From assembly GCF_002831625.1 (NCBI RefSeq), contig NZ_CP025116.1, forward strand, positions 744,001 to 808,000: a stretch of 64,000 nt of DNA, given 5' to 3'. Made by a program: the position numbers and the translations under genes. The DNA comes from Nonlabens sp. MB-3u-79. Lineage in GTDB: Bacteria > Bacteroidota > Bacteroidia > Flavobacteriales > Flavobacteriaceae. Under the pieces are notes generated by a model. That model saw only the letters and a list, made by a program, of their open reading frames with translations, did not search any database and was not told the DNA's origin. Every line of letters begins with the position of its first letter. Position 1 is the stretch's first letter. This document shows positions 1 to 64,000 of this stretch, one piece after another.

Positions 1-155
1 CTGTAGCCGGAGGAGAGCTTACCTTATCTTTAGAAGATGGAAATGTGATAGTAACTGATGCAAACGGAAACAGCGCAACAGTAATTGCAGCAGATTTAAA
101 CCAAACTAACGGCGTGATCCACGTAATAGATACCGTATTACTTCCTAAAATGTAA
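1..155 (+). CDS. Fasciclin (FAS1) domain protein, C-terminal end only
   Basis: The window opens inside this gene; 50 codons remain, in frame from base 3, ending in TAA at 153-155. The last residues read NGVIHVIDTVLLPKM, which matches the conserved end of FAS1 (fasciclin, beta-Ig-H3) domains, where a VIHVID-type strand closes the fold. Such proteins are secreted or surface-bound adhesion proteins in Bacteroidota; the signal peptide would lie outside the window. A strong hairpin terminator follows. Family assignment comes from this motif only; number of FAS1 repeats is unknown. Confidence 0.75.
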   Translation, partial: VAGGELTLSLEDGNVIVTDANGNSATVIAADLNQTNGVIHVIDTVLLPKM

Positions 156-181
156 CCCATAACTTAGATTTTAAGAATGAG

Positions 182-214
182 AAACCCCAAGTGTAAGCTT
201 GGGGTTTTGTTTTT
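182..214 (+). terminator. Bidirectional intrinsic terminator
   Basis: Ten-base stem AAACCCCAAG (182-191) pairs with CTTGGGGTTT (198-207) around a 6-base loop and runs into a T-rich tract. It sits between the converging fasciclin gene and the 3-hydroxyanthranilate dioxygenase gene and could serve both. Confidence 0.85.
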
Positions 215-225
215 TAATGGGTTTC

Positions 226-759
226 TTACTCCGTAAACCTTTCATCGGTTTCCATAACAGTACCACACTGATCACAAGTTCTCATTTCTTCAGAACTGTA
301 ATATTCTTTAAATCTCGGTAAAAAGTCTTTTTCTATATCTTCTAAAACAAAAAAGGTCTCGTGTAACTTGTGATTACAGTTGTCACAATACCATAACAAA
401 CCGTCCACAGCTCCAATATCTAAACGCTTGCGCTCAATAACAAGACCAATAGAGTCTTTATGCCTTACAGGAGAATGCGGTACATTAGAAGGATGCAAAT
501 ACATGTCTCCAGGGCCTAATTTCATCGTTCGCTTTTTTCCATCTTCTTGAATATGCACTTCGATCTCTCCTTCTAATTGATAGAACAGTTCTTCTGTTTC
601 ATTGTAATGATAATCTTTACGCGCATTAGGACCGGCTACAATCATAACGATGTAGTCACCAGCATCTTTGTATAGGTTTTTATTACCTACAGGCGGTTTT
701 AAAAGATCTCGATTTTCTTCAATCCATTTATTAAGATTGAAAGGTGCTTGAATAGGCAT
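226..759 (-). CDS. nbaC: 3-hydroxyanthranilate 3,4-dioxygenase
   Basis: A 177-residue cupin enzyme that opens the ring of 3-hydroxyanthranilate with O2 to give 2-amino-3-carboxymuconate semialdehyde, the precursor of quinolinate in kynurenine-type NAD synthesis or tryptophan degradation; cytoplasmic. Length fits the bacterial family. The iron ligands are visible as H51, E57 and H95 in the motifs YHYNETEELF and PHSPVR, and the C-terminal rubredoxin-like iron site is intact as two CxxC pairs (C125/C128 and C162/C165). No other kynurenine gene lies nearby; upstream it is followed on the same strand by hemC with a 107-base gap, so it may be separately transcribed. Also called haaO. Confidence 0.93.
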   Translation of the reverse strand: MPIQAPFNLNKWIEENRDLLKPPVGNKNLYKDAGDYIVMIVAGPNARKDYHYNETEELFYQLEGEIEVHIQEDGKKRTMKLGPGDMYLHPSNVPHSPVRHKDSIGLVIERKRLDIGAVDGLLWYCDNCNHKLHETFFVLEDIEKDFLPRFKEYYSSEEMRTCDQCGTVMETDERFTE

Positions 760-866
760 TTGTATAGCTTTTTAGAAATTTAAAGGTAAGGAATTGTTCG
801 CGGAAATATCAAAAGTTCTTTATACCTGTTAGCGTAGCAGCCTAGAACTTTTATAAGGAGTACGTA

Positions 867-1820
867 CTATTTTAGAGACTGCTTGATCTCAGCCATCAAT
901 GCTCCTCCCCCTTGAGAAATAACTTTTTGTGATTGCGCTTTAGCAAAAGCGAGACATTCTTCCATCTCTATATTATCAAACCATGGCATGGAATCATTCA
1001 CGTCTATGCGTTGCTTTCCATCGAGACTCATCAAGGTTCCCTTAAAAGATAACTGATCATTCTTTACAATCGCAATGGCTCCTATAGGAGCTGTACATCC
1101 ACCTTCTAGATCGCGTAGGAAGGCCCGTTCCATATCCACACAAATCGCTGTTTGCTGATGGTTTAATGCCGAGACAGCTTGAAGCACTTCTTTATTTGCT
1201 TTCATGGCAGCAATCATCATGGCGCCTTGAGCTGGTGCAGAAATAAAACTATCCAAATCTGTATATTCAAAACCGTAATTGCCCCGTAATTTAGAAAGCA
1301 AACCTATACGATCTAATCCAGCTTTTGCAAAAATTGCTGCGCTCCAGTCATTGTTGCTATGTAATTTTGACAATCTTGTATTGACATTACCTCGTAGATC
1401 CACCACATTGTGATGACTATACATATTTAGCCATTGTGACTTGCGGCGTAGACTTCCAGTAGCAATTGTCATATCCTCATCAGGATGAAAGCCTTTTTTG
1501 TACACTAAAATATCCTTAAAAGAAGCACGCTCCATTACTGCCGCCTGCACCATTCCCTTAGGCAACTGTGTAGGAACATCTTTAAGACTATGAACTGCGA
1601 TATCAATTTCTCCTTTTATCAAAGCCACGTCCAGTGTTTTGGTAAAAATGCCAGTGATACCCATTTCGTATAATGGCTCGGTAAGATTAAGATCGCCTTG
1701 AGATATTACAGGATGTAATACCGTTTGATGTCCTAATGCCTCTAACTGAGACTGCACTGTTTTTGCTTGCCACATTGCTAGCTCACTATCTCTGGTTCCT
1801 ATTTTTATAATTCTAGACAT
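867..1820 (-). CDS. hemC: Hydroxymethylbilane synthase (porphobilinogen deaminase)
   Basis: Condenses four porphobilinogen molecules into hydroxymethylbilane in heme synthesis; cytoplasmic. The 317-residue protein starts with IGTRDSELAMWQA, has the catalytic HSLKDVPT motif with D81, the arginine-rich TGSLRRKSQ stretch and the dipyrromethane-cofactor cysteine C242 in GGCTAPIGA. Start ATG lies 4 bases from the end of the upstream membrane-protein gene, so hemA-orf-hemC form an operon. Near the C-terminus it reads LAFAKAQ, encoded by a decayed copy of the dispersed palindrome (937-950). The usual next gene, hemD, is not here but about 22 kb away. Confidence 0.97.
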   Translation of the reverse strand: MSRIIKIGTRDSELAMWQAKTVQSQLEALGHQTVLHPVISQGDLNLTEPLYEMGITGIFTKTLDVALIKGEIDIAVHSLKDVPTQLPKGMVQAAVMERASFKDILVYKKGFHPDEDMTIATGSLRRKSQWLNMYSHHNVVDLRGNVNTRLSKLHSNNDWSAAIFAKAGLDRIGLLSKLRGNYGFEYTDLDSFISAPAQGAMMIAAMKANKEVLQAVSALNHQQTAICVDMERAFLRDLEGGCTAPIGAIAIVKNDQLSFKGTLMSLDGKQRIDVNDSMPWFDNIEMEECLAFAKAQSQKVISQGGGALMAEIKQSLK

Positions 1821-1824
1821 AAAT

Positions 1825-2397
1825 TTACTGCTGTTTAATAATGTGGTTTTTAATGATTTTCTTATCCTTATACCATTTTATCCAAGTTCCTGTAAGAACA
1901 AAGATAACGGCAAGTAACAGGCACTGAGCTATAGTTAGTAGGTAAAAACTTGGAATAAAGCTTATTCCTGAAGTATAAGTTGCAGGTAAATAATCTCTGT
2001 GTAACGAGGTCATCATCAGAGTAAATTGTTCCATCCAAAAACCAGAACAAGACAAAAGACTTACTAAAAATAAAACCCAAGCTTTATTACCCAACTTAGG
2101 ATGGAACAATACCAATGGCAATACCATACTGCAAAATAGCACTACTAGATACATAGCCGCATAAAGTCCCGTAGCTCTTTCAAAGTAAAGAAGCTCATTC
2201 ACTTTTAAAAATTGAACTAAGGTGATGACCCAAATGAGCATGACATTAGTAAGTAGGAAGTACCTCATCATTTGCAGCGCCATCCTTCCTGAGCACTGTG
2301 GCACCAATGAAAATAGATAAATGAACACTATTATTATAAATCCTAGTCTTACAAAATGAGCATTTAAAAATTCTTGGATTTGAAGAAGTATGGACAT
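1825..2397 (-). CDS. Half-size NrfD/ActC-like membrane protein in heme operon
   Basis: A 190-residue protein with about five membrane helices (roughly residues 16-32, 44-62, 77-98, 105-122 and 148-172). From residue 75 onward the pattern, including SLHRDYLP at 131-138 after two helices, resembles the C-terminal half of the NrfD/PsrC/ActC quinone-interacting subunit of alternative complex III, which is normally twice as long. It lies between hemA (19 bases upstream) and hemC (4 bases downstream), so it is co-transcribed with heme genes. I infer a role linked to heme or quinone, but no function is established; it may be a derived half-size paralogue. The resemblance is from memory of family motifs, not a search. 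Confidence 0.6.
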   Translation of the reverse strand: MSILLQIQEFLNAHFVRLGFIIIVFIYLFSLVPQCSGRMALQMMRYFLLTNVMLIWVITLVQFLKVNELLYFERATGLYAAMYLVVLFCSMVLPLVLFHPKLGNKAWVLFLVSLLSCSGFWMEQFTLMMTSLHRDYLPATYTSGISFIPSFYLLTIAQCLLLAVIFVLTGTWIKWYKDKKIIKNHIIKQQ

Positions 2398-2416
2398 TGT
2401 AAAAGCTTTACGCTAA

Positions 2417-3670
2417 TTATGAAATTACCTTTTCCAGCTTAAAAATCTTGTTCAATAAATCAATAGCCTCTTCGGTATTTTCTTCTTCATCGCGCAGATG
2501 ATTTGCAAAATGACCGGCAATTTTTTGTATGATTCGGTCAGCGATAAAGTCTGCTTGCTCTTGATTAAAATCTGTAATTTTAGTTCGATGACTTTTAATC
2601 TCTGCCGCTTTGAGGGTGGTAAGCTTTGTCTTTAAAGCATTCATCGTAGGAGCAAAACGTCGTGATTCCTGCCAAAGCTTGAACTCTGCATGGATTTCAG
2701 AAATGATTGCATGTGCTTCTGGAATAAAATTCTCCCTGTTTTCCAGCGTGCGATTAGTTACTTTAGAAAGCTCGTCTAGATGCACTAGAGTAACATTGTC
2801 TAGCTCTCTTACGTCTTCTTTTACATTCTTAGGAATAGAGAGATCAAGAATTAATAAAGGATTATTCGTGCAAATTAAGTCTTTGGAAACAGTAGGGTTT
2901 TGTGCTCCTGTGGCAACTATAAGGATATCGCTTTGAGCTATTTGCTCTTCTAGTTGCGCATAATCTTTTACTACAAGATCAAATTTACCAGCGATAAGTT
3001 CTGCCTTATTCTTCGTACGATTGATTAACGTTATTTCTTTATTATCCGTATGCTTGATGAGATTTTCACAAGTATTACGGCCTATTTTACCCGTACCGAA
3101 CAAGGTGATGCGCTGACTGGAATTTCTTTCAAAATTTTCTAAGATGTACTGCACACTAGCAAAGCTCACTGAGGTCGCTCCACTGCTTAAATCAGTCTCC
3201 GTTTTAATGCGTTTGCTCGCTTGAATAACCGCATTAATCAACCGCTCCATATAAGGGTTGATCAATCGCTGAGCTTTTGATTTCCTGAAAGCCAATTTCA
3301 ATTGACCAATAATTTCAAAATCTCCTAAGATCTGACTGTCCAATCCGGTACCAACATTAAAAAGGTGATCGTTTGCCTTTTCATTTTTATGAACATAAGC
3401 GACCTTTTCAAATTCCTCTACCGTTCCTTTAGAATGCTCACACAACAATTTAATCAACTGAAATGGATGCTGAGCAAAACCGTATAACTCTGTACGGTTG
3501 CAAGTCGAGATCACAGCAAGCGATGGAATTCCTTCTGCTTTAGCTTGTACCAACAAATTATCTATCGCATCTGCACTTAAGGAGAACGCACCGCGTATCT
3601 CAGCATCTGCCTTACGGTAGCTGATTCCTATTGCATAAAATGTATGATAAATTGCTGCTGCCGCGGCCAT
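2417..3670 (-). CDS. hemA: Glutamyl-tRNA reductase
   Basis: First committed enzyme of C5-pathway heme synthesis: reduces glutamyl-tRNA to glutamate-1-semialdehyde with NADPH. The 417-residue protein has the catalytic cysteine C57 in STCNRTELYG, an NADP-binding LFGTGKIG loop near residue 190, and a C-terminal dimerisation helix bundle. The start gives an odd alanine run, MAAAAAIYH, encoded by GCC GCG GCA GCA GCA; a start further in would cut the conserved first strand, so this ATG is kept. First gene of a hemA-orf-hemC operon. A TAnnTTTG box lies on this strand at 3694-3701. The divergent AraC-type gene is a plausible regulator. Confidence 0.97.
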   Translation of the reverse strand: MAAAAAIYHTFYAIGISYRKADAEIRGAFSLSADAIDNLLVQAKAEGIPSLAVISTCNRTELYGFAQHPFQLIKLLCEHSKGTVEEFEKVAYVHKNEKANDHLFNVGTGLDSQILGDFEIIGQLKLAFRKSKAQRLINPYMERLINAVIQASKRIKTETDLSSGATSVSFASVQYILENFERNSSQRITLFGTGKIGRNTCENLIKHTDNKEITLINRTKNKAELIAGKFDLVVKDYAQLEEQIAQSDILIVATGAQNPTVSKDLICTNNPLLILDLSIPKNVKEDVRELDNVTLVHLDELSKVTNRTLENRENFIPEAHAIISEIHAEFKLWQESRRFAPTMNALKTKLTTLKAAEIKSHRTKITDFNQEQADFIADRIIQKIAGHFANHLRDEEENTEEAIDLLNKIFKLEKVIS

Positions 3671-3693
3671 AAATTACTTTTAGTAGTAGTCGA

Positions 3694-3701
3694 CAAAATT
3701 A
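3694..3701 (-). promoter_or_regulatory. Candidate -7 box of the hemA promoter
   Basis: On the minus strand reads TAATTTTG, matching the Bacteroidota -7 consensus TAnnTTTG, 23 bases before the hemA start. No clear TTG is present at -33, so strength is uncertain. Confidence 0.5.
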
Positions 3702-3756
3702 GTGGAGCTTTTAGTTTAAAAATAACGCTATAGGTTCCTTTTTCGTCGCTATGAGT

Positions 3757-3764
3757 TACATTTG
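3757..3764 (+). promoter_or_regulatory. Candidate -7 box of the araC-type gene
   Basis: TACATTTG matches TAnnTTTG and points toward the AraC-family gene, leaving a leader of about 90 bases that contains one copy of the dispersed palindrome (3807-3820). Confidence 0.45.
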
Positions 3765-3861
3765 CACAATTAAACTGTAAGATAGGCTATTGGTGGTGTA
3801 TGTCTCGCTTTCGCGAAAGCAGAATAGGCACTATTTAGAGTCGTTTTAAATAAGAATACTC

Positions 3862-4737
3862 ATGGAAAATATCGCTAAAGGTGCTGCTGAAATTACGATT
3901 ATAGAAGATGGATTTCACATCATTAGATTAAAAAATGACACTGCTGAAAAAGCCTCGTTTTTACATCATGTAGACAGTAGTTTTTTACAATTTCACTATT
4001 GTCTTAAAGGAAATATGCAACTGGCTTTTAATGAAGGTAGTTATCAACTGGATTTAAAGGAACAAAACTCGTATTTACTATACAATCCTTCGAGAGATTT
4101 ACCTATGAATCTGAATATCGGTCCACAAACTTGGTTCATTTCTGTGCTGATTTCTATCAAGAAATTTCACTCTCTTTTTTCTCCAGACGCACAACACGTA
4201 AGCTTTTTAAGTCCTGAGAATAAGGATAAAAAATACTATGTTGATGGTAAAATATCGCCATCTATGGCGGTAGCACTGCACCAACTCATGAATTACAACC
4301 TCAACGATACCATCAAACAATTGTATTTTAAAGGAAAGTCTTATGAATTGCTCTCCCTCTATTTTAATACTGAGGAAGAAGCAAATATAGATGCCTGCCC
4401 GTTTCTAGCCGACGAAGAAAACATGCGCAAGATCAAACGAGCTAAAGAAATTATCATCGAGCGCATGACTGATCCTCCTTCCCTTAACGATCTCTCGCGA
4501 GAAATAGGTTTATCACTTAAAAAACTTAAAGAGGGTTTTAAAGAGGTTTATGGAGATACGGTTTATGGTTTTGCCCTAGACCATAAAATGGATTATGCGC
4601 GACAGCTGCTCGACGGTGGCCAGCACAATGTCAACGAAGTGGGTTTAAAAGTAGGCTACAGCACAGGAAGTCATTTTATCAGTGCCTTTAAAAAGAAGTA
4701 TGGAACAACTCCTAAAAAGTATATCTCTGGGAAGTAG
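3862..4737 (+). CDS. AraC-family transcriptional regulator, divergent to hemA
   Basis: A 291-residue DNA-binding protein. The N-terminal about 180 residues look like a cupin-type sensing domain (YCLKGNMQLAFNEGSYQL), and the C-terminal 100 residues hold two helix-turn-helix units ending in VGYSTGSHFISAFKKKYGTTPKKY, the classic AraC signature. Divergent orientation to hemA with 191 bases between starts is common for regulators of their neighbours; AraC-type genes next to hemA are frequent in flavobacteria, so control of heme genes is a reasonable inference. The ligand is unknown. Confidence 0.92.
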   Translation: MENIAKGAAEITIIEDGFHIIRLKNDTAEKASFLHHVDSSFLQFHYCLKGNMQLAFNEGSYQLDLKEQNSYLLYNPSRDLPMNLNIGPQTWFISVLISIKKFHSLFSPDAQHVSFLSPENKDKKYYVDGKISPSMAVALHQLMNYNLNDTIKQLYFKGKSYELLSLYFNTEEEANIDACPFLADEENMRKIKRAKEIIIERMTDPPSLNDLSREIGLSLKKLKEGFKEVYGDTVYGFALDHKMDYARQLLDGGQHNVNEVGLKVGYSTGSHFISAFKKKYGTTPKKYISGK

Positions 4738-4790
4738 CAGTAAAATAGTTTCCATCAGGCGGTGTCATGCGCTCCGCCAATGAAGTTCAT

Positions 4791-4829
4791 AAAAAAACCG
4801 CCTGCAAGCAAAGACTGCTCCACAGGCGG
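4791..4829 (-). terminator. Terminator-like hairpin with no obvious gene upstream
   Basis: On the minus strand CCGCCTG pairs with CAGGCGG, with an inner AGCA/TGCT stem, followed by seven Ts. The nearest minus-strand gene (cvpA) ends more than 600 bases upstream, so this may end a long cvpA 3' region or a small RNA. Confidence 0.65.
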
Positions 4830-5404
4830 CTTCCAACCAACCAAATCTTTATGCGGTAACAACCGCCTTATTCTTTATTCTTCTGAGCTCTATTAAAATC
4901 GAGCATTCTATTCTTTGTACTATCAACGTCGCTGCTGTTCTTTAATTGTATGAATCCGCGGCCTTTGAATATGTAGGTAGTTCTACTTTGTAAATGATAC
5001 AATACTATCGTGTGATCGTCTCTATGTAAAGATCTAAAAAATCATTCCCTATAAAATCACAACCCCACGTTAATTGCTTGTTAATACTTATAGACCTCTG
5101 ATCTTAAACAATATAAGACCTAGTGTAGTCCTAAAACGCAGTACCTAAAGTTAGTACGTTTATATCTATATAACTTTCAAAAATAAGAGCATTATTTCCT
5201 TGTAAAACCTCAAGTAATTCTCTTAATCAAAATAATGGACAACTCCTATAACCATTTCTTTATCACAGCTCATTCATATTTAAACAAGAAATGCAGATCC
5301 TAAAAAGGCGGTAATTGTTTTCATCATAGTTGTGTTAAAAAGTTACCGCCGAGATTTCGAAAATCGCGCCAGTTTTTAAACAACTGATTAAAAGATCGTT
5401 GCGT

Positions 5405-5426
5405 TTCCGCTTTCGCGAAAGCGGAA
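5405..5426. repeat. Dispersed palindrome, extended copy
   Basis: Core GCTTTCGCGAAAGC at 5409-5422, here extended to a 22-base perfect palindrome with TTCC/GGAA flanks. It lies just downstream of cvpA. Copies of the same core occur at 3807, 8814, 15285, 15544, 17275 and 44581 between genes. Confidence 0.95.
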
Positions 5427-5455
5427 TAATAAATAAGTTAATTAATGTTCTAAAT

Positions 5456-6043
5456 CTAGAAAAAACTAAACCCTGTAGAGTCTTGGGGTTGCTCGAGGTC
5501 TTCTTGATCTGCATCCATATCTTCAAGATCATCAGCACGCAATTGTCTGTCCACACGATCTGCCTCTTCTAGGATTTTAGGAAGTAAAAAGGGAGCAAGA
5601 GGTGCGATGTGCTCATAAACAATACTGTTCTCCCTAATATCCTTTCCGATAATATGAAATTCTCCACTAGCCGAATTGATAAACATTAAGATCACACTAG
5701 CTAAAAACCCCATTTTTACAAGGCCAAAAGCTGCTCCTGCAATTTTATTAATAAAACTAAGCTGGACGGTTTTTATCACTTTGGTAATCAGCTTACCCAC
5801 ATAGGTAATGACAAAAATAATCACCAGGAAGGTCACTATAAAGCTGGCGATAGTAATATAAACATCATCCCACTCTACCTGTTCCCGCAACCAATCACCT
5901 GCAAAATTTGAAAAATAAATAGAGCCGTATATAGCAGCTATAAGAGCAATTAAAGAAGTTAACTCCACAAAAAAACCATTCAGGTATCCTTTGTAAAGAC
6001 CTATTAATAAAACAATGCAAATAACTATATCTAACCAATTCAT
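5456..6043 (-). CDS. CvpA-family membrane protein
   Basis: A 195-residue inner-membrane protein with four predicted helices (about 4-20, 26-46, 64-84, 103-122) opening with the family-typical NWLDIVICIVLLIGLYKGY. The acidic C-terminal tail (residues 158-190, rich in D and E) is cytoplasmic or periplasmic and less conserved. CvpA was linked to colicin V production in E. coli; its general role is envelope-related and not well defined. It stands alone, followed downstream by a dispersed palindrome and preceded by the mosaic repeat region. Confidence 0.88.
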   Translation of the reverse strand: MNWLDIVICIVLLIGLYKGYLNGFFVELTSLIALIAAIYGSIYFSNFAGDWLREQVEWDDVYITIASFIVTFLVIIFVITYVGKLITKVIKTVQLSFINKIAGAAFGLVKMGFLASVILMFINSASGEFHIIGKDIRENSIVYEHIAPLAPFLLPKILEEADRVDRQLRADDLEDMDADQEDLEQPQDSTGFSFF

Positions 6044-6106
6044 CGGGCTAAGTTAGGGAAAATTACCTGTTCTCAATTCATCACTGTGCTGCTGATTTTT
6101 GTGAGT

Positions 6107-6940
6107 AGATTCAGGTTTGAGTTTGAGTTCAAGTTCTCTGGCCTATCCTAAATCCTTTCCAAAGGAAAGGACCGCTATTTTCTTTATACTGGCTTTTGAG
6201 AATAGATTCAGGTTCGAGTTCAAGTTCAAGTTCAGGTTCAAGTTCGAGTTCTCTAGCCTAGCCTATCCTAAATCCTTTCCAAAGGAAAGGACCGCTATTT
6301 TCTTTATACTGGCTTTTGAGAATAGATTCAGGTTCGATTTCGAGTTTAAGTTCATCTTCAGTTTACCGCTTCTTTCCCCAACCCTAAAGGGTGGAAGCTA
6401 TTCTTTTAATTATCATTCCGCACTTGATGCGGAATCTGTGTATACTTCCTCGGTTTTTCATTTCATACATTCCCACCTCATCAACACCGCAACACCCATC
6501 CCAACCTTCCCTCAAGGGAAGGAGTTTTACTCCTTTTTTCGAGTTCAAGTACTCTAGCCTATCCTAAATCCTTTCCAAAGGAAAGGACCGCTATTTTCTT
6601 TATACTGGCTTTTGAGAATAGATTCAGGTTCGATTTCGAGTTCGAGTTCAAGTTCAAGTTCGAGTTCAGATTCTCTAGCCTAGCCTAAATCCTTTCCAAA
6701 GGAAAGGACCGCTATTTTATTTATACTGGCTTTTGAGAATAGATTCAGGTTCGAGTTCGAGTTCAAGTTCAAGTTCAAGCTCTCTAGCCTATCCTAAATC
6801 CTTTCCAAAGGAAAGGACCACTATTTTCTTTATACTGGCTTTTGAGAATAGATTCAGGTTCGAGTTCGATTTCGAGTTCGAGTTCAGGTTCGAGTTCGAT
6901 AGATTCCTGTTTCCGTTCCCCAGCCCTAAAGGGTGCGGAA
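6107..6940. repeat. Composite hairpin and hexanucleotide repeat array
   Basis: Five units of about 109-121 bases, each with the hairpin TCCTTTCCAAAGGAAAGGA (at 6153, 6273, 6569, 6690 and 6799), a constant block ending in TTTGAGAATAGATTCAGG, and a variable run of GAGTTC/AAGTTC hexamers. Unit length differs by multiples of six through hexamer number. The array is in two blocks (two units, then three), each closed by TTCCCCARCCCTAAAGGGTG (6374-6393 and 6916-6935). Between them lie other hairpins: ATTCCGCA/TGCGGAAT (6415-6434) and CCTTCCCTCAAGGGAAGG. Long open frames here are low-complexity by-products of the repeats, not genes. Confidence 0.93.
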
Positions 6941-7130
6941 ACAAAATTTAAAGCAACTAAAACAATATAAATCACCCTAATAAGCAATACAACTAACTAA
7001 AAGCATTTCCCTTTATTTCTAAGGAAAAACAGAGCTTGTGCCGATGAATATCGGTATTGGCGACGATCGTGGCAACGCCACGTGAGCAACCAAAAGGGTT
7101 TTTCGGTTGATCCTCACCCTACGAAAATTA

Positions 7131-7165
7131 AAAAACCTCAAAGATCAAAGATCTTTGAGGTTTTT
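7131..7165 (-). terminator. Terminator of glyS (bidirectional)
   Basis: A 16-base perfect stem, AAAAACCTCAAAGATC with GATCTTTGAGGTTTTT, around a 3-base loop; both strands end in T runs. It lies 50 bases beyond the glyS stop codon. Confidence 0.92.
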
Positions 7166-7215
7166 TATACTCTATATGCTGACTCATTTGTCGTCAACCG
7201 GTAGGTCTTGTGATT

Positions 7216-8760
7216 TTAAATCTTACGCAACCAAGTACTCATGCTTACACGAGATTCTAGGTAGTTCTTTAGTTCTTTAATAGCCACACGTTCTTGTGTC
7301 ATCGTATCGCGATCTCTTACGGTTACCGCATGATCTTCTTTAGTGTCGTGGTCAACAGTTACACAATAAGGTGTACCATTAGCATCCTGCCTTCTGTAAC
7401 GTCTCCCTATCGCGTCCTTCTCATCATACTGCACTTTTATAGACCATTTCAATTCGTCTATGATCTCGTTTGCTATTTCTGGAAGTCCGTCTTTTTTCAA
7501 TAAAGGCAAAATCGCTGCTTTTATTGGAGCGAGAACTGCTGGTAATTTTAAAACCGTACGCTCACTGCCATCTTCCAATTTCTCATCTTGTAGAGAATTA
7601 GAAAAAACCGCTAAAAACATTCTGTCCAAACCAATAGAAGTTTCTAATACGTAAGGAACATAATTTTTGTTTTCTTCGTGATCAAAGAATTGCAGCTTTT
7701 TACCGCTGTGTTCTTCATGAGCTTTCAGGTCAAAATCAGTACGAGAGTGAATTCCTTCTAGTTCTTTAAAACCAAATGGAAAATCAAATTCAATATCAGT
7801 CGCTGCATTGGCATAGTGCGCCATTTTTTCATGATCGTGAAAACGGTAGTTCTCATCTCCCATTCCTAAAGATCTGTGCCATGCCATGCGCTTTTCTTTC
7901 CAGATTTCAAACCATTCCAACTCAGTTCCTGGCTTTACAAAATATTGCATCTCCATTTGTTCAAACTCCCGCTGACGGAAGATAAATTGGCGAGCAACAA
8001 TCTCGTTTCTAAAAGCCTTTCCCGTTTGTGCAATTCCAAACGGAATTTTCATACGTCCAGATTTTTGAACATTCGAAAAGTTGACAAAAATTCCCTGCGC
8101 CGTTTCTGGTCTTAAAAATAATTCAGTAGCAGTATCAGCACTGGCACCTATTTTAGTACCGAACATTAGGTTGAACTGGCGTACGTCTGTCCAATTCTTA
8201 GAACCTGTATCAGGATCTGCTATTTCTAGTTCTTCTATGAGCGCTTTTACACCAGCAAGATCTTCAGCTTGTAGCAATTCTGCTAGTCTTGCCGTAGGTT
8301 CTGTAGCGTTTTTCATATAACCCATCACTCGCGGATTGGTCTCCCGATACATCGCTGCATCAAAGTCTTCACCAAAACGTTTTGCTGCTTTAGCAACTTC
8401 TTTTTCAGCCTTTTGAAGGTTTTTCTCGCAATAATCTTCTACCAGCACATCAGCACGGTAGCGTTTTTTAGAATCTTTATTGTCAATCAATGGATCGTTA
8501 AACGCGTCTACATGACCAGAAGCTTTCCATACCGTAGGATGCATAAAAATAGCCGTGTCTATACCTACAATATCTTGATTGAGCTGCGTCATTGCCTGCC
8601 ACCAGTACTCTCTGATATTTTTCTTTAACTCGACTCCATTCTGTCCGTAATCGTAAACAGCACTTAAACCGTCATAAATTTCACTAGATTGAAACACATA
8701 TCCGTACTCTTTTGCATGGGAGAGTACTTTTTTAAACTGATCGTCGTTGTTGTTTGCCAT
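7216..8760 (-). CDS. glyS: Glycine--tRNA ligase, dimeric type
   Basis: Charges tRNA-Gly with glycine in the cytoplasm. The 514-residue length and single chain fit the alpha2 class II enzyme (GlyQS type). Class II motif 2 is seen around FRNEIVARQFIFRQREFEQMEMQYF near the middle and motif 3 near ETSIGLDRMFLA; the C-terminal anticodon-binding domain follows (KLPAVLAPIKAAILPL onward). Start chosen at the ATG giving MANNNDDQFKKVLSHAKEYGYVF, which has a TAnnTTTG box 5 bases upstream, so the mRNA may be leaderless. Monocistronic, with its own strong terminator. Confidence 0.97.
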   Translation of the reverse strand: MANNNDDQFKKVLSHAKEYGYVFQSSEIYDGLSAVYDYGQNGVELKKNIREYWWQAMTQLNQDIVGIDTAIFMHPTVWKASGHVDAFNDPLIDNKDSKKRYRADVLVEDYCEKNLQKAEKEVAKAAKRFGEDFDAAMYRETNPRVMGYMKNATEPTARLAELLQAEDLAGVKALIEELEIADPDTGSKNWTDVRQFNLMFGTKIGASADTATELFLRPETAQGIFVNFSNVQKSGRMKIPFGIAQTGKAFRNEIVARQFIFRQREFEQMEMQYFVKPGTELEWFEIWKEKRMAWHRSLGMGDENYRFHDHEKMAHYANAATDIEFDFPFGFKELEGIHSRTDFDLKAHEEHSGKKLQFFDHEENKNYVPYVLETSIGLDRMFLAVFSNSLQDEKLEDGSERTVLKLPAVLAPIKAAILPLLKKDGLPEIANEIIDELKWSIKVQYDEKDAIGRRYRRQDANGTPYCVTVDHDTKEDHAVTVRDRDTMTQERVAIKELKNYLESRVSMSTWLRKI

Positions 8761-8765
8761 AGCTG

Positions 8766-8773
8766 CAAAAATA
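8766..8773 (-). promoter_or_regulatory. Candidate glyS -7 box, 5 bases from the start codon
   Basis: Minus strand TATTTTTG matches TAnnTTTG. With only 5 bases to the ATG, the transcript would start at or next to the start codon. No clear -33 TTG. Confidence 0.5.
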
Positions 8774-8810
8774 GAAAAAGCGTTGGAATGGTTGAGCTAT
8801 TTTTATGTAT

Positions 8811-8829
8811 TTCGCTTTCGCGAAAGCGA
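8811..8829. repeat. Dispersed palindrome copy upstream of glyS
   Basis: Core GCTTTCGCGAAAGC at 8814-8827, about 40 bases upstream of the glyS -7 box, in the gap before the coiled-coil protein gene. Confidence 0.95.
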
Positions 8830-8988
8830 GAACGTTACAATCTCCTATATCTACCTTCAAAAAGCCTAGTGAAAACATACCCTACATTTATAAACTCCTG
8901 TTCTGAAGCACGACGTTTATAAATACGATTGTTTAAAACACAAGATGATGGAACTCAAAAACAAAAGAGGTTGAAATAAAATAAATAC

Positions 8989-9870
8989 CTACCTCAACGT
9001 CATCTCACTACTACTTACAAGTACAGGACCATTGTATAGGTTAATTCTATAACGTCCTTTTACAATATTGTCTTCATTTACTCCTACTACCTCACAAAGG
9101 TCTAGTTCTTTACCCTTGTAGTTGAACTGAACTACTTTAGAATAAGCCAACTTTTGCCCATCAAATTCCTTTGATTTATTTTCTCCTAACACATTGTTGT
9201 CTGGATTGATCACTTGAAGATAGAAAGAAGTCACACCAGTAGTGGCTAGTGGGTTTTCTGGAAGTGTAAAACACACTTTAATGTCATCTACGCGGCTGGC
9301 ACGATCGTTTTCTATCTGCTTACCAGAACTTCTAACTATAATGCCTACAGGTGTGAAATTTGTTGGAATCAATGCCGATGCCCGAGCCATGTTAGAATTC
9401 AAATTAGCTATAGTCGAATTTTGATCTTGACTTTTTATAATCTCGGTGTTTAACGCGGCTAAGGTGTTTTCATTTTCTAAAGCCAGGTTCTGATTCACTA
9501 CCTCGAGCGTATTGATTCGGTCTTGAAGCAATTGACGGTCTTTTTTAATATTGGCTAATTCCCTGCGCAATATGGAAATCACTTTTACGTCAGTTTTTAG
9601 TTTGCTGACACTATCAACCAATCGTTTAATGCGATCCCTCGCATCTGTAAGATCGGCACTTAGCACATTTCCTTTTTCAATCTCGATGCTATATTCTGAT
9701 GAGATGTTGTCCAGCTCCATTTGAATCTGTGCTTTTTCATCGTTCAATGCTATCTTAATGCCTTCATTTTCTTGATAGGTATTGTAGGACCATACTCCTA
9801 ATCCTAAAAGGGATAGAATAAAAATTCCTAGTAAAACCTTGAGAATACGGTTGTCTTTTTGCTCTGCCAT
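8989..9870 (-). CDS. Membrane-anchored coiled-coil protein, unknown function
   Basis: A 293-residue protein if started at the ATG at 9870 (MAEQKDNRILKVLLGIF); a longer frame to 9981 would add a basic, unconserved extension and run into comF, so I reject it. One membrane helix (residues about 12-28) is followed by a long coiled coil (about 30-165), then a globular, probably periplasmic, C-terminal domain of beta type. This layout is common in flavobacterial envelope proteins of unknown role. It is divergent to comF with overlapping start regions. Confidence 0.75.
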   Translation of the reverse strand: MAEQKDNRILKVLLGIFILSLLGLGVWSYNTYQENEGIKIALNDEKAQIQMELDNISSEYSIEIEKGNVLSADLTDARDRIKRLVDSVSKLKTDVKVISILRRELANIKKDRQLLQDRINTLEVVNQNLALENENTLAALNTEIIKSQDQNSTIANLNSNMARASALIPTNFTPVGIIVRSSGKQIENDRASRVDDIKVCFTLPENPLATTGVTSFYLQVINPDNNVLGENKSKEFDGQKLAYSKVVQFNYKGKELDLCEVVGVNEDNIVKGRYRINLYNGPVLVSSSEMTLR

Positions 9871-10602
9871 GTGGGGTTGTTTATCTTTATAACTTACGAA
9901 TCTAAAAAAAAAATTGTTCTGACGTGGTTTTCTGACTTTATTAACTTGTTCTTTCCTATAGTTTGCATGGGTTGCACTCATAGCTTAACAACGGGAGAGC
10001 AAGTGATATGCACTGCTTGCAGGTCTGAAATCCCTATCGCTCTCAATCATTTGGAAAAAGACGATAAAGTGAAAGAACTCTTCTTTGCTCGCGCTGATGT
10101 ACAAACGGCCACCAGCTTGTTTTATTATGAAAAAATAGGTGTCGTACAGCAATTAATCCATCAATTGAAATACCAAGGACGGGAAGAAGTCAGTGCATTT
10201 TTAGGTAAGTGGCTGGCTGCAGCACTACAAAACGATCCGGCTTTTCAAGAAATAGACTTGGTGATTCCAGTACCCGTGCATCCTAAACGACGTGCAAAAA
10301 GGGGCTATAATCAAGTAGATGGTTTTGGAAAAGAACTAGCAATTGCATTGGGGGCACGCTTTCGCGAAAGCGTGCTCATCAAAAGCCGCAACACGATCAA
10401 CCAAGCTCAGCTAGGGCAGGTAAAACGCAGTGACGAGACGCAATCGCCCTATAAACTTATGGAACAAATTGCTCCTGGAACACATGTTCTTCTTGTAGAC
10501 GATGTGATTACTACAGGAACAACGCTGGCGCTCTGCGCTAAAGAGTTGCACAAAAATCCAGGTATTCAACTGTCCATTGCCACTATGGCGGTATCCGTTT
10601 AA
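9859..10602 (+). CDS. comF: ComF-family phosphoribosyltransferase-like protein
   Basis: ComF proteins are needed for natural transformation in several bacteria, handling single-stranded DNA entry. A zinc-binding cluster (C36, C39, C51, C54) is followed by a phosphoribosyltransferase fold with the PRPP loop VLLVDDVITTGTTL near the C-terminus. The start is uncertain: the ATG at 9859 is the only one before the zinc cluster but overlaps the divergent neighbour by 12 bases; the conserved part begins around TWFSDFINLFFP, so a non-ATG start near 9920 is possible. A dispersed palindrome (10358-10371) is read in frame as RFRES around residues 167-171, in a surface segment. Confidence 0.88.
   Translation: MLCHVGLFIFITYESKKKIVLTWFSDFINLFFPIVCMGCTHSLTTGEQVICTACRSEIPIALNHLEKDDKVKELFFARADVQTATSLFYYEKIGVVQQLIHQLKYQGREEVSAFLGKWLAAALQNDPAFQEIDLVIPVPVHPKRRAKRGYNQVDGFGKELAIALGARFRESVLIKSRNTINQAQLGQVKRSDETQSPYKLMEQIAPGTHVLLVDDVITTGTTLALCAKELHKNPGIQLSIATMAVSV
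10358..10371. repeat. Dispersed palindrome inside comF (frame RFRES)
   Basis: Core GCTTTCGCGAAAGC, extended here to GCACGCTTTCGCGAAAGCGT with GC flanks, read through without frameshift. Confidence 0.95.
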
Positions 10603-10614
10603 AAAAACTCATCG

Positions 10615-10674
10615 ACTCAAAGACTCATGAACTCAAAGACTCATCCCCTCATCAACTTATCAACTCAAAGACTC
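10615..10674. repeat. Short direct repeats ACTCAAAGACTC
   Basis: Three exact 12-base copies at 10615-10626, 10631-10642 and 10663-10674, with related ACTCAT words between them, in the gap between comF and the crotonase gene. Confidence 0.85.
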
Positions 10675-10745
10675 GCAGCTCATATCAACCAAGCATTGTA
10701 AAATTTGCTTTATTTTTGAAGTAATCAAAATAAAAACAATTTCTG

Positions 10746-11516
10746 ATGAACAATATTCTAGTTGCTACCGAAAATAAAATAACTACGATTACTATTAATA
10801 GACCTAATAAACTCAATGCACTCAACAAAGAGACCATTGAAGAGTTAAGCCTTGCTATTTCTGCAGCCGAAGAAGATGTAGATACGCGAGTAATCCTACT
10901 GACAGGAAGTGGAGAAAAAGCATTTGTAGCCGGAGCAGACATCTCAGAGTTTGCTAATTACTCTCCTGAGGAAGGAAAAAGACTGGCTGGAAAAGGACAA
11001 GAATCGCTTTTTGATGCGATAGAAAATTGCTCTACTCCAGTGATTGCAGCTGTTAACGGTTTTGCGCTAGGTGGCGGACTTGAATTAGCTATGGCGGCAC
11101 ATTTTAGAGTGGCAAGCGACAATGCAAAACTCGGACTTCCAGAAGTATCCTTAGGCGTGATTCCAGGTTATGGAGGTACGCAACGTCTACCTCAACTGGT
11201 AGGAAAAGGTCGCGCTATGGAAATGATCATGACCGCAGGAATGATAGACGCTGCAACAGCCCATTCTTACGGACTGGTGAATCATGTGGTAACCTTAGAA
11301 GAGCTGATCCCAACCTGTGAAAAACTAGCTTCTAAAATCATGAGAAATAGTCCAATGGCCCTAAGCGCTGCCATAGACGCGGTAAACGCTGGTTATATAG
11401 ATGGTACCGATGGGTATCAAGTAGAGATCGATAACTTCGGCTCTTGTTTTGGAACCAATGAGTTTGTAGAGGGAACTACAGCATTTTTAGAAAAACGTAA
11501 GGCAGAATTCAATTAA
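10746..11516 (+). CDS. Enoyl-CoA hydratase/isomerase (crotonase) family protein
   Basis: A 256-residue cytoplasmic enzyme expected to hydrate short-chain 2-enoyl-CoA in fatty-acid or butyrate-type metabolism. The oxyanion-hole motif FVAGADI (60-66) and NGFALGGGLELAMAAHF are present with both catalytic glutamates, E113 and E133 (LPEVSLGVIPGYGGTQR). Length and ending (FLEKRKAEF) are complete. A second, damaged copy of its last about 30 codons lies 1.25 kb downstream. Substrate specificity cannot be read from sequence. Confidence 0.93.
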   Translation: MNNILVATENKITTITINRPNKLNALNKETIEELSLAISAAEEDVDTRVILLTGSGEKAFVAGADISEFANYSPEEGKRLAGKGQESLFDAIENCSTPVIAAVNGFALGGGLELAMAAHFRVASDNAKLGLPEVSLGVIPGYGGTQRLPQLVGKGRAMEMIMTAGMIDAATAHSYGLVNHVVTLEELIPTCEKLASKIMRNSPMALSAAIDAVNAGYIDGTDGYQVEIDNFGSCFGTNEFVEGTTAFLEKRKAEFN

Positions 11517-11539
11517 ACAAATAATAGCAAATTAACTTC

Positions 11540-12754
11540 ATGAAACGACTTCTTTTAATTGCACTATTATTTTCAGGTATTTTTTCCTCTGCCCAAATCA
11601 GTTTTAAACCAGGTTTCTTTATAGAAAATTCTGGCAGCAGGGTTGATTGTATTATTAAAGATACTGGAAGTGCCCAAACCCCAGATCTATTTAAATATAA
11701 ACTCAATGAGTCTGGTGATATTTTGACTGTTAATTCATCGGATATTATAGAAATAGAGGTTTTTAATAGGTTCAAATACCTAAAAAGGACGGTTGATCTT
11801 GATAGATCAAAAACAACTTCAAACATTTCTTCCTTAGATGAAAATAGTCAACCGAATTTTAACAAAGAGAATCTGTTATTAAAGGTATTAGTAGAAGGTG
11901 AAGCATCCCTTTACAAGTTTGAAGAAGGTAATGTTTTAAAATATTTTCTAAAGGTTGGCGACGCCGAAATAACACAGCTTGTTTATAAAAGGTTCCGAAC
12001 GGCAGGTGGAGTTGGAACTAACGATGAATTTAAGAAACAACTCTATGATAGTCTAAAATGTGAAGATCTAGCTCCTAAGAAATTCCAAAGAATCGACTAT
12101 TACCAATCCGATATTACAGATTTGGTCATTAGTTACAACGAGTGCAAAAACGAGTCCTATATTAACTATAGTGAAATGGGTGGCAAGGGCATATTTAAGC
12201 TTAACTTAAGACCTGGTATCAATTTCTCAAAGCTCGACTCCAAAAACTCATTTGGCAATTTAGAGCTTGACTTTGACAACGAAACTAGTTTTAGAATTGG
12301 AACTGAATTAGAATATATTTCTCCGATCAACAATTATAAGTGGTCTATTTTTGTAGAACCCACGTACCAGCAATATCAAACTGAGTATGAAGTAAATACC
12401 AGACCTGATTCAGCTTTTCCTGACTTCGTAACTGGAACCGTAGACTACAGCTCTATAGAACTACCTATAGGTTTAAGACATTACCTTCATTTAAATGAAA
12501 ATTCAAAATTATTTCTTAACGCTGGTTATATGCTAGATTTTGTCTTAAAAGAAGATGTGGATTTTGAAAACAGTGCCGTGGATTTCGTTATTGAATCAAA
12601 AGGTAATTTATTTTTTGGTTTTGGTTATAAATTTCAAAATAAGTATAGTGTAGAATTTAGATTTAATACTCCTAAAACTACAACGGGGGAATCGAGCTCA
12701 TGGAAAACTGACTATTCCACTACATCTATCATATTTGGCTATTCGATATTCTAA
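11540..12754 (+). CDS. Outer-membrane beta-barrel protein, unknown function
   Basis: A 404-residue exported protein with signal peptide MKRLLLIALLFSGIFSSAQ. The first half is a soluble region, and the second half has alternating strands ending in an aromatic residue (IIFGYSIF), typical of an outer-membrane barrel; it includes SIELPIGLRHYLHL and FGFGYKFQNKYSVEFRF. No family name recognised beyond an OMP_b-brl/PorT-like fold. It lies only 23 bases after the crotonase gene, and the crotonase tail repeats just beyond it, suggesting that this gene entered the locus by an insertion or recombination event. Confidence 0.72.
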   Translation: MKRLLLIALLFSGIFSSAQISFKPGFFIENSGSRVDCIIKDTGSAQTPDLFKYKLNESGDILTVNSSDIIEIEVFNRFKYLKRTVDLDRSKTTSNISSLDENSQPNFNKENLLLKVLVEGEASLYKFEEGNVLKYFLKVGDAEITQLVYKRFRTAGGVGTNDEFKKQLYDSLKCEDLAPKKFQRIDYYQSDITDLVISYNECKNESYINYSEMGGKGIFKLNLRPGINFSKLDSKNSFGNLELDFDNETSFRIGTELEYISPINNYKWSIFVEPTYQQYQTEYEVNTRPDSAFPDFVTGTVDYSSIELPIGLRHYLHLNENSKLFLNAGYMLDFVLKEDVDFENSAVDFVIESKGNLFFGFGYKFQNKYSVEFRFNTPKTTTGESSSWKTDYSTTSIIFGYSIF

Positions 12755-12767
12755 GCTTACTTTTCCT

Positions 12768-12862
12768 TTTTGAAGGCTTATAACTTTGAGTCTTACTTCG
12801 GTACCGATCAATTTACAGAAGAAACTACAGCCTTCTTAGAAAAACCTAAGGCAGCGTTTTAA
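12768..12862 (+). pseudogene. Duplicated 3' end of a crotonase gene
   Basis: Translation in one frame gives NFESYFGTDQFTEETTAF then LEKPKAAF and a stop. This aligns with the last about 27 residues of the intact crotonase upstream (NFGSCFGTNEFVEGTTAF, LEKRKAEF). There is no start codon or preceding domain. The protein-level divergence (about a third of residues) says this is an old duplicate or the tail of a former second crotonase gene rather than a recent copy. Confidence 0.85.
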
Positions 12863-12882
12863 TATTTTAGAAAATTATTTTT

Positions 12883-12924
12883 TATATCACAAGGGGCGGA
12901 ATTAATTCCGCCCCTTGTGATATA
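12883..12924. terminator. Perfect 42-base palindromic bidirectional terminator
   Basis: Both arms are exact (TATATCACAAGGGGCGGAAT and its complement), with no unpaired centre beyond TTAA. An A-rich/T-rich flank lies on the left side. It separates the rightward crotonase/OMP unit from the leftward metal transport operon. Confidence 0.9.
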
Positions 12925-12942
12925 TCGTGCGTATCAATTAAT

Positions 12943-14100
12943 CTATCCTCTAAACAAAAAGAAATCGTTTTTCATATCCTCGATTTTTTCATCCTTGTTA
13001 GTAATGATATAATCCAGTGCTTTTTCTGTGAATTCCAATCCTTTTTTAGTAAGAAAAACGACTTGGTTCTGAACGCTAATCATGTTGTTGTTTTCAGCTA
13101 AATCTAAAACGGTTTTAGACCGCACTTTGCCCCAGTTGATATGTTCTTGTAAATGACCTACTCTCCTTTCTTCTTCACTATCATGATTGTTCAAGTGAAG
13201 TAAAAACGTCAGTAGGGAAACTTCAATACGCTGCCTTTTGTGTCGGAAGAGTACTGCGATCAATCCCATAGAAGGAGCAAAAAGATATACCAGCAAAAAT
13301 ATCAATCCTAAAACCGTAGTAATAGATCCACTTATGGAAGCGTCCAGCCATACGGCAAAATAATATCCCCCTATAGCGCTCACAATTCCGAACAGTACAG
13401 ATAATAGAATCATTTTATTTAAATCTGTAGTCAACAAATAGGCAGAGGCGGCTGGTGCAATCATCAAGGCAACTACCAAAATAGCTCCAACGGCATCAAA
13501 AGAAACCACTGTAGTTACCGAAGCTATACTCATCAATCCGTAATGCATAACAACAGGAGAAAAGCCTAAAGCAGAGGATAGACCTATATCAAACGTACTT
13601 AGTTTTAATTCTTTATAAAAAGCAAAAAGCAATGCTAAGGTGATCAATAAAGTAGTAGAAATAGTCCACATACTTTTGGGCCCATAGCTCTCATTCCCAA
13701 TCATCAATTGATCAAAAGCAGCGTACTCTAGCCTTCCTACAAGGACAGCGTCTGCATCCAGATGAATATCGCTTGCATAAACAGAGATCAACAACACTCC
13801 AATACTGAACAAAGCTGGAAAAACAAGTCCTATGGCTGTATCCTCTTTTACCAATCCTGTTTTCTGTATGGCTTCTACAAGAACAACGGTTATAATCCCG
13901 CTAAAGGCAGCTAACAAGATCAACCAAGGTGAAGCAAGGTCTTCTGTGATAAAAAAACCAATGACTATCCCAGGTAGTATAGAATGGCTGATCGCATCAC
14001 TTATCAACGCCATTTTACGCAATACTAGAAATACTCCAGGTATAGCACATGCAACCGAAGTAAGACATGCTATCAATATAACGGCTAGCTCTGAATTCAT
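12943..14100 (-). CDS. Metal ABC transporter permease with C-terminal winged-helix domain
   Basis: A 385-residue inner-membrane permease of the zinc/manganese ABC-3 family; about eight helices in residues 1-290 with the DAISHSILPGIVIGF motif facing the ATPase. Family members are usually about 280 residues; the extra 95 residues (LLTFLLHLNNHDSEEERRV onward, ending in EKIEDMKNDFFLFRG) look like a cytoplasmic winged helix similar to DtxR-type DNA-binding domains (VFLTKKGLEFTEKALDYI). Its start overlaps the previous permease by 4 bases (ATGA), so both are co-translated and probably form a heterodimer. Confidence 0.9.
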   Translation of the reverse strand: MNSELAVILIACLTSVACAIPGVFLVLRKMALISDAISHSILPGIVIGFFITEDLASPWLILLAAFSGIITVVLVEAIQKTGLVKEDTAIGLVFPALFSIGVLLISVYASDIHLDADAVLVGRLEYAAFDQLMIGNESYGPKSMWTISTTLLITLALLFAFYKELKLSTFDIGLSSALGFSPVVMHYGLMSIASVTTVVSFDAVGAILVVALMIAPAASAYLLTTDLNKMILLSVLFGIVSAIGGYYFAVWLDASISGSITTVLGLIFLLVYLFAPSMGLIAVLFRHKRQRIEVSLLTFLLHLNNHDSEEERRVGHLQEHINWGKVRSKTVLDLAENNNMISVQNQVVFLTKKGLEFTEKALDYIITNKDEKIEDMKNDFFLFRG

Positions 14101-15209
14101 GACTCTGGAATATTAGTATTGTATAAGTTTTGGGCCGTTTCAAACCCTTCTTCTGTTAGAGACCAGTCCTGACCTTGAATTTCTATCCAATTCTTATCGG
14201 CAAGTGCCCGTAAAGTACCTTTAGTAAAACCTTGAAAACTGTTCAGGATTCTAATAGCATGAGGTCTGGAAATATCTTCGTGTTTCTCTACGATACCGTA
14301 CATAAAATACAGTGTTTTTTTAAGCTCTAAATCTCTACGGTTTCTAATCAATCGTATTTGTTTAAATAAAACTCCACGACCCGGAGAAAAAATAAAAGAA
14401 AAAGCTACAAAAACCGCCGCGACTAACACAATTACTGGGCCTGTTGATAGGTTGTTATAAGTGGCACTTATGGCTGTTCCAAAAACTCCTGAAAACATAC
14501 CAAAAACGGCTGCTAGCAGCACCATCATACCAAGGCTATTGGTCCATTGTCTTGCGGCTGCAGCAGGAGCGAGCAACATGGCGCTCATCAATACAACACC
14601 TACAGTTTGCAAACCTATCACTATGGCAAGAACAATAAAAAAACTGATCAATCCGTCTATAAAACGGGTGTTAAAGCCTAATGTAGACGCATAATTTTTA
14701 TCAAACAGCAACAACTTAAATTCTTTCCAAAACAACAACATCACCGCAAGACTAATTCCGGTGACAATAACCATGACCATCACATCACTTTCTACTAAGG
14801 TAGCTGCCTGACCGAACAAATATTTATCCAACCCTGCCTGATTTGCATCTGGCTGTTTTTTTAAATAACTCAACACCAATTCACCAAACCCAAAGAACAA
14901 ACTCAAGATCAATCCCAAGGCAGTGTCTGTTTTTAAATGTGTTTTAGTAACGATTCCGCGTATCCAAACGGTACCTATTAAACCGCTGATAAGTGCTCCT
15001 AAAAGCAAAACGTTAGAATCTTTAAGACCGGTAAACAAAAACGCTAGTGCAATTCCAGGTAAGGCTGCATGAGAAATAGCATCTCCTAAAAGGCTTTGCT
15101 TTCTCAATACCGCAAAACTTCCTAACATACCACAAATAGCTCCCAAAACTGCTGTTCCCAGTGTAATGGTGCGTAGGGTATAATCGGTAAAGAAATCTGT
15201 TAGTTCCAT
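14097..15209 (-). CDS. Metal ABC transporter permease with C-terminal winged-helix domain
   Basis: A 370-residue permease started at the ATG giving MELTDFFTDYTLRTITLGTA. An open frame continues to 15308, but that extension (KFRFRESGTAI) is encoded by a dispersed palindrome and junk, so I do not include it. About eight membrane helices with GDAISHAALPGIALAF, then a C-terminal extension of about 85 residues with a winged-helix look (ALADKNWIEIQGQDWSLTEEGF). Same architecture as its partner. The ATPase gene lies 398 bases upstream, with two palindromes between, so the operon is interrupted by repeats. Confidence 0.9.
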   Translation of the reverse strand: MELTDFFTDYTLRTITLGTAVLGAICGMLGSFAVLRKQSLLGDAISHAALPGIALAFLFTGLKDSNVLLLGALISGLIGTVWIRGIVTKTHLKTDTALGLILSLFFGFGELVLSYLKKQPDANQAGLDKYLFGQAATLVESDVMVMVIVTGISLAVMLLFWKEFKLLLFDKNYASTLGFNTRFIDGLISFFIVLAIVIGLQTVGVVLMSAMLLAPAAAARQWTNSLGMMVLLAAVFGMFSGVFGTAISATYNNLSTGPVIVLVAAVFVAFSFIFSPGRGVLFKQIRLIRNRRDLELKKTLYFMYGIVEKHEDISRPHAIRILNSFQGFTKGTLRALADKNWIEIQGQDWSLTEEGFETAQNLYNTNIPES

Positions 15210-15607
15210 TTTAAAATCAAAATCAAAAAGAAAACTAAACTCCAGTTTAGCCTTCCATTTATCTATGTTATTTATAGCAGTTCCGCTTTCGCGAAAGCGA
15301 AATTTCAAATTAGTATACTGTTATAATTCTAATTGTTTCAATATTCGTTACTCATTAATCGGTGTTCGATATTCAGTCATTGGTTTTTTTAGTATTTTAA
15401 ATCTTTCCTTGCTAACACCTATCCCAGCCTTCCCTCGAGGGAAGTAGCTTTTCAGAATAAGCTTTAGCTTCACAACAAAACGTTTTCGACTACCGCTCCA
15501 ACTGGCATTTTCATTTCTTATTTTTCTTTCTTTCTTTCTTTCCGCTTTCGCGAAAGCGAGATGATTATCATTATTTTACCTTTTCAAAAGAAATTCTGAA
15601 CTCCTAT
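15210..15607. other. Repeat-filled gap inside the metal transport operon
   Basis: Contains two dispersed palindromes (15285-15298 and 15544-15557), the 20-base dispersed repeat CATTAATCGGTGTTCGATAT (15353-15372), an intergenic hairpin unit with CTTCCCTCGAGGGAAG (15415-15452) and a TTTC microsatellite (about 15521-15540). No gene seen. Confidence 0.85.
15353..15452 (+). repeat. Dispersed intergenic element, copy 1
   Basis: Starts with CATTAATCGGTGTTCGATAT, continues through TTTTAAATCT and ends in the hairpin CTTCCCTCGAGGGAAG. The 20-base start recurs exactly, inverted, at 27400-27419, again followed by an AAAATCT word and a pyrimidine/purine hairpin; the hairpin part recurs at 6492-6530. Confidence 0.75.
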
Positions 15608-16345
15608 CTATTTTTGAACCGCCACTTTATAATTGATCCCATAGGTTTTGGTCAAGTTATCATCATTAAAAATATCTTTTACTGGACCAGTGGCAATGTG
15701 TTTTACATTTAAGAAAGTCACCCAATCAAAATATTCGGGTACTGTTTGTAAATCGTGATGCACAACGATGACTGTTTTTCCAGCTTTTCGCAATTCCTTT
15801 AAAATATTGATAATCGCAATTTCAGTAGTCGCGTCTACTCCTTGAAATGGCTCGTCCATAAAGTAGATAGCTGCATTTTGTACCAATGCTCTTGCGAGAA
15901 AAATACGTTGTTGCTGCCCACCAGAAAGTTGTGAGATTTGCCTTCCTTTAAAGGCTAACATCCCTACCTTCTCCAATGCTTCTAGGGCTTGCTTTTTTTG
16001 CTTAGCCCCTGGTCTTTTAATCCATCCCAGTGCCCCGTAAGTTCCCATCATCACTACATCTAAACCTGTAGTAGGAAAATCCCAATCTACACTGCCTTTT
16101 TGAGGTACATACGCCACCTTATCCCGTTGCTTTTTATAAGGTTTCCCATAAATAGAAACAGATCCAGCAATCGGGTTGATAATACCAAGAATAGCCTTGA
16201 TCAAAGTCGATTTTCCTGCGCCGTTAGGACCTACAATAGCCATCAACACGCCTTCTGGAATAGAAAGGTCTATATCCCAAAGTACAGGCTTGTAGTTATA
16301 AGCTACGGTAAGGTCATCTACTGCAACAGCAATTTTTTCTCCCAT
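15608..16345 (-). CDS. Metal ABC transporter ATP-binding protein
   Basis: A 245-residue cytoplasmic ATPase that drives uptake of Mn, Zn or Fe through the two neighbouring permeases. Walker A GPNGAGKS at 39-46, Q-loop near [12 protein letters not shown], signature LSGGQQQR at 140-147, Walker B IYFMDEP at 160-166 and switch histidine in VVHHDL. The VDWDFP stretch is typical of manganese/zinc importers of the MntB/TroB/ZnuC group. Start ATG shares one base with the stop of the binding-protein gene upstream. Confidence 0.95.
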
Positions 16346-17253
16346 TATTTAAGTGCGTTTACAATTGTGTTCACATTGTGTTTATACATTCCAATATAGG
16401 TTCCTTCTTCTGTTCCGGCACTTCCTAACGCATCGCTAAACAACTCGCCACCTATGATAACGTCATGATCCTGTGCGTTTACAGCCGCTTGTAAAGCTTC
16501 TACCGTACGTCTGGGAACACTACTTTCAATAAAAATAGCTTTAATTTTATTCTCTATAATGAATTCAGTAATGCGCTGTACATCTTTTACCCCAGCTTCT
16601 GTTGCTGTAGAGATTCCTTGGAGCCCTACTACTTCAAAGTCAAAGGTTCTCCCGTAATAATTAAAAGCATCGTGAGCTGTAACGAGAATTCTTTTTTCTT
16701 TAGGCAACTCTGCTATCTTTTTGTCCAGATCTATTTTGAGCTCTTTTAATTTCTTTAAATAAACATCTCTATTTACTTCAAAAGCTGCTGCATTTTCTGG
16801 GTCTAATTCTGAAAGTCTTTTAGTTACATACACGCTAATATCGTTCCAGTAAGCTAAATCAAACCATATGTGTGGGTCGTAATTGCTTGCAAAATACTCG
16901 CTGCCTATTAGTGTGTTTTCTGCTACTCCGTCGCTTATAGCAATGGTTGTTTTTGCTTGTTCGTTCATTTTTTCAAAAACCTCAACCAGCTTGCCTTCTA
17001 GGTGTAAACCATTATAAAAAATGACATCTGCTCGATCGAGTTTTCTAAAATCCCCCTGACTGGCTTTGTACAAATGCGGATCTATACCGCTGCCCATCAG
17101 TCCATTTACTTCAATCAAATCGCCCCCTATATTCTCCACGAGATCGGTAATCATAGTCGTGGTAGTGACAACTTTGAGCTTGCCATTTTCTTCTTTTTTA
17201 TCTCCGCAGCTTATCAGTAATAATACTGTTAAGAGGCACATTATTTTTTTCAT
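16345..17253 (-). CDS. Metal-binding lipoprotein of the TroA/ZnuA family
   Basis: A 302-residue periplasmic solute-binding lipoprotein with lipobox LISC (C16). The metal ligands can be placed as H60 (GIDPHLY), H128 (YDPHIW), H193 (VTAHDAF) and D273 (FSDALG). This His-His-His-Asp set resembles TroA rather than the His-His-Glu-Asp set of strict manganese binders such as PsaA, and there is no histidine-rich loop as in ZnuA. Zn or Mn binding is thus open from this gene alone; the MntR-like regulator favours Mn. A palindrome (17275-17288) lies just upstream. Confidence 0.93.
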
Positions 17254-17352
17254 GAGATTTTATTTTATTGTTCCGCTTTCGCGAAAGCGAGATTGTATTT
17301 AGACATCAAATGATTCATAAGGAATCCGTTTTTATATATTCCTGATTTAGCA

Positions 17353-17835
17353 TTAAATAAATTGGGTTAATATTTTAGTGACTTCCTGTTCATCTAAAAA
17401 CCCTGAATACTGGTAAAGTATCTCAAGGTCTTTATTTATAAGTACAAGTACTGGGTATGATTTGTCTTCGTTTTGACTTAACAACTCTTGAGCTATTTCG
17501 TGGATTCCAGTTCTATGACCAGTAGGTTTGTAACTAAATTTTACATTTTTAAAAATTACATCTTCTTTACTTTCTGCATCAAAAGGGACGTAATAGAAAT
17601 TCTGATTCATTATTGCTGTTACTTTTTTATCTGTAAAGGTGTCTTCTATCATTGCTTTACAGTATTTACACCATTGTGTGTGTAAAAAAATAACAGCTGG
17701 TTTATCTTCTTGCTCAAATACTAAATCCAGTTCTTCAAAACTATAGTTTTTTACAGTGCTGCTTTTTTGGGCAACCGTTACTAATGGAAACAAACAACCT
17801 AATATGATAAATAAAACAGTTTTCATAAACTTCAT
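17353..17835 (-). CDS. Exported thioredoxin-like protein
   Basis: A 160-residue protein with a signal peptide (MKFMKTVLFIILGCLFPLVTVAQ) and a thioredoxin fold with the active site WCKYC at about residues 55-59 (HTQWCKYCKAM), like the thioredoxin_7/DUF255-type domains; probable periplasmic oxidoreductase. It starts 2 bases after the TonB receptor gene, so is co-expressed with it. The receptor has a CSVC motif in its plug, which makes a redox or disulfide role for this partner an attractive inference. Confidence 0.85.
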   Translation of the reverse strand: MKFMKTVLFIILGCLFPLVTVAQKSSTVKNYSFEELDLVFEQEDKPAVIFLHTQWCKYCKAMIEDTFTDKKVTAIMNQNFYYVPFDAESKEDVIFKNVKFSYKPTGHRTGIHEIAQELLSQNEDKSYPVLVLINKDLEILYQYSGFLDEQEVTKILTQFI

Positions 17836-17836
17836 A

Positions 17837-20152
17837 TTAATTAATACGGAATCTAAAACCTAAAAAACCTCTTATTCCTTGATTACTGGCATATACATAA
17901 CTTGGGTCAAAGGTAAGTGCGTTAGGGTTGTTAGGTGTGGCAACAGCCTGTCCACTTTGATCAAATTGTACACCTTCATCAAATGGGTCAAATGCTCTTG
18001 CAATACTATTAGATGCCGGCGTAAAGTTCAAAAGGTTTTTAACACCGCCATAAACTTCCCATTGGGTCCCAAAGGTTTTAGAAAGCTGGATGTTTTGAAC
18101 GCTAAATACTGGTGAAAATTCATCCCTAGGATCGGTATCACTTATAAGAGGTAATCTCATAGGTCCATAAAGATTTCCTGTATAATCAATGTTTAAATCC
18201 CAAGGTTTTATCTTGTAACTTATACTCCATACACCACTATATCCTTCGGTTAATATTTGTCTTGTACGCACTCCATCTTCCGTGATGGACACGTCTTGTA
18301 ACGTTGCACCAGCTAGAACTTTTAAACCGTTTCTAAAGACAACATCTGCATTTAAAGAGATTCCTTGAGAAACTGAAAATCCATCTAGATTGCTATAAAT
18401 AATCCTGTTAAAATCAGTCTCATAATCTGGCAGTATTCTATTTGTAAAATAGGTGTAGAATGCTGTTGCGTCCAAGTTAAAAAAGGTATTGTTTTTAGTT
18501 CTAAAGGTTTTCACATAATTCACATTTGCATTCCAGGACGTTTCTGGCTCTAATTCTCCTTCAAAAACAACTTCTCTAGCACCAGTTAGTGCCGCATGAT
18601 CTTCTGTAAATACATTTGCAACTCTAAACCCGTTACCCGCACTTAGCCTTAGGACGTTAGATTTATCTCGAGAAGACCACTTGTAATTTACACGTGGTGA
18701 AAACACATTTCCATGAATACTATTGTAATCATATCGCACACCTAACAATAACTTTTTGCGATCTGTAATAGCTATTTCATCTTGTACAAATACTCCTGGT
18801 AAATGAATTACAGATGGTTGGTCTCCCAAACCGTCAGCGGTTGCGGTCGCAAAGGTATTGTCGTTATAATAGGTATAACGATAAGCTGCACCTGCGAGTA
18901 AATCATGTGAAGAACCTAGTTTTTTACTCCAAGTAAGCTGACCAAATCCTATGTATTGATCTGCATCATAAGAAGTGGTCCCATAAAATGAATCTTGTGA
19001 ATGTCCATTCCCGCTAAATTGAAAGCTCAAATCCTCATCAGTAGGCAAATCATATCTTCCAAAGGCTTCCCATCTACTGGTGTAAATACTTTCTCCATAA
19101 ACCTCATCTCCACCTCGGTCTGCACTGGTCCAGTCCATCTCGCCGCCCCATCTATCTTCATAAACATACCTTCCTGCAATGGAGAATAACTTACCGTCTT
19201 CTCTATCAAAGTTTATTTTATTAAAAATAGAAATTCTATTCTGCAAAGTCATGTCTGTAAATCCGTCACCGTTATTATCAATTGGATTCTGATAATTAAA
19301 ATAACTAACCCCTAAAATACCAGAGGTCTTATCTGACAATTGATAACCTGTTCCAACATCTGTACTTACTTCACCCCATGATGTAGTGAAATTATCAAAG
19401 CTTAGCTTATTTGCTCCTGTTGGCTTTTTAGTAATTACATTGATCACTCCACCTACTGCTTCAGAACCATATAATGTAGATGCTGGACCTTTCACAATCT
19501 CCACTCTCTCTATAAGCGCTTGGGGAATACCAGTAAGACCATATACGGTAGATAGACCACTTACTATAGGTAATCCATCAATCAACACCATGGTATAAGG
19601 ACCTTCTAGACCATTTATGTGTATATCTCCCGTATTACAAACACTACAATTAAGTTGTGGCCGCACACCGTTTACATTTTGTAGAGATTCAAAAATGGAA
19701 GGTGTTGGGTTTTTCTTAAAAAAACTTTGAGTATACACCTCAACTGGCACAGGACTTTCTAATTTTCTGACTGGTTTGAGCGTACCAGTAATAACTATTT
19801 GATCTAAAAAACCTAGGTCTTCTTTTAAATTTACTTTGAGGATAAATGGTTTTTTATCGCCACTTAAATTCACCTCTACAACAGAACTTTGATAGCCTAT
19901 TGCACTTACACTAATTTCAACGAGTCCTTGTGGTAAATTTTCTAATTTAAAAACTCCTTTTTGATCAGAAGAAGTTCCTTTTTTCAGTTTTGGCACATAT
20001 ATGTTTGCAAATGGAACTACTTCGTTTGCACTAGTAATTACACCTTCTATGGTAGCAGTGCTTTTAATTTCTTTTTGTTCAAATTCTTGCGCAGCACTCA
20101 AATTTGAAATAAAAGCTAAAGCGATAAAATTCCATCTTAATTTCTCCATCAT
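17837..20152 (-). CDS. TonB-dependent outer-membrane receptor, metal locus
   Basis: A 771-residue outer-membrane receptor. Signal peptide to about residue 21, a carboxypeptidase-regulatory-like domain (about 32-110), a plug domain with CSVC at 169-172, HINGLEGPYTMVLIDGLP and VEIVKGPASTLYGSEAVGG, then a 22-strand barrel ending in GFLGFRFRIN. It overlaps the repressor gene upstream by 4 bases and is followed after 2 bases by the thioredoxin-like gene. The operon context suggests uptake of manganese or iron, free or chelated; the substrate is not known. The paired cysteines in the plug are unusual for siderophore receptors in general but seen in this Bacteroidota group. Confidence 0.92.
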   Translation of the reverse strand: MMEKLRWNFIALAFISNLSAAQEFEQKEIKSTATIEGVITSANEVVPFANIYVPKLKKGTSSDQKGVFKLENLPQGLVEISVSAIGYQSSVVEVNLSGDKKPFILKVNLKEDLGFLDQIVITGTLKPVRKLESPVPVEVYTQSFFKKNPTPSIFESLQNVNGVRPQLNCSVCNTGDIHINGLEGPYTMVLIDGLPIVSGLSTVYGLTGIPQALIERVEIVKGPASTLYGSEAVGGVINVITKKPTGANKLSFDNFTTSWGEVSTDVGTGYQLSDKTSGILGVSYFNYQNPIDNNGDGFTDMTLQNRISIFNKINFDREDGKLFSIAGRYVYEDRWGGEMDWTSADRGGDEVYGESIYTSRWEAFGRYDLPTDEDLSFQFSGNGHSQDSFYGTTSYDADQYIGFGQLTWSKKLGSSHDLLAGAAYRYTYYNDNTFATATADGLGDQPSVIHLPGVFVQDEIAITDRKKLLLGVRYDYNSIHGNVFSPRVNYKWSSRDKSNVLRLSAGNGFRVANVFTEDHAALTGAREVVFEGELEPETSWNANVNYVKTFRTKNNTFFNLDATAFYTYFTNRILPDYETDFNRIIYSNLDGFSVSQGISLNADVVFRNGLKVLAGATLQDVSITEDGVRTRQILTEGYSGVWSISYKIKPWDLNIDYTGNLYGPMRLPLISDTDPRDEFSPVFSVQNIQLSKTFGTQWEVYGGVKNLLNFTPASNSIARAFDPFDEGVQFDQSGQAVATPNNPNALTFDPSYVYASNQGIRGFLGFRFRIN

Positions 20153-20802
20153 TTAATTTTGACAAATAAGCTTTCTACTGTTTGCTTTGATATATATAAT
20201 TCTCGACCATCTGACTTAACGCGGCAAGAACCATCAAATTCTTCTATTTCTAATAATTGAATTTGAGCACCTAGATTGATCTCGTGTTTATCTAAGTATC
20301 GTAAAAAGTCTCTTGAGGTATTTACAACCCCAGTTAAAACACCTTGCTGCCCTATTTCTAAATCCCCTAAAGCTACTTGAGTATATTTCTCATAATTACC
20401 TTTAGAATCTGGAATGGGATCTCCATGTGGGTCATGTTTAGGATAATTCAAAAACTTATCCAGCTCATTAGTTAATTTAGGAGACTGAATGTGCTCTAAT
20501 TGCTCAGCGATTTCATGAACCTCATCCCATGAAAAATTTAGCTTTTCAACAAGAAAAACTTCCCATAGCCGGTGTTTTCTTATGATCTGATTTGCACATT
20601 GGACGCCACTTTCTGTAAGCCTTGCTCCTTTATAAGGAATATATTCTGCTAGATTTTTATCAGCAAGCTTTTTAAGCATATCTGTAACTGACGATGCTTT
20701 GGTCTTCATACGTCCAGCAATATCATTTGTAGAAACGAGGGCTTGACCTTCTTGAAGGTGGTAAATAGCTTTGATATAATTCTCTTCAGAAATAGAATGC
20801 AT
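20149..20802 (-). CDS. mntR: Metal-dependent DtxR/MntR-family repressor
   Basis: A 217-residue repressor: N-terminal winged helix (SSVTDMLKKLADKNLAEYIPYKGARLTESG), dimerisation domain and C-terminal FeoA/SH3-like domain (about 145-217), so DtxR-length rather than the short Bacillus MntR. By motif alignment the metal residues are H77, E81, E100, E103 and H104. E100 replaces the key cysteine (C102) of the iron sensor DtxR and matches E99 of Mn-sensing MntR, pointing to manganese; the N-terminal ligands D8/E11 of MntR are N8 and K11 here. First gene of the metal operon, with a candidate operator upstream at 20842-20863. Confidence 0.9.
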   Translation of the reverse strand: MHSISEENYIKAIYHLQEGQALVSTNDIAGRMKTKASSVTDMLKKLADKNLAEYIPYKGARLTESGVQCANQIIRKHRLWEVFLVEKLNFSWDEVHEIAEQLEHIQSPKLTNELDKFLNYPKHDPHGDPIPDSKGNYEKYTQVALGDLEIGQQGVLTGVVNTSRDFLRYLDKHEINLGAQIQLLEIEEFDGSCRVKSDGRELYISKQTVESLFVKIK

Positions 20803-20841
20803 TTGGTAAAGGTAAAATATTATTTTTGTAAAGGTAAACTA

Positions 20842-20863
20842 ATTTTTAGTCTTGCCTAAAAAT
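20842..20863 (-). promoter_or_regulatory. Candidate MntR/DtxR operator upstream of mntR
   Basis: Perfect inverted repeat with 8-base arms, ATTTTTAG and CTAAAAAT, and a 6-base spacer; on the minus strand it reads TTTAGGCAAGACTAAAA, close to the DtxR-class pattern TTAGG-N5-CTAA. It lies 40 bases before the mntR start, overlapping where a -33 element would sit. Downstream, two direct repeats TAAAGGTAAA (plus strand, 20808 and 20829) include a near -7 box. Confidence 0.65.
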
Positions 20864-20907
20864 AGATATATAAAAAATCTATACTCCTTTTTAACTTGTC
20901 TATTCAT

Positions 20908-21501
20908 CTATTTATAGAAATGCATTTCTTCCACATATTCCTGCACTTGATGGTGCATAAAATAACGAAGATCTTTCCCTTCTGCAATGCCTTTGCGTAT
21001 CATGCTAGAGGATATTTCCATGATAGGAGCCGGAATGGTTTTTATCTTGGGGTGATTTTCAAATTCTTTAGGAACCTCACCAGTGGAAACCCTTGGATAG
21101 ACGATAATGCTATAATCTTCTAAAATTGCTTCGTAATTTTTCCATTTATGAAGACTTTTTAGATTATCTGCTCCCATAATAAGTGTAAATTCCTTTTCAG
21201 GATATTTTTCAGAAAGGTGCGCCAAGGTATTTACGGTATAATTAGGCTGTGGAAGATCGAATTCAATATTACTAGCTTTAATTTTATCATAATTATCAGT
21301 AGCTAGATGCACCATATGAAGTCTTTGGTAATCGTCCAGCAATGTCTTTTTCTTCTTAAAAGGATTATGAGGTGTAATGACCATCCATATTTCGTCTAGA
21401 TCACCGCTTTCCACTAAATAATTTGCAATCGCAAGATGACCTATGTGCACCGGGTTAAAAGTGCCAAAATATAAACCTATGTTATTTTTCTTAGCCATCA
21501 C
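20908..21501 (-). CDS. nadD: Nicotinate-nucleotide adenylyltransferase
   Basis: Adenylates nicotinate mononucleotide to deamido-NAD in NAD synthesis. The 197-residue protein has the nucleotidyltransferase motif GTFNPVHIGHLAIA near residues 13-26 and the second ATP-site motif ISSSMIRKGIAEG. It overlaps gmk by 11 bases and ends the yicC-gmk-nadD operon. With the 3-hydroxyanthranilate dioxygenase at the left end and nadK at the right, three NAD-related genes lie in the window but in separate units. Confidence 0.96.
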   Translation of the reverse strand: MMAKKNNIGLYFGTFNPVHIGHLAIANYLVESGDLDEIWMVITPHNPFKKKKTLLDDYQRLHMVHLATDNYDKIKASNIEFDLPQPNYTVNTLAHLSEKYPEKEFTLIMGADNLKSLHKWKNYEAILEDYSIIVYPRVSTGEVPKEFENHPKIKTIPAPIMEISSSMIRKGIAEGKDLRYFMHHQVQEYVEEMHFYK

Positions 21502-22081
21502 TGACTTTCTTATTTATAAATTCCAGAACCGTCTGATATGCCAAAGCTTTTGCTTCAGATAAGTCGTCATTTTTTATAATGACGTCAAACTGGGGCGCTG
21601 TTGCCATTTCTGTACTGGCTTTTGCAACACGCATCGCAATTTTTTCTGCGGTTTCTGTCTTGCGCTTTTTTAATCGTATTTGAAGCTCATTTATAGATGG
21701 GGGCTTCACAAAAATAGACAGTGTACGATTGGGAAACTTTTCTTTCAAACGCAGCCCACCTACTACGTCTATGTCAAAGATGACGTTTTTACCTTGTGCC
21801 CAAAGTCGTTCCACTTCATCTTTTAAAGTTCCATAAAATTGATCCTGATACACTTCTTCAAATTCTAAAAAATCATTTGCTCTAATACGGTTCTTGAATT
21901 CCTTGGTTCCTAAGAAATAATAATCTTTTCCTTCCACTTCACCTTCGCGTGCTTCTCTTGAAGCCGCACTTATGGAAAAGGCTAGGTTGAGTTCTTCTTT
22001 AGTTAATAAGTGTCTTACTAAAGTGGTTTTCCCTGCTCCTGAAGGCGCACTAAAAACAATCAGTTTAGGCAATACTTCCAT
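21491..22081 (-). CDS. gmk: Guanylate kinase
   Basis: Phosphorylates GMP to GDP. The 196-residue protein has the P-loop SAPSGAGKTTLVRHL (11-25), the GMP-binding segment with SREAREGEVEGKDYYFL and the lid arginines in LQIRLKKRKTE. Full length. Its first base overlaps the last base of yicC, and its end overlaps nadD, showing tight translational coupling. Confidence 0.97.
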   Translation of the reverse strand: MEVLPKLIVFSAPSGAGKTTLVRHLLTKEELNLAFSISAASREAREGEVEGKDYYFLGTKEFKNRIRANDFLEFEEVYQDQFYGTLKDEVERLWAQGKNVIFDIDVVGGLRLKEKFPNRTLSIFVKPPSINELQIRLKKRKTETAEKIAMRVAKASTEMATAPQFDVIIKNDDLSEAKALAYQTVLEFINKKVSDG

Positions 22082-22956
22082 TACAATACGTTAAGTAGTT
22101 GTTCTTTAATTTTCTCTAATTCGTCTTTCATCTGTACTACCATTTGTTGCATGCTAGCGTTATTTGCTTTGCTTCCTATGGTATTTACCTCACGACCTAT
22201 TTCTTGAGATATAAATGCGAGTTTTTTACCTTGAGACTCAGGGTTAGCCATAGTCTCCACAAAATAATTCAAATGGTTTTCTAATCGTACTTTTTCTTCA
22301 GTGATATCGTATTTTTCTAGATAATAGATGAGCTCTTGTTCAAATCTATTTTGATCTACTTTTTCCTTTAAATCAGACACGGCTTTTTCTAGGCGAGTTC
22401 TCACCCCTGCAAGCCTATCCTTATCCTCTTCGATAACCTGTTCTAGAAGTTCTTTAATATTTGTAATGCGTTTATTGAATTCTAACTCTAAGACATTGCC
22501 TTCCTCATCTCTATATTCCTGAACAGCAATTATTGCCATCTCTGCCGTTTTTTGAATAGCTGAGACATCCTCTTTTGGAGCCTCATTACTTTCTTGTGAA
22601 AAGACATCTGGGAATCGAGTAGCCATTTCTAACAACTTCAATTTATGACCTGAATTTTCAAATAGCACACCCTCTAATTGCGCCATTTGTTTCATATAGT
22701 CCTCTACCAATTCAAGATTCAACTTAGAATTTGCTGTGACGCCTGTTTGTTCTATATGAACAGAAAAATCTACTTTACCGCGCAATAAAGACTTTGCAAC
22801 AACTTGTCTTAAAGGCAACTCTTGCTGCCTGTATAGGGAAGAAAGTCTTATATTAAGATCTAGATTTTTACTGTTGAGTGTTCTTATCTCAACCGTTATT
22901 TTTTTATCTGATAATTGATGGACGGCTTTACCGTAACCCGTCATAGAAGTAATCAT
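22081..22956 (-). CDS. yicC: YicC/YloC-family endoribonuclease
   Basis: A 291-residue protein with the two family blocks: N-terminal MITSMTGYGKAV and C-terminal DUF1732-type block (EEKVRLENHLNYF, GKKLAFISQEIGREVNTIGSKA). Family members are endoribonucleases that affect small-RNA turnover in E. coli. First gene of the operon with gmk and nadD, an arrangement widespread in Bacteroidota. A TAnnTTTG box (TATCTTTG) lies 17 bases before the start. Confidence 0.95.
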   Translation of the reverse strand: MITSMTGYGKAVHQLSDKKITVEIRTLNSKNLDLNIRLSSLYRQQELPLRQVVAKSLLRGKVDFSVHIEQTGVTANSKLNLELVEDYMKQMAQLEGVLFENSGHKLKLLEMATRFPDVFSQESNEAPKEDVSAIQKTAEMAIIAVQEYRDEEGNVLELEFNKRITNIKELLEQVIEEDKDRLAGVRTRLEKAVSDLKEKVDQNRFEQELIYYLEKYDITEEKVRLENHLNYFVETMANPESQGKKLAFISQEIGREVNTIGSKANNASMQQMVVQMKDELEKIKEQLLNVL

Positions 22957-22973
22957 TCTCTACACTTTTGATG

Positions 22974-22981
22974 CAAAGATA
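22974..22981 (-). promoter_or_regulatory. Candidate -7 box of yicC-gmk-nadD
   Basis: Minus strand TATCTTTG, 17 bases before the yicC ATG, matches TAnnTTTG. No exact -33 TTG at the expected distance. Confidence 0.5.
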
Positions 22982-23007
22982 ATCATTAAGAATAGCAGAA
23001 GATTTGA

Positions 23008-23598
23008 TCAACGTGTTATATCATCCATTTTACCGCGCAACCTACTTAGAGATTGTTGTCTGATCCCTAAAAAAGAAGCTATTTCTTTAAGCGGCAGTCG
23101 ATCTACAATACGGTCATAACGTTCGATAAATTTAGCATAACGAGTTGTAGCATCGTGACTTATCATACGAGATTTCTCGTCGAGCATATTGTGATAACGC
23201 TTCAACATTAGTTTTTGAAATGCAGGAGAAAGTCCTGAATACAATTTACTCATGTATTCAAAATCTTGATGTTTAAAACATAATATTTCACCTGTTTCCA
23301 CACATTCTATTTGTAAGTCTGAAGGTTTTTGATCTATAAAGCTATACATAGAAGTCATCACACTACCATCTGCAACAAATCTTACCGTATGCATTTTACC
23401 ATTTTCATCCATAATACTACCTTTAAGTATTCCTGATTTAACAATGTAAATACTATCAGCCACATCACCTATATGCAACAAAACCTGTTTTTTACGCACT
23501 TTCATAACCTCAAGCATACTAAAAATTTCATTAGCATACTCTAGTGATGGTTTATCTCCCTCTCCTGTTAAATCATATAAAAACGATGGTAATTCCAT
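23008..23598 (-). CDS. Crp/Fnr-family transcriptional regulator
   Basis: A 196-residue regulator if begun at the ATG giving MELPSFLYDLTGEG; an alternative ATG at 23646 adds 16 residues unlike the family. Cyclic-nucleotide-binding jelly roll in residues about 15-125 (KKQVLLHIGDVADSIYIVKSG) and a short C-terminal helix-turn-helix (LPLKEIASFLGIRQQSLSRLRGK). No Fnr-type cysteine cluster is seen. It is divergent to hemD across about 380 bases, but regulation of hemD is only a possibility. Confidence 0.88.
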   Translation of the reverse strand: MELPSFLYDLTGEGDKPSLEYANEIFSMLEVMKVRKKQVLLHIGDVADSIYIVKSGILKGSIMDENGKMHTVRFVADGSVMTSMYSFIDQKPSDLQIECVETGEILCFKHQDFEYMSKLYSGLSPAFQKLMLKRYHNMLDEKSRMISHDATTRYAKFIERYDRIVDRLPLKEIASFLGIRQQSLSRLRGKMDDITR

Positions 23599-23975
23599 AA
23601 GATTGAATTTAATTATTACATTAATACCTAAATAAATTTCGTCCAAAATCTTTGTAACTCAAATTTACATAAAATATTTTCTTATTGACCTAATGATTAA
23701 CCTTTATCATAAATTTGACCCAAAATAGTCGGGATATCTATAAATATTTTTTATGCCTCCCGACTTTTTAACAATTATTACAGCATATATCTTATTCATA
23801 GAGAATGACATAGCCTAGAATAGAAGCCACTTAATTCATAAGAAAGGGCATTTGAAAATAGAATTCGAGTAGGACTTACTTTAATTGATTATTTTGATAA
23901 GAAAGTAGAATTTCACATCAATTTAATAGGGTAAACAGCCGCTTTTAAACTCCAAAATAATATATTGCTAGACTT
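23599..23975. other. Intergenic region between crp-like gene and hemD
   Basis: AT-rich. It holds a terminator-like hairpin (23727-23769), a TAAATTTG box on the minus strand at 23660-23667 in front of the Crp-like gene, and no recognisable small gene. Confidence 0.5.
23727..23769 (+). terminator. Terminator-like hairpin without a plus-strand gene upstream
   Basis: AGTCGGGA (23727-23734) pairs with TCCCGACT (23758-23765), followed by TTTT. The only upstream gene is on the other strand, so this may end a small RNA starting in the preceding 100 bases, or it may be a leader structure. Confidence 0.45.
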
Positions 23976-24632
23976 ATGAAGGACAGCATTCTATCCACAA
24001 AGATTTTAACAGAGTCACAAGTAGAACTCGTTCTAAATACTGGAATAAGTCTTACCCATTATGACTTGCTAAAAACAGAACCCATTCACATGGATTCTAC
24101 TGAAAACTGGGATCAAGTTATAATTACGAGCCAGAATGCCATTCCTGCGTTATTAGCCCATCGTAAATTCATAAAAAATGTTTATTGCGTAGGTGAAGTT
24201 ACAGCCGTTTCTTTAAAAAAAAATGAAATCCACCCTATACATATTGCTAATAACGCTGTGGATCTTGCAAAAATATTAATCACCAACTATCCAGAAAAGA
24301 ACTTCTTATATTTATGTAGTGAACAACGTAGAGATGAACTTCCAGCGATATTTCTCCAAGAAAAAATACCTTTAATAGAACTTTTTGTTTACCGATCTAT
24401 TGCCGTCATGAAAAGCTTTGATCGTATTTTTGCAGCGGTAACTTTTTATAGTCCTAGAGGTGTGCACGCTTTCGCGAAAGCGAATCCCCACAACAAACCT
24501 CTTACCGCAATTTGTATAGGAAAAACCACCGCTAACACTGCTGCTGCTTATTATAAAAACGTAAAAATAGCAACAAAGCAAACCATAGAAAACACACTGA
24601 TAACCGCAATAAAAGCGTTACGCAATGATTAA
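23976..24632 (+). CDS. hemD: Uroporphyrinogen-III synthase
   Basis: Cyclises hydroxymethylbilane to uroporphyrinogen III. A 218-residue protein of the poorly conserved HemD fold, recognised from [52 protein letters not shown] and [12 protein letters not shown]. It overlaps hemE by 8 bases and starts the hemD-hemE-EI24-hemF unit. The dispersed palindrome is read in frame as AFAKA at residues 165-169, right after the SPRGV motif, in a region where HemD proteins vary. Confidence 0.92.
24468..24481. repeat. Dispersed palindrome inside hemD (frame AFAKA)
   Basis: Exact core GCTTTCGCGAAAGC, read through as residues 165-169 of HemD. Confidence 0.95.
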
Positions 24633-25650
24633 AAACGATCTTTTTTTAAAAGCCTTAAGAGGTGAAGAAGTAGCACGTCCACCAGTATGGATGATGAGAC
24701 AAGCAGGAAGGTATTTACCAGACTTCATGAAGCTCAAGGCAAAATATGACTTCTTTACCAGGTGTCAAACTCCAGAACTTGCTACAGAAATAACCGTGAT
24801 GCCTATCGATCAAATAGGTCCCGATGCAGCCATACTCTTCTCTGACATTCTTGTGATACCGCAAGCTATGAATATTGAAGTAGAAATGAAGAATGGCATA
24901 GGTCCCTGGTTACCTAACCCTATTAGAACGGTAAAAGATCTGGATCGAGTAATCGTTCCTGACGTAAAAGACTCTTTAAGTTATGTGTACGAAGCTATAG
25001 ATATGACTAAAAAAGTACTGGATAATCGTGTGCCTTTAATAGGTTTTGCGGGATCTCCATGGACTATTCTATGTTATTGCGTACAAGGCCAAGGAAGTAA
25101 AAACTTTGATAAGGCAAAAGAATTTTGTTTCACACAGCCTGAAGCAGCACATATCCTGCTACAAAAAATTACAGACACTACCATTGCCTATCTTAAAGAA
25201 AAAGTAAATCACGGTGTGGATGCCGTTCAAGTTTTTGATTCTTGGGGCGGCATGCTTTCTCCTACTGATTATCAAGAATTCTCTTGGAAGTACATACAAC
25301 AAATTATTGATGCCTTGAAACCACATACAGAGGTGATCGTTTTCGGCAAAGGATGCTGGTTTGCTTTAGGGGATATGGCAAAAAGTGGCGCAAGCGCTCT
25401 AGGTGTGGACTGGACTTGTAGCGCCAGAAACGCACGTTACCTCTCTGGTGGAAATATTACACTACAAGGTAATTTTGACCCATCAAGACTATTCTCTCCT
25501 CCAGCTGAAATCAAAAAAATGGTCACTCAAATGATCAATGAATTTGGTAAAGACCGGTTTATTGCTAATCTAGGACATGGGATTTTACCTAATATCCCAG
25601 TAGAAAATGCTCAAGCATTTGTGGATGCGGTGAAGGAATACGGTCAATAA
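24625..25650 (+). CDS. hemE: Uroporphyrinogen decarboxylase
   Basis: Removes four carboxyls from uroporphyrinogen III to give coproporphyrinogen III. The 341-residue protein has the signature [14 protein letters not shown] (residues 19-32), [16 protein letters not shown] and the C-terminal [22 protein letters not shown]. Full length, inside the hemD-hemE-EI24-hemF operon. Confidence 0.98.
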
Positions 25651-25659
25651 ATATGATTT

Positions 25660-26454
25660 ATGTTTAAAAACATCCTGACAGGACTTATATCTTATAAAGA
25701 CAGTTTTAAACTGATCAATGAATTGAAGCTTTGGTCGTTTTTCTTTGTTCCTATGGCCATAAGTTTGCTTTTTGGGATTGCTATTTTTTTTGCAGCTTAT
25801 GGACTGTCAGACCATCTAGGTAGATTTTTTGCAAAGGTCTGGGTTTGGGAATGGGGAAGTGAAACCTTTACATCTATAGCTACCTGGCTAGGTGCTCTTG
25901 TTATACTAATTTTAGGATTCATTCTTTATAAACACGTAGTGATGGCATTGAGCGCACCATTTATGTCGCCAGTTTCTGAACGTATAGAAAAACACCTCTA
26001 CCCAGAACTTTACGATCCTCATACACATAGAAAAACAAGCAATACACAACAATTGATACGTGGCTTACGCATCAACATTAGGAACTTATTTTATGAGATA
26101 GGCATTAGTATTCCGCTCCTCATTCTTTCATTTATACCGGTGGTAAATTTTGTAACCACTCCACTCCTGTTTTTAGTACAGGCTTATTATGCTGGTTTTG
26201 GAAATATGGATTACACTTTAGAACGACATTATGAATATAGAGATAGTGTTTCCTTTATAAAGAAGAATAAAGGTTATGCCATAGGTAACGGAATCGTTTT
26301 TATGGCCATGCTCCTTATACCAGTAATAGGTATAATTCTTGTTTTACCAGTTGCCGTTACCGCAGCGAGTAAAACCACACTGAAATTATTAAAAGAACAA
26401 CAGACACAGATGCCCCATCAGCAACAAGGATCTGCTCCAAAACTAGAATCTTGA
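25660..26454 (+). CDS. EI24-domain (CysZ-like) membrane protein
   Basis: A 264-residue inner-membrane protein with four to six helices in two hairpins (about 25-50, 68-90, 140-170, 205-235). Family members include the sulfate permease CysZ and eukaryotic EI24; the role here is unknown. Placement between hemE and hemF, 9 bases after hemE and overlapping hemF by 4, ties its expression to late heme synthesis. Confidence 0.85.
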   Translation: MFKNILTGLISYKDSFKLINELKLWSFFFVPMAISLLFGIAIFFAAYGLSDHLGRFFAKVWVWEWGSETFTSIATWLGALVILILGFILYKHVVMALSAPFMSPVSERIEKHLYPELYDPHTHRKTSNTQQLIRGLRINIRNLFYEIGISIPLLILSFIPVVNFVTTPLLFLVQAYYAGFGNMDYTLERHYEYRDSVSFIKKNKGYAIGNGIVFMAMLLIPVIGIILVLPVAVTAASKTTLKLLKEQQTQMPHQQQGSAPKLES

Positions 26455-27353
26455 AAGAACAATTTTATTCCTTTATAGTAGGTCTTCAAAACACCATTAC
26501 CTCGGCATTAGAAGCCGTGGACGGGAAGGCAACCTTCCATCAAGATGAATGGCATCGTGAAGAGGGTGGTGGTGGCTTTTCTCGTATCATACAAGAGGGA
26601 AACGTATTTGAAAAAGGAGGTGTCAGTATCAGTGCCGTTCACGGCGATCTGCCAGCAGCAATGCAAACTTATTTTAAGGTAGAAGACTGTAATTTCTACG
26701 CTACTGGATTGAGCCTGGTACTGCATCCAGAGAATCCAATGGTTCCTACTGTACATGCAAATTTCAGGTATTTTGAAATGTATGATGCTACAGGGAAAAT
26801 GGTAGATTCTTGGTTCGGTGGTGGGCTGGATTTAACTCCTTATTATTTATTTGAAGAAGATGCGCGTCATTTCCATCAAGTATGCAAAGAGGTTTGCGAT
26901 CGACATGAAATAGCAGACTACGCTCTTTTTAAGAAAAAATGTGATGCGTATTTTCATAATCCGCACAGAGAAGAAGCTCGTGGAATAGGCGGTTTATTCT
27001 ACGATTACTGCAAGGCTTCAGAGCAGTTCTCGATGGAAGATTGGTTTGCTTTTCAAACCGATATGGCAAGTCATTTTCTGGACGCTTATGTTCCTATAGT
27101 TGAAAAGAGAAAAGATTTACCCTATACGGCTGAACAACGCAACTGGCAAGAAATACGTCGTGGACGCTATGTAGAATTCAATCTGGTACATGATAAAGGA
27201 ACCCTTTTTGGACTTAAGACAAATGGCCGTATCGAGAGCATTTTAATGAGCCTTCCACCACATGTTCAATGGGTGTATGATCACCATCCAGAAACTGGTA
27301 GTGAAGAAGAAAAATTGCTTCGGGTATTACAAAATCCGGTAGATTGGGTTTAG
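26451..27353 (+). CDS. hemF: Oxygen-dependent coproporphyrinogen-III oxidase
   Basis: Converts coproporphyrinogen III to protoporphyrinogen IX using O2, so the organism makes heme aerobically. The 300-residue protein has the family blocks GGGGFSRIIQEGNVFEKG, NFRYFEMYD, WFGGGLDLTPYYLF and GRYVEFNLVHDKGTLFGL. The start is a TTG overlapping the stop of the EI24 gene as TTGA; no nearby ATG preserves the N-terminus, so the TTG start is credible. Confidence 0.97.
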   Translation: MKEQFYSFIVGLQNTITSALEAVDGKATFHQDEWHREEGGGGFSRIIQEGNVFEKGGVSISAVHGDLPAAMQTYFKVEDCNFYATGLSLVLHPENPMVPTVHANFRYFEMYDATGKMVDSWFGGGLDLTPYYLFEEDARHFHQVCKEVCDRHEIADYALFKKKCDAYFHNPHREEARGIGGLFYDYCKASEQFSMEDWFAFQTDMASHFLDAYVPIVEKRKDLPYTAEQRNWQEIRRGRYVEFNLVHDKGTLFGLKTNGRIESILMSLPPHVQWVYDHHPETGSEEEKLLRVLQNPVDWV

Positions 27354-27639
27354 CCTAAACCCTTCCTCTGGAAAGGGAACATACCATAGATTTTAATGGA
27401 TATCGAACACCGATTAATGATTAAGCAAATTTTATTTTTTTAAATAAAAAGCCTAGGAGTGGATCTTCAAGTATTTTAGGTTGTACGTCAACAGGGCTTA
27501 TCCTAGGACTCGCTGTTATAACTAATTATTCATTCTCATTACTCGAACTCGTTTTAAATAATTTTTTAAATATTCCGCTTTCTATATTTAAAAAAATAGA
27601 AGTTTATGTGGAACTTGATTCAGTGCGAATGCGAAAATC
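27354..27639. repeat. Intergenic repeat remnants after hemF
   Basis: Contains a hairpin CCCTTCC/GGAAAGGG (about 27358-27377), the inverted 20-base repeat matching 15353-15372 at 27400-27419, and a half copy of the palindrome (CCGCTTTC near 27575). No gene. Confidence 0.7.
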
Positions 27640-27981
27640 TTATACTTTTTGATTCAAATTCACAAAATAAACAATCGCTGCTATCACCATTAATCCCGCT
27701 AGAATCGCAAGGAATATTTTCCAAAAAGAATAAGGTCTGGTTCCATGAATTTTTCCCGTCTGTCCATTCACATAAAAATTATAACGTTTGCTATTAAATT
27801 TATAAGAACTGATATAAACCGGTAATAAAATGTGTTTAAAAGTCTCGTCGCTCAGCTGCATTTCTAGTCTATGAACAGGTTGCGTGTCCCCGCCTATATC
27901 ACGACGCGCCCAAGCTGTGGCAATATCCCTAGCTTTTTCTTTAAATAGCGGAAACTGTTGTACCGAAATAGATGGTCGCAA
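27640..27981 (-). pseudogene. C-terminal fragment of a zinc-ribbon/TPM-type conserved membrane protein
   Basis: A frame of 113 residues opening at TTG with an in-frame TAA directly before it. The sequence (AWARRDIGGDTQ, FKHILLPVYISSYKF, YNFYVNGQTGKIHGTRPYSFWKI, then one membrane helix) resembles the C-terminal part of a Bacteroidota protein family of about 350-400 residues that begins with zinc ribbons and is often misnamed PriA. The N-terminal two thirds are missing, so I call it a truncated gene; it could still be translated from TTG. Family link is from memory. Confidence 0.6.
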
Positions 27982-28527
27982 TTATAAAAGTCTACAATTT
28001 AAATTCGGCAGACGGCTATAGCTATTGATGAGTATTCCTTTTGCGATTCCTCAGTCTAATGGTCTAAAATGGAGTCCTGTTCATAAGGTTTTTGAGCAAA
28101 TTTTGGATGTTTACGATTGCTGTTATAGGTAATTCTTTAAAACCTCATATTTATAAGTTAACTACTTGATTTACAGTTATTAAATAATTTTTATTCTACA
28201 AGACATTCATGAAAACAGACCCTTTATTCATGAATCTAGACTGGTATAATTTGCACAACACTTATACAATACTCTATATTTAAACTGTTGCTAATGAATG
28301 ATTTATGAAAGCGTTTAAATCATGAGTTACCAATATTATCAAATTACAATGTAAGAACCTATTAAACCAGAAAGTCCTTTATAAGCTAAAGGTCCTCCAA
28401 GGCTAAACTGAAACAACACCATTGTAATTTTAGAAGTAGCGCTACATAAAACACTAACTATCAATTATGGAGTTTGCTTTCACAATGGATCGAATCGAGC
28501 ATCAACTTTAATTTAAAAAACAAAATT
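27982..28527. other. Intergenic region, no clear gene
   Basis: A plus-strand 34-codon frame (28028-28132) and a minus-strand hydrophobic frame of about 40 codons near 28345-28470 are present but unconvincing. An inverted repeat AAATTACAATG/CATTGTAATTT flanks about 65 bases around 28343-28431. Confidence 0.4.
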
Positions 28528-29130
28528 ATGAAAACCATATACCTATTACTCATAGCATTACTAGCCACTGCTTGCAACAGCGACGACACAGTAGATCCCG
28601 CATCCTTATTACCACCCATTACCATGACTGGAGAAAACACCTTTGGCTGCCTTATAGACGGCAAGTTCTTTAAACCTCGAGATGGCAGAAGTACGATTAA
28701 TAGTGATAATAAGGGGTTACGAGTTGTATTATCTGAAGACAGTAATATTGAACTATTAGTTACAGATTTTAAGTCGCAAAACACAGGTAGTTTAGATTTA
28801 CATATTGAAGATTTACTTAACATAGGTGAAGGAGCTTATCAAGTTGACGGTTCTAATAGTCTTTTGAACATTGATGGAAATAATAATACATATGTACATG
28901 GAAGAATTTATAATAGTAATACTAATAGGCTTGAGTGGTATGTCTCTTATGAAAACAGTGGCATTATTGAAGTAAATCGCATTACTAGAAACTCTAGCAC
29001 AGGTAATATCATTTCAGGAACTTTTGAAGTCCAAATGATATCAATTGCAAATCCACAAGACACAGTAAGGATTCAGTCAGGTAGATTTGATATCAATACC
29101 CTCACTTTATTACAAACTGATTTTAATTAA
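28528..29130 (+). CDS. Secreted lipoprotein, unknown function
   Basis: A 200-residue lipoprotein started at the ATG at 28528, giving MKTIYLLLIALLATACNSDD with lipidated C16 and the acidic SDD that in Bacteroidota often marks surface export. The body contains NTFGCLIDGKFFKPRDG, a stretch typical of a broad group of small Bacteroidota lipoproteins (DUF6252-like), and beta-rich sequence. It precedes the large T9SS esterase-like gene by 80 bases, with a hairpin between, so the two may be functionally linked. Confidence 0.8.
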   Translation: MKTIYLLLIALLATACNSDDTVDPASLLPPITMTGENTFGCLIDGKFFKPRDGRSTINSDNKGLRVVLSEDSNIELLVTDFKSQNTGSLDLHIEDLLNIGEGAYQVDGSNSLLNIDGNNNTYVHGRIYNSNTNRLEWYVSYENSGIIEVNRITRNSSTGNIISGTFEVQMISIANPQDTVRIQSGRFDINTLTLLQTDFN

Positions 29131-29132
29131 AA

Positions 29133-29156
29133 AGACTGCCGTTGGAGCGGCAGTCT
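29133..29156 (+). terminator. Hairpin after the lipoprotein gene
   Basis: Nine-base stem AGACTGCCG/CGGCAGTCT with a 6-base loop starts 3 bases after the stop codon. The following sequence is AT-rich but lacks a clean T run, so it may only attenuate. Confidence 0.6.
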
Positions 29157-29210
29157 ATAAATATTTAACAACTAACAAGCATTTTTATTAACCATTAAAC
29201 ACTCAAAGTT

Positions 29211-32200
29211 ATGAAAAGAATTCTTCTTAGCATAGGAATAGGATTATCCTTATGCAACGCTACGGCACAAAATCAAGAAAAAACCCTTGATGATGCCCTA
29301 GTTACCGTCAATCAAGCTAGTGTTACTAGCGGTATCATTTATGAACGAGTAGTACAATTTGCAAATCTCTACAACTTTAACAGAGAACCAGATTTTGACA
29401 CTGCCGACTATACTTATTTTAAACAAGCACTAAGCGAGATGCATCGTGCGAGTAATGAAGTGCTCTTTATAAATCGATCAGCATTAGATAGCCTGATGCA
29501 ACAAGAAACAAATCATGTAGTTCCATTAGGTATATTGAATACGGATTTTCAACTACTGAATTACCGTTTTGAAGAGGTGCAGCAAGGTGGTTTAACCTAT
29601 GATGAAAACACCCAAGAATTTTCTCAAATCTCTGGGCAACCCCCTTTTTATACCTTACATGCTACGGTTATTGCACCGCTGCACAAGGCTATTGCAGGAA
29701 CTGGAATCACCTATAAAATTGATCCAACCTATCTTTTTCAAAATCAACAGCAACCTATTAAGACACTTACGGCAGATTTTGGGGATGGGGTTCCTAGAAA
29801 TCTGATCAACAACTATAATTTACAGACGCAACAAATACAAGTTAATTACAACACTGATGGAGATAAGATAGCTACCTATCAAATAATTTATGAGGACAAT
29901 ACGAGCATCACTACAAAATCTAGTATTTATTTCAAATACCAAACACAAATAGGGCCTAAAACATTATCCCCTTTTTGCGCAGGAGATACGTATAAGGAAA
30001 ATGGCAGAATAATAGCCGATATTCCTTTTACAGGGTATGAAGTAAATGATCCTACTATTTTAGCCGAAATTGATTACCGTATTTACTATTCAGAAAATGA
30101 TGCCGGCAACAACCAACTAGACCATCCCATCATTATTCTCGATGGTTTTGATCCAGGGGATAAACGCAAAATAGAAGACTGCGATTGTGGTCAAGATCTT
30201 GACTGCGCCGCAGCAAATAAAGAAAATGGGCAATTCAATCCTAATCTTCATAACAGTATGTATGACTTTCAAGACTATTTAAATCGCGATGGGTTTCAAG
30301 AAAACGCACTTACAACATTAAGAGCAGAAGGCTTTGATGTCATCATGGTCAACCATCCTACTTATGATACCGCAGATATAAACACTGGCGAGATGTTTAC
30401 CATAGATGGTGGTGCTTATTATATAGAAAGCAATGCCATGGCCTTGATCAAATTACTTCAAGAAACGAAGTCAAGAATGGCATCCACAGGAAGTACAGCT
30501 CAAATAAAGCTTGTGGGACCTAGTATGGGAGGACAGATATCTAGGTATGCTCTGGCTTATATGGAAGCTATGGAAGAGCAAACACAAGACAGTGATACCT
30601 GGGATCATAACGTATCGCATTGGGTGAGTATAGATAGTCCGCATTTAGGTGCAAATATTCCTTTAGGGGATCAAGCACTAATTTTCTTAATAAAGGAAAT
30701 GTTGTCAGACGACGACAATGATGCTGCTGAAGATTTTTACGATAAACAATTATCTTCTCCTGCTGCAAAGCAACAACTTATTGAATTTCATAGACAAGCT
30801 CCTGGGCAGTCCCATCATCATGTAGACCAAAATTTATTGAATGCACAAACACTATTACAAGGATTTAGTCAAGACAGAGGAAATTCTTCTTTTACTGAGC
30901 ATTATAATAATCAAGCCATAAATGGATTACCCAATTCTAATGGCTTTCCTACTAAATCTAAAAACTTGGCCATCATTAACGGTTCTCTTACTGGAAGTAG
31001 GTTATCTACCTTACCAAATGAAGATGGAGGTTTTTATTCCTATGCTGCTGATGGTGAAAAAGTACTTGGTGTGAAAAGTTTTGCCAGAGTCAGAATCAAT
31101 TTACCATTAGGAAATATTGTTTTCCGCACGCATATTGCTACACTAGACTCGCACTTTATGTCTTCTGGTGCTAATGAGCGTGTGGCAAAGTTTTATAAGA
31201 TTCCTACTACAAAAACAGTAATAGCACCTAACAATAATCAACGCGGCACTATGGACAACGTTCCTGGCGGATGGTTTTTAGCACAACAAGAAATTGCAGA
31301 TGCCGTTACTGGTACCCGAAGCTTACACCTCACTTCAGATGCAACTGATAGTGGCACTGTAGCAACAGATGTGATCGGATGGATTCATGATGACATCATT
31401 GGCATTTCTGCTACCGATGATACACAAGTAAGGACATTGAATCCTATAAATTCCTTTATTCCTTCGTTTTCAGCGATTGCACATCTTAATCCTGATCAAA
31501 ACTGGAATAACCCCTTAAATTTTGATTTAACCTGTGGCTCCAATAGGCTCACTCCATTTGATAGCTATTATGGCGAGTCCGTAAATACTCGACATACCAG
31601 TTTTAATCAAAATAGTATAGATTGGCTTATTGAAAGTTTAAAACTCCCAAGTGGTCAAGTATTACCACCTCAATTCCCTGTGAATATATCCTCTTTCTCT
31701 AGTCCATCAACCATGTGTGTAGGAGATATTGTTACTATGGGATTTGAAGATGAATGTAAAGTGGCAGTGCAACCTACTTACGTGGTTAGTGATAATCTAG
31801 CCATCATCTCTAGAAATGGATACTCTGCTCAATTTGAAGCTTTAGAAAACGGGCCAGCTTTCGTACAAGTGATTTTGGACAATGGAGTAGGGCCTAGTCA
31901 AAGTTTTAGTCGTCAACTATATATTGGAACCCCTAATCTTGATAACGCTTTTCTTTCAGAAATAAATTCTAATAATTTTCTATCCATATATCCCGCAAGT
32001 GGCTTTTGTGATCTTGTAGCTTTACGCATAAATGGAATAGAACGTTATGATCTAGTAGAGGAGATAGAAATGCAAAAACTACCTACATCTATTGCCTATT
32101 GGGATGGCAGTCAAAGAACTGGAAGAGATAACACGTTAGGTATCTATCCAGACTGTAATGAGTTATTTCGATTTCAAGTAAGAGCAAGAAATGCTTGTGG

Positions 32201-32588
32201 CTGGTCAGAATGGGTAGAGTTTGTAACAGACCTAGACGGCTGTAGCAACGATTGTTCTACAACAAACCCTAGTGGCATCGTTAGTAACAATTTTGTGATT
32301 TCGCCAGTTCCTGCCAGCACCATAATTGCTGTTGATATGGTACAAAATCCGGAGTGGACATTTTACTCTAGATCCTGTAGCGATGGAATAACTGACCTAG
32401 GAGGAAATAGTCATTGTACTTATTTTGTAAGTCTACAACTATATGACTTTAGTGGCAATCAAGTGTTAAACATCACTAGACATGAGTTAGGAACTTCATT
32501 TGATGTTTCACATTTAACTACAGGAACTTATGTCATGCACATAACTCACCTTGGTCAAACTGAAGTCCATCAAGTCCCTATCAATTAA
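29211..32588 (+). CDS. T9SS-secreted esterase/lipase-like protein
   Basis: A 1125-residue exported protein with signal peptide MKRILLSIGIGLSLCNATAQ. The middle part has an alpha/beta-hydrolase core: PIIILDGFDPGD, then a nucleophile elbow GPSMGGQISRYALAYME with serine near residue 438, as in lipases and PGAP1-like esterases. The C-terminal about 85 residues (FVISPVPASTIIAVDMV to TGTYVMHITHLGQ) form a type A sorting domain of the type IX secretion system, so the protein should reach the cell surface or medium. Regions in between look like beta-sandwich modules. Substrate unknown. Confidence 0.85.
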   Translation: MKRILLSIGIGLSLCNATAQNQEKTLDDALVTVNQASVTSGIIYERVVQFANLYNFNREPDFDTADYTYFKQALSEMHRASNEVLFINRSALDSLMQQETNHVVPLGILNTDFQLLNYRFEEVQQGGLTYDENTQEFSQISGQPPFYTLHATVIAPLHKAIAGTGITYKIDPTYLFQNQQQPIKTLTADFGDGVPRNLINNYNLQTQQIQVNYNTDGDKIATYQIIYEDNTSITTKSSIYFKYQTQIGPKTLSPFCAGDTYKENGRIIADIPFTGYEVNDPTILAEIDYRIYYSENDAGNNQLDHPIIILDGFDPGDKRKIEDCDCGQDLDCAAANKENGQFNPNLHNSMYDFQDYLNRDGFQENALTTLRAEGFDVIMVNHPTYDTADINTGEMFTIDGGAYYIESNAMALIKLLQETKSRMASTGSTAQIKLVGPSMGGQISRYALAYMEAMEEQTQDSDTWDHNVSHWVSIDSPHLGANIPLGDQALIFLIKEMLSDDDNDAAEDFYDKQLSSPAAKQQLIEFHRQAPGQSHHHVDQNLLNAQTLLQGFSQDRGNSSFTEHYNNQAINGLPNSNGFPTKSKNLAIINGSLTGSRLSTLPNEDGGFYSYAADGEKVLGVKSFARVRINLPLGNIVFRTHIATLDSHFMSSGANERVAKFYKIPTTKTVIAPNNNQRGTMDNVPGGWFLAQQEIADAVTGTRSLHLTSDATDSGTVATDVIGWIHDDIIGISATDDTQVRTLNPINSFIPSFSAIAHLNPDQNWNNPLNFDLTCGSNRLTPFDSYYGESVNTRHTSFNQNSIDWLIESLKLPSGQVLPPQFPVNISSFSSPSTMCVGDIVTMGFEDECKVAVQPTYVVSDNLAIISRNGYSAQFEALENGPAFVQVILDNGVGPSQSFSRQLYIGTPNLDNAFLSEINSNNFLSIYPASGFCDLVALRINGIERYDLVEEIEMQKLPTSIAYWDGSQRTGRDNTLGIYPDCNELFRFQVRARNACGWSEWVEFVTDLDGCSNDCSTTNPSGIVSNNFVISPVPASTIIAVDMVQNPEWTFYSRSCSDGITDLGGNSHCTYFVSLQLYDFSGNQVLNITRHELGTSFDVSHLTTGTYVMHITHLGQTEVHQVPIN

Positions 32589-32611
32589 GTTCATTAGCTG
32601 TTTAAATTAAG

Positions 32612-32648
32612 AAAAGAGCTTGTTTTGAATTTCAAAACAAGCTCTTTT
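32612..32648. terminator. Bidirectional terminator
   Basis: An 18-base perfect stem, AAAAGAGCTTGTTTTGAA with TTCAAAACAAGCTCTTTT, around one base. It lies between the converging esterase-like gene and the phosphatase gene. Confidence 0.93.
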
Positions 32649-32678
32649 ATATCAATACTTTGAAAAAACATCCAACTA

Positions 32679-33422
32679 CTAATTCCTCCCATTCTCCTCT
32701 GGATAAAAAGTGTACACTGGATCACTTTGCCAAATTTCTTTTGTTTCTACACACATAGCCGTTAATGGTCCTTTGTAGGCAGCTGCCGTATCGAGATTCC
32801 AAACATTTGCTGCATTCATAGGCTGGTACTCCCCCCAACTATGTGTAGGTGTATGACCTATAAAAATCTCTTTGTAGAGTTTTAATCTATTAGGATACCT
32901 GTCGTTATCTTCTTTTAAATTAGGGTCTAGCGCCAGTGCCATTTCCCATAAAGTGCGGTCCCAGCAGGTAATACTTTTAAAGTATTCATATTCAGGACCC
33001 CTTAGGTTGTGAAAACCTGCATGAAAAAACCCATTCCCATTCAGCTCATAATAATTGTGAAGATCGTTCTTGAGAAAATCAAAATGCACTTCGATTTCTT
33101 CCTTAGTTTTACTTGCATAACTATCCACAGTACTTTCCCCCCCATGAAGCAACCACAATTTATGCGGGTGCCTTGCCTGTAAGTTATCTACCACTAACTC
33201 ATCGTGATTGCCTCTGAGGTAAATAGGAGGAGTTTGTTTGTTTTGTTTACGCTTTCGCGAAAGCGAAATTAAAAAATCTACCACTTCATAATTTTGAGAC
33301 CACCCGTCTACATAATCTCCTAAGAAAATAAGCTGATCGTCATCTTTTAATTTTATTTTATCTATTAATTGAACGAGGGCTTTGTAACCGCCGTGAATGT
33401 CTCCTATTGCAATGGTTCTCAT
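32679..33422 (-). CDS. Metallophosphoesterase (PPP-type phosphatase)
   Basis: A 247-residue cytoplasmic calcineurin-like phosphatase, possibly acting on Ap4A or phosphoproteins. The metal motifs are all present: GDIHGG (D8, H10), GDYVDGW (D36), GNHDE (N72, H73) and later IGHTPTHS. The dispersed palindrome is read in frame as SLSRKRK at residues 53-59, in the loop between the second and third metal motifs where the family varies in length. It starts 3 bases after the neighbouring AlbA-type gene ends, so they form a pair. Confidence 0.9.
   Translation of the reverse strand: MRTIAIGDIHGGYKALVQLIDKIKLKDDDQLIFLGDYVDGWSQNYEVVDFLISLSRKRKQNKQTPPIYLRGNHDELVVDNLQARHPHKLWLLHGGESTVDSYASKTKEEIEVHFDFLKNDLHNYYELNGNGFFHAGFHNLRGPEYEYFKSITCWDRTLWEMALALDPNLKEDNDRYPNRLKLYKEIFIGHTPTHSWGEYQPMNAANVWNLDTAAAYKGPLTAMCVETKEIWQSDPVYTFYPEENGRN
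33251..33264. repeat. Dispersed palindrome inside the phosphatase gene (frame SLSRKR)
   Basis: Exact core GCTTTCGCGAAAGC, the only intragenic copy in this reading frame. Confidence 0.95.
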
Positions 33423-33425
33423 TAA

Positions 33426-34562
33426 TTATGAATTGTATTTTACTTTGCGCAGTACGCGCAAAGCTTCTTTGTATGCTTTATATGTGTCTGGATAAGCCTT
33501 GAGCAAGTTTTTATACGCCTTCATCTTTTCTACTGGTTCCCCTACGTTATTGAATTGACAAATCAACATGGTTTCTGGCAACTGTCTTAAATCTATCAAT
33601 TCTTGCTCTTTGAGGTCAATACCGTTTGTCATCTTGTTTAAAAGAGATAAGTTAGTGTTGTATATGTGATGTAACGTCCTGCGGTCATAATAGGGCGGAT
33701 TAAACAGGATCTTGTTTTCCAATTGGTAGGTCCCGTTAGGGAAAAACCTCAAGGTCTGTCGCTCCAGTGGGTGGTACTTTTGGTTATCTCCTATTCCTAA
33801 TTCCACAAATTCTAAAATGCTAAAACTATCTTCATCAAACGAAATTTGCACCTCATCAAGCGTGCTATAAAATAGTCGTACTTGTTCATTCACCATTTCA
33901 ATATCTACTCTGGAATAATAGGTCTCGCCATTTTTATGCTTTACTTTTCCTGACCAGCAAATAACAAATTGCTCTTTAAAAACCTTGTATTGTGTTTCCA
34001 GTCCTTGACTTTTACGAGCTAAGAATTCAACCACACTGTCTAAAGTGTGCTCGATATTATTACTCGCTTTTTTTTCTAGTTGTTCGACAATTTGAGAATT
34101 GACATCTTTGATCTCTACATCATAAGCTTTAGGCATAGAAATACTTCCATCTCTAAAGAAAACAGTGCCCCCATAATATTTCCAAATATTTTTACGCAAT
34201 GCAGTAAGCCCATCTTGAGCTCTAATAGTTACTAAGCCCACTACTTTACCAATTTCTAAATGAGGGAAAGCAATATTCTCGTATTGAATAATCGGAGCAT
34301 TAGTCAGATAAGCATTGATCAGGTTTTGCAATTTAGAATCGTCAAAGAAATCGACTCCTATTATACCATTGACCTCATCGTCAATCCCGATGACTATATA
34401 ACTGTTGTTTTTAGGATTGGTGTTGGAAAGTGCGCAAATGTGTTTGAGGAACTTAGCTTTTCCTTCTTTGTTACTAAGATCAATACGTAATTTTTTATCA
34501 TAAAAACTATTCTCGTCGTTATGCGCCAGCAAATTTTTAACTAGAAGTCGTTTATTGATCAT
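33426..34562 (-). CDS. AlbA_2 / Schlafen-like ATP-binding domain protein
   Basis: A 378-residue protein whose first about 150 residues match the Schlafen AlbA_2 type: KKLRIDLSNKEGKAKFLKHICALSNTNP then YIVIGIDDEVNGIIGVDFFDD. The rest is unfamiliar, with a beta-rich middle and a C-terminal helix. AlbA_2 proteins are often nucleic-acid-linked or regulatory, and function is not established. Co-transcribed with the downstream phosphatase gene (3-base gap). Confidence 0.8.
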   Translation of the reverse strand: MINKRLLVKNLLAHNDENSFYDKKLRIDLSNKEGKAKFLKHICALSNTNPKNNSYIVIGIDDEVNGIIGVDFFDDSKLQNLINAYLTNAPIIQYENIAFPHLEIGKVVGLVTIRAQDGLTALRKNIWKYYGGTVFFRDGSISMPKAYDVEIKDVNSQIVEQLEKKASNNIEHTLDSVVEFLARKSQGLETQYKVFKEQFVICWSGKVKHKNGETYYSRVDIEMVNEQVRLFYSTLDEVQISFDEDSFSILEFVELGIGDNQKYHPLERQTLRFFPNGTYQLENKILFNPPYYDRRTLHHIYNTNLSLLNKMTNGIDLKEQELIDLRQLPETMLICQFNNVGEPVEKMKAYKNLLKAYPDTYKAYKEALRVLRKVKYNS

Positions 34563-34853
34563 AACCCCTAAGATAGCTAAAAAGTTAAATGACTACTGCC
34601 CTATAAGGAGATAAGAATAAAGACATCCCTACCACCTTATGGTTAACTGGTCTAGGCAAACCAAAAGTTAAGCAATTGTAATTATGCCTCATACAAAGCA
34701 TTAAGGAAGTTTCTCTACTACAGGCGTCTATAAAGAGTAATTCTAGAAAAATTTCACAATCTTTTGTCAGACTCTAAACATGGGAAACAGCGTTTTAATT
34801 AGTTAGAAACATCTAGTTCCTTAAATAGGAACTAGAATACTATCTTTGCCTCT
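34563..34853. other. Intergenic region before lpxH
   Basis: No gene. A hairpin with 9-base arms, CTAGTTCCT and AGGAACTAG (34813-34835), lies directly upstream of the lpxH -7 box and could be a protein-binding site or a regulator of transcription. Confidence 0.5.
34841..34848 (+). promoter_or_regulatory. Candidate lpxH -7 box, 5 bases from the start codon
   Basis: TATCTTTG matches TAnnTTTG and leaves only 5 bases before the ATG, implying a leaderless or near-leaderless mRNA. Confidence 0.55.
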
Positions 34854-35606
34854 ATGCAAATTCCCGAAGGAAAAAAAATATACTTCTCTAGCGATAACCA
34901 CTTAGGCGCGCCAACTCAAGAATTGAGCAAACCTCGTGAAAGAAAATTTTTAGCTTGGTTGGACCAAGTTAAAGAAGATGCTGCTGCTATCTTTTTATTA
35001 GGTGATTTGTTTGATTTTTGGTTTGAGTATAAGACGGTAGTTCCTAAAAATCAAGTGCGCGTTTTAGGCAAACTGGCTGAAATCGTTGACAGTGGTATTC
35101 CAGTATATTTTTTTGTCGGTAATCATGACTTATGGATGTTTGGTTATTTTGAAGAAGAGTTAGGAATTCCTGTTTATCATACACCTCAAACATTTGAATT
35201 TAATACCAAGAAGTTCTTTATAGGCCATGGCGACGGATTAGGCCCTGGTGATAAAGGTTACAAACGTATGAAGAAAGTGTTTACCAGCCCTTTTTTCCAA
35301 TGGTGTTTCCAATGGATACATCCTGATATTGGGGTACGTATTGCACGACATCTATCCGTAAAAAATAAACTCATCTCAGGTGAAGAGGATGCTCAATTTC
35401 TAGGTGAGGAAAATGAATGGCTTGCTCAGTACGCGAAGCGTAAACTAGAAAAAGAGCATTTTGATTATTTTGTGTTTGGCCATAGACACTTACCTATGGA
35501 AATAAAAGTAGGGGAAACATCTACCTATATCAATCTAGGAGACTGGATTTCTCAATACCGCTATGGCGTATTTGACGGTAAGGATTTTCATCTTATTCAG
35601 TTTTAA
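34854..35606 (+). CDS. lpxH: UDP-2,3-diacylglucosamine diphosphatase
   Basis: Cleaves UDP-2,3-diacylglucosamine to lipid X in lipid A synthesis at the inner membrane. A 250-residue calcineurin-like enzyme with SSDNHLGAP (D14, H16; family usual is SDxHLG), GDLFDFWFEYK, VGNHDLW, FIGHGDGLGPGD and VFGHRHLP. Length is normal for the Bacteroidota type. Monocistronic; followed by a long inverted repeat. Confidence 0.93.
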   Translation: MQIPEGKKIYFSSDNHLGAPTQELSKPRERKFLAWLDQVKEDAAAIFLLGDLFDFWFEYKTVVPKNQVRVLGKLAEIVDSGIPVYFFVGNHDLWMFGYFEEELGIPVYHTPQTFEFNTKKFFIGHGDGLGPGDKGYKRMKKVFTSPFFQWCFQWIHPDIGVRIARHLSVKNKLISGEEDAQFLGEENEWLAQYAKRKLEKEHFDYFVFGHRHLPMEIKVGETSTYINLGDWISQYRYGVFDGKDFHLIQF

Positions 35607-35633
35607 GGTTACCTTATTTTAAAAAAAATAGCC

Positions 35634-35700
35634 CTGTTGAAAAACGAGGCCCTACAAAAGATACTTCAAAAACTATTAGAAACGCTTTGTTTTTCAACAG
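35634..35700 (+). repeat. Long-loop inverted repeat after lpxH
   Basis: Twelve-base exact arms CTGTTGAAAAAC (35634-35645) and GTTTTTCAACAG (35689-35700) with a 43-base loop, 28 bases after the lpxH stop. It may be a 3' end structure or a fossil of a small element. Confidence 0.65.
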
Positions 35701-35873
35701 AATACCGTTTTATCTGCTATATAGAAGTAACTTTTTTTTCTTAAGCTGACAGAATAAAGATTAATAATTTATTAGATTGTTCTTAAGGATTACTTAAATA
35801 GGCAACAGTTAGGCCTTAATAGTAATACATTTCAATATAATTGATAAATGCTGGTTTTTTTAAATTTACAGGT

Positions 35874-36638
35874 ATGGTTAGTGATTTTTCTGAACGAATT
35901 GTTGATCAAATAAAGTCCATAACTCAAGCACCTATAGCCATAGCATTATTAGATAATAATCTAAGATACATAGCACATTCTTCAAAGTGGTCCGACGACT
36001 TTAATTTAGCTTATACTAATATAAAAGAGATGTACCATTACGGTCCTTTTCCTGCACTAAGTAATGAATGGAAAAAAGTGCAACAGCGCGTACTTAAAGG
36101 CTCCGAAGAGTACTATGATGAAGAGCTGTTAATAACAACAGACGGCAAGCAGCGGTGGATAAAATGGAATATGAAGCCTTGGCGCAATTATCACAATAAT
36201 ATCTCTGGGGTGATCATGGTAACTGAAGATGTAACCGAAGCAGTCCAACTAAAGAGAAGAAATCAGTATAAAGGTGACTTGCTTTTTAAGGAATGCTTAC
36301 GGGAACATATAGGCACATGGGAATACGATCATATAAGAGGCGAGTTGCATTGGTCAGATGCGACAAGAGCCATACACAAGACACCTATGGGTTTTATTCC
36401 AAAAGCAGACGAAGCACTCAAATTTTATAAATCTGGGGAATCTCGTGAGAAAATTACAGAAGCTTTTTTCCAAGCAATTACTAAGGGGACTTCTTACGAT
36501 CTTGAATTGGAGTTAACAACTGCAAAAGGAACTCCTATTTGGGTTAGAGTTGTAGGGATAAGTGAATTTATCAACGGTATATGTTTACGTCAGTATGGAA
36601 CATTAGAAGATATTACTTATAGAATAAATAAGGAATAA
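35874..36638 (+). CDS. Orphan double-PAS sensor protein
   Basis: A 254-residue cytoplasmic protein started at the ATG at 35874 (MVSDFSERIVDQ); a longer frame opens with TTG at 35841 but lacks support. Two PAS domains: first about residues 15-125 (IAIALLDNNLRYIAHSSKW to ISGVIMVTEDVTE), second about 140-250 (HIGTWEYDHIRGELHWSDATRAIH to GTLEDITYRI). There is no kinase, GGDEF, HTH or other output domain. It probably signals by protein contact; no partner is apparent nearby. Confidence 0.85.
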   Translation: MVSDFSERIVDQIKSITQAPIAIALLDNNLRYIAHSSKWSDDFNLAYTNIKEMYHYGPFPALSNEWKKVQQRVLKGSEEYYDEELLITTDGKQRWIKWNMKPWRNYHNNISGVIMVTEDVTEAVQLKRRNQYKGDLLFKECLREHIGTWEYDHIRGELHWSDATRAIHKTPMGFIPKADEALKFYKSGESREKITEAFFQAITKGTSYDLELELTTAKGTPIWVRVVGISEFINGICLRQYGTLEDITYRINKE

Positions 36639-36732
36639 TATAACATTCAAAAAGAAGTATATCTAAACGTCTCATAGATCCATTTAACGATCTTTGTCTG
36701 GTCATTTAAAGTTTTGTCTTAAAATCACAGTC

Positions 36733-37092
36733 ATGGGAAATTCAACTATAAAACCTGCTTTTTTTAGCATCATGTTTATACTAACTTCTTTGTTGTCAGT
36801 TGCTCAAGAAATGATAACAGAGAACAAAGTCTCCTCTAATACATTAGACGAAATTACCTTAATCGTTAAAAAGTCTTCTTTTAAAAACGACGCAGTATTT
36901 CTTGAAAATAAAAACTATTTGCGTAAAGCAGCACGACTCAGTCAAGGTGATATGGACATCTTTAAAAATCAAATTAGAAAAACCGTTCGTTCCTTCAAAG
37001 ATATTAGTGATATTAGATGGGGGGAACTTTACGATGCCTCTAAACTAGTTACTTTTTTAGGAAAGGTCGAAGAATTACCTTCTGTCCTTTAA
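36733..37092 (+). CDS. Small exported protein, unknown function
   Basis: A 119-residue protein from the ATG at 36733 (MGNSTIKPAFFSIMFILTSLLSVAQ), which places a proper signal peptide at the N-terminus; an earlier ATG at 36694 would hide it. The mature part is helical and charged (LRKAARLSQGDMDIFKNQIRKTVRSFKD). No family recognised. Its stop overlaps the 3' end of recJ on the other strand by 4 bases. Confidence 0.6.
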   Translation: MGNSTIKPAFFSIMFILTSLLSVAQEMITENKVSSNTLDEITLIVKKSSFKNDAVFLENKNYLRKAARLSQGDMDIFKNQIRKTVRSFKDISDIRWGELYDASKLVTFLGKVEELPSVL

Positions 37093-38786
37093 GAGTTAAG
37101 ATCTCTTAAACGCAGCTGTAAAGAAGTACTTCCCTGCCACTCATTTTCATCGATAGAATAAGCAATATCGAACTTTTTACCGTCGGCAATATGCTCATAT
37201 TTACTTCCCATATTAAAACCTATAGCATTAAATGCAATGCTTTCCCCTTTTTTTGTGGCAACTTTAATTTTAAGATGGTCTTCCTCTTTACCTACACATT
37301 TACCATAACCTGTATCGACCACATTTTTAGTCATAAAAACTGGGGTCATATTTCCTGGGCCAAATGGCGCCATTTGCTGCAGAATACGATAAAACTTAGG
37401 TGTAATGTGCTCTAGTGGAAGTTTAGAGTCTATATGAATCTCTGGGGTTAAATGTTGTTTTTCTATAGTGGCAGCTACTACTTCTTCAAAGCGAGCTTTA
37501 AACTTTTCGTAATTCTCTGGTAATAGTGTGAGCCCAGCGGCATACATGTGTCCCCCAAATTGCTCGATATAATCAGCACATTGTTCCAGGGCATTATACA
37601 CATCAAAACCTTTGACACTACGCGCGCTTGCCGCAAGCTGATCACCCGATTTAGTGAATACTAATGTAGGTCGGTAATAATTTTCTATTAATCTAGAGGC
37701 CACTATTCCTATCACGCCCTTATGCCAGCTTTCGTCGTAGACTACGCTCGTAAATGTATCTTCTTCTTTATTAGTTATAATTTGCTGTATGGCTTCTTGC
37801 GTTATGGATTGGTCCAGTTCTCTTCTATCTGAATTATAGTTCTCAATCGATGCTGCAAATTCTTGTGCTTTTTCTAAATCTGTTTCTTTGAGCAGCTCTA
37901 CTGCATGAAGTCCATGCTTCATTCTTCCAGCAGCGTTGATGCGGGGAGCAATGGTAAAAACTACGTCCGTAATCGTAAGTTTTGTTTTGTTTAAATTGGC
38001 GATAATCGCCTCAAAACCTGCTCGCGGGCTCGTATTAATAACATTAAGGCCGTGATAAGCAAGAATTCTATTTTCCCCGGTCATGGGTACAATATCTGCT
38101 CCTATTGCCGTAGCCACTAAATCTAAATAAGGTATCAAAATTTCAAATTCCCAATCGTTTGCAATGGTTAACGCCTGACATAATTTAAAACCAACACCAC
38201 AACCGCACAATTCGTCATAAGGATAAGAGCAATCTGGGCGTTTAGGGTCGAGAATTGCTACAGCATCTGGCAGTTCTTTCCCTGGTCTGTGGTGATCGCA
38301 AATAATAAAGTCGATCCCTTTTTCTTTAGCATAAGCTACTTTATCGATGGCTTTTATACCACAATCTAAGGCAATGATAAGCGAGAAATCATTGTCAGCT
38401 GCAAAGTCAACTCCTTTAAAACTGACTCCATAACCTTCCTCATAACGGTCGGGAATATAAGTAGAAACACGGTCGTAGAAACTTTCAAGAAAAGTGGACA
38501 TCAATGCCACACTAGTAGTTCCATCTACATCATAGTCACCGTAAACAAGGATGTTCTCATTGTTACCTACTGCTTTTTGAATCCGCTTTACTGCTAGGTC
38601 CATATCCTTCATAAGATAAGGGTCATGGAGTTCTTCTAGGTCAGGTCTAAAATAGGATCTCGCTTTCGCGAAAGCGTCCACACCACGCTGCACTAACAAA
38701 CCAGCAAGAAAAGGATCAATGCCTAGTTCCTGAGCAAGTTGTTGTTGTTTTTGAGAATCTGGTATGGGTTTTAGAGTCCAGCGCAT
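37089..38786 (-). CDS. recJ: Single-stranded-DNA-specific exonuclease RecJ
   Basis: 5'-3' exonuclease for single-stranded DNA in recombination and mismatch repair. The 565-residue protein has the DHH-family motifs DYDVDGTTS (84-92), DCGIKA (141-146), CDHHRPG (163-169) and the DHHA1 part with SARSVKGFDVYNAL and GGHMYAAGLTL. The dispersed palindrome is read in frame as AFAKA at residues 38-42, before the catalytic core. Appears monocistronic. Confidence 0.96.
   Translation of the reverse strand: MRWTLKPIPDSQKQQQLAQELGIDPFLAGLLVQRGVDAFAKARSYFRPDLEELHDPYLMKDMDLAVKRIQKAVGNNENILVYGDYDVDGTTSVALMSTFLESFYDRVSTYIPDRYEEGYGVSFKGVDFAADNDFSLIIALDCGIKAIDKVAYAKEKGIDFIICDHHRPGKELPDAVAILDPKRPDCSYPYDELCGCGVGFKLCQALTIANDWEFEILIPYLDLVATAIGADIVPMTGENRILAYHGLNVINTSPRAGFEAIIANLNKTKLTITDVVFTIAPRINAAGRMKHGLHAVELLKETDLEKAQEFAASIENYNSDRRELDQSITQEAIQQIITNKEEDTFTSVVYDESWHKGVIGIVASRLIENYYRPTLVFTKSGDQLAASARSVKGFDVYNALEQCADYIEQFGGHMYAAGLTLLPENYEKFKARFEEVVAATIEKQHLTPEIHIDSKLPLEHITPKFYRILQQMAPFGPGNMTPVFMTKNVVDTGYGKCVGKEEDHLKIKVATKKGESIAFNAIGFNMGSKYEHIADGKKFDIAYSIDENEWQGSTSLQLRLRDLNS
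38662..38675. repeat. Dispersed palindrome inside recJ (frame AFAKA)
   Basis: Exact core GCTTTCGCGAAAGC read through as residues 38-42 of RecJ. Confidence 0.95.
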
Positions 38787-38910
38787 TTGGTAAAGATAAG
38801 ATGTAAAAAAGAGTCATGGAATATAAATGTGACTTACCCGTTTCTCTTTAGCGACCTTTCCATTATCTTTATTACGTAAATTACACAACCAACCTTACAA
38901 AATTTCAAGA

Positions 38911-39501
38911 ATGCCATTAGTAAACCCATTAGATGCTAGTCATGATACTGAAACAGCAGCACTAGCCGATTTCTTCAACGAGACTTTAGGGTTTTGTCCT
39001 AATTCTGTATTGACCATGCAGCACCGCCCAGCCATATCAAAAGCTTTTATCAACCTAAATAAAGCCGTAATGGCAAACGAGGGTCGTGTCACTAGCGCAT
39101 TGAAAAGAATGATCGCTTGGGTTTCTAGCAATGCTACTGGATGCAGGTACTGTCAAGCGCACGCCATAAGAGCTGCAGAACGTTATGGAGCAGAACAGGA
39201 ACAACTGGATAACATCTGGGAATACCGCACGCACGCTGCTTTTAACGAAGCAGAACGTGCTGCTTTAGATTTTTCTTTAGCCGCTAGCCAGGTACCCAAC
39301 GCCGTAGATCAAACTATAAAAGAACGTTTACACCAGTATTGGAATGAAGGGGAGATAGTAGAAATGCTAGGGGTGATATCACTCTTCGGTTACCTCAACA
39401 GGTGGAATGATTCAATGGGTACCACTTTAGAAAATGATGCCATAGAGAGCGGCAATCAATATTTAGGGAAACATGGTTTTGAGGTGGGAAAGCATGTGTA
39501 A
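38911..39501 (+). CDS. AhpD/carboxymuconolactone-decarboxylase-like peroxidase-related protein
   Basis: A 196-residue all-helical protein with the redox motif CRYCQAH (C78, C81, H84) inside the conserved helix, as in AhpD-like alkylhydroperoxidase proteins of the uncharacterised peroxidase-related subfamily. Likely cytoplasmic and redox-active in oxidative stress. Monocistronic, converging with the next gene across 10 bases. Confidence 0.88.
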   Translation: MPLVNPLDASHDTETAALADFFNETLGFCPNSVLTMQHRPAISKAFINLNKAVMANEGRVTSALKRMIAWVSSNATGCRYCQAHAIRAAERYGAEQEQLDNIWEYRTHAAFNEAERAALDFSLAASQVPNAVDQTIKERLHQYWNEGEIVEMLGVISLFGYLNRWNDSMGTTLENDAIESGNQYLGKHGFEVGKHV

Positions 39502-39511
39502 CTGAATGAGT

Positions 39512-40339
39512 TTATCCTTTTACAAACTCCATAACCTGATCCTTTCCATCAGTAGTGTGCTCAATAGAAAAACCGCCTGCAGTTTTATAACCTACACCTA
39601 TAAAGTTAGTCGTTACTGCAAGATAACAACCTCCCTTACTCTTCTTTAAGGTTCCTATGATCATATCACCTCTGAAAATAGTATAGCCTTCAGTAGAGCT
39701 CCTTAATGAAAAAGAATTATCTGTGGTTGCATAGTCCTTTTTTAGTCGTGTTACTTGAGATTGCATCGCAACTGCCGCTGCATCTATAACTTGGCGATCC
39801 TTTACTTGCTCATCAAATTCAGGGACTTTTCCAGCAATAGTAGTTACTTCTGCTGGTTGTTGAATTCCTATTTTTTCTTCATTAGCTACTTGCTCATCTA
39901 CTACTACTTTAGGCGTGTACTTATAATCTACCTCATCAAAAGAAGTCATCGCATCTCTTAATGCTTCAAAATAGGCTCTATCGTTAGATTTGGTAGTCCC
40001 TACTCCTTTTTTACTAGTAAAAACAACAGTCCCTGTACAATCCACCAATTGCAATACCATAAATATCCGAAGGGTTCCTGATTTATCCACTTTTAATTGA
40101 AGTGCGTTGCACTCGCCACGGTTCATATCTGCTGGAAGAACTTCAGAATTTCTGAATGCTATAAAGTTGTGTTTTTTAAGTTCAAATACGACCAGCTCAT
40201 TAAAGCTGTATTCATTAGCCTCATTTTGAAACTCGTACTGATTATTTACAATAATATATTTATATTGATTCAGCGCTACATCTTGTGCGTTTGCAAACAA
40301 TGATGTTGTAATAAATAAAAATAAGAATAGTTGTTTCAT
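39512..40339 (-). CDS. Exported protein, unknown function
   Basis: A 275-residue protein with signal peptide MKQLFLFLFITTSLFANAQ. The N-terminal region (YKYIIVNNQYEFQNEANEYSFNELVVFELKKH) and LVDCTGTVVFTSKKGVGTTKSNDRAYFEALRDA look like a conserved flavobacterial periplasmic or outer-membrane protein family with no assigned role; the C-terminal part (STEGYTIFRGDMIIGTLKK) is beta-rich. No neighbours on the same strand. Confidence 0.75.
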   Translation of the reverse strand: MKQLFLFLFITTSLFANAQDVALNQYKYIIVNNQYEFQNEANEYSFNELVVFELKKHNFIAFRNSEVLPADMNRGECNALQLKVDKSGTLRIFMVLQLVDCTGTVVFTSKKGVGTTKSNDRAYFEALRDAMTSFDEVDYKYTPKVVVDEQVANEEKIGIQQPAEVTTIAGKVPEFDEQVKDRQVIDAAAVAMQSQVTRLKKDYATTDNSFSLRSSTEGYTIFRGDMIIGTLKKSKGGCYLAVTTNFIGVGYKTAGGFSIEHTTDGKDQVMEFVKG

Positions 40340-40620
40340 AAGACTTGTAACTTACATTATTAGGGCTTTCCTAGAACGATTCCATTCTATTGATGTTGTC
40401 GGGAATATAGGTTTCTGTTTTCTTAAAAGAATAAAAGTTGATGCTCCTCTTCCATAGGGCCGAAAGTGGAAAAATACAAATTAACTAAGAACTAAAGAGT
40501 CATACTAGAATCAAAATATCCTTAACAACTCTAATAAACAAGTCTAATTTATGAACAATACTTCGTAAAAATACACTGAAACCCTACCTTTGAAACTTAC
40601 ACGCCATTCCAACCAATCTC
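40340..40620. other. Divergent intergenic region before recQ
   Basis: AT-rich, with no gene or repeat seen apart from the recQ -7 box at 40585-40592. Confidence 0.5.
40585..40592 (+). promoter_or_regulatory. Candidate recQ -7 box
   Basis: TACCTTTG matches TAnnTTTG, 28 bases before the recQ ATG; TTCG lies at about the -33 position. Confidence 0.55.
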
Positions 40621-42783
40621 ATGAAAAAATTAGAACTCCTTAAAAAGTACTTTGGTTACGACAGTTTCCGACCACTGCAAGAACAAGTTATAGACGATGT
40701 TATTGCTGGTAAAGACCTTATGGTAGTCATGCCTACCGGTGGAGGGAAATCTATGTGTTTCCAGTTACCTTCCTTATTGTTGGATGGTATCACCTTAGTG
40801 GTCTCGCCATTAATTGCCTTGATGAAAGATCAGGTAGATGCATTGCGGGCTAATGGTATCTCTGCTTCTTATTTTAACAGCTCCCAAGATGTCACACAGC
40901 AACAAGAAATGCTGGAAGAATTGCGTTCTGGAAGCTTAAAACTTATATATGTGGCTCCAGAAAGCATAGGGCTACTCAACAATCACTTGCAAGAAATACC
41001 TGTTTCTTTGATCGCGGTAGATGAGGCGCACTGCATTTCTACATGGGGGCATGATTTTAGACCCGCCTACACGCAACTTGCTTATTTTAAAACCAGCTTT
41101 CCAGAGGCTAATCTCATCGCTCTAACCGCAACCGCAGATCGAGCTACAAGAGCAGATATCAAAAAGCAATTGGGTATTCAAAATGCAGAAGAATATGTCG
41201 CCTCTTTTGATAGGCCTAATCTAACCTTAGAAGTACGCCCAGGAAACAATCGTTTACAGCAAATACGTCGCTTTCTTCAAAAGAATAAAGGGGAGTCTGG
41301 AATTATTTATTGTTTAAGTAGAAAAACCTGTGAAAGCCTTGCTAGTAAAATTGCTGCTTACGGTTTTGACGCAGCGGCTTACCATGCAGGATTGAGTCAC
41401 GAAGAGCGAGAGAATGTACAAGAAAAATTTATCAAAGACGATCTTAAAATAGTCTGTGCAACCATTGCTTTTGGAATGGGAATCGATAAATCCAATGTCC
41501 GCTTTGTATTGCACTACAACATGCCTAAAAATATAGAAGGCTATTATCAAGAGATAGGTCGTGCGGGTCGTGATGGCGTTAATTCTCATGCATTATTATT
41601 TCATAGTTATGCAGACATGATCCAACTGCGTAAATTTGCAGAAGGCAGCGGTAATGCAGAGGTTCAGATAGCAAAGCTAGAACGCATGAAGCAATTTGCT
41701 GAGGCCTTAACTTGTAGAAGAAAGATGTTGCTTTCTTACTTCAATGAATATCTTGACGAAGACTGCGGCAATTGTGATGTTTGCCTCAATAAACCAGACT
41801 TTTTTGACGCCACTTTATCAGCACAAAAAGCATTGAGTGCGGTAATTAGAACTGGGGAAAAAGCATCTCTTAATCTACTCATAGATGTGTTGCGTGGAGC
41901 GCAAAATGCAGCGGTCATAGAAAGTGGGTTCCAGCAAATAAAAACCTATGGTGCAGGAAAAGAGACCTCTTGGAACGACTGGCAACAATTTATTGTGCAA
42001 ATGATCAATCAAGGACTGGTAGAAATTGCTTTCCATGAATTCAATCATTTAAAGATAACACCACAGGGGAAAGAAGTGCTTTTTGATGGACGCAAGGTGT
42101 CCCTGGCGGTGATTCCTAAACCAGAAGAACTGGCTGCCAAAAGAGCGCAACACACCCAAGAAGAACTACCTACAGAGGTCAACCGCGATCTCTACGAAAC
42201 ATTGCGCAAAACTAGGCTCCAACTCGCAAACGCCGGCAATCTAGCTCCGTATATGGTTTTCAGTGATGCAACACTAAAGGATATGGCTGCTAGAATACCA
42301 CTAGACGATAATGAATTTGCAGATATTACTGGTGTAGGAAGTCATAAGCACGATACTTATGGTGTACCGTTTCTTAAAATAATCTCTGAATTCAAAGATT
42401 CCCGCACAGATGATTTCATCTATAGAGAGGAAATCGCAAAGCCTAAGCGTCAAAAGAAAAAAGTGTCGGGCCCTAAAAAGGATACGGTTATGGAAAGTGT
42501 CAAGCTTTTTTGGGATGGAAAAACGATCAAAGACATTGCCGAAATAAGAGGCTTCCAATCATCAACCATCATGGCACATCTCACTAAAAGGTATGAGTCT
42601 CATAACGATATTGATCTTGAAAAGCTCATTGACGGCAAAGATTACGACCTCATCGCCGCTGACTTTGAAAAAATAAAAAATGAAGAAAGTCTTAAAACCG
42701 TTTTTGAACATTTTGACGGTAAAATAGATTATGGCTCCTTGCGTATAGGCCTTTCTTTATTAAAAGAAAAAACGAAGGCTTAA
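40621..42783 (+). CDS. recQ: ATP-dependent DNA helicase RecQ
   Basis: 3'-5' DNA helicase of recombination repair. The 720-residue protein has Walker A MPTGGGKSM (38-46), the DEAH box (134-137), helicase motif VI in IGRAGRDG, the zinc cysteines (CRRKMLLSYF to CGNCDVC), an RQC winged helix, an HRDC domain (about 525-600) and a C-terminal HTH_40-type domain (VKLFWDGKTIKDIAEIRG), as usual in Bacteroidota RecQ. Monocistronic. Confidence 0.97.
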   Translation: MKKLELLKKYFGYDSFRPLQEQVIDDVIAGKDLMVVMPTGGGKSMCFQLPSLLLDGITLVVSPLIALMKDQVDALRANGISASYFNSSQDVTQQQEMLEELRSGSLKLIYVAPESIGLLNNHLQEIPVSLIAVDEAHCISTWGHDFRPAYTQLAYFKTSFPEANLIALTATADRATRADIKKQLGIQNAEEYVASFDRPNLTLEVRPGNNRLQQIRRFLQKNKGESGIIYCLSRKTCESLASKIAAYGFDAAAYHAGLSHEERENVQEKFIKDDLKIVCATIAFGMGIDKSNVRFVLHYNMPKNIEGYYQEIGRAGRDGVNSHALLFHSYADMIQLRKFAEGSGNAEVQIAKLERMKQFAEALTCRRKMLLSYFNEYLDEDCGNCDVCLNKPDFFDATLSAQKALSAVIRTGEKASLNLLIDVLRGAQNAAVIESGFQQIKTYGAGKETSWNDWQQFIVQMINQGLVEIAFHEFNHLKITPQGKEVLFDGRKVSLAVIPKPEELAAKRAQHTQEELPTEVNRDLYETLRKTRLQLANAGNLAPYMVFSDATLKDMAARIPLDDNEFADITGVGSHKHDTYGVPFLKIISEFKDSRTDDFIYREEIAKPKRQKKKVSGPKKDTVMESVKLFWDGKTIKDIAEIRGFQSSTIMAHLTKRYESHNDIDLEKLIDGKDYDLIAADFEKIKNEESLKTVFEHFDGKIDYGSLRIGLSLLKEKTKA

Positions 42784-43131
42784 CATTAAGGAGCCCCCTT
42801 TTTAACTTCTTTCTACAAGACTTGACTATAAAAACACATAATGAAGACTGCTCTCTATAATAATAGGAAGAGTCAGATTCTACTCTATATAAAGGTGTCT
42901 CCATAACACCTGGACGTTGCTTATACATATAGTTAGCACATTTGTCAGAAAATGAAATACTTCAAAGTAAAATAGAGTAACTTTATGGAGAGAAATTTGT
43001 TTATAAAATTGAGGTGTTAACTATAAATGCCTTGTAATCATTCATTTAAAATTTATGATGATGGGTAAAAAAATAGTACTAGAACAACTATTTCTAACTT
43101 TTAAAATGAATGATTAATTAAAAAGATCTGT
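42784..43131. other. Intergenic region after recQ
   Basis: About 350 AT-rich bases; no terminator hairpin, repeat or gene that I can support. Confidence 0.5.
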
Positions 43132-43308
43132 GTGAAAAAAGAAAGCAAATTAGGTGCTGGAATAGCATTAGGATGTGGAATTGGAGCTGCAATTGGAATT
43201 GTAACCGGCAATCTAGGTGTATGGATTGGTGTTGGGATAGCTATAGGTGCTGGAATCGGAAATAGTTTAACAAAAAAGGGTGGTAAAAAAAACGATCCTA
43301 AATCTTGA
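43132..43308 (+). CDS. Small glycine-zipper membrane protein
   Basis: A 58-residue frame opening with GTG and ending in TGA. It begins KKESKLGAGIALGCG and continues with regular GxxxG spacing (IGVGIAIGAGIGNS), giving two glycine-zipper helices separated by NLG and a lysine-rich tail (KKGGKKNDPK). This is the pattern of a common small Bacteroidota membrane protein family of unknown role. An in-frame stop shortly upstream fixes the GTG as the first usable start. It is shorter than usual gene-calling cut-offs. Confidence 0.75.
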   Translation: MKKESKLGAGIALGCGIGAAIGIVTGNLGVWIGVGIAIGAGIGNSLTKKGGKKNDPKS

Positions 43309-43475
43309 AATATAGAAAACAAAAGCAACTAACTTAAGCCGTATATAATTTATTGCTAGTTCTAGCCTACTTACTAAAATCCTTGCAGATTTTGTTTTTG
43401 CTAACTTGGGCGCTGTATCACACAACAACACATATACAGCCCGATTGGCAAGTCATATCGCAAATAAAAGACATG

Positions 43476-43507
43476 AAAAAGGGGCAGAATATGTTTTGCC
43501 CCTTTTT
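43476..43507. terminator. Terminator of the desaturase gene
   Basis: Eleven-base stem AAAAAGGGGCA/TGCCCCTTTTT with a 10-base loop, T-rich on both strands, 29 bases beyond the stop codon of the minus-strand desaturase gene. Confidence 0.9.
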
Positions 43508-43535
43508 GATTTAAGATGATAAGATAGCGATTTAC

Positions 43536-44537
43536 TTATCCTACAACAGGTTCATTCACCCAACTAAATTTAGCCGCCTCTTCAGGTATCTTAATACGTG
43601 TTGAAACGCGTTCCATACGAGCTGGAAGCTTCATTAAATAATCACGTGCTTTTTCTGCTTCTTCTGTCAGGTTGGTCATGTTAGCAATGTCCCATTGTTC
43701 AATGAGCCTTTGCATAATGTCGATATAGTCTTGAGCGGTATAAACACCTATACGCTGTGCACTGTTTGAAAAATCTTCAAAAGCAGCTCCTATAGACTGT
43801 CCAGATTCTCTAAGGAACATCGCTGGCATTACAATTTTGTGCACCATCATTTCCTTAAATGCTACCATCATGTTGCTAGCATCTACTTTGAAAATCTCAC
43901 TTACAAAAGTGCTATAAGCCCTGTGGTGGCGCATCTCATCTCCTGATATAATGCGACACATTTTAGAAAGAGCTGTATTCCCATAGCCACGTGCTAATTT
44001 TGCCACACGGTTGTGAGAAACATAAGTCGCAAGTTCTTGAAAACTGGTATAAATAAAGTTTTTATAGGGGTCGCGATCTGTACCTATATCAAAGCCATCG
44101 GTAATCAAGTGATGTGTTGTGATTTCTACTTGACGCATGTTCACACGACCAGATAAGTACAAATATTTGTTGAGTGTATCACCATGACGGTTTTCTTCAC
44201 CAGTCCACTGGCGCACCCATTTGGACCAGATATTTCCCTTTCCTTCTACCTGATTAATACCTTCTACATCCATTAACCAAGATTCATAAGTAGGTAATGC
44301 TTCCTCGGTGATCGTATCTCCTACAAGTGCTACCCAAAAATCATACGGGAGCTCTTTAGCGAGCTCTCTTAATTCCCGTACTTCTTCAAAAAAAGTGTCT
44401 TCTTGAGAATTAGGTAAAAAATCAGAAGGCTGCCAAATTTTATCTACTGGAATTAAGTATTCATCCATGAAGGATTCTACTTTACTTTCCAAAGATTGCA
44501 TCACCTCAATGCGTATATTTTTAAGTGGTTTATTCAT
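43536..44537 (-). CDS. Acyl-ACP desaturase (ferritin-like di-iron)
   Basis: A 333-residue soluble desaturase that introduces a double bond into acyl-ACP, as in plant stearoyl-ACP desaturase and actinobacterial DesA. The di-iron motifs EENRHG (114-119) and DEMRHH (200-205) are intact with further ligands near E79 and E168. In flavobacteria it supports membrane fluidity. The plsC gene lies just upstream on the same strand, 68 bases away, with a palindrome (44581-44594) between; together they may shape phospholipid acyl composition. Confidence 0.9.
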   Translation of the reverse strand: MNKPLKNIRIEVMQSLESKVESFMDEYLIPVDKIWQPSDFLPNSQEDTFFEEVRELRELAKELPYDFWVALVGDTITEEALPTYESWLMDVEGINQVEGKGNIWSKWVRQWTGEENRHGDTLNKYLYLSGRVNMRQVEITTHHLITDGFDIGTDRDPYKNFIYTSFQELATYVSHNRVAKLARGYGNTALSKMCRIISGDEMRHHRAYSTFVSEIFKVDASNMMVAFKEMMVHKIVMPAMFLRESGQSIGAAFEDFSNSAQRIGVYTAQDYIDIMQRLIEQWDIANMTNLTEEAEKARDYLMKLPARMERVSTRIKIPEEAAKFSWVNEPVVG

Positions 44538-44580
44538 AAGAAAAATTCTATTGTAAAGGTAGTCGTTTTGAAATTGTTCT

Positions 44581-44594
44581 GCTTTCGCGAAAGC
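44581..44594. repeat. Dispersed palindrome between plsC and desaturase
   Basis: Exact core GCTTTCGCGAAAGC, 12 bases beyond the plsC stop codon. Confidence 0.95.
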
Positions 44595-44605
44595 GAAATT
44601 ATTAT

Positions 44606-45355
44606 CTAACTCTTAAACGCAGTGGAAGTAATGCTGTTGTGAATTACTTCTTGAGTTTCTAAAATTAACTCCTCGTGATCCCTTCCTTGAATAGGAATAG
44701 GCTCATGAATCGTAAGCTTTATTTTATTACCTATACCGTAAGGAAACTTACCGTAGCGGTTTATTTTCCAACTGTTGTTTATCGTCACCGGTACAACAAC
44801 AGCGTCTGGTACATATTTAAATATAGTTTTTAAACCGTTCGTCTGGAAAGATTTAGGAACTCCCGTCCTGCTGCGAGTACCTTCTGCAAAAATCACCACA
44901 CTTCGTTTTTTTTCATATACGTTTTTCGCAAATTTAATCAATGCAGTAATCGCTTGTTTGCGATCCTTACGATCTATAGAACAGTTTTCTCCTATCCTTA
45001 AATTTAAGGAAATACTAGGTATCCCTTTTGCGAGTTCTTTTTTAGCAATGAATTTTGCGTGATAGTGTCTAAGGTAATAAATTAATGGCGGTATATCAAA
45101 CATGCTCTGATGGTTGCACACAAAAATATAAGATGGTCCAGGTGGTAAATCAGTTTTATAGTTGATGCTAAAAGTATTCAACAACGGCAATTGGGACTGC
45201 ATTAAAAACCAATTAAGTATATAAACGCTTTTACGATGAGCGTTATAGCCCCCTAGCTTATAACAGATCATCTGTATAGGGTGGAAAATAATCAGCAACA
45301 AAAAGAAAACGATGATGTGTATAACCGTTAACGGGTAAGAGATGATTTTTTGCAT
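44606..45355 (-). CDS. plsC: 1-acyl-sn-glycerol-3-phosphate acyltransferase
   Basis: Acylates lysophosphatidate to phosphatidate at the inner membrane. The 249-residue protein has an N-terminal membrane helix, the acyltransferase motif NHQSMFD (HX4D) and FAEGTRSR. I start at the ATG at 45355 (MQKIISYPL) because a TACCTTTG promoter box ends 4 bases before it; the longer frame to 45403 would cross that box. Confidence 0.93.
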   Translation of the reverse strand: MQKIISYPLTVIHIIVFFLLLIIFHPIQMICYKLGGYNAHRKSVYILNWFLMQSQLPLLNTFSINYKTDLPPGPSYIFVCNHQSMFDIPPLIYYLRHYHAKFIAKKELAKGIPSISLNLRIGENCSIDRKDRKQAITALIKFAKNVYEKKRSVVIFAEGTRSRTGVPKSFQTNGLKTIFKYVPDAVVVPVTINNSWKINRYGKFPYGIGNKIKLTIHEPIPIQGRDHEELILETQEVIHNSITSTAFKS

Positions 45356-45359
45356 TCTG

Positions 45360-45367
45360 CAAAGGTA
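45360..45367 (-). promoter_or_regulatory. Candidate plsC -7 box, 4 bases from the start codon
   Basis: Minus strand TACCTTTG matches TAnnTTTG; 4 bases to the ATG suggest a leaderless mRNA. Confidence 0.55.
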
Positions 45368-45500
45368 AATCCTTAGTTTACATGAAAGAACGAGATAGAG
45401 CAAAATCGATATGCGTGCATAGTAATTAGGAATTACTAAATATTACACACGTAAATCAGAAACTGCTTGTGATAATTTCAACACAAGATGCTGAAAACTA

Positions 45501-45535
45501 AAAAAGTGCTTTTATCTTGAGACAAAAACACTTTA
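45501..45535 (-). terminator. Terminator of the bacilliredoxin gene
   Basis: On the minus strand AAAGTG pairs with CACTTT and the inner TTTTTGTC with GATAAAAG through two wobble pairs, followed by T residues, 20 bases after the stop codon. Confidence 0.75.
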
Positions 45536-45555
45536 TATTTTAAAACTAAAACTGA

Positions 45556-45966
45556 TTAACAGCTCTCGTTGTATGCTTCTTTCAGGTTTTCAGCAATCAG
45601 TTCAGCCGGTCTTCCTTCAATATGGTGACGCTCTAACATGTGAACTAATTCACCGTTCTTGAACAAAGCCATACTAGGCGAGCTAGGTGGAAAAGGAATC
45701 ATCGCTGCTCTCGCTGCATCTACTGCATCGCGATCTACTCCTGCAAAAACCGTTACAATATGATCTGGCTTTTTTGCATTATCTAAAGACATTTTTGCTC
45801 CTGGACGTGCATTTGCAGCAGCGCAACCACAAACTGAATTCACCACTACTAAAGTAGTTCCTTCTTTGCTTAGTGCTTCTTTTACGTCGTTTTGTGTATA
45901 TAAATGTTCAAATCCTGCGTTACCTAAATCGTCACGCATCGGTTGAACTAATTCTGCTGGGTACAT
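45556..45966 (-). CDS. BrxA/BrxB-family bacilliredoxin (DUF1094)
   Basis: A 136-residue thioredoxin-fold protein with the family CGC motif (C46, C48) in VVNSVCGCAAANARPG. Members reduce mixed disulfides with bacillithiol in Firmicutes; homologues in Bacteroidota suggest bacillithiol or a similar thiol. Start ATG has a TACCTTTG box about 15 bases upstream. Monocistronic. Confidence 0.92.
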   Translation of the reverse strand: MYPAELVQPMRDDLGNAGFEHLYTQNDVKEALSKEGTTLVVVNSVCGCAAANARPGAKMSLDNAKKPDHIVTVFAGVDRDAVDAARAAMIPFPPSSPSMALFKNGELVHMLERHHIEGRPAELIAENLKEAYNESC

Positions 45967-46080
45967 AATATAAATTTTTTACAAAGGTAAAGACTTCTAG
46001 TGCTTTATGAAACAGCTATGGTATCATTTAAGTTTATTATGTGAATGGTTTTTTGAATAGTAGGATTCTTTCTGGATTTA

Positions 46081-46124
46081 AAAAAGACAGAAGTCTATAA
46101 AGCAGGGGTCCTATAGACTTCTGT
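46081..46124 (-). terminator. Intrinsic terminator with no gene upstream
   Basis: Thirteen-base exact stem, ACAGAAGTCTATA and TATAGACTTCTGT, with a 12-base loop; on the minus strand it runs into CTTTTTT. The gap upstream of it on that strand is non-coding up to the divergent gene. Confidence 0.75.
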
Positions 46125-46287
46125 TTCAATAGTGACAACCTTGTGTCAAAGCAGAGTGATTTTAAAATCTAATGGAGCATGGAAAGCGAACACGAACTAC
46201 TGAAAATTTAAAAGCTTGTACCTAAATTACACTTGGTAATTTTGAAATGTTATCGTGGAACTTATAAAGGTATCGAACCAAATTTTA

Positions 46288-46359
46288 TGGAAAGTCTTTC
46301 TAAATACTAAACAACTTATCCATTTACAAATGTTTAGTATCTTTAAGACTTTCTATTCC
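46288..46359 (+). promoter_or_regulatory. Long imperfect hairpin in front of the zinc-ribbon gene
   Basis: Inner 10-base exact stem ATACTAAACA (46304-46313) and TGTTTAGTAT (46331-46340) with a 17-base loop, extended by AAAGTCTT (46291) and AAGACTTT (46345) and by TGGAA/TTCCA at the base. It ends about 10 bases before the ATG and may act as leader RNA structure or an operator. Confidence 0.6.
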
Positions 46360-46369
46360 ATACTTAATT

Positions 46370-46723
46370 ATGACAACCAAAAGAAAATGTCCTGAATGTG
46401 ATGAAGAAGTGCGTGGCAGAGCCGATAAGGTTTATTGCAGTGATTACTGTCGTAATGTAGCAAATAACAAACTAAATAGAGATACCAATGCCTTAATGCG
46501 CAATATTAATAATAGACTGCGTAAAAACCATCGCGTTTTACAAATGCTCAATCCTAAAGATAAAACTAAAGTAAGTAGAAATAAGCTACTTGCTAGCGGC
46601 TTTGACTTTACCTTCTTTACCAGTATTTACACCACTAAAAAAGGGGGTGTTTATTACTTTATTTACGATCAGGGATACTTGGTTATGGAAGACGATTACT
46701 ACCTGATTGTAAAGAGAGATTAA
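46370..46723 (+). CDS. Small zinc-ribbon protein, unknown function
   Basis: A 117-residue protein. The N-terminus forms a zinc ribbon with C7, C10, C23 and C27 (CPECDEEV and YCSDYC), as in DUF2116-type proteins; residues 50-117 are a separate, conserved-looking flavobacterial part (LLASGFDFTFFTSIYTT, YYFIYDQGYLVMEDDYYLIVKR). It precedes a histidine kinase gene by 57 bases on the same strand, so they may be co-transcribed. Confidence 0.82.
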   Translation: MTTKRKCPECDEEVRGRADKVYCSDYCRNVANNKLNRDTNALMRNINNRLRKNHRVLQMLNPKDKTKVSRNKLLASGFDFTFFTSIYTTKKGGVYYFIYDQGYLVMEDDYYLIVKRD

Positions 46724-46780
46724 CAATTCAATAAACTGATGACACCTGCGTTATGAGATCCTATTAAACCCAGTTCCCGA

Positions 46781-47929
46781 ATGAAATTTAATTCAAATAA
46801 AAATATCTATAGATGGATCATGATTGTCGCGGCAGTGATGATCACTTCCTTGATTTTATGGAACACGTATGATTTTTTCCAGCAATTGAAGGAAAATGAA
46901 CGTAAAAACATACAGGAATTTGGAATCTCTCAAAAGGATCTTGCTAATCAAGGCTTAGGAGCAGATTTAGGCGAATTAGGTTTTACTGTAGCCAGTAATA
47001 CCACGACAGTACCAATGATTTTAATCGATTATAAAGGAGGAATCGAGACGCGTAACCTCCCTGAAAACATAAGTGATGACCCGGAAAGGATAAAAGAGCT
47101 AATTAAAATTTACAAACAAGAAAACGATCCTATCGTAACTCAATTTGAAGGAAAGCCATTCAGCACTATATACTACGGCAATAGTGACATTATAACAAAG
47201 ACCAAATATTACCCCATGGCTCTGGTCGTTATTATGTTATTGTTCTTCTTTGTTATTTGGTTTTTTTATAGGTCCAACAAGGCAGGTGAGCAAAACAAAC
47301 TTTGGGCTGGTATGGCAAAAGAAAGTGCGCATCAAATAGGTACACCACTTTCTTCTCTTGTAGGCTGGACTACCATTTTAAAAGACACTGATATTGATCC
47401 ATCCTATATAGTTGAAATGGAAAAAGACATCAACCGTCTTAAAATGATTACTGATCGATTTTCTAAAATAGGCTCCATTCCAAAACTCATTGAAGTAGAT
47501 ATAGTAGATCAAACTCAAAAAGCAACTGATTACATTGCAAATCGATCCTCAAAATTAGTCAAATTTGAAATAGACCTTCCAGATCAACCTATACAAGTCA
47601 AGTTAAATGAACCCCTATTTGAATGGGTGATAGAAAACCTCATTAAAAATGGTATTGACGCTATGAAAGGAAAAGGAACGATCTCCATATACCTAAAAGC
47701 AGATGTATACAATGTCTTTATTCAAATAAAAGACACTGGTAAAGGAATTCCAAAAAGTCAATGGAATCAAATTTTTAAACCTGGATTTACTACAAAAAGA
47801 CGTGGTTGGGGTTTGGGGCTTTCTCTCGCCAAACGTATTATCAAAGATTATCACAATGGTAAAATACGTGTTATGGAAAGTAAAAAAGACCAAGGAACTA
47901 CCTTTGAGATTACATTAAATAAAATCTAG
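46781..47929 (+). CDS. Membrane sensor histidine kinase, no adjacent response regulator
   Basis: A 382-residue kinase with two membrane helices (about 12-28 and 146-163) flanking a 115-residue periplasmic sensor, then the phospho-acceptor H184 in ESAHQIGTPLSSL, N-box IENLIKNGIDAM, G1 DTGKGIP and G2 GWGLGLSLAKRI. No response regulator gene is present nearby, so the partner is elsewhere. A 52-codon frame follows directly. Confidence 0.93.
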   Translation: MKFNSNKNIYRWIMIVAAVMITSLILWNTYDFFQQLKENERKNIQEFGISQKDLANQGLGADLGELGFTVASNTTTVPMILIDYKGGIETRNLPENISDDPERIKELIKIYKQENDPIVTQFEGKPFSTIYYGNSDIITKTKYYPMALVVIMLLFFFVIWFFYRSNKAGEQNKLWAGMAKESAHQIGTPLSSLVGWTTILKDTDIDPSYIVEMEKDINRLKMITDRFSKIGSIPKLIEVDIVDQTQKATDYIANRSSKLVKFEIDLPDQPIQVKLNEPLFEWVIENLIKNGIDAMKGKGTISIYLKADVYNVFIQIKDTGKGIPKSQWNQIFKPGFTTKRRGWGLGLSLAKRIIKDYHNGKIRVMESKKDQGTTFEITLNKI

Positions 47930-47943
47930 AAGTCTGCCACATT

Positions 47944-48102
47944 ATGAAAACGGTAAAAGAACTGTTTAAAAAGCAGCTGCAATTACAAGGTGAACCAGCT
48001 TTAGAAGAACTTGTCATCCAGATACCTCATGCCGTCAATGACGAAAAAAAAGACGAAGAATCCATACGATTTGAAAAAGTGCCAAGGGTAGCTTTAAAGT
48101 AG
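47944..48102 (+). CDS. Small protein downstream of histidine kinase
   Basis: A 52-residue ATG frame 14 bases after the kinase stop: MKTVKELFKKQLQLQGEP, then a hydrophobic and acidic centre (ALEELVIQIPHAVNDEKK) and a tail ending FEKVPRVALK. It is too short for routine calling. Position, ATG and close spacing suggest translation with the kinase; no family recognised, so it could also be a chance frame. Confidence 0.5.
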   Translation: MKTVKELFKKQLQLQGEPALEELVIQIPHAVNDEKKDEESIRFEKVPRVALK

Positions 48103-48163
48103 CAGTAAAAAACCTACAAGCTTATACATATACCTATTAAAAAGGTTACCGCATTAGAATCAA

Positions 48164-49618
48164 CTAGCTTCTAGGTAAAGTAACCGTAAATGTGGTGCCT
48201 TCTCCATAAATAGTTTTCATATGAATGGTGCCGTTAAAATTTTCTACGATTTGTTTCACCATGGCAAGGCCTAATCCCATACCGCTATTTTTTGTAGTAA
48301 ACTTAGGTTCAAATATTTTCCTTTCGTGCTCTGCAAGCACACCTGTTCCATTATCTGATACGGTTAGATAAATCTTTTTATCATCATGTTTAACAGAAAC
48401 TACAATTTTATTTTCTCGGCCTGGATGACTGGCCTGGATAGCATTTTTAACTAAGTTTGTAACCACACGTATCAACTGAGTTCTATCAAATACCGCTTTC
48501 AAAGAGTCGGCATCTTCTATGTAATAAATATTGGACTCATTAAAAATATCTAATGCCAGTTGGGTCACCATACATACATCAGTTTCCTCATTTTTCTGCG
48601 CAGGCATGGTGGCATAGGTAGAGAAAGCACTTGCTATATTGCTCATTACATCTATTTGCTCTATTAAAGAGTTCGAATATTCGTTGAGTTTTTCTTTAAA
48701 CTCGGCATCAGTTGGGTCAAATCTTCTTTGAAAACTTTGCACAGTGAGTCTCATGGGTGTCAACGGATTTTTAATCTCGTGTGCCACTTGTTTGGCCATT
48801 TCTCTCCATGCTTGTTCCCTTTCACTGGTGGCAAGTTTTACGGCACTCTCTTCCAGCTCATCTACCATTTTATTATAGGACTCTACAAGCGTATTTATTT
48901 CTTCTGTGCCTTTGTGATCTATTTCTAATTTACGATTGCGTTTTGATAAATCTAACTGTTTCAGATTATCAGATATACTTCTAATGGATCTGGTAATATA
49001 CCTTGCTAGGAAATAACCGAGTACGATAGAAATAAAGAACATCAAGGCATAAACTAAACCGAGTCTCTTTAAAAACTCCTCAAGTTCATAGCTCATAAAG
49101 TCATCATTCTCAATATAAGGGAGATTGAGAATGGCTATGTTTTTAAATTGATTATCTGTTAGATAGGAATAACTGGAACGATAACTTTGCCCACCAATTT
49201 CAAATTTCTCTACATAACGTCCATCTTCAGAATCTCTTAGTTTTTTCAAAATACGGCTAGAGATCTGACTGTGTTTGCTATCGCTTACAAACTGAGCTTT
49301 TGAGCTTTTTCTGAGCTTTCCTTGGAGGTCATGCATATAAATAGGCATCTCATGGATGGCACTTAGTCCGTAAATTTCTTCTTTAAAAATATTTTTAAGG
49401 TTATCTGTGGTGACCTCAAAATCTGTTTTTTCAATGACGTAGGATATATTTTCTTTAATAGCCTGTTCTTTACGAAACAGTCTTTTTTCATGATAATCTT
49501 TGGCTTGTTCTTGGAATTGATAGATCGACATTCCAGCAATGAGAACACTGGCAATAATGGTAAGCACCATCATGGAGAAAAAGATGCGATTTCTAAGGCT
49601 ATTTGTATACAATCTCAT
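48164..49618 (-). CDS. NtrY-like membrane sensor histidine kinase
   Basis: A 484-residue kinase: membrane helix about 12-32, periplasmic sensor of about 150 residues, second helix about 186-206, HAMP-like linker (about 207-260), H280 in QVAHEIKNPLTPMRL, N-box TNLVKNAIQAS, G1 SDNGTGV and G2 GMGLGLAMVKQI. The EIKNPLTPMRLT motif is typical of NtrY-type kinases in Bacteroidota. It converges on the other kinase gene; neither has a response regulator in the window. Confidence 0.94.
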   Translation of the reverse strand: MRLYTNSLRNRIFFSMMVLTIIASVLIAGMSIYQFQEQAKDYHEKRLFRKEQAIKENISYVIEKTDFEVTTDNLKNIFKEEIYGLSAIHEMPIYMHDLQGKLRKSSKAQFVSDSKHSQISSRILKKLRDSEDGRYVEKFEIGGQSYRSSYSYLTDNQFKNIAILNLPYIENDDFMSYELEEFLKRLGLVYALMFFISIVLGYFLARYITRSIRSISDNLKQLDLSKRNRKLEIDHKGTEEINTLVESYNKMVDELEESAVKLATSEREQAWREMAKQVAHEIKNPLTPMRLTVQSFQRRFDPTDAEFKEKLNEYSNSLIEQIDVMSNIASAFSTYATMPAQKNEETDVCMVTQLALDIFNESNIYYIEDADSLKAVFDRTQLIRVVTNLVKNAIQASHPGRENKIVVSVKHDDKKIYLTVSDNGTGVLAEHERKIFEPKFTTKNSGMGLGLAMVKQIVENFNGTIHMKTIYGEGTTFTVTLPRS

Positions 49619-49814
49619 TAAGGTAAAAATAACAATAATTGAGCCACTTGTAACTTCAAGCTGTGGTTTAAAGATCCCTTTGCTAAATTATTCCACTTTT
49701 GCATCAAATCGAGTACAGCATCATCTCTTGTTTTCCTTATAAAAGTGAAAGTCAAAACAGGCATACCTCTCATCAGCCTTTAAAAAATGGTTATGGAGTC
49801 TGTGGGTAAATCAA

Positions 49815-49822
49815 TAACTTTG
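49815..49822 (+). promoter_or_regulatory. Candidate -7 box of the RNA methylase gene, 4 bases from the start codon
   Basis: TAACTTTG matches TAnnTTTG; the ATG follows after 4 bases, again implying a leaderless mRNA. Confidence 0.5.
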
Positions 49823-49826
49823 CCCT

Positions 49827-50309
49827 ATGAAAATAGATAATCTAGAACAAGGATTTTACGGTATTGGAATTATGAATGGCAAGACTCCAGAAAATCTAGG
49901 GGTTTTATGGCGTACGGCTCAAAACCTAGGAGCTAATTTTATCTTTACGATTGGGAAGCGCTATGCAAAACAAGCCTGCGACACCCATAACGCAGTAGGT
50001 GCCCTTCCTTATTTTCACTACAAGACCTTTGATGATTTTTACACCCATTTACCTAAAGGTGCTATGATAGTAGGTATCGAATTAACTGATACTGCAATGC
50101 CACTAGAGGCGTTTAAGCACCCACGTAGTTGCGTCTATCTACTAGGCGCAGAAGATCATGGACTCACTAATGAGGCGCTAGTAAAATCGCAACATATTAT
50201 TAAGTTCAATACTCCTAAGAGCCTTAATGTAGCGGTTGCTGGCAGTATAATCATGTATGATAGAAGCGTAAAAGGAACAAGCATCTACCTAGATGGCAAA
50301 GCGGTCTAA
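49827..50309 (+). CDS. TrmH/SpoU-family RNA 2'-O-methyltransferase
   Basis: A 160-residue SPOUT methylase acting on rRNA or tRNA ribose. The family motifs are NGKTPENLGVLWRTAQNLGA (motif 1 region), VYLLGAEDHGLTNEAL (motif 2) and SLNVAVAGSIIMYDR (motif 3), which bind S-adenosylmethionine in the deep knot. It lacks the N-terminal substrate-binding extension of larger members. Target unknown. Confidence 0.9.
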   Translation: MKIDNLEQGFYGIGIMNGKTPENLGVLWRTAQNLGANFIFTIGKRYAKQACDTHNAVGALPYFHYKTFDDFYTHLPKGAMIVGIELTDTAMPLEAFKHPRSCVYLLGAEDHGLTNEALVKSQHIIKFNTPKSLNVAVAGSIIMYDRSVKGTSIYLDGKAV

Positions 50310-50359
50310 TCGATGACATTTGTCCAATTATTTTTAAATAATACTGATTATTAACCATT

Positions 50360-50393
50360 TAGAAACATAAAAGTTTTTACTTTTATGTTTCTA
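50360..50393 (+). promoter_or_regulatory. Perfect 15-base hairpin upstream of the cold-shock gene
   Basis: TAGAAACATAAAAGT (50360-50374) pairs exactly with ACTTTTATGTTTCTA (50379-50393) around TTTT. It ends 19 bases before the cold-shock ATG and lacks a following T run, so it is better explained as a leader structure or binding site than as a terminator of the methylase gene. Confidence 0.7.
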
Positions 50394-50412
50394 ACAATTA
50401 CAATTTATTATA

Positions 50413-50607
50413 ATGAAACAAGGAACTGTAAAATTTTTTAATGAGTCTAAAGGATTTGGATTCATTACTGAAGAAGGAACAAATCAAGAATGCTTCGTTC
50501 ATGTTACTGGGCTTATCGATGAGATAAGGGAAGGTGATCTAGTAGAATACGAAGAAACAGAAGGTAAAAAAGGAGTGAACGCTGTAAATGTAAAAGTGGT
50601 TCAATAA
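50413..50607 (+). CDS. CspA-family cold-shock protein
   Basis: A 64-residue single-stranded nucleic-acid chaperone. RNP1 (KGFGFI) and RNP2 (CFVHV) are present, with the first strand GTVKFFNESK. Cold-shock genes are usually controlled by structured 5' leaders; here a perfect hairpin precedes the start. A terminator (50636-50666) follows, so the gene is monocistronic. Confidence 0.95.
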   Translation: MKQGTVKFFNESKGFGFITEEGTNQECFVHVTGLIDEIREGDLVEYEETEGKKGVNAVNVKVVQ

Positions 50608-50635
50608 CTTAGATTTATATTTGTAAATCGTCAAG

Positions 50636-50666
50636 TCCCATTTCAGTACTATGAAGTGGGATTTTT
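50636..50666 (+). terminator. Terminator of the cold-shock gene
   Basis: Stem TCCCATTTCA with TGAAGTGGGA (one G-T pair), 6-base loop, then TTTTT, 28 bases after the stop codon. Confidence 0.85.
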
Positions 50667-50678
50667 ATTTAAAATAGT

Positions 50679-51560
50679 ATGATGAATAAAAAAATAAGCT
50701 ATTACAAAGAATCAGGAAGCTATCATGCTCCTAGCCTTTTAATAAGTGTACTCTTCTTAATCTCCTTATCGCTGTTGTTAGCATATCTTTATAATGCTCT
50801 AACTTTAGTCATGCCTATTATATACATTAATGTATTATTAGTATTTGGGATTGGAATAGTTTTAGGGTATTCGGTCCTTGTGTTGTGCAAATTAAGTAAG
50901 GTTGGCAACTATAAAATAAGAATAGGGCTCGCTCTTCTTATTGGAATTATCACTCTATACTTTCAGTGGTCTGCTTATATAGGCTATCTCATAAATGAAG
51001 GTTCACATAGTCTGGAGTCCTATATAAACTCTTTGGGATGGATATTCTATGATTCTATAGAAAAAGAAGTTCTCGTAGAATTATATCATTACGGCGCTTA
51101 TGAAGTTTTTAATACCCAAGTAACTGATTATGCACTATTTTTTATCTGGCTCATTGAGGCGGCAATTATAATTGCCATACCAATTCTTGCAGTTTTTAGG
51201 TATGTGCCTTTACCAATTTCAGGCACTTACAATAAATTCTATGATCAATATACACTGGAGAAAGACTTTAGATCCTTAGGGTCAGGAGAGCTTACTGCTT
51301 TAAGGATTCATGAAGGTCCAGCTGCTGCCCTACAAGAATTTGAGGGCGGCAAAGCAAACCGACATAGCAAGATAAAAATATTTTATTTACCTCAAGAAAG
51401 TAAACAATACCTAAAGGCTGAAAATATTTCTATACAGCGTGGGAATGAAAGTAAGACAGCAGTAGATGTAATCGTTAAATATTTAGAGATTTCTACACCT
51501 CAGGCAAAAGAATTACTGGAAACATTTAGGAACAGAAAGGATGGTTTTCAATTGTTATAA
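50679..51560 (+). CDS. Four-helix membrane protein with cytoplasmic tail, unknown function
   Basis: A 293-residue protein with four predicted membrane helices (about 18-40, 46-70, 80-105, 148-175) and a soluble C-terminal part (from about 190) that contains RIHEGPAAALQEFEGGKANRHSKI and looks structured. No family recognised. The start ATG ATG follows the cold-shock terminator closely; a TATATTTG box lies at 50616-50623. A strong terminator follows. Confidence 0.7.
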   Translation: MMNKKISYYKESGSYHAPSLLISVLFLISLSLLLAYLYNALTLVMPIIYINVLLVFGIGIVLGYSVLVLCKLSKVGNYKIRIGLALLIGIITLYFQWSAYIGYLINEGSHSLESYINSLGWIFYDSIEKEVLVELYHYGAYEVFNTQVTDYALFFIWLIEAAIIIAIPILAVFRYVPLPISGTYNKFYDQYTLEKDFRSLGSGELTALRIHEGPAAALQEFEGGKANRHSKIKIFYLPQESKQYLKAENISIQRGNESKTAVDVIVKYLEISTPQAKELLETFRNRKDGFQLL

Positions 51561-51580
51561 ATCTGAATTTAGAGTATAAA

Positions 51581-51613
51581 AAAAACCGTCTAAGCTCAAC
51601 TTAGACGGTTTTT
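51581..51613. terminator. Bidirectional terminator
   Basis: Fourteen-base stem AAAAACCGTCTAAG/CTTAGACGGTTTTT with a 5-base loop and A/T tails on both sides, shared by the converging membrane-protein gene and the ompH operon. Confidence 0.92.
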
Positions 51614-51634
51614 TTATGATTTTATGAGATGTTA

Positions 51635-52159
51635 TTATTTAACCCCTAACGCTGCTTTTACGTCTTGAGTAAGGTCATAACCGTCAGCCATGATGATACC
51701 TGTTCCAGTGGTTGAATCTAACACATAATCAAAACCTTTTGCACGAGCTACTTTAAAGATAGCTTCTCTTACCTGCTTGTAAAGAGGCTTTAATAGGTCA
51801 GTTCTTTTCTGACCCATAGCTTTTTGTGAGTTTTGATAATACTCTTCTAACTTCTTCTGACCTTCTGCCAGCTCTGCAAGTATCCTTTCGTTTTCTTCCT
51901 GAGTTCTTTGTGGAGCTGCTTCTTGGGCGGTCTGATATCTAGTCTTCAATTCTTTATCCATTGCGGTCAACTTAGTTTCATAAGTTTTTGCAAGGTTTCT
52001 CAACAACTTGTCAGCAGCGATAGCACTGGGCATAGACTCTACTAACTCTTGAGAAGCTACGTGACATAACTTTGTAGGTTGTGCATCTTGTGCCTGACCT
52101 AGTTGGACACCTGCAAAGATGAATGCGATTACTACTATTAGGGTTTTTACTTGTTTCAT
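51635..52159 (-). CDS. OmpH/Skp-family periplasmic chaperone
   Basis: A 174-residue exported chaperone from the ATG at 52159 (MKQVKTLIVVIAFIFAGVQLGQAQ); a start at 52180 would add residues before the signal peptide. Coiled-coil tentacle in the middle (about 45-125) and the C-terminal ARAKGFDYVLDSTTGTGIIMADGYDLT, the family end pattern. Binds unfolded outer-membrane proteins in the periplasm for BamA. Last gene of uppS-bamA-ompH-ompH. Confidence 0.93.
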   Translation of the reverse strand: MKQVKTLIVVIAFIFAGVQLGQAQDAQPTKLCHVASQELVESMPSAIAADKLLRNLAKTYETKLTAMDKELKTRYQTAQEAAPQRTQEENERILAELAEGQKKLEEYYQNSQKAMGQKRTDLLKPLYKQVREAIFKVARAKGFDYVLDSTTGTGIIMADGYDLTQDVKAALGVK

Positions 52160-52230
52160 TTGTATATTAATTGTTATCAATTTTTTTAAATGTCGTGTTT
52201 AATCGACTGCAAATATAAGGAGTTCCTATA

Positions 52231-53106
52231 TTATTCACCATCAGGTGTGGTTTTCTTATTGTTTTCTGCTTTTTTAGCTTCTGCTTCTGCTTTTCTTTTT
52301 GCTACTGCGGCAGCTCTAACCTCAATAGTACTATCTCTCTTACGCTGGCGTTCTTCCAACATTTTATCTCTACGCTCTTTATATTCAGCAGCCTTTGCAG
52401 CCCTTGTGGAGTCCCGTATCCTTTTTTGTTCATTGCGTTCTGCATTGCGATCAGTAATGGCTTGTTGCATTTCCTCTTTCTTGTCTTCTCTAACCTGCTC
52501 TTTTTCTTCCTTCTGCTCTGCTTCTTCTACAGATAAGTAGGGCTCAACTTTATCCTCTTGTTTCTGATCTGCCTCTCTTTTCTTACCAGCTCTTCCTATT
52601 GCTCTTAAAATTTGATCACTTATATCATGACGCTCTGCGCTGTATAACATAGCCACTTCTGAGCTATCTACTATATAATCGTATTTTCTTTGACTTCCTA
52701 TTTTTTGAATTTCATTAAAAACTTGATCCTGTACTGGCTGTATTAATTGTTGTTTTTGCAACAAAAAGTCACCTTGTGCTCCAAATCTTTTTTGCTGATA
52801 CTCAGCAAGTTCTTGTTCTTTTAGGGCTATATCTTCTTCTTTTTCTTCAATAAGCTCTTTGGTGAGTAGTACTTTCTCATTTTGAAGAGTGGCTTTCATT
52901 TGAGAAATTTCATTTGACATTTTATCAATCTCTCCTTTCCACTTTTGCATTTTTTGCTCCAGTTGTTTTGATGCCTCTTGATACTCTGGCACACTTTCTA
53001 GGATGTACTCCATATCTATGTAGCCCACTCTTACTCCCCTTTGCGCTTTCGCGAAAGCGAAACTAAAAAAGGCCGCTATACCGATAATTAAAATCTTATT
53101 TTTCAT
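52231..53106 (-). CDS. OmpH/Skp-family chaperone with long charged C-terminal tail
   Basis: A 291-residue protein from the ATG at 53106, with signal peptide ending AFAKA before Q22; those residues are encoded by the dispersed palindrome. The Skp-like domain covers about residues 22-180 (YIDMEYILESVPEYQEA to RKYDYIVDSSEVAMLYS). Unlike ordinary Skp (about 160-175 residues), about 110 further residues follow, almost entirely charged helix with repeated RDST words. Probably a periplasmic chaperone with an extended coiled coil; the tail's role is unknown. Confidence 0.9.
   Translation of the reverse strand: MKNKILIIGIAAFFSFAFAKAQRGVRVGYIDMEYILESVPEYQEASKQLEQKMQKWKGEIDKMSNEISQMKATLQNEKVLLTKELIEEKEEDIALKEQELAEYQQKRFGAQGDFLLQKQQLIQPVQDQVFNEIQKIGSQRKYDYIVDSSEVAMLYSAERHDISDQILRAIGRAGKKREADQKQEDKVEPYLSVEEAEQKEEKEQVREDKKEEMQQAITDRNAERNEQKRIRDSTRAAKAAEYKERRDKMLEERQRKRDSTIEVRAAAVAKRKAEAEAKKAENNKKTTPDGE
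53045..53058. repeat. Dispersed palindrome in ompH signal peptide (frame AFAKA)
   Basis: Exact core GCTTTCGCGAAAGC, providing the A-K-A signal-peptidase site of the long OmpH protein. Confidence 0.95.
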
Positions 53107-53140
53107 AAGCTTATTGTTTAGAGAAATAATCATGCCATAC

Positions 53141-55720
53141 TTAAAATTGTTGACCAATTATAAAGTGAACGTTCCAACCACTAGGATCATTGCTTACTGC
53201 ATTAGGAACGCTGTCAAATCCATAAGCAAAATCTACTCCTAAAAGACCGAATGCAGGCATAAATATACGTAATCCTACTCCGGCAGATCTTTGTACATCA
53301 AATGGATTATAACTTCTAAAGCGGTCATAAGAACCTGCAGCCTCTGCAAAACTAAGTACATAAATAGAAGCGGCTTGCTCTAAAGATATCGGGTAACGCA
53401 GCTCCATGGAAAACTTATTGTAAACCGTGTCCCCGTCTGCACTGTTGGTAAGCGCACTGTTATCATATCCACGCATTCTAATGATATCTCTACCATCTAA
53501 TGAAAATGCCCCTAGTCCATCACCACCAACAAAAAATCTTTCAAATGGGACCAGGCCACGTTCATTGTTATAGGCTCCTAAGAAACCAAACTCTGTCTTG
53601 GTCTGTAAAATTAATTTTTCATAAAGTTGTGTGTACCAAGTCCCTTCAAATTTAATCTTATAATATTCTAAGAATTTAAATTTTTCTTGATCTATCTTAC
53701 CTCGATCTGCTATGCCGTTGGTTTGAAATTCTGGGTTGTCCTCTAGGTTAGCATAATCTACTCCATTCCAAACAGAATAAGGAAGTGTCATCTTTGCCGT
53801 AAGTGAAAAGGAAGAGCCATAAGTAGGGAAAATAGGATTCACACCTACGTTATTACGACTTAATCCCAATGTATAAGCTAGGTTATTAGAAAACCCGTTA
53901 GGGAAATTAAATAAATTGGTTTGGTAATTCTTCAAGTTATAATGTTGAAAAGATATCGCTTGAGAGAATTGAAAATATTGATCTGGCCATTCCAGTCTTT
54001 TTGCAATACCTACTGTCCCTCCAGTAATTAAGAAACGTTGATCTCTATCTACTTCTCTAAAATTTTGTTGGTTCACACGATATTGCTCACTATGTGAAAA
54101 GGAGACATTAAAGGATACTGGCTTTTTACCACCTAACCATGGCTCGGTAAAGTTAAGACTGTAGGTTCTAAAAATAATACTGGCTTGGGCTCTTACAGCA
54201 AGTGTCTGACCATCTCCCATAGGAACTGGCTGGTAGGCTTTTCCCTTAAATAAATTCCTTAAGGAGAAGTTATTGAATTTCAACCCTAAGGTACCTACAA
54301 ATCCACCACCACCATAACCACCTTGTAACTCTATTTGGCTAGCGCCTGCTTCAACAAGTTCATAGTCTACATCTACCGTTCCTTCTTCTTGGTTCACATT
54401 AGTCAATTGTGGATTGATCTTCTGTGCATCAAAGAAACCCAATTGACCTACTTCTCTAATGGAGTTGATGATCTTCTGACGGGAATATTTTTCTCCTGGA
54501 GAAGTCCTGATTGCTCTATAAATAACGTGATCGTTAGTCCTTGTATTACCACTTACGCTAATGTTATTGAAGTAAGCTTCTTTACCTTCTACAATTCTAA
54601 TCTCAAAATCTATAGTATCATTTTGAACACGAGTTTCTACTGCGTTTACACTCGAAAAAAGGTACCCACTATTTTGATATAAGTTAGTCAAATCCTCAGA
54701 ATCTGGATCTTCTGGATTGCTTATTCGTTCATCAAAGGCAACACCATTATAGACATCTCCTTTTTCAATTTTAAGCAATCGCTTTAATTGTTCATCGGTG
54801 TATACGGTATTCCCGATAAACTTGATATCACCAAAGTAATACTTGTTTCCTTCCTCTACACCTATATTAAGGGCTATGGTTTTTTCGTTCTTCTTTATTA
54901 ATGTATCAGAAAGAACACGGGCGTCGCGATAACCGTTCTCTTTGTATTTATCGACAACAGAGAGCAAATCTTCTTGAAAATCTTCTTCTACGTATTTAGA
55001 TCTTTTAAAGACCCTTAAAAAGAACTTCTTCTTAGTGTTAGACATAGCACCTCTTAGCTCCTTATCCTTAAGTTGCTCATTTCCATCAAATGTGATACTA
55101 GAAATTTTTACCTTATTACCTCTGTTAATATCGATTTTCATGTTCACGATATTACTCCCAGCGGTGTCTTCTACCGTGCGGGTTTTCACCTTAGCGTCTG
55201 CATAAAGGAATCCTTTTTTACGGTACTTATCTTCTATAAAGGATCTCGTGGTGGTCACTAAGTTTTCTGTTGCTTTTCTACCTTTAGTAAGTTTTAACTC
55301 ATTTTTGAGGTCTTTGATCTGACCTTTACGCAATCCTTCTATGGTAACATCATTAAGGTTAGGCACCTCAATAATATTAATTTCTAGATTGATCGTATCG
55401 ATAATGTCGTCATCTGGATCACCAATAATATCTGTTGCAAAAATTCTAATGTCGCTGAATAATTTCAGGTCCCACATTTTTTTCACCACTTGACTTAAAC
55501 GTTCTCCAGGAACATATACTTCTTCTCCTTTACGCAATCCTGTAAAAGCGATAACCGTATTTTCGTTATACGTCTGGCTTCCTGCCACCGTAATCTCACC
55601 TATTTTATATTTGGTGGCATCACCTATGGCAAGGTCACCTCTCTTTTCCTGAGCGTATGTTACCGTACTTAAAAATAAGCAGGTTACCAATAGTAGCGAT
55701 TTTGCTAACTTTTTAATCAT
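53141..55720 (-). CDS. bamA: Outer-membrane protein assembly factor BamA
   Basis: An 859-residue Omp85 protein that inserts barrels into the outer membrane. Started at the ATG at 55720 (MIKKLAKSLLLVTCLFLSTVTYAQ) for a proper signal peptide; the longer frame would overlap uppS. POTRA repeats occupy about residues 30-450, and the barrel with the conserved RMRGYDN-type lid motif (here IIRMRGYDNSAL) follows, ending in FIIGQQF with terminal phenylalanine. Placement with uppS and two Skp genes is the classic Bacteroidota envelope cluster. Confidence 0.97.
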   Translation of the reverse strand: MIKKLAKSLLLVTCLFLSTVTYAQEKRGDLAIGDATKYKIGEITVAGSQTYNENTVIAFTGLRKGEEVYVPGERLSQVVKKMWDLKLFSDIRIFATDIIGDPDDDIIDTINLEINIIEVPNLNDVTIEGLRKGQIKDLKNELKLTKGRKATENLVTTTRSFIEDKYRKKGFLYADAKVKTRTVEDTAGSNIVNMKIDINRGNKVKISSITFDGNEQLKDKELRGAMSNTKKKFFLRVFKRSKYVEEDFQEDLLSVVDKYKENGYRDARVLSDTLIKKNEKTIALNIGVEEGNKYYFGDIKFIGNTVYTDEQLKRLLKIEKGDVYNGVAFDERISNPEDPDSEDLTNLYQNSGYLFSSVNAVETRVQNDTIDFEIRIVEGKEAYFNNISVSGNTRTNDHVIYRAIRTSPGEKYSRQKIINSIREVGQLGFFDAQKINPQLTNVNQEEGTVDVDYELVEAGASQIELQGGYGGGGFVGTLGLKFNNFSLRNLFKGKAYQPVPMGDGQTLAVRAQASIIFRTYSLNFTEPWLGGKKPVSFNVSFSHSEQYRVNQQNFREVDRDQRFLITGGTVGIAKRLEWPDQYFQFSQAISFQHYNLKNYQTNLFNFPNGFSNNLAYTLGLSRNNVGVNPIFPTYGSSFSLTAKMTLPYSVWNGVDYANLEDNPEFQTNGIADRGKIDQEKFKFLEYYKIKFEGTWYTQLYEKLILQTKTEFGFLGAYNNERGLVPFERFFVGGDGLGAFSLDGRDIIRMRGYDNSALTNSADGDTVYNKFSMELRYPISLEQAASIYVLSFAEAAGSYDRFRSYNPFDVQRSAGVGLRIFMPAFGLLGVDFAYGFDSVPNAVSNDPSGWNVHFIIGQQF

Positions 55721-55721
55721 T

Positions 55722-56456
55722 CTATAATTGTTCACTTGTTTTACCAAACCTTCTTTCTCTATCTTGATAATTATGTATAGCTTCTACCAGATGTTCTTTT
55801 CTGAAATCTGGCCAAAGCACTTCTGTAAAATATAATTCTGCATAAGCGATTTGCCATAAAAGGAAATTACTTATTCTTTGTTCTCCACTGGTACGTATCA
55901 ACAAATCTACATCTGGCATATAGCTCGTATATAAATGTTTATTGATGACATCAGTATCAATCTGTTCTATTTTTAATGTACCATCCTTTACTTGACTGGC
56001 CACATTTTTAATCACTGTAATCAACTCTTCTCGCGAACCATAACTCAAGGCCAGAGTTAAATTCATCCTGTTGTTATTCTTAGTAGCTTCAATTACTTCT
56101 GCTAGTTCTCTTTGAGCTGTTTTAGGTAAAAGCTCTAATACTCCCACGGCCTTAAGAGAGATGTTATTCTTTTGTAAGGTGGAAAGTTCCTTTTTAAGGC
56201 TAGAAACCAGCAACCTCATCAAGGTATCTATTTCTAACTTGGGTCTTTTCCAGTTTTCTGTGCTAAAAGCATATAAAGTCAAATGCTCTACACCTAACTC
56301 TGCACAGGTCTCTACGGTCTGACGTACTGCTTTAGCACCTTTTTCATGACCGCGCACTCTCATCAGACCCTGTTTTTTAGCCCATCTACCGTTACCATCC
56401 ATGATAACTGCAATGTGCTTAGGGATTCTGGTATGATCAAGTAGTTCTTGTGCCAT
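55722..56456 (-). CDS. uppS: Isoprenyl transferase (undecaprenyl diphosphate synthase)
   Basis: Makes undecaprenyl diphosphate, carrier for peptidoglycan and O-antigen units. The 244-residue protein has catalytic D20 in AVIMDGNGRWAKKQGL, the YAFSTENWKRP motif and the final RTSGEQRISNFLLWQIAYAEL block. It starts 2 bases after the DUF6089 gene and ends 1 base before the bamA start, in one operon. Confidence 0.97.
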   Translation of the reverse strand: MAQELLDHTRIPKHIAVIMDGNGRWAKKQGLMRVRGHEKGAKAVRQTVETCAELGVEHLTLYAFSTENWKRPKLEIDTLMRLLVSSLKKELSTLQKNNISLKAVGVLELLPKTAQRELAEVIEATKNNNRMNLTLALSYGSREELITVIKNVASQVKDGTLKIEQIDTDVINKHLYTSYMPDVDLLIRTSGEQRISNFLLWQIAYAELYFTEVLWPDFRKEHLVEAIHNYQDRERRFGKTSEQL

Positions 56457-56458
56457 TT

Positions 56459-57145
56459 TTAAAAGTTACAATAACAAGGTTTACGACCGAAAGCATAAGT
56501 AAGAGTCACTCCACTAAATACGTACCAGTCATTATTATTTACATTACCAAATCTTAAACTATCAAAATCTTTACTTCTCACTGGGTTGCTTCCATCTAAA
56601 TTATCCGAAAAAGTATATCTAGCGCCTATCTCTGCAGCGAGTATCAATTTAGGGGTAATATTTGTCTTTACTCCAAAAATTATAGGGATCGCAATATCTG
56701 TAGTTTCACCGTATGCTTCCAACTGATTTGTGTTATTTAGTGCAAACAAGTCATAATGAAATGCGGTAAGTCCTGTATATAAATAAGGAACGATCTGTGG
56801 TCTACCAGAATACAACTCCCATTCCCAGAAGGTGTATTCTACTCCTATACTGGCTTCTATCATGGAGTAATTGTATTTTAAACCTCTTAGATCTCTAGAG
56901 AGATCGTCACTATCATTATCATCACCTACCATATTTGCAGAAATCACACTAGCTCTAAAACTATGTCTAGGACTGCGATTCCACTTAAAAATGCCGCCAA
57001 TGGCAACATCTGTAAACTGAATGTATTGTGTACTTCCTACATCCCCTATTACATTTGAGGTACCTGCAAAAATACCGGCCTCATAGGTTTGCGCTTTCGC
57101 GAAAGCGAGACTAAAAAAGACAATAAACGTAAATAGTAACCGCAT
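56459..57145 (-). CDS. DUF6089-family outer-membrane protein
   Basis: A 228-residue beta-barrel-like protein with signal peptide MRLLFTFIVFFSLAFAKA and cleavage before Q19; AFAKA is encoded by the dispersed palindrome. The mature sequence (EAGIFAGTSNVIGDVGST, ASIGVEYTFWEWE, LTYAFGRKPCYCNF) matches the DUF6089 pattern typically found next to uppS in Bacteroidota. Function unknown; position suggests an envelope role. A TATATTTG box lies upstream at 57163-57170. Confidence 0.85.
   Translation of the reverse strand: MRLLFTFIVFFSLAFAKAQTYEAGIFAGTSNVIGDVGSTQYIQFTDVAIGGIFKWNRSPRHSFRASVISANMVGDDNDSDDLSRDLRGLKYNYSMIEASIGVEYTFWEWELYSGRPQIVPYLYTGLTAFHYDLFALNNTNQLEAYGETTDIAIPIIFGVKTNITPKLILAAEIGARYTFSDNLDGSNPVRSKDFDSLRFGNVNNNDWYVFSGVTLTYAFGRKPCYCNF
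57093..57106. repeat. Dispersed palindrome in DUF6089 signal peptide (frame AFAKA)
   Basis: Exact core GCTTTCGCGAAAGC, again at the signal-peptidase site. Confidence 0.95.
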
Positions 57146-57162
57146 GGAATTTTTAAAACGTG

Positions 57163-57170
57163 CAAATATA
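57163..57170 (-). promoter_or_regulatory. Candidate -7 box of the envelope operon
   Basis: Minus strand TATATTTG, 17 bases before the DUF6089 start, matches TAnnTTTG; -33 is not clear. Confidence 0.5.
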
Positions 57171-57247
57171 ACAATTCTCTTTACCCAGCATGATGTTTGC
57201 GTGCTCGATTGTAGAATAAGAAAACAAGGAATGATTGATTTTATTGT

Positions 57248-58123
57248 TTAATTGCGTTTATCTTCTCCCCAAAGCAGTTTTTCTCGTAGAGTTTTGATAA
57301 AACTCTGACCTTTTAACTCGATGAGATCAATGGTGAAATCTGCTTTTTTAAGTGTGAGAACGGTTTCATTAGGAAAAGAAGCTATGCGGTTGTCTAAGGA
57401 GGTAAGAAACTCTTCTTCTCTACCGCTCACTTTTATAATAATCTCTGTGTGATCTGGAATTACTAAAGGCCTCGCATTAAGGTTGTGTGGAGCAATAGGT
57501 GTAATTACAAAAGCGTCTGTATCTCTCGATATAACTGGTCCACCGCAACTAAGACTGTATCCTGTAGAACCTGTAGGTGTGGAAACAATTAATCCGTCTG
57601 CCCAATAAACGGTTAATAACTCGTTATTGAGTTTGGTCTCAATTTGCATCATACTGGTCGTATTCATGCGACTAACCGTTACCTCGTTAAGTGCAAAGTT
57701 GTGTGGCGCTGCATGATTTTCTTCATGGTCTGACACCAAAGTGATCAACGTACGTTTACTCAAGGTATAGGACCCGTTACTTAAAGCCTCTACCGCCTCC
57801 ACAAGCTGATCTTTATGCAATGTCGCTAGGAAACCCAGTCTGCCCGTGTTGATTCCTATTACTGGAATACCAACATTGCCTATATAAGCAACAGCTCTTA
57901 AAATAGTACCGTCCCCTCCTATACTTATCAATATATCATAGGAGTTATCTAGTTGATCAAAGGACTGCTGTTTTAAAGCTATATTATTTTGCTTTAAAAG
58001 ATTGTGAAAATTAGATTCGACAAGTACTTCAGAGTTTTTAAGCTCTAACAGAGTAATTAACTCTTTACAAGTATTGATCGTATCATCGTGTAGATAACGA
58101 CCGTATATAGCAACTTTTTTCAT
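57248..58123 (-). CDS. nadK: NAD kinase
   Basis: Phosphorylates NAD to NADP. The 291-residue protein has the GGDGT motif (69-73), the NE-containing FALNEVTVSR and the TPTGSTGYSLS loop. It begins directly after the CBS gene (adjacent bases), so both are one unit; the uppS operon follows across about 100 bases. Confidence 0.97.
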   Translation of the reverse strand: MKKVAIYGRYLHDDTINTCKELITLLELKNSEVLVESNFHNLLKQNNIALKQQSFDQLDNSYDILISIGGDGTILRAVAYIGNVGIPVIGINTGRLGFLATLHKDQLVEAVEALSNGSYTLSKRTLITLVSDHEENHAAPHNFALNEVTVSRMNTTSMMQIETKLNNELLTVYWADGLIVSTPTGSTGYSLSCGGPVISRDTDAFVITPIAPHNLNARPLVIPDHTEIIIKVSGREEEFLTSLDNRIASFPNETVLTLKKADFTIDLIELKGQSFIKTLREKLLWGEDKRN

Positions 58124-58789
58124 TTACATGTTCAAATATTTGTTCAAATAATCTGATCGTTCTTTTAAAGTATCTAAGTAAGAGTCTTCTTCTGCTGCGC
58201 TTACTATCTCATAATTATACCTTCTAAAGGTTTGAAGAACAGCATTTAGATTTTGCGCACTCAATTTTAAAGTAATCTCAGATAAATGATCCTTATAAGC
58301 ACTCACAAAACATCCATAGATCTTTGAATCATTAGACTCGACTATTTGCGCAACCTCACTAAAACTATAATCAGTAGAGCCTTTTTGTAAAACGACAACA
58401 GCACCAGGCTCATTCATAAAAGGGGCGTCGTTAAACAACTCCATAATGTCCTTAAGTTCATAGTAACCTAAATACTCGTTATTCTTACCTAAGACCGGCA
58501 TGATATTCGATTGATTTTGAGCAAATACTGCCAAAATATCTAGCCAGTGTGTATCTTCTTTTACATGAAATACGGTGAAAGAATACTTCACCACCTCAAG
58601 GGTTTGACCAGATTCAAAACAATGAGCATCATTTTCAGAAAGACATCCTAAATAAGCCCCCTTTTCTAAAATAGGAAGATGAGAATAGGTAAGTTGAGAA
58701 AATATTTCTTGTGCTTTACACATCTGAGATTTTATGTCTAAAGGCTCTACATCATTAATGATATATTGATGGATATTCATTGAAATCAA
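58124..58789 (-). CDS. CBS-domain protein
   Basis: A 221-residue protein with two CBS motifs in the first 135 residues (YSHLPILEKGAYLGCLSENDA and IMPVLGKNNEYLGYYELKDI), which usually bind adenosine nucleotides, and a C-terminal part of about 80 residues that looks ACT-like (AVVVLQKGSTDYSFSEVAQIVE). AcuB-like layout. It sits directly in front of nadK, suggesting nucleotide-dependent regulation, which is inference. Confidence 0.88.
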   Translation of the reverse strand: MISMNIHQYIINDVEPLDIKSQMCKAQEIFSQLTYSHLPILEKGAYLGCLSENDAHCFESGQTLEVVKYSFTVFHVKEDTHWLDILAVFAQNQSNIMPVLGKNNEYLGYYELKDIMELFNDAPFMNEPGAVVVLQKGSTDYSFSEVAQIVESNDSKIYGCFVSAYKDHLSEITLKLSAQNLNAVLQTFRRYNYEIVSAAEEDSYLDTLKERSDYLNKYLNM

Positions 58790-58841
58790 GTTTATTGCAA
58801 ATTAATCAATTCTTCACTTATGCGTCTGACAGAATCCGTTG

Positions 58842-58849
58842 TATTTTTG
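58842..58849 (+). promoter_or_regulatory. Candidate pdxJ -7 box
   Basis: TATTTTTG matches TAnnTTTG, 15 bases before the pdxJ ATG at 58865, supporting that start over the earlier in-frame ATG at 58820. Confidence 0.5.
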
Positions 58850-58864
58850 AAAATAAAAGCAACT

Positions 58865-59578
58865 ATGGCAATTTTAAGTGTAAATGTCAATAAAATAGCA
58901 ACATTACGTAATTCTAGAGGTGCTGATGTGCCTAATTTAATAAAGGTAGCTATTGATCTAGAACGTTTTGGTGCGCAAGGAATAACCATTCACCCTAGAC
59001 CAGATGAACGTCATATTAGATATCAAGACGCTAGAGATCTTAAAAAAGTGGTGCAAACTGAACTGAATATAGAAGGTAACCCTATTGATAGTTTTATCAA
59101 GTTAGTAAATGAAGTTCAACCTGCGCAAGTAACTCTAGTTCCTGATGGACCAGACGCACTTACTTCTAACGCGGGATGGGACACCATTAAACACCTAGAT
59201 TTTCTTACAAAAATGGTCAAGCATTTTAAAGACCGAGGAATACGCACCAGTATCTTTGTGGATCCTGTTATCGAGATGATAGAAGGAGCGGCACGCACTG
59301 GAGTTGATCGTATTGAACTCTATACCGAAGATTTTGCAAGAATGTACCCTCAGGACAAAAACAAAGCAATTGCTCCCTACCTAATAGCAGCAACTAAAGC
59401 TACTGAATTGGGACTGGGAATTAACGCTGGTCATGATCTCTCTCTAGAAAATATTAAATTTTTTAAGGAACAAATTCCAGATTTAGTGGAGGTTTCTATA
59501 GGTCATGCTTTGATATCAGAAAGTCTTTACCTAGGCCTTGAAAATGTGGTCAACATGTATAAAGCAAAACTCGCATAA
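58865..59578 (+). CDS. pdxJ: Pyridoxine 5'-phosphate synthase
   Basis: Final ring-closing enzyme of vitamin B6 synthesis (DXP-dependent route). A 237-residue TIM barrel from the ATG at 58865 (MAILSVNVNKIATLRNSRG). Conserved features include ITIHPRPDERHIRY, QVTLVPD, TSIFVDP, RIELYTE and INAGHDLS, then VSIGHALI. Its stop overlaps the next gene start by one base. Confidence 0.96.
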   Translation: MAILSVNVNKIATLRNSRGADVPNLIKVAIDLERFGAQGITIHPRPDERHIRYQDARDLKKVVQTELNIEGNPIDSFIKLVNEVQPAQVTLVPDGPDALTSNAGWDTIKHLDFLTKMVKHFKDRGIRTSIFVDPVIEMIEGAARTGVDRIELYTEDFARMYPQDKNKAIAPYLIAATKATELGLGINAGHDLSLENIKFFKEQIPDLVEVSIGHALISESLYLGLENVVNMYKAKLA

Positions 59579-60339
59579 TGCTACATTCTATAATTTTAGG
59601 AGAAGGACAGCCTTTTTTAATTCTACATGGGTTTTTAGGAATGGCAGACAATTGGAAGACACTTGGTGCTAAATGGAGTGAAAACGGGTATCAAGTTCAT
59701 TTGATTGACCAGCGCAATCACGGTCGCAGCTTGCACAGCGATACATTTAGTTACGAGATCATGGCTCAAGACATCAAAGAGTACTGTGACGCGCATCAAC
59801 TTCAAAACATCATACTTCTAGGTCATAGTATGGGCGGTAAAGTAGCGATGAAATTTGCTTCCCTTTATGAGTCTTATCTCAATAAACTCATCATTGCAGA
59901 CATTGCTCCTAAAGAATATGCTCCCCACCATAGCGATATCATCAACGGCCTGAGAAGTATAGATTTTGACATCGTCAAGTCTCGCAATGAGGCCGATGAA
60001 ATGTTAGGGAAAGTGATTCCTGATTTTGGTACGCGCCAGTTTTTACTGAAAAGTCTCTATCGAGTTGATAAAAATCGATACGGGTGGCGTTTTAATCTAA
60101 AAGTTCTAGGCGCAGCACAAGATAAAGTTGGTATTCAAGAACCTATTGTTAATCCCATAAATACGCCCACTTTATTTATACGAGGTGGAAAGTCTGGATA
60201 TATTTTAGATAGTGATATGATGCTTATAGAGCACGCTTTCGCGAAAGCGGAATTAAAAACAATAAAAGGAGCAGGACACTGGCTTCATGCCGAGAAACCT
60301 CAAGAATTCTACTCTTTTGTTGAGAATTTCGTAATATAA
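59578..60339 (+). CDS. Alpha/beta-fold hydrolase
   Basis: A 253-residue cytoplasmic hydrolase, YbfF-like: oxyanion motif HGFLGMADNW, DQRNHGRS, nucleophile elbow GHSMGG and the final histidine in GAGHWLHAEKP. Substrate is probably a short-chain ester or acyl-CoA. The dispersed palindrome is read as AFAKA at residues 220-224, before the final strand. Coupled by one-base overlap to pdxJ. Confidence 0.92.
   Translation: MLHSIILGEGQPFLILHGFLGMADNWKTLGAKWSENGYQVHLIDQRNHGRSLHSDTFSYEIMAQDIKEYCDAHQLQNIILLGHSMGGKVAMKFASLYESYLNKLIIADIAPKEYAPHHSDIINGLRSIDFDIVKSRNEADEMLGKVIPDFGTRQFLLKSLYRVDKNRYGWRFNLKVLGAAQDKVGIQEPIVNPINTPTLFIRGGKSGYILDSDMMLIEHAFAKAELKTIKGAGHWLHAEKPQEFYSFVENFVI
60235..60248. repeat. Dispersed palindrome inside the hydrolase gene (frame AFAKA)
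   Basis: Exact core GCTTTCGCGAAAGC read as residues 220-224. Confidence 0.95.
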
Positions 60340-60375
60340 CTTTTACTATGCTTGCACAATAATAAACGAAAACGC

Positions 60376-60405
60376 TTGCGTAATATCAATTTAATATTAA
60401 ATTTG
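60376..60405 (+). promoter_or_regulatory. Promoter of the FadL-SGNH pair
   Basis: TTG at 60376-60378 and TAAATTTG at 60398-60405 are separated by exactly 19 bases, the Bacteroidota sigma-ABfr spacing; start codon 38 bases further on. Confidence 0.75.
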
Positions 60406-60443
60406 ACACATACAAAATTAACTTACCTTACAAACCTTTGATT

Positions 60444-61694
60444 ATGAACAAAATAAAAGTTTTTGTTGTCCTTTGTTTGATCTCTACTTTTGCTTATGCA
60501 GGAGGGTATCGTGTCAGTACACAAAGTAACAAGCAATTAGCAATGGGACATACTGGTGTTGCCGTTGTGAACAGTGCAGACGTACTATTCTTCAATCCTG
60601 CTGGAATTGTCCATTTGGAAAATAAATTGAATATAAGTGCCGGTGGGTTCGGCGTTTTTTCTGATGTGAAATTTCAAAGTGAAGAATTCGGAACTTTTTC
60701 TGAAACAGATAGCCCTACGGGAACTCCCGTTTATCTTTACGCAACATATAAAGTAACCGAAGATTTTGCTGTAGGTTTAGGAGTTTATACTCCTTATGGT
60801 AGTAATGTAACATGGCCGACAGACTGGTCTGGTTCTCACTTAGTCAACGAGATTGAATTGAGCGCTATTTTTGTACAACCTACTTTATCTTATCAACTAT
60901 TTGATAGTGTAAGTATAGGTGGTGGACCTATCCTAGCCATAGGTGGGGTTAACTTTAATAGAAATGCAAGTAGAACCCTTACTGATGAAGAAGGAGATCG
61001 TTCTAATATAGAGATTGACGATGCTGGCGTTACAGCATGGGGTTGGGCTGCAGGACTTATGTTTACTCCAGACGATAGATTTACACTAGGTGTTAACTAC
61101 CGATCTCTAATTAACATTGAAAGTACAGAAGGAACAGCCACATTTTCTGATTTCCCAAATAGCTCCTTAACTCCTGCGAATGGAGAAACAGGTTTTACAG
61201 CAACTTTACCTTTACCTGCTGAACTTACCGTAGGGGTGTCTTATAAGTGGGACAAACTATTACTTGCTTTTGATTATAACCGAGCTATGTGGAGTGAATA
61301 CAACAGTCTAGACTTGGAGTTTGGTAACGGTGCAACTTCTATTAACCCAAGAAATTACAAGGATTCTTCTACCTGGAGATTAGGTGCTCAATACACAGCA
61401 ACTGAAAAACTAACTGTAAGAGCTGGATACTACTTTGATGAATCTCCAGTACAATCTGGCTATTTTGCTCCAGAAACACCACGTAACGATTCTAACGGGT
61501 ACACGTTTGGTCTTTCTTACCAAGTAAGTCCTAAGTTATCTATCGATGGATCTATACTCTATCTTAAATTTAAAGAGATCACAGAATCTTATGACTTCTT
61601 CTCTGATACAGGCTCTCCTGTACCAGCTCCTTTTGAAGGAACTTACAAGTCGTCAGCTTTTATCGCTGGTCTAGGTGTAACTTATAGCATGTAA
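60444..61694 (+). CDS. OmpP1/FadL-family outer-membrane transport protein
   Basis: A 416-residue barrel for hydrophobic compounds such as long-chain fatty acids. Signal peptide MNKIKVFVVLCLISTFAYA, then the FadL hatch GGYRVSTQSNKQLAMGHTGVAVV and DVLFFNPAGIVHL, ending in GLGVTYSM. The ATG at 60444 is chosen; the frame opens two codons earlier only with TTG. The SGNH lipoprotein gene follows after 12 bases. Confidence 0.94.
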   Translation: MNKIKVFVVLCLISTFAYAGGYRVSTQSNKQLAMGHTGVAVVNSADVLFFNPAGIVHLENKLNISAGGFGVFSDVKFQSEEFGTFSETDSPTGTPVYLYATYKVTEDFAVGLGVYTPYGSNVTWPTDWSGSHLVNEIELSAIFVQPTLSYQLFDSVSIGGGPILAIGGVNFNRNASRTLTDEEGDRSNIEIDDAGVTAWGWAAGLMFTPDDRFTLGVNYRSLINIESTEGTATFSDFPNSSLTPANGETGFTATLPLPAELTVGVSYKWDKLLLAFDYNRAMWSEYNSLDLEFGNGATSINPRNYKDSSTWRLGAQYTATEKLTVRAGYYFDESPVQSGYFAPETPRNDSNGYTFGLSYQVSPKLSIDGSILYLKFKEITESYDFFSDTGSPVPAPFEGTYKSSAFIAGLGVTYSM

Positions 61695-61706
61695 AACAAT
61701 AAAATA

Positions 61707-63224
61707 ATGAAAAACTTAAATATAAAATTAATCGCTCTTTTTATTGCCAGTGCTGCAATGCTAAGTTGTGAAGAAGACTTTGACAACGATATCCAAGACG
61801 GTGGTGTTTACACTTCTGGAGAAGCAGACTTTTCTAAATACGTAACTGTAGGTAATTCCTTAACAGCTGGATATGCTGATGGAGCTCTTTATCTAAATGG
61901 TCAATTGGACTCGTATCCTAATATTATTGCTGGACAAATGCAATTTGCTGGTGGTGGAGAATTTAATCAACCCTTAGTAAATGATAATACTGGTGGTCTG
62001 CTTGCCAATGGTGTTCAGATTTTACCAAATCGTTTTGTGCTGGCATCTGACGGTATGGGTGCTCCTACAGGACCGGCTCGTTACACAGGCGCGGCTCCTA
62101 CAACAGACATTATTAATAAAGTAACTGGGCCATTAAACAACTTTGGTGTACCTGGTGCAAGAGTATTTCACCTTGCTGCCCCAGGATACGGATCTTTAGC
62201 CGGTGTAATTCCTGGCACGGCAAATCCTTATTACACACGTTTCTCTAGCTCTGATACTTCTACGGTAATAGGAGACGCTGCTGCGGCAAATGGTACGTTC
62301 TTTACCTTATGGATAGGTAATAACGACATCCTTGGTTATGCAACCAGTGGAGGTGCAGGAGTTGATAATAACGAATTGAATATTGTAGATCCTGCGATGC
62401 AAGGAAACAACAGCATTACTAACAATTTAGTTTTCGGCGGAGTCTATCAGCAACTAGTTGCTGGCCTTATGGCAAATGGTGCTAAAGGAGCATTAGTAAA
62501 TATTCCAGATGTAACTTCTATTCCTTACTTTACTACCGTTCCTCCAAACCCTATTCCTTTAGATGGACCTACAGCGGCATTTGTGAATTCTAATTACGCA
62601 CAATACAACGGTGGTTTACAACTCGCTGCAGCAAATAGCCTTATAACAACTGCTGAAGCGGCTCAAAGAACTATTAACTTTAGTGCTGGACAAAATTTTG
62701 TAGTGATCGTAGATAATGACTTAACTGATATTTCTGGATCTCCTGTTCCTTTGCCTAACTGGAGACAAACTACCTCAAACGATCTTATCGTTTTTCCTGC
62801 TGCGGGAATTTTAGGAACACTAGCTGATCCTTCTAATCCAGCTTCTGTTATAGGTGTTGGTGTGCCGGTGGCAAACGAATTAGTACTCACTACTACAGAA
62901 CAAGCCAGAGTTACTAACGCACAACAATCCTATAATGCAACCATTGAAGCTCTTGCTGCTGCTAATGGCCTTGCTTTTGTAGACGCTCGTGCGGCACTTG
63001 CTCAAGTTGCTACTACAGGAGTTCCATTCAATGGCGGGTTATTAACTTCTACTTACGCTACAGGTGGTGGCTTCTCCCTTGATGGAGTGCACCCTTCCGC
63101 TAGAGGTTATGCATTTACGGCAAACACTATAATTGACGCTATTAATGCACAATACGGTTCTACCCTACCTAAAGTAGATATAGGAGCTTATTCAACTATT
63201 CAATTAAGTGATACCGTTCAATAA
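61707..63224 (+). CDS. SGNH/GDSL-hydrolase lipoprotein
   Basis: A 505-residue lipoprotein (lipobox AAMLSC, C21) with SGNH motifs: GNSLTAGY (nucleophile S51), WIGNNDIL and DGVHPSARGY near residue 460. Probable lipase or esterase at the outer membrane. Its pairing with a FadL-type porin suggests that it frees fatty acids for import. Rich in N, G and A in the middle. A terminator follows. Confidence 0.92.
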   Translation: MKNLNIKLIALFIASAAMLSCEEDFDNDIQDGGVYTSGEADFSKYVTVGNSLTAGYADGALYLNGQLDSYPNIIAGQMQFAGGGEFNQPLVNDNTGGLLANGVQILPNRFVLASDGMGAPTGPARYTGAAPTTDIINKVTGPLNNFGVPGARVFHLAAPGYGSLAGVIPGTANPYYTRFSSSDTSTVIGDAAAANGTFFTLWIGNNDILGYATSGGAGVDNNELNIVDPAMQGNNSITNNLVFGGVYQQLVAGLMANGAKGALVNIPDVTSIPYFTTVPPNPIPLDGPTAAFVNSNYAQYNGGLQLAAANSLITTAEAAQRTINFSAGQNFVVIVDNDLTDISGSPVPLPNWRQTTSNDLIVFPAAGILGTLADPSNPASVIGVGVPVANELVLTTTEQARVTNAQQSYNATIEALAAANGLAFVDARAALAQVATTGVPFNGGLLTSTYATGGGFSLDGVHPSARGYAFTANTIIDAINAQYGSTLPKVDIGAYSTIQLSDTVQ

Positions 63225-63243
63225 ATAGAACAAAACTTTATTT

Positions 63244-63281
63244 AAAAATCTGCTGCAGACTCGTTCTCCAGCAGATTTTTT
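63244..63281 (+). terminator. Terminator of the FadL-SGNH unit
   Basis: Twelve-base stem AAAAATCTGCTG/CAGCAGATTTTT with a 13-base loop and T tail, 19 bases after the stop codon. Confidence 0.92.
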
Positions 63282-63303
63282 ATTTTTACAAAAATATCTA
63301 ATT

Positions 63304-63651
63304 ATGAAGTTCGTTATAAAACTGCTCCTTACGGCTGCTTTAGTCATGGGCCTTTCTGAAATATTACCAGGTATAGAGACGACCAATTATGTAAGTGCCA
63401 TCTTGGTAGCACTATCCTTATCTGTTCTAAATTTTATAGTAAAACCCATTTTAGTCCTACTTACCTTACCTATAACCATTGTCACCTTAGGCCTGTTTTT
63501 ATTAGTGATCAATGTGTTCATTATCTATCTCGCTGACTGGTTCGTGTCTGGATTTGAAGTAAGCAGCGTGTTCTGGGCGGTTATATTTTCATTATTACTC
63601 GCTCTTGCGAGGTCTGTTTTATTTAAAATGTTAGATAAAGAGAAACAGTAA
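63304..63651 (+). CDS. Phage-holin-family (PF04020-type) small membrane protein
   Basis: A 115-residue protein with four membrane helices (about 4-22, 28-48, 55-78, 88-108) and the typical LSVLNFIVKPILVLLTLPITIVTLGLF arrangement of this family. Despite the name it is a chromosomal membrane protein of unknown role, not evidence of a prophage. Confidence 0.85.
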   Translation: MKFVIKLLLTAALVMGLSEILPGIETTNYVSAILVALSLSVLNFIVKPILVLLTLPITIVTLGLFLLVINVFIIYLADWFVSGFEVSSVFWAVIFSLLLALARSVLFKMLDKEKQ

Positions 63652-64000
63652 AAACAAAGTCCTGAAAATAAAACCTAGACTTAAACAATCCAAATCACAG
63701 AATAACTAGGTAAACTACCGACTGGTGCCGTTTAGTTTTCAAGTTAGTCTTTTGATGAAATGACGGTGTTTAAAAACAGAGTCTATAGGTCCATCTAAGA
63801 CAAAAGAAGGCTATTTAATTTGAGTTTGATATAAATGAGAGGCTTGAAAATGTTGGAACACCAACCCCCACTTAAAGACCAATTCCTTCATGCGCCTTAT
63901 AGAGTTATCCTAAACATCGTTTATCAAAGTGACTGGATAAAGGAATCCAACAAATAAACACTTTGATAACTAGTAAATAAAGCTTAATTTTGCACCCCAA
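63652..64000. other. Right-end intergenic region with promoter and operator-like repeat
   Basis: No gene that I can support in 349 bases. At its end lies a strong promoter pointing right and overlapping an inverted repeat. Confidence 0.6.
63964..63994 (+). promoter_or_regulatory. Strong promoter for the gene beyond the window
   Basis: TTTG (63964-63967), exactly 19 bases, then TAATTTTG (63987-63994): a full consensus Bacteroidota promoter. An inverted repeat TTATCAAAGTG (63921-63931) and CACTTTGATAA (63961-63971) overlaps its -33 box. Confidence 0.8.

Follow-up and report, generated by a model that had tools for sequence, protein, structure and literature searches.

A 64-kb stretch of the Nonlabens sp. 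MB-3u-79 chromosome (hereafter the window) carries a 14-bp palindrome, GCTTTCGCGAAAGC, that recurs both between and within genes, and this raises the question of what such a sequence does and what keeps it in place. A preliminary description had counted 14 exact copies in the window; all 14 were exact and all coordinates were confirmed (Table 1). Allowing up to two mismatches yielded 15 sites, as compared to a mean of 0.14 and a maximum of 2 in dinucleotide shuffles, which bore out the view that the number is far above chance. No single-mismatch copy of the 14-mer was present within the window.

Table 1. Copies and one relative of the palindrome in the window, with their context and their state in the compared genomes G005 and G007
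Feature	Position	Strand	Context and comparison
Palindrome copy	3807..3820	.	Intergenic; G007 exact
Palindrome copy	5409..5422	.	Intergenic; G005 and G007 exact
Palindrome copy	8814..8827	.	Intergenic; G007 exact; G005 not alignable
Palindrome copy	10358..10371	.	Within ComF-type gene; peptide RFRES
Palindrome copy	15285..15298	.	Extreme 5' end of TTG-started ABC-3 permease ORF; probably intergenic
Palindrome copy	15544..15557	.	Intergenic; previous copy 259 bp away
Palindrome copy	17275..17288	.	Intergenic; G005 and G007 exact
Palindrome copy	24468..24481	.	Within hemD; peptide AFAKA
Palindrome copy	33251..33264	.	Within calcineurin-like phosphoesterase gene; peptide SLSRKR
Palindrome copy	38662..38675	.	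Within recJ; peptide AFAKA; exact in 16/23 Nonlabens
Palindrome copy	44581..44594	.	Intergenic; G005 1 mismatch; G007 exact
Palindrome copy	53045..53058	.	Within ompH-like gene, near signal-peptide region; peptide AFAKA-Q; G005 exact; G007 3 mismatches
Palindrome copy	57093..57106	.	Within DUF6089 gene, near N-terminus; peptide AFAKA-Q
Palindrome copy	60235..60248	.	Within alpha/beta hydrolase gene; peptide AFAKA
Two-mismatch relative of motif	937..950	.	Typical C...G flanks; possibly decayed copy

The seven intragenic copies encode AFAKA (five), RFRES (one) and SLSRKR (one), as first described, and Pfam backed the gene names: HEM4/HemD, RecJ (DHH, DHHA1 and RecJ_OB), OmpH, DUF6089, Metallophos and Abhydrolase, with Pribosyltran and a sub-threshold DZR_2 match for the ComF-type gene. 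The copy at 15285 had been taken as intergenic, which is probably right despite the overlapping TTG-started ORF, where it would correspond to residue 4, upstream of the Pfam domain. The statement that intragenic copies are always in frame held for the peptides but is less telling than it sounds, since any position has a frame, the three reading frames of the 14-mer are all stop-free and all three are used. In a 464-kb sample of the same genome, 54 of the 82 copies lay inside genes, 32 of these in frame 0 (AFAKA) and 13 and 9 in the other two.

We have then considered the distribution of the palindrome beyond the window. The genome-wide count, proposed as a check in the preliminary description, was far from chance, with 563 exact copies of the 14-mer in the chromosome (3.18 Mb) and none of a reversed control. 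The same count in relatives gave 288-857 copies in each of 23/23 Nonlabens genomes. Two further Flavobacteriaceae genera were rich in the palindrome (408 and 857 copies), all other sampled genomes had at most 17, and the core TTTCGCGAAA reached at most 34 copies outside the three lineages among 249 genomes of the family. Such an over-representation, extreme and confined to three lineages, is a trait expected of the uptake signals known as DUS and USS. In the RecJ tree, where Dokdonia MAGs were counted as lacking the palindrome although their status is unknown, the three lineages adjoined but three label changes were needed, at least two of them forced by starred branches. In the tree of the SusC-like barrel discussed below, the palindrome-free G105 and G095 were intermixed with the palindrome lineages. 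A single origin of the palindrome in the three lineages, plus losses, appears plausible.

The alignment of copies revealed a core of 16 bp (C + 14-mer + G) with symmetric, T-rich and C-poor arms extending to ~17 bp per side, the preference zone spanning roughly 48 bp; the sequence is T-rich before the core and A-rich after it. No left-right covariation was detected between the flank arms (245 matches vs 248.5 expected). Symmetric flank preferences in the absence of covariation point to a protein that reads duplex DNA and away from a terminator, a hairpin or a mobile repeat. The 82 exact copies of the 464-kb sample were accompanied by 12 one-mismatch copies and by five two-mismatch copies, of which the control had four. 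Across Nonlabens, the one-mismatch copies, from 21 distinct contexts, were changed only at folded positions 1, 2, 5 and 6 (5, 4, 7 and 5 cases, respectively).

Individual sites were also strongly conserved in position within the genus. In three of six genomes, aligned orthologous sites were exact in 74/78 comparisons at ~78% identity, as against 5-10% of background 14-mers, and this applied to genic (40/42, background 5.0%) and intergenic (34/36, background 9.5%) comparisons. Over all 30 ordered pairs of the six genomes, 176/199 comparisons were exact. The recJ copy arose by substitution in place from a related codon string, with no indel, and the F..A[KR] peptide skeleton at this place predates the motif. 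A protein motif conserved in distant homologues, the alternative raised for the intragenic copies, was not what we found at recJ, where the nearest match among 76 loci of other genera had four mismatches. Other orthologous sites differed by single and triple substitutions, and two places in G007 aligned poorly, with gaps. These comparisons argue for sites that were probably gained and lost through point substitution rather than insertion. In the few comparisons available across genera, no position was shared exactly: none of four sites from G242 and none of two from G226 was exact in Nonlabens, and neither was any of 28 in the direction from Nonlabens to G242, many of these being recJ counted repeatedly. 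Starting from the window's genome, a coding relative was available outside the genus for just three sites (two in G242, one in G226); none of them was exact, and one, recJ in G226, had a single mismatch.

The best explanation that we can offer is a palindromic DNA-uptake (self-DNA) signal for natural transformation, to which we give somewhat less than an even chance. It draws on the extreme over-representation, the core with its symmetric arms, the in-place origin of the recJ copy, the maintenance of sites within the genus, the under-dispersed spacing, the restriction to three lineages and the enrichment of copies in tandem, convergent and divergent gaps; the spacing in G004, with a CV not significantly low, counts against it. 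The preliminary description, which held up in part, had listed HIP1, REP/DUS-type repeats, an uptake signal, a mobile palindrome and a protein-binding site without choosing among them. The genome-wide counts and the comparisons with sister species and neighbouring genera support the broader claim that the palindrome would be a self-DNA motif recognized in trans and behaving most like DUS and USS. A sequence-specific, probably dimeric protein would read the palindrome as double-stranded DNA, a receptor would prefer motif-bearing DNA, and recombination would keep swapping decayed sites for intact ones, resulting in a biased drive. A drive of this kind has been put forward for the DUS of Neisseria and the USS of Haemophilus, and an intergenic excess, as seen here, is known for DUS. 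Direct selection could fit the very strong conservation of position as well as drive does. The resemblance to the USS of Haemophilus and the Pasteurellaceae comprises hundreds of exact copies, a core with AT-rich flank preference (in the cited section of PMC12616744) and an over-representation that drops steeply from exact to one-mismatch copies (in passages of PMC1939737). USS differ in being asymmetric and in serving a pilus-type machine in Gammaproteobacteria, whereas the present motif is palindromic, has arms on both sides and belongs to Flavobacteriaceae. The DUS of Neisseriaceae share the character of a genome-wide self-DNA tag but lack symmetry, and their reader is the minor pilin ComP, according to the same section of PMC12616744. 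It counts against the uptake reading that, to our knowledge, the known DUS and USS are not palindromic.

Regarding the machinery, a candidate would be the surface pair that Riemerella requires for transformation, in which a DUF5689 protein is joined by an outer-membrane protein bearing a carboxypeptidase-regulatory domain; both have homologues here. Acting as a SusCD-like dimer, the pair might naturally give a palindromic signal. This more specific proposal, a tag whose two strands are recognized simultaneously by a dimeric, SusCD-like and pilus-free importer of Flavobacteriaceae, in Nonlabens and its relatives, we consider rather unlikely; if true, uptake signals would have evolved independently a third time, beside DUS and USS, with a geometry set by the dimeric receptor. 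Portions of the Riemerella literature describe transformation without pilus homologues (PMC8459023) and a preference of R. columbina for its own DNA (PMC7965970). The window's genome (G000) encodes a DUF5689 protein, a SusC-like barrel and ComEC. The same candidate genes occur in palindrome-free genera as well (DUF5689 in 16/16 genomes, the barrel in 12/12 neighbourhoods, ComEC in 5/5) and are hence not discriminating. A role of the DUF5689 protein as lineage-specific receptor was set aside, as the protein was found in 16/16 genomes searched and a by-eye comparison, which left out G000, G236 and G065, revealed no obvious feature of the palindrome lineages. The 20-kb neighbourhoods of the DUF5689 gene contained no gene common to the three lineages only, and the reader protein was not found among the candidate uptake genes examined.

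In a small sample of temperate-type phage contigs, the motif was present at 2-3 sites per 12-16 kb read, with flanks like those of Nonlabens; this density is biased upward, given that the contigs were found through the motif itself, and their lifestyle was inferred. Two related Nonlabens phages had 0 sites in 65.7 kb. For USS, the cited part of PMC6776037 describes a similar contrast, in which most temperate phages accumulate sites, large and likely lytic ones are poor in them; core genes are also denser in sites than accessory genes. Two site deserts of the Nonlabens chromosome coincided with acquired-type islands, one of them a polysaccharide cluster, the other a Wadjet/defence island. These phage and island patterns would equally fit any long-resident chromosome motif.

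The main rival, unlikely in our estimation, is that the palindrome is the site of a dedicated chromosome-organizing or segregation protein (nucleoid-associated, condensin-loading or occlusion-type), regularly spaced and under direct selection. The dimer-like palindrome with its arm preference and the conservation of sites would suit such a protein, and so would the spacing, which was under-dispersed (CV 0.65 vs 0.98 expected) with two gaps below 1 kb where 15.5 were expected; in G004, the spacing CV was not significantly low. Coverage extends over the whole chromosome, with 1-6 copies in each of 20 samples of 20 kb, but these samples showed no obvious depleted or enriched region around the chromosome, stretches of 20-30 kb without sites occur, and it is not obvious what phages rich in sites would need the motif for. 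The sites of parS, Noc, SlmA and matS are likewise palindromic or near-palindromic and bound by dimeric proteins, but they number in the tens and are regionally biased, as opposed to the 563 copies here, for which the 20 samples showed no regional bias. A palindromic site for recombination, repair or replication (Chi-like or a nick site), used by a lineage-specific enzyme, is improbable: it would account for genome-wide sites, enriched in gaps of every orientation and present on some temperate-type phage contigs, but Chi-type sites are short and directional, the roughly 48-bp symmetric zone exceeds the usual need of a nuclease pause site, and there is no candidate enzyme.

The remaining alternatives fare worse. 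The cyanobacterial HIP1 is also a palindrome highly iterated across a clade, and a palindrome made and kept by an orphan methyltransferase with methylation-directed repair could look similar. In G242, 5/12 one-mismatch copies were C>T at a CpG of the core, and this genome matches PF00145 and PF02086. The preliminary description had suggested searching for a methylase that recognizes the motif, and the three methyltransferase families tested, all expected under a HIP1-like model (PF00145, PF01555 and PF02086), were without match in the window's genome, G007 and G008. Only 1/21 Nonlabens one-mismatch copies was C>T at the core CpG and 9/21 were changed at the outer two bases, a spread unlike the bias of HIP1 one-offs to the first and last bases. 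HIP1 is 8 bp long and, in the consulted passages of Elhai 2015 (PMC4390886), linked to methyltransferases, whereas the present motif comprises 16 bp plus long arms. With respect to the three families tested, the HIP1-like reading lacks support, and we consider it quite improbable. Still less credit is due to the idea that a global transcription factor uses the palindrome as its operator. The enrichment between genes, about 3-4 fold depending on the class of gap, would speak for it, but convergent and divergent gaps were enriched alike, as were tandem ones, and most copies of the 464-kb sample are genic. A transcription terminator or RNA hairpin, conceivable from the 5-bp stem that either strand of the 14-mer can form, has next to no likelihood, considering that divergent gaps were enriched (8 copies vs 2.1 expected), that the T-rich-before, A-rich-after order reverses a U-tract and that the arms do not covary. 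Just as implausible is that a transposase has spread the motif as a mobile or REP-like palindrome, another early suggestion; this would yield many identical copies but is at odds with conserved orthologous positions and with the indel-free origin of the recJ copy.

Self-DNA signals are known from few groups and their origin is debated. The palindrome would provide a clean, strong and clade-restricted signal in a family where transformation is reported without pili and the DNA receptor is unproven. It could serve as bait for the reader protein and could mark genes that have left the clade by transfer, for instance in efflux-gene islands of other genera, and its exact sites, with known orthologous gains and losses, allow drive to be tested against selection.

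Finally, a 10-mer scan of recJ loci of at least 8 kb revealed no second palindrome that was similarly strong; the next best (in L025) had 4 copies vs 0.09 expected. Some non-palindromic 10-mers scored equally high, the ratio in L060 being 651, as compared to 482 for the best 10-mer of the window.

The 14-bp palindrome GCTTTCGCGAAAGC is almost certainly a real, strongly maintained and clade-specific self-DNA signal that is read by a protein. Every one of the 14 exact copies reported for the window in the preliminary description was confirmed at its position; shuffles of the window gave a mean of 0.14 matches with up to two mismatches, and the 64-kb window held no one-mismatch copy. Translation returned the seven intragenic copies with the peptides described, and Pfam bore out the gene names (ComF-type, HemD, phosphoesterase, RecJ, OmpH, DUF6089 and alpha/beta hydrolase). 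The copy at 15285 falls on the fourth residue of an ORF with a TTG start and is probably intergenic. The genome-wide count that had been proposed as a check gave 563 exact copies in the single 3.18-Mb contig of the window's own genome (G000) versus none of the reversed control, and 671 versus 11 matches within two mismatches. In a 464-kb sample of G000 (20 spread stretches plus the window), we have counted 82 exact copies, 12 with one mismatch, 5 with two and 20 with three, compared with 0, 0, 4 and 20 for the control, indicating that the copies are overwhelmingly exact.

RecJ of the window matched that of N. dokdonensis at 87% and that of N. ulvanivorans at 79%, and RecJ trees placed the window in Nonlabens. 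Counting in relatives, also suggested earlier, revealed 288-857 copies per genome in all 23 Nonlabens and none in the 16 other genomes of the same count. At least one copy was present in 53 of 249 family-sample genomes, three of them Nonlabens; among the other 50, more than 17 copies occurred only in the motif-rich G226 (408) and G242 (857), from two other Flavobacteriaceae genera. The phylum sample (395 genomes) had matches in 22, with a maximum of 6 apart from G000. The core TTTCGCGAAA picked out the same three lineages (G000, 602; G226, 559; G242, 1107), with at most 34 copies per genome outside them in the 249 genomes. In the RecJ tree, G242 and G226 grouped with two Dokdonia MAGs (support 95/94) beside Nonlabens, and a single origin of the motif with later losses is plausible.

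We have then compared orthologous sites. The window copies were exact in other Nonlabens at 9/10 aligned sites in G005 (89% identity; background 14-mers identical, 27%), 11/12 in G007 (78%; 5%), 12/12 in G002 (78.5%; 5%), 1/2 in G003 (73%; 2%) and 5/5 in G014 (71%; 2%), the unaligned sites (4, 2, 2, 12 and 9 of 14, respectively) being left out. Over the 30 ordered pairs of six genomes, 176 of 199 comparisons, summed by hand and mutually non-independent, were exact. The three pairs near 78% (G000, G007, G002) were exact in 40/42 genic and 34/36 intergenic comparisons (background 5.0% and 9.5%), which are likewise not independent of each other. At the recJ place, the 23 Nonlabens carried the exact 14-mer (16 genomes), ACTTTCGCGAAAGC (4), other one- or two-base variants (2) or none (1), with an ACTTT form in G226 and a two-mismatch form in G242. 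Among 76 aligned recJ loci of other genera, none came closer to the motif than 4 mismatches. The encoded peptide was AFAKA in most Nonlabens and mostly [ST][FY]..A[KR] in other genera, with no indel in the rows compared. The frame-0 peptide AFAKA was seen several times at or near signal-peptide ends, as AFAKA-Q (window 53045 and 57093; loci L109-L111 and L113), as if the motif settled where such a peptide is harmless.

By crude ORF calls, genes held 54 of the 82 copies sampled in 464 kb (72 expected), with tandem, convergent and divergent gaps holding 14, 5 and 8 (5.2, 1.5 and 2.1 expected) and one copy lying at an edge. No region effect around the chromosome was obvious, each of the 20 samples having 1-6 copies. 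The proposed spacing check showed under-dispersion in G000, where 85 sites in the first 415 kb, among the matches listed (8 listed sites near 3.0 Mb excluded), had a CV of 0.65 versus 0.98 expected (0/20,000 simulations as low) and 2 gaps below 1 kb versus 15.5. In the Nonlabens genome G004 (94 sites of one contig, among the matches listed), the CV of 0.92 was non-significant (p 0.25), though short gaps were rare as well (5 versus 18). One close pair in the window was 259 bp apart. Of two motif deserts, one is a glycosyltransferase/Wzt cluster and the other a Wadjet-type defence island; both were inferred to be acquired DNA.

The flanks extend the signal. Position -1 was C (+1 G) in 91% of sites and, in 129 distinct sites, the left arm favoured T at -3, -4, -7, -10 and -13 and mostly shunned C from -4 to about -17; the right-arm mirror image arises by construction of the count, and arm preferences were visible too in one-sided genic tables. 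The arms vary independently (245 left-right matches, 248.5 expected, 53 intergenic sites), which fits a duplex-reading protein better than a hairpin. Across 984 kb of Nonlabens, copies with one mismatch (in 21 distinct contexts, some of them orthologous to each other) were changed only at folded positions 1, 2, 5 and 6; the chance of sparing three of the seven positions in all 21 cases is ~8e-6, calculated by hand assuming equal mutability and independence. All 4 such copies in G226 and 11/12 in G242 fitted these positions, the remaining one being at position 7.

As to mechanism, a DNA-uptake signal is the best single reading, although we put it forward tentatively; a site for a chromosome-organising protein is the main, less likely rival. 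Riemerella, put in Flavobacteriaceae by the papers cited here, is described as transforming without pilus homologues and as requiring ComEC, DprA, ComF, RecA and four proteins without assigned role; among the four are a DUF5689 protein and one of the outer membrane that has a carboxypeptidase-regulatory domain (PMC8459023). A preference for self DNA is described for R. columbina, in which the authors took only k-mers of about 10 bp into account as candidate signals (PMC7965970). G000 has ComEC and a DUF5689 protein that scores 174 bits against the NCBIfam model for M949_1556-type lipoproteins, under the model cut-off of 475. The gene of the DUF5689 protein adjoins that of a 947-aa protein in which CarbopepD_reg_2 and, weakly, Plug (E 0.023) were matched, and an Exo_endo_phos_3 gene lies beside them. 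The trio of DUF5689 protein, SusC-like barrel and Exo_endo_phos_3 nuclease, present in 12/12 Flavobacteriaceae neighbourhoods compared, looks like a putative pilus-free DNA import module. The DUF5689 protein, barrel and ComEC also occur in palindrome-free genera, and thus none of them marks out the motif's reader.

A HIP1-like cycle was weighed through methyltransferases. The search for a methylase, proposed in the preliminary description, gave no profile match for PF00145, PF01555 or PF02086 in G000. In 21 of 23 Nonlabens plus G226 and G242, PF00145 was found in 13/23 genomes and PF01555 in 13/23 (12 over cut-off); PF02086 occurred in 1/10 searched (G242). Through these families, such a methylation cycle cannot be general here. 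In G242 (L122-L126, L330, L345-L347), 5/12 one-mismatch copies were C>T at position 6, the same CpG, versus 1/21 in Nonlabens; with two of the three families also present, the motif may be methylated in G242. Among the papers listed from the open-licence literature on the motif and its cores, Nonlabens, Dokdonia, HIP, uptake sequences and transformation in Flavobacteriaceae, none was seen to report the motif, and none turned up on HIP in Bacteroidetes.

Coordinates and sources of features related to the motif
Feature	Location	Genome or source
Wadjet-type defence genes (JetD, SbcC-like SMC protein, DUF3375), motif-free desert	L341:3244-9814	G004
DUF5689 protein, SusC-like barrel and divergent Exo_endo_phos_3 nuclease	L328:9273-14786	
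Clustered motif copies with efflux/P-type-ATPase-like genes, motif-poor genera	L109-L116	G137, G114, G251, G123, G147, G048
Temperate-type phage contigs with Nonlabens-like flanks	L213, L231, L255, L264, L285, L288	IMG/VR

We have also inspected ten stretches, favouring clusters, from eight of the 48 low-copy family-sample genomes with a match. Of their 26 copies, 20 lay in genes resembling P-type ATPases or efflux components (RND pumps and the adaptors and outer-membrane proteins that partner them), called by eye from translations; a further 2 lay in different genes and the last 4 outside any long ORF. In four of the eight genomes, one and the same outer-membrane factor gene held two copies spaced exactly 933 bp. 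These segments look like transfers from the motif-rich clade, and the motif works as a marker for DNA that has left that clade.

Neither of two related phages of Nonlabens had a copy in the 35.7 kb of P12024S and the 30 kb read (of 35.65 kb) of P12024L, where chromosome density would predict about 11.6. At least 120 viral stretches carried the motif; of 132 sites among the matches listed, 31 had flank scores above the 5th percentile for Nonlabens and the others scored lower (overall median -10 versus +11). The high scorers included a related contig set with 2-3 sites per 12-16 kb read, a density biased upward because the set was found by the motif itself. One member had portal, major head and tape-measure genes and another an integrase, and these are probable phages of the motif-rich clade. 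For the Pasteurellaceae USS, PMC6776037 describes a contrast of this kind, with temperate phages on one side and likely lytic ones on the other. Separately, a k-mer scan of L060 (Polaribacter sp. IC073) showed a different repeat, GTCATTCCGA-type 10-mers, with 4-7 copies in 21.7 kb.
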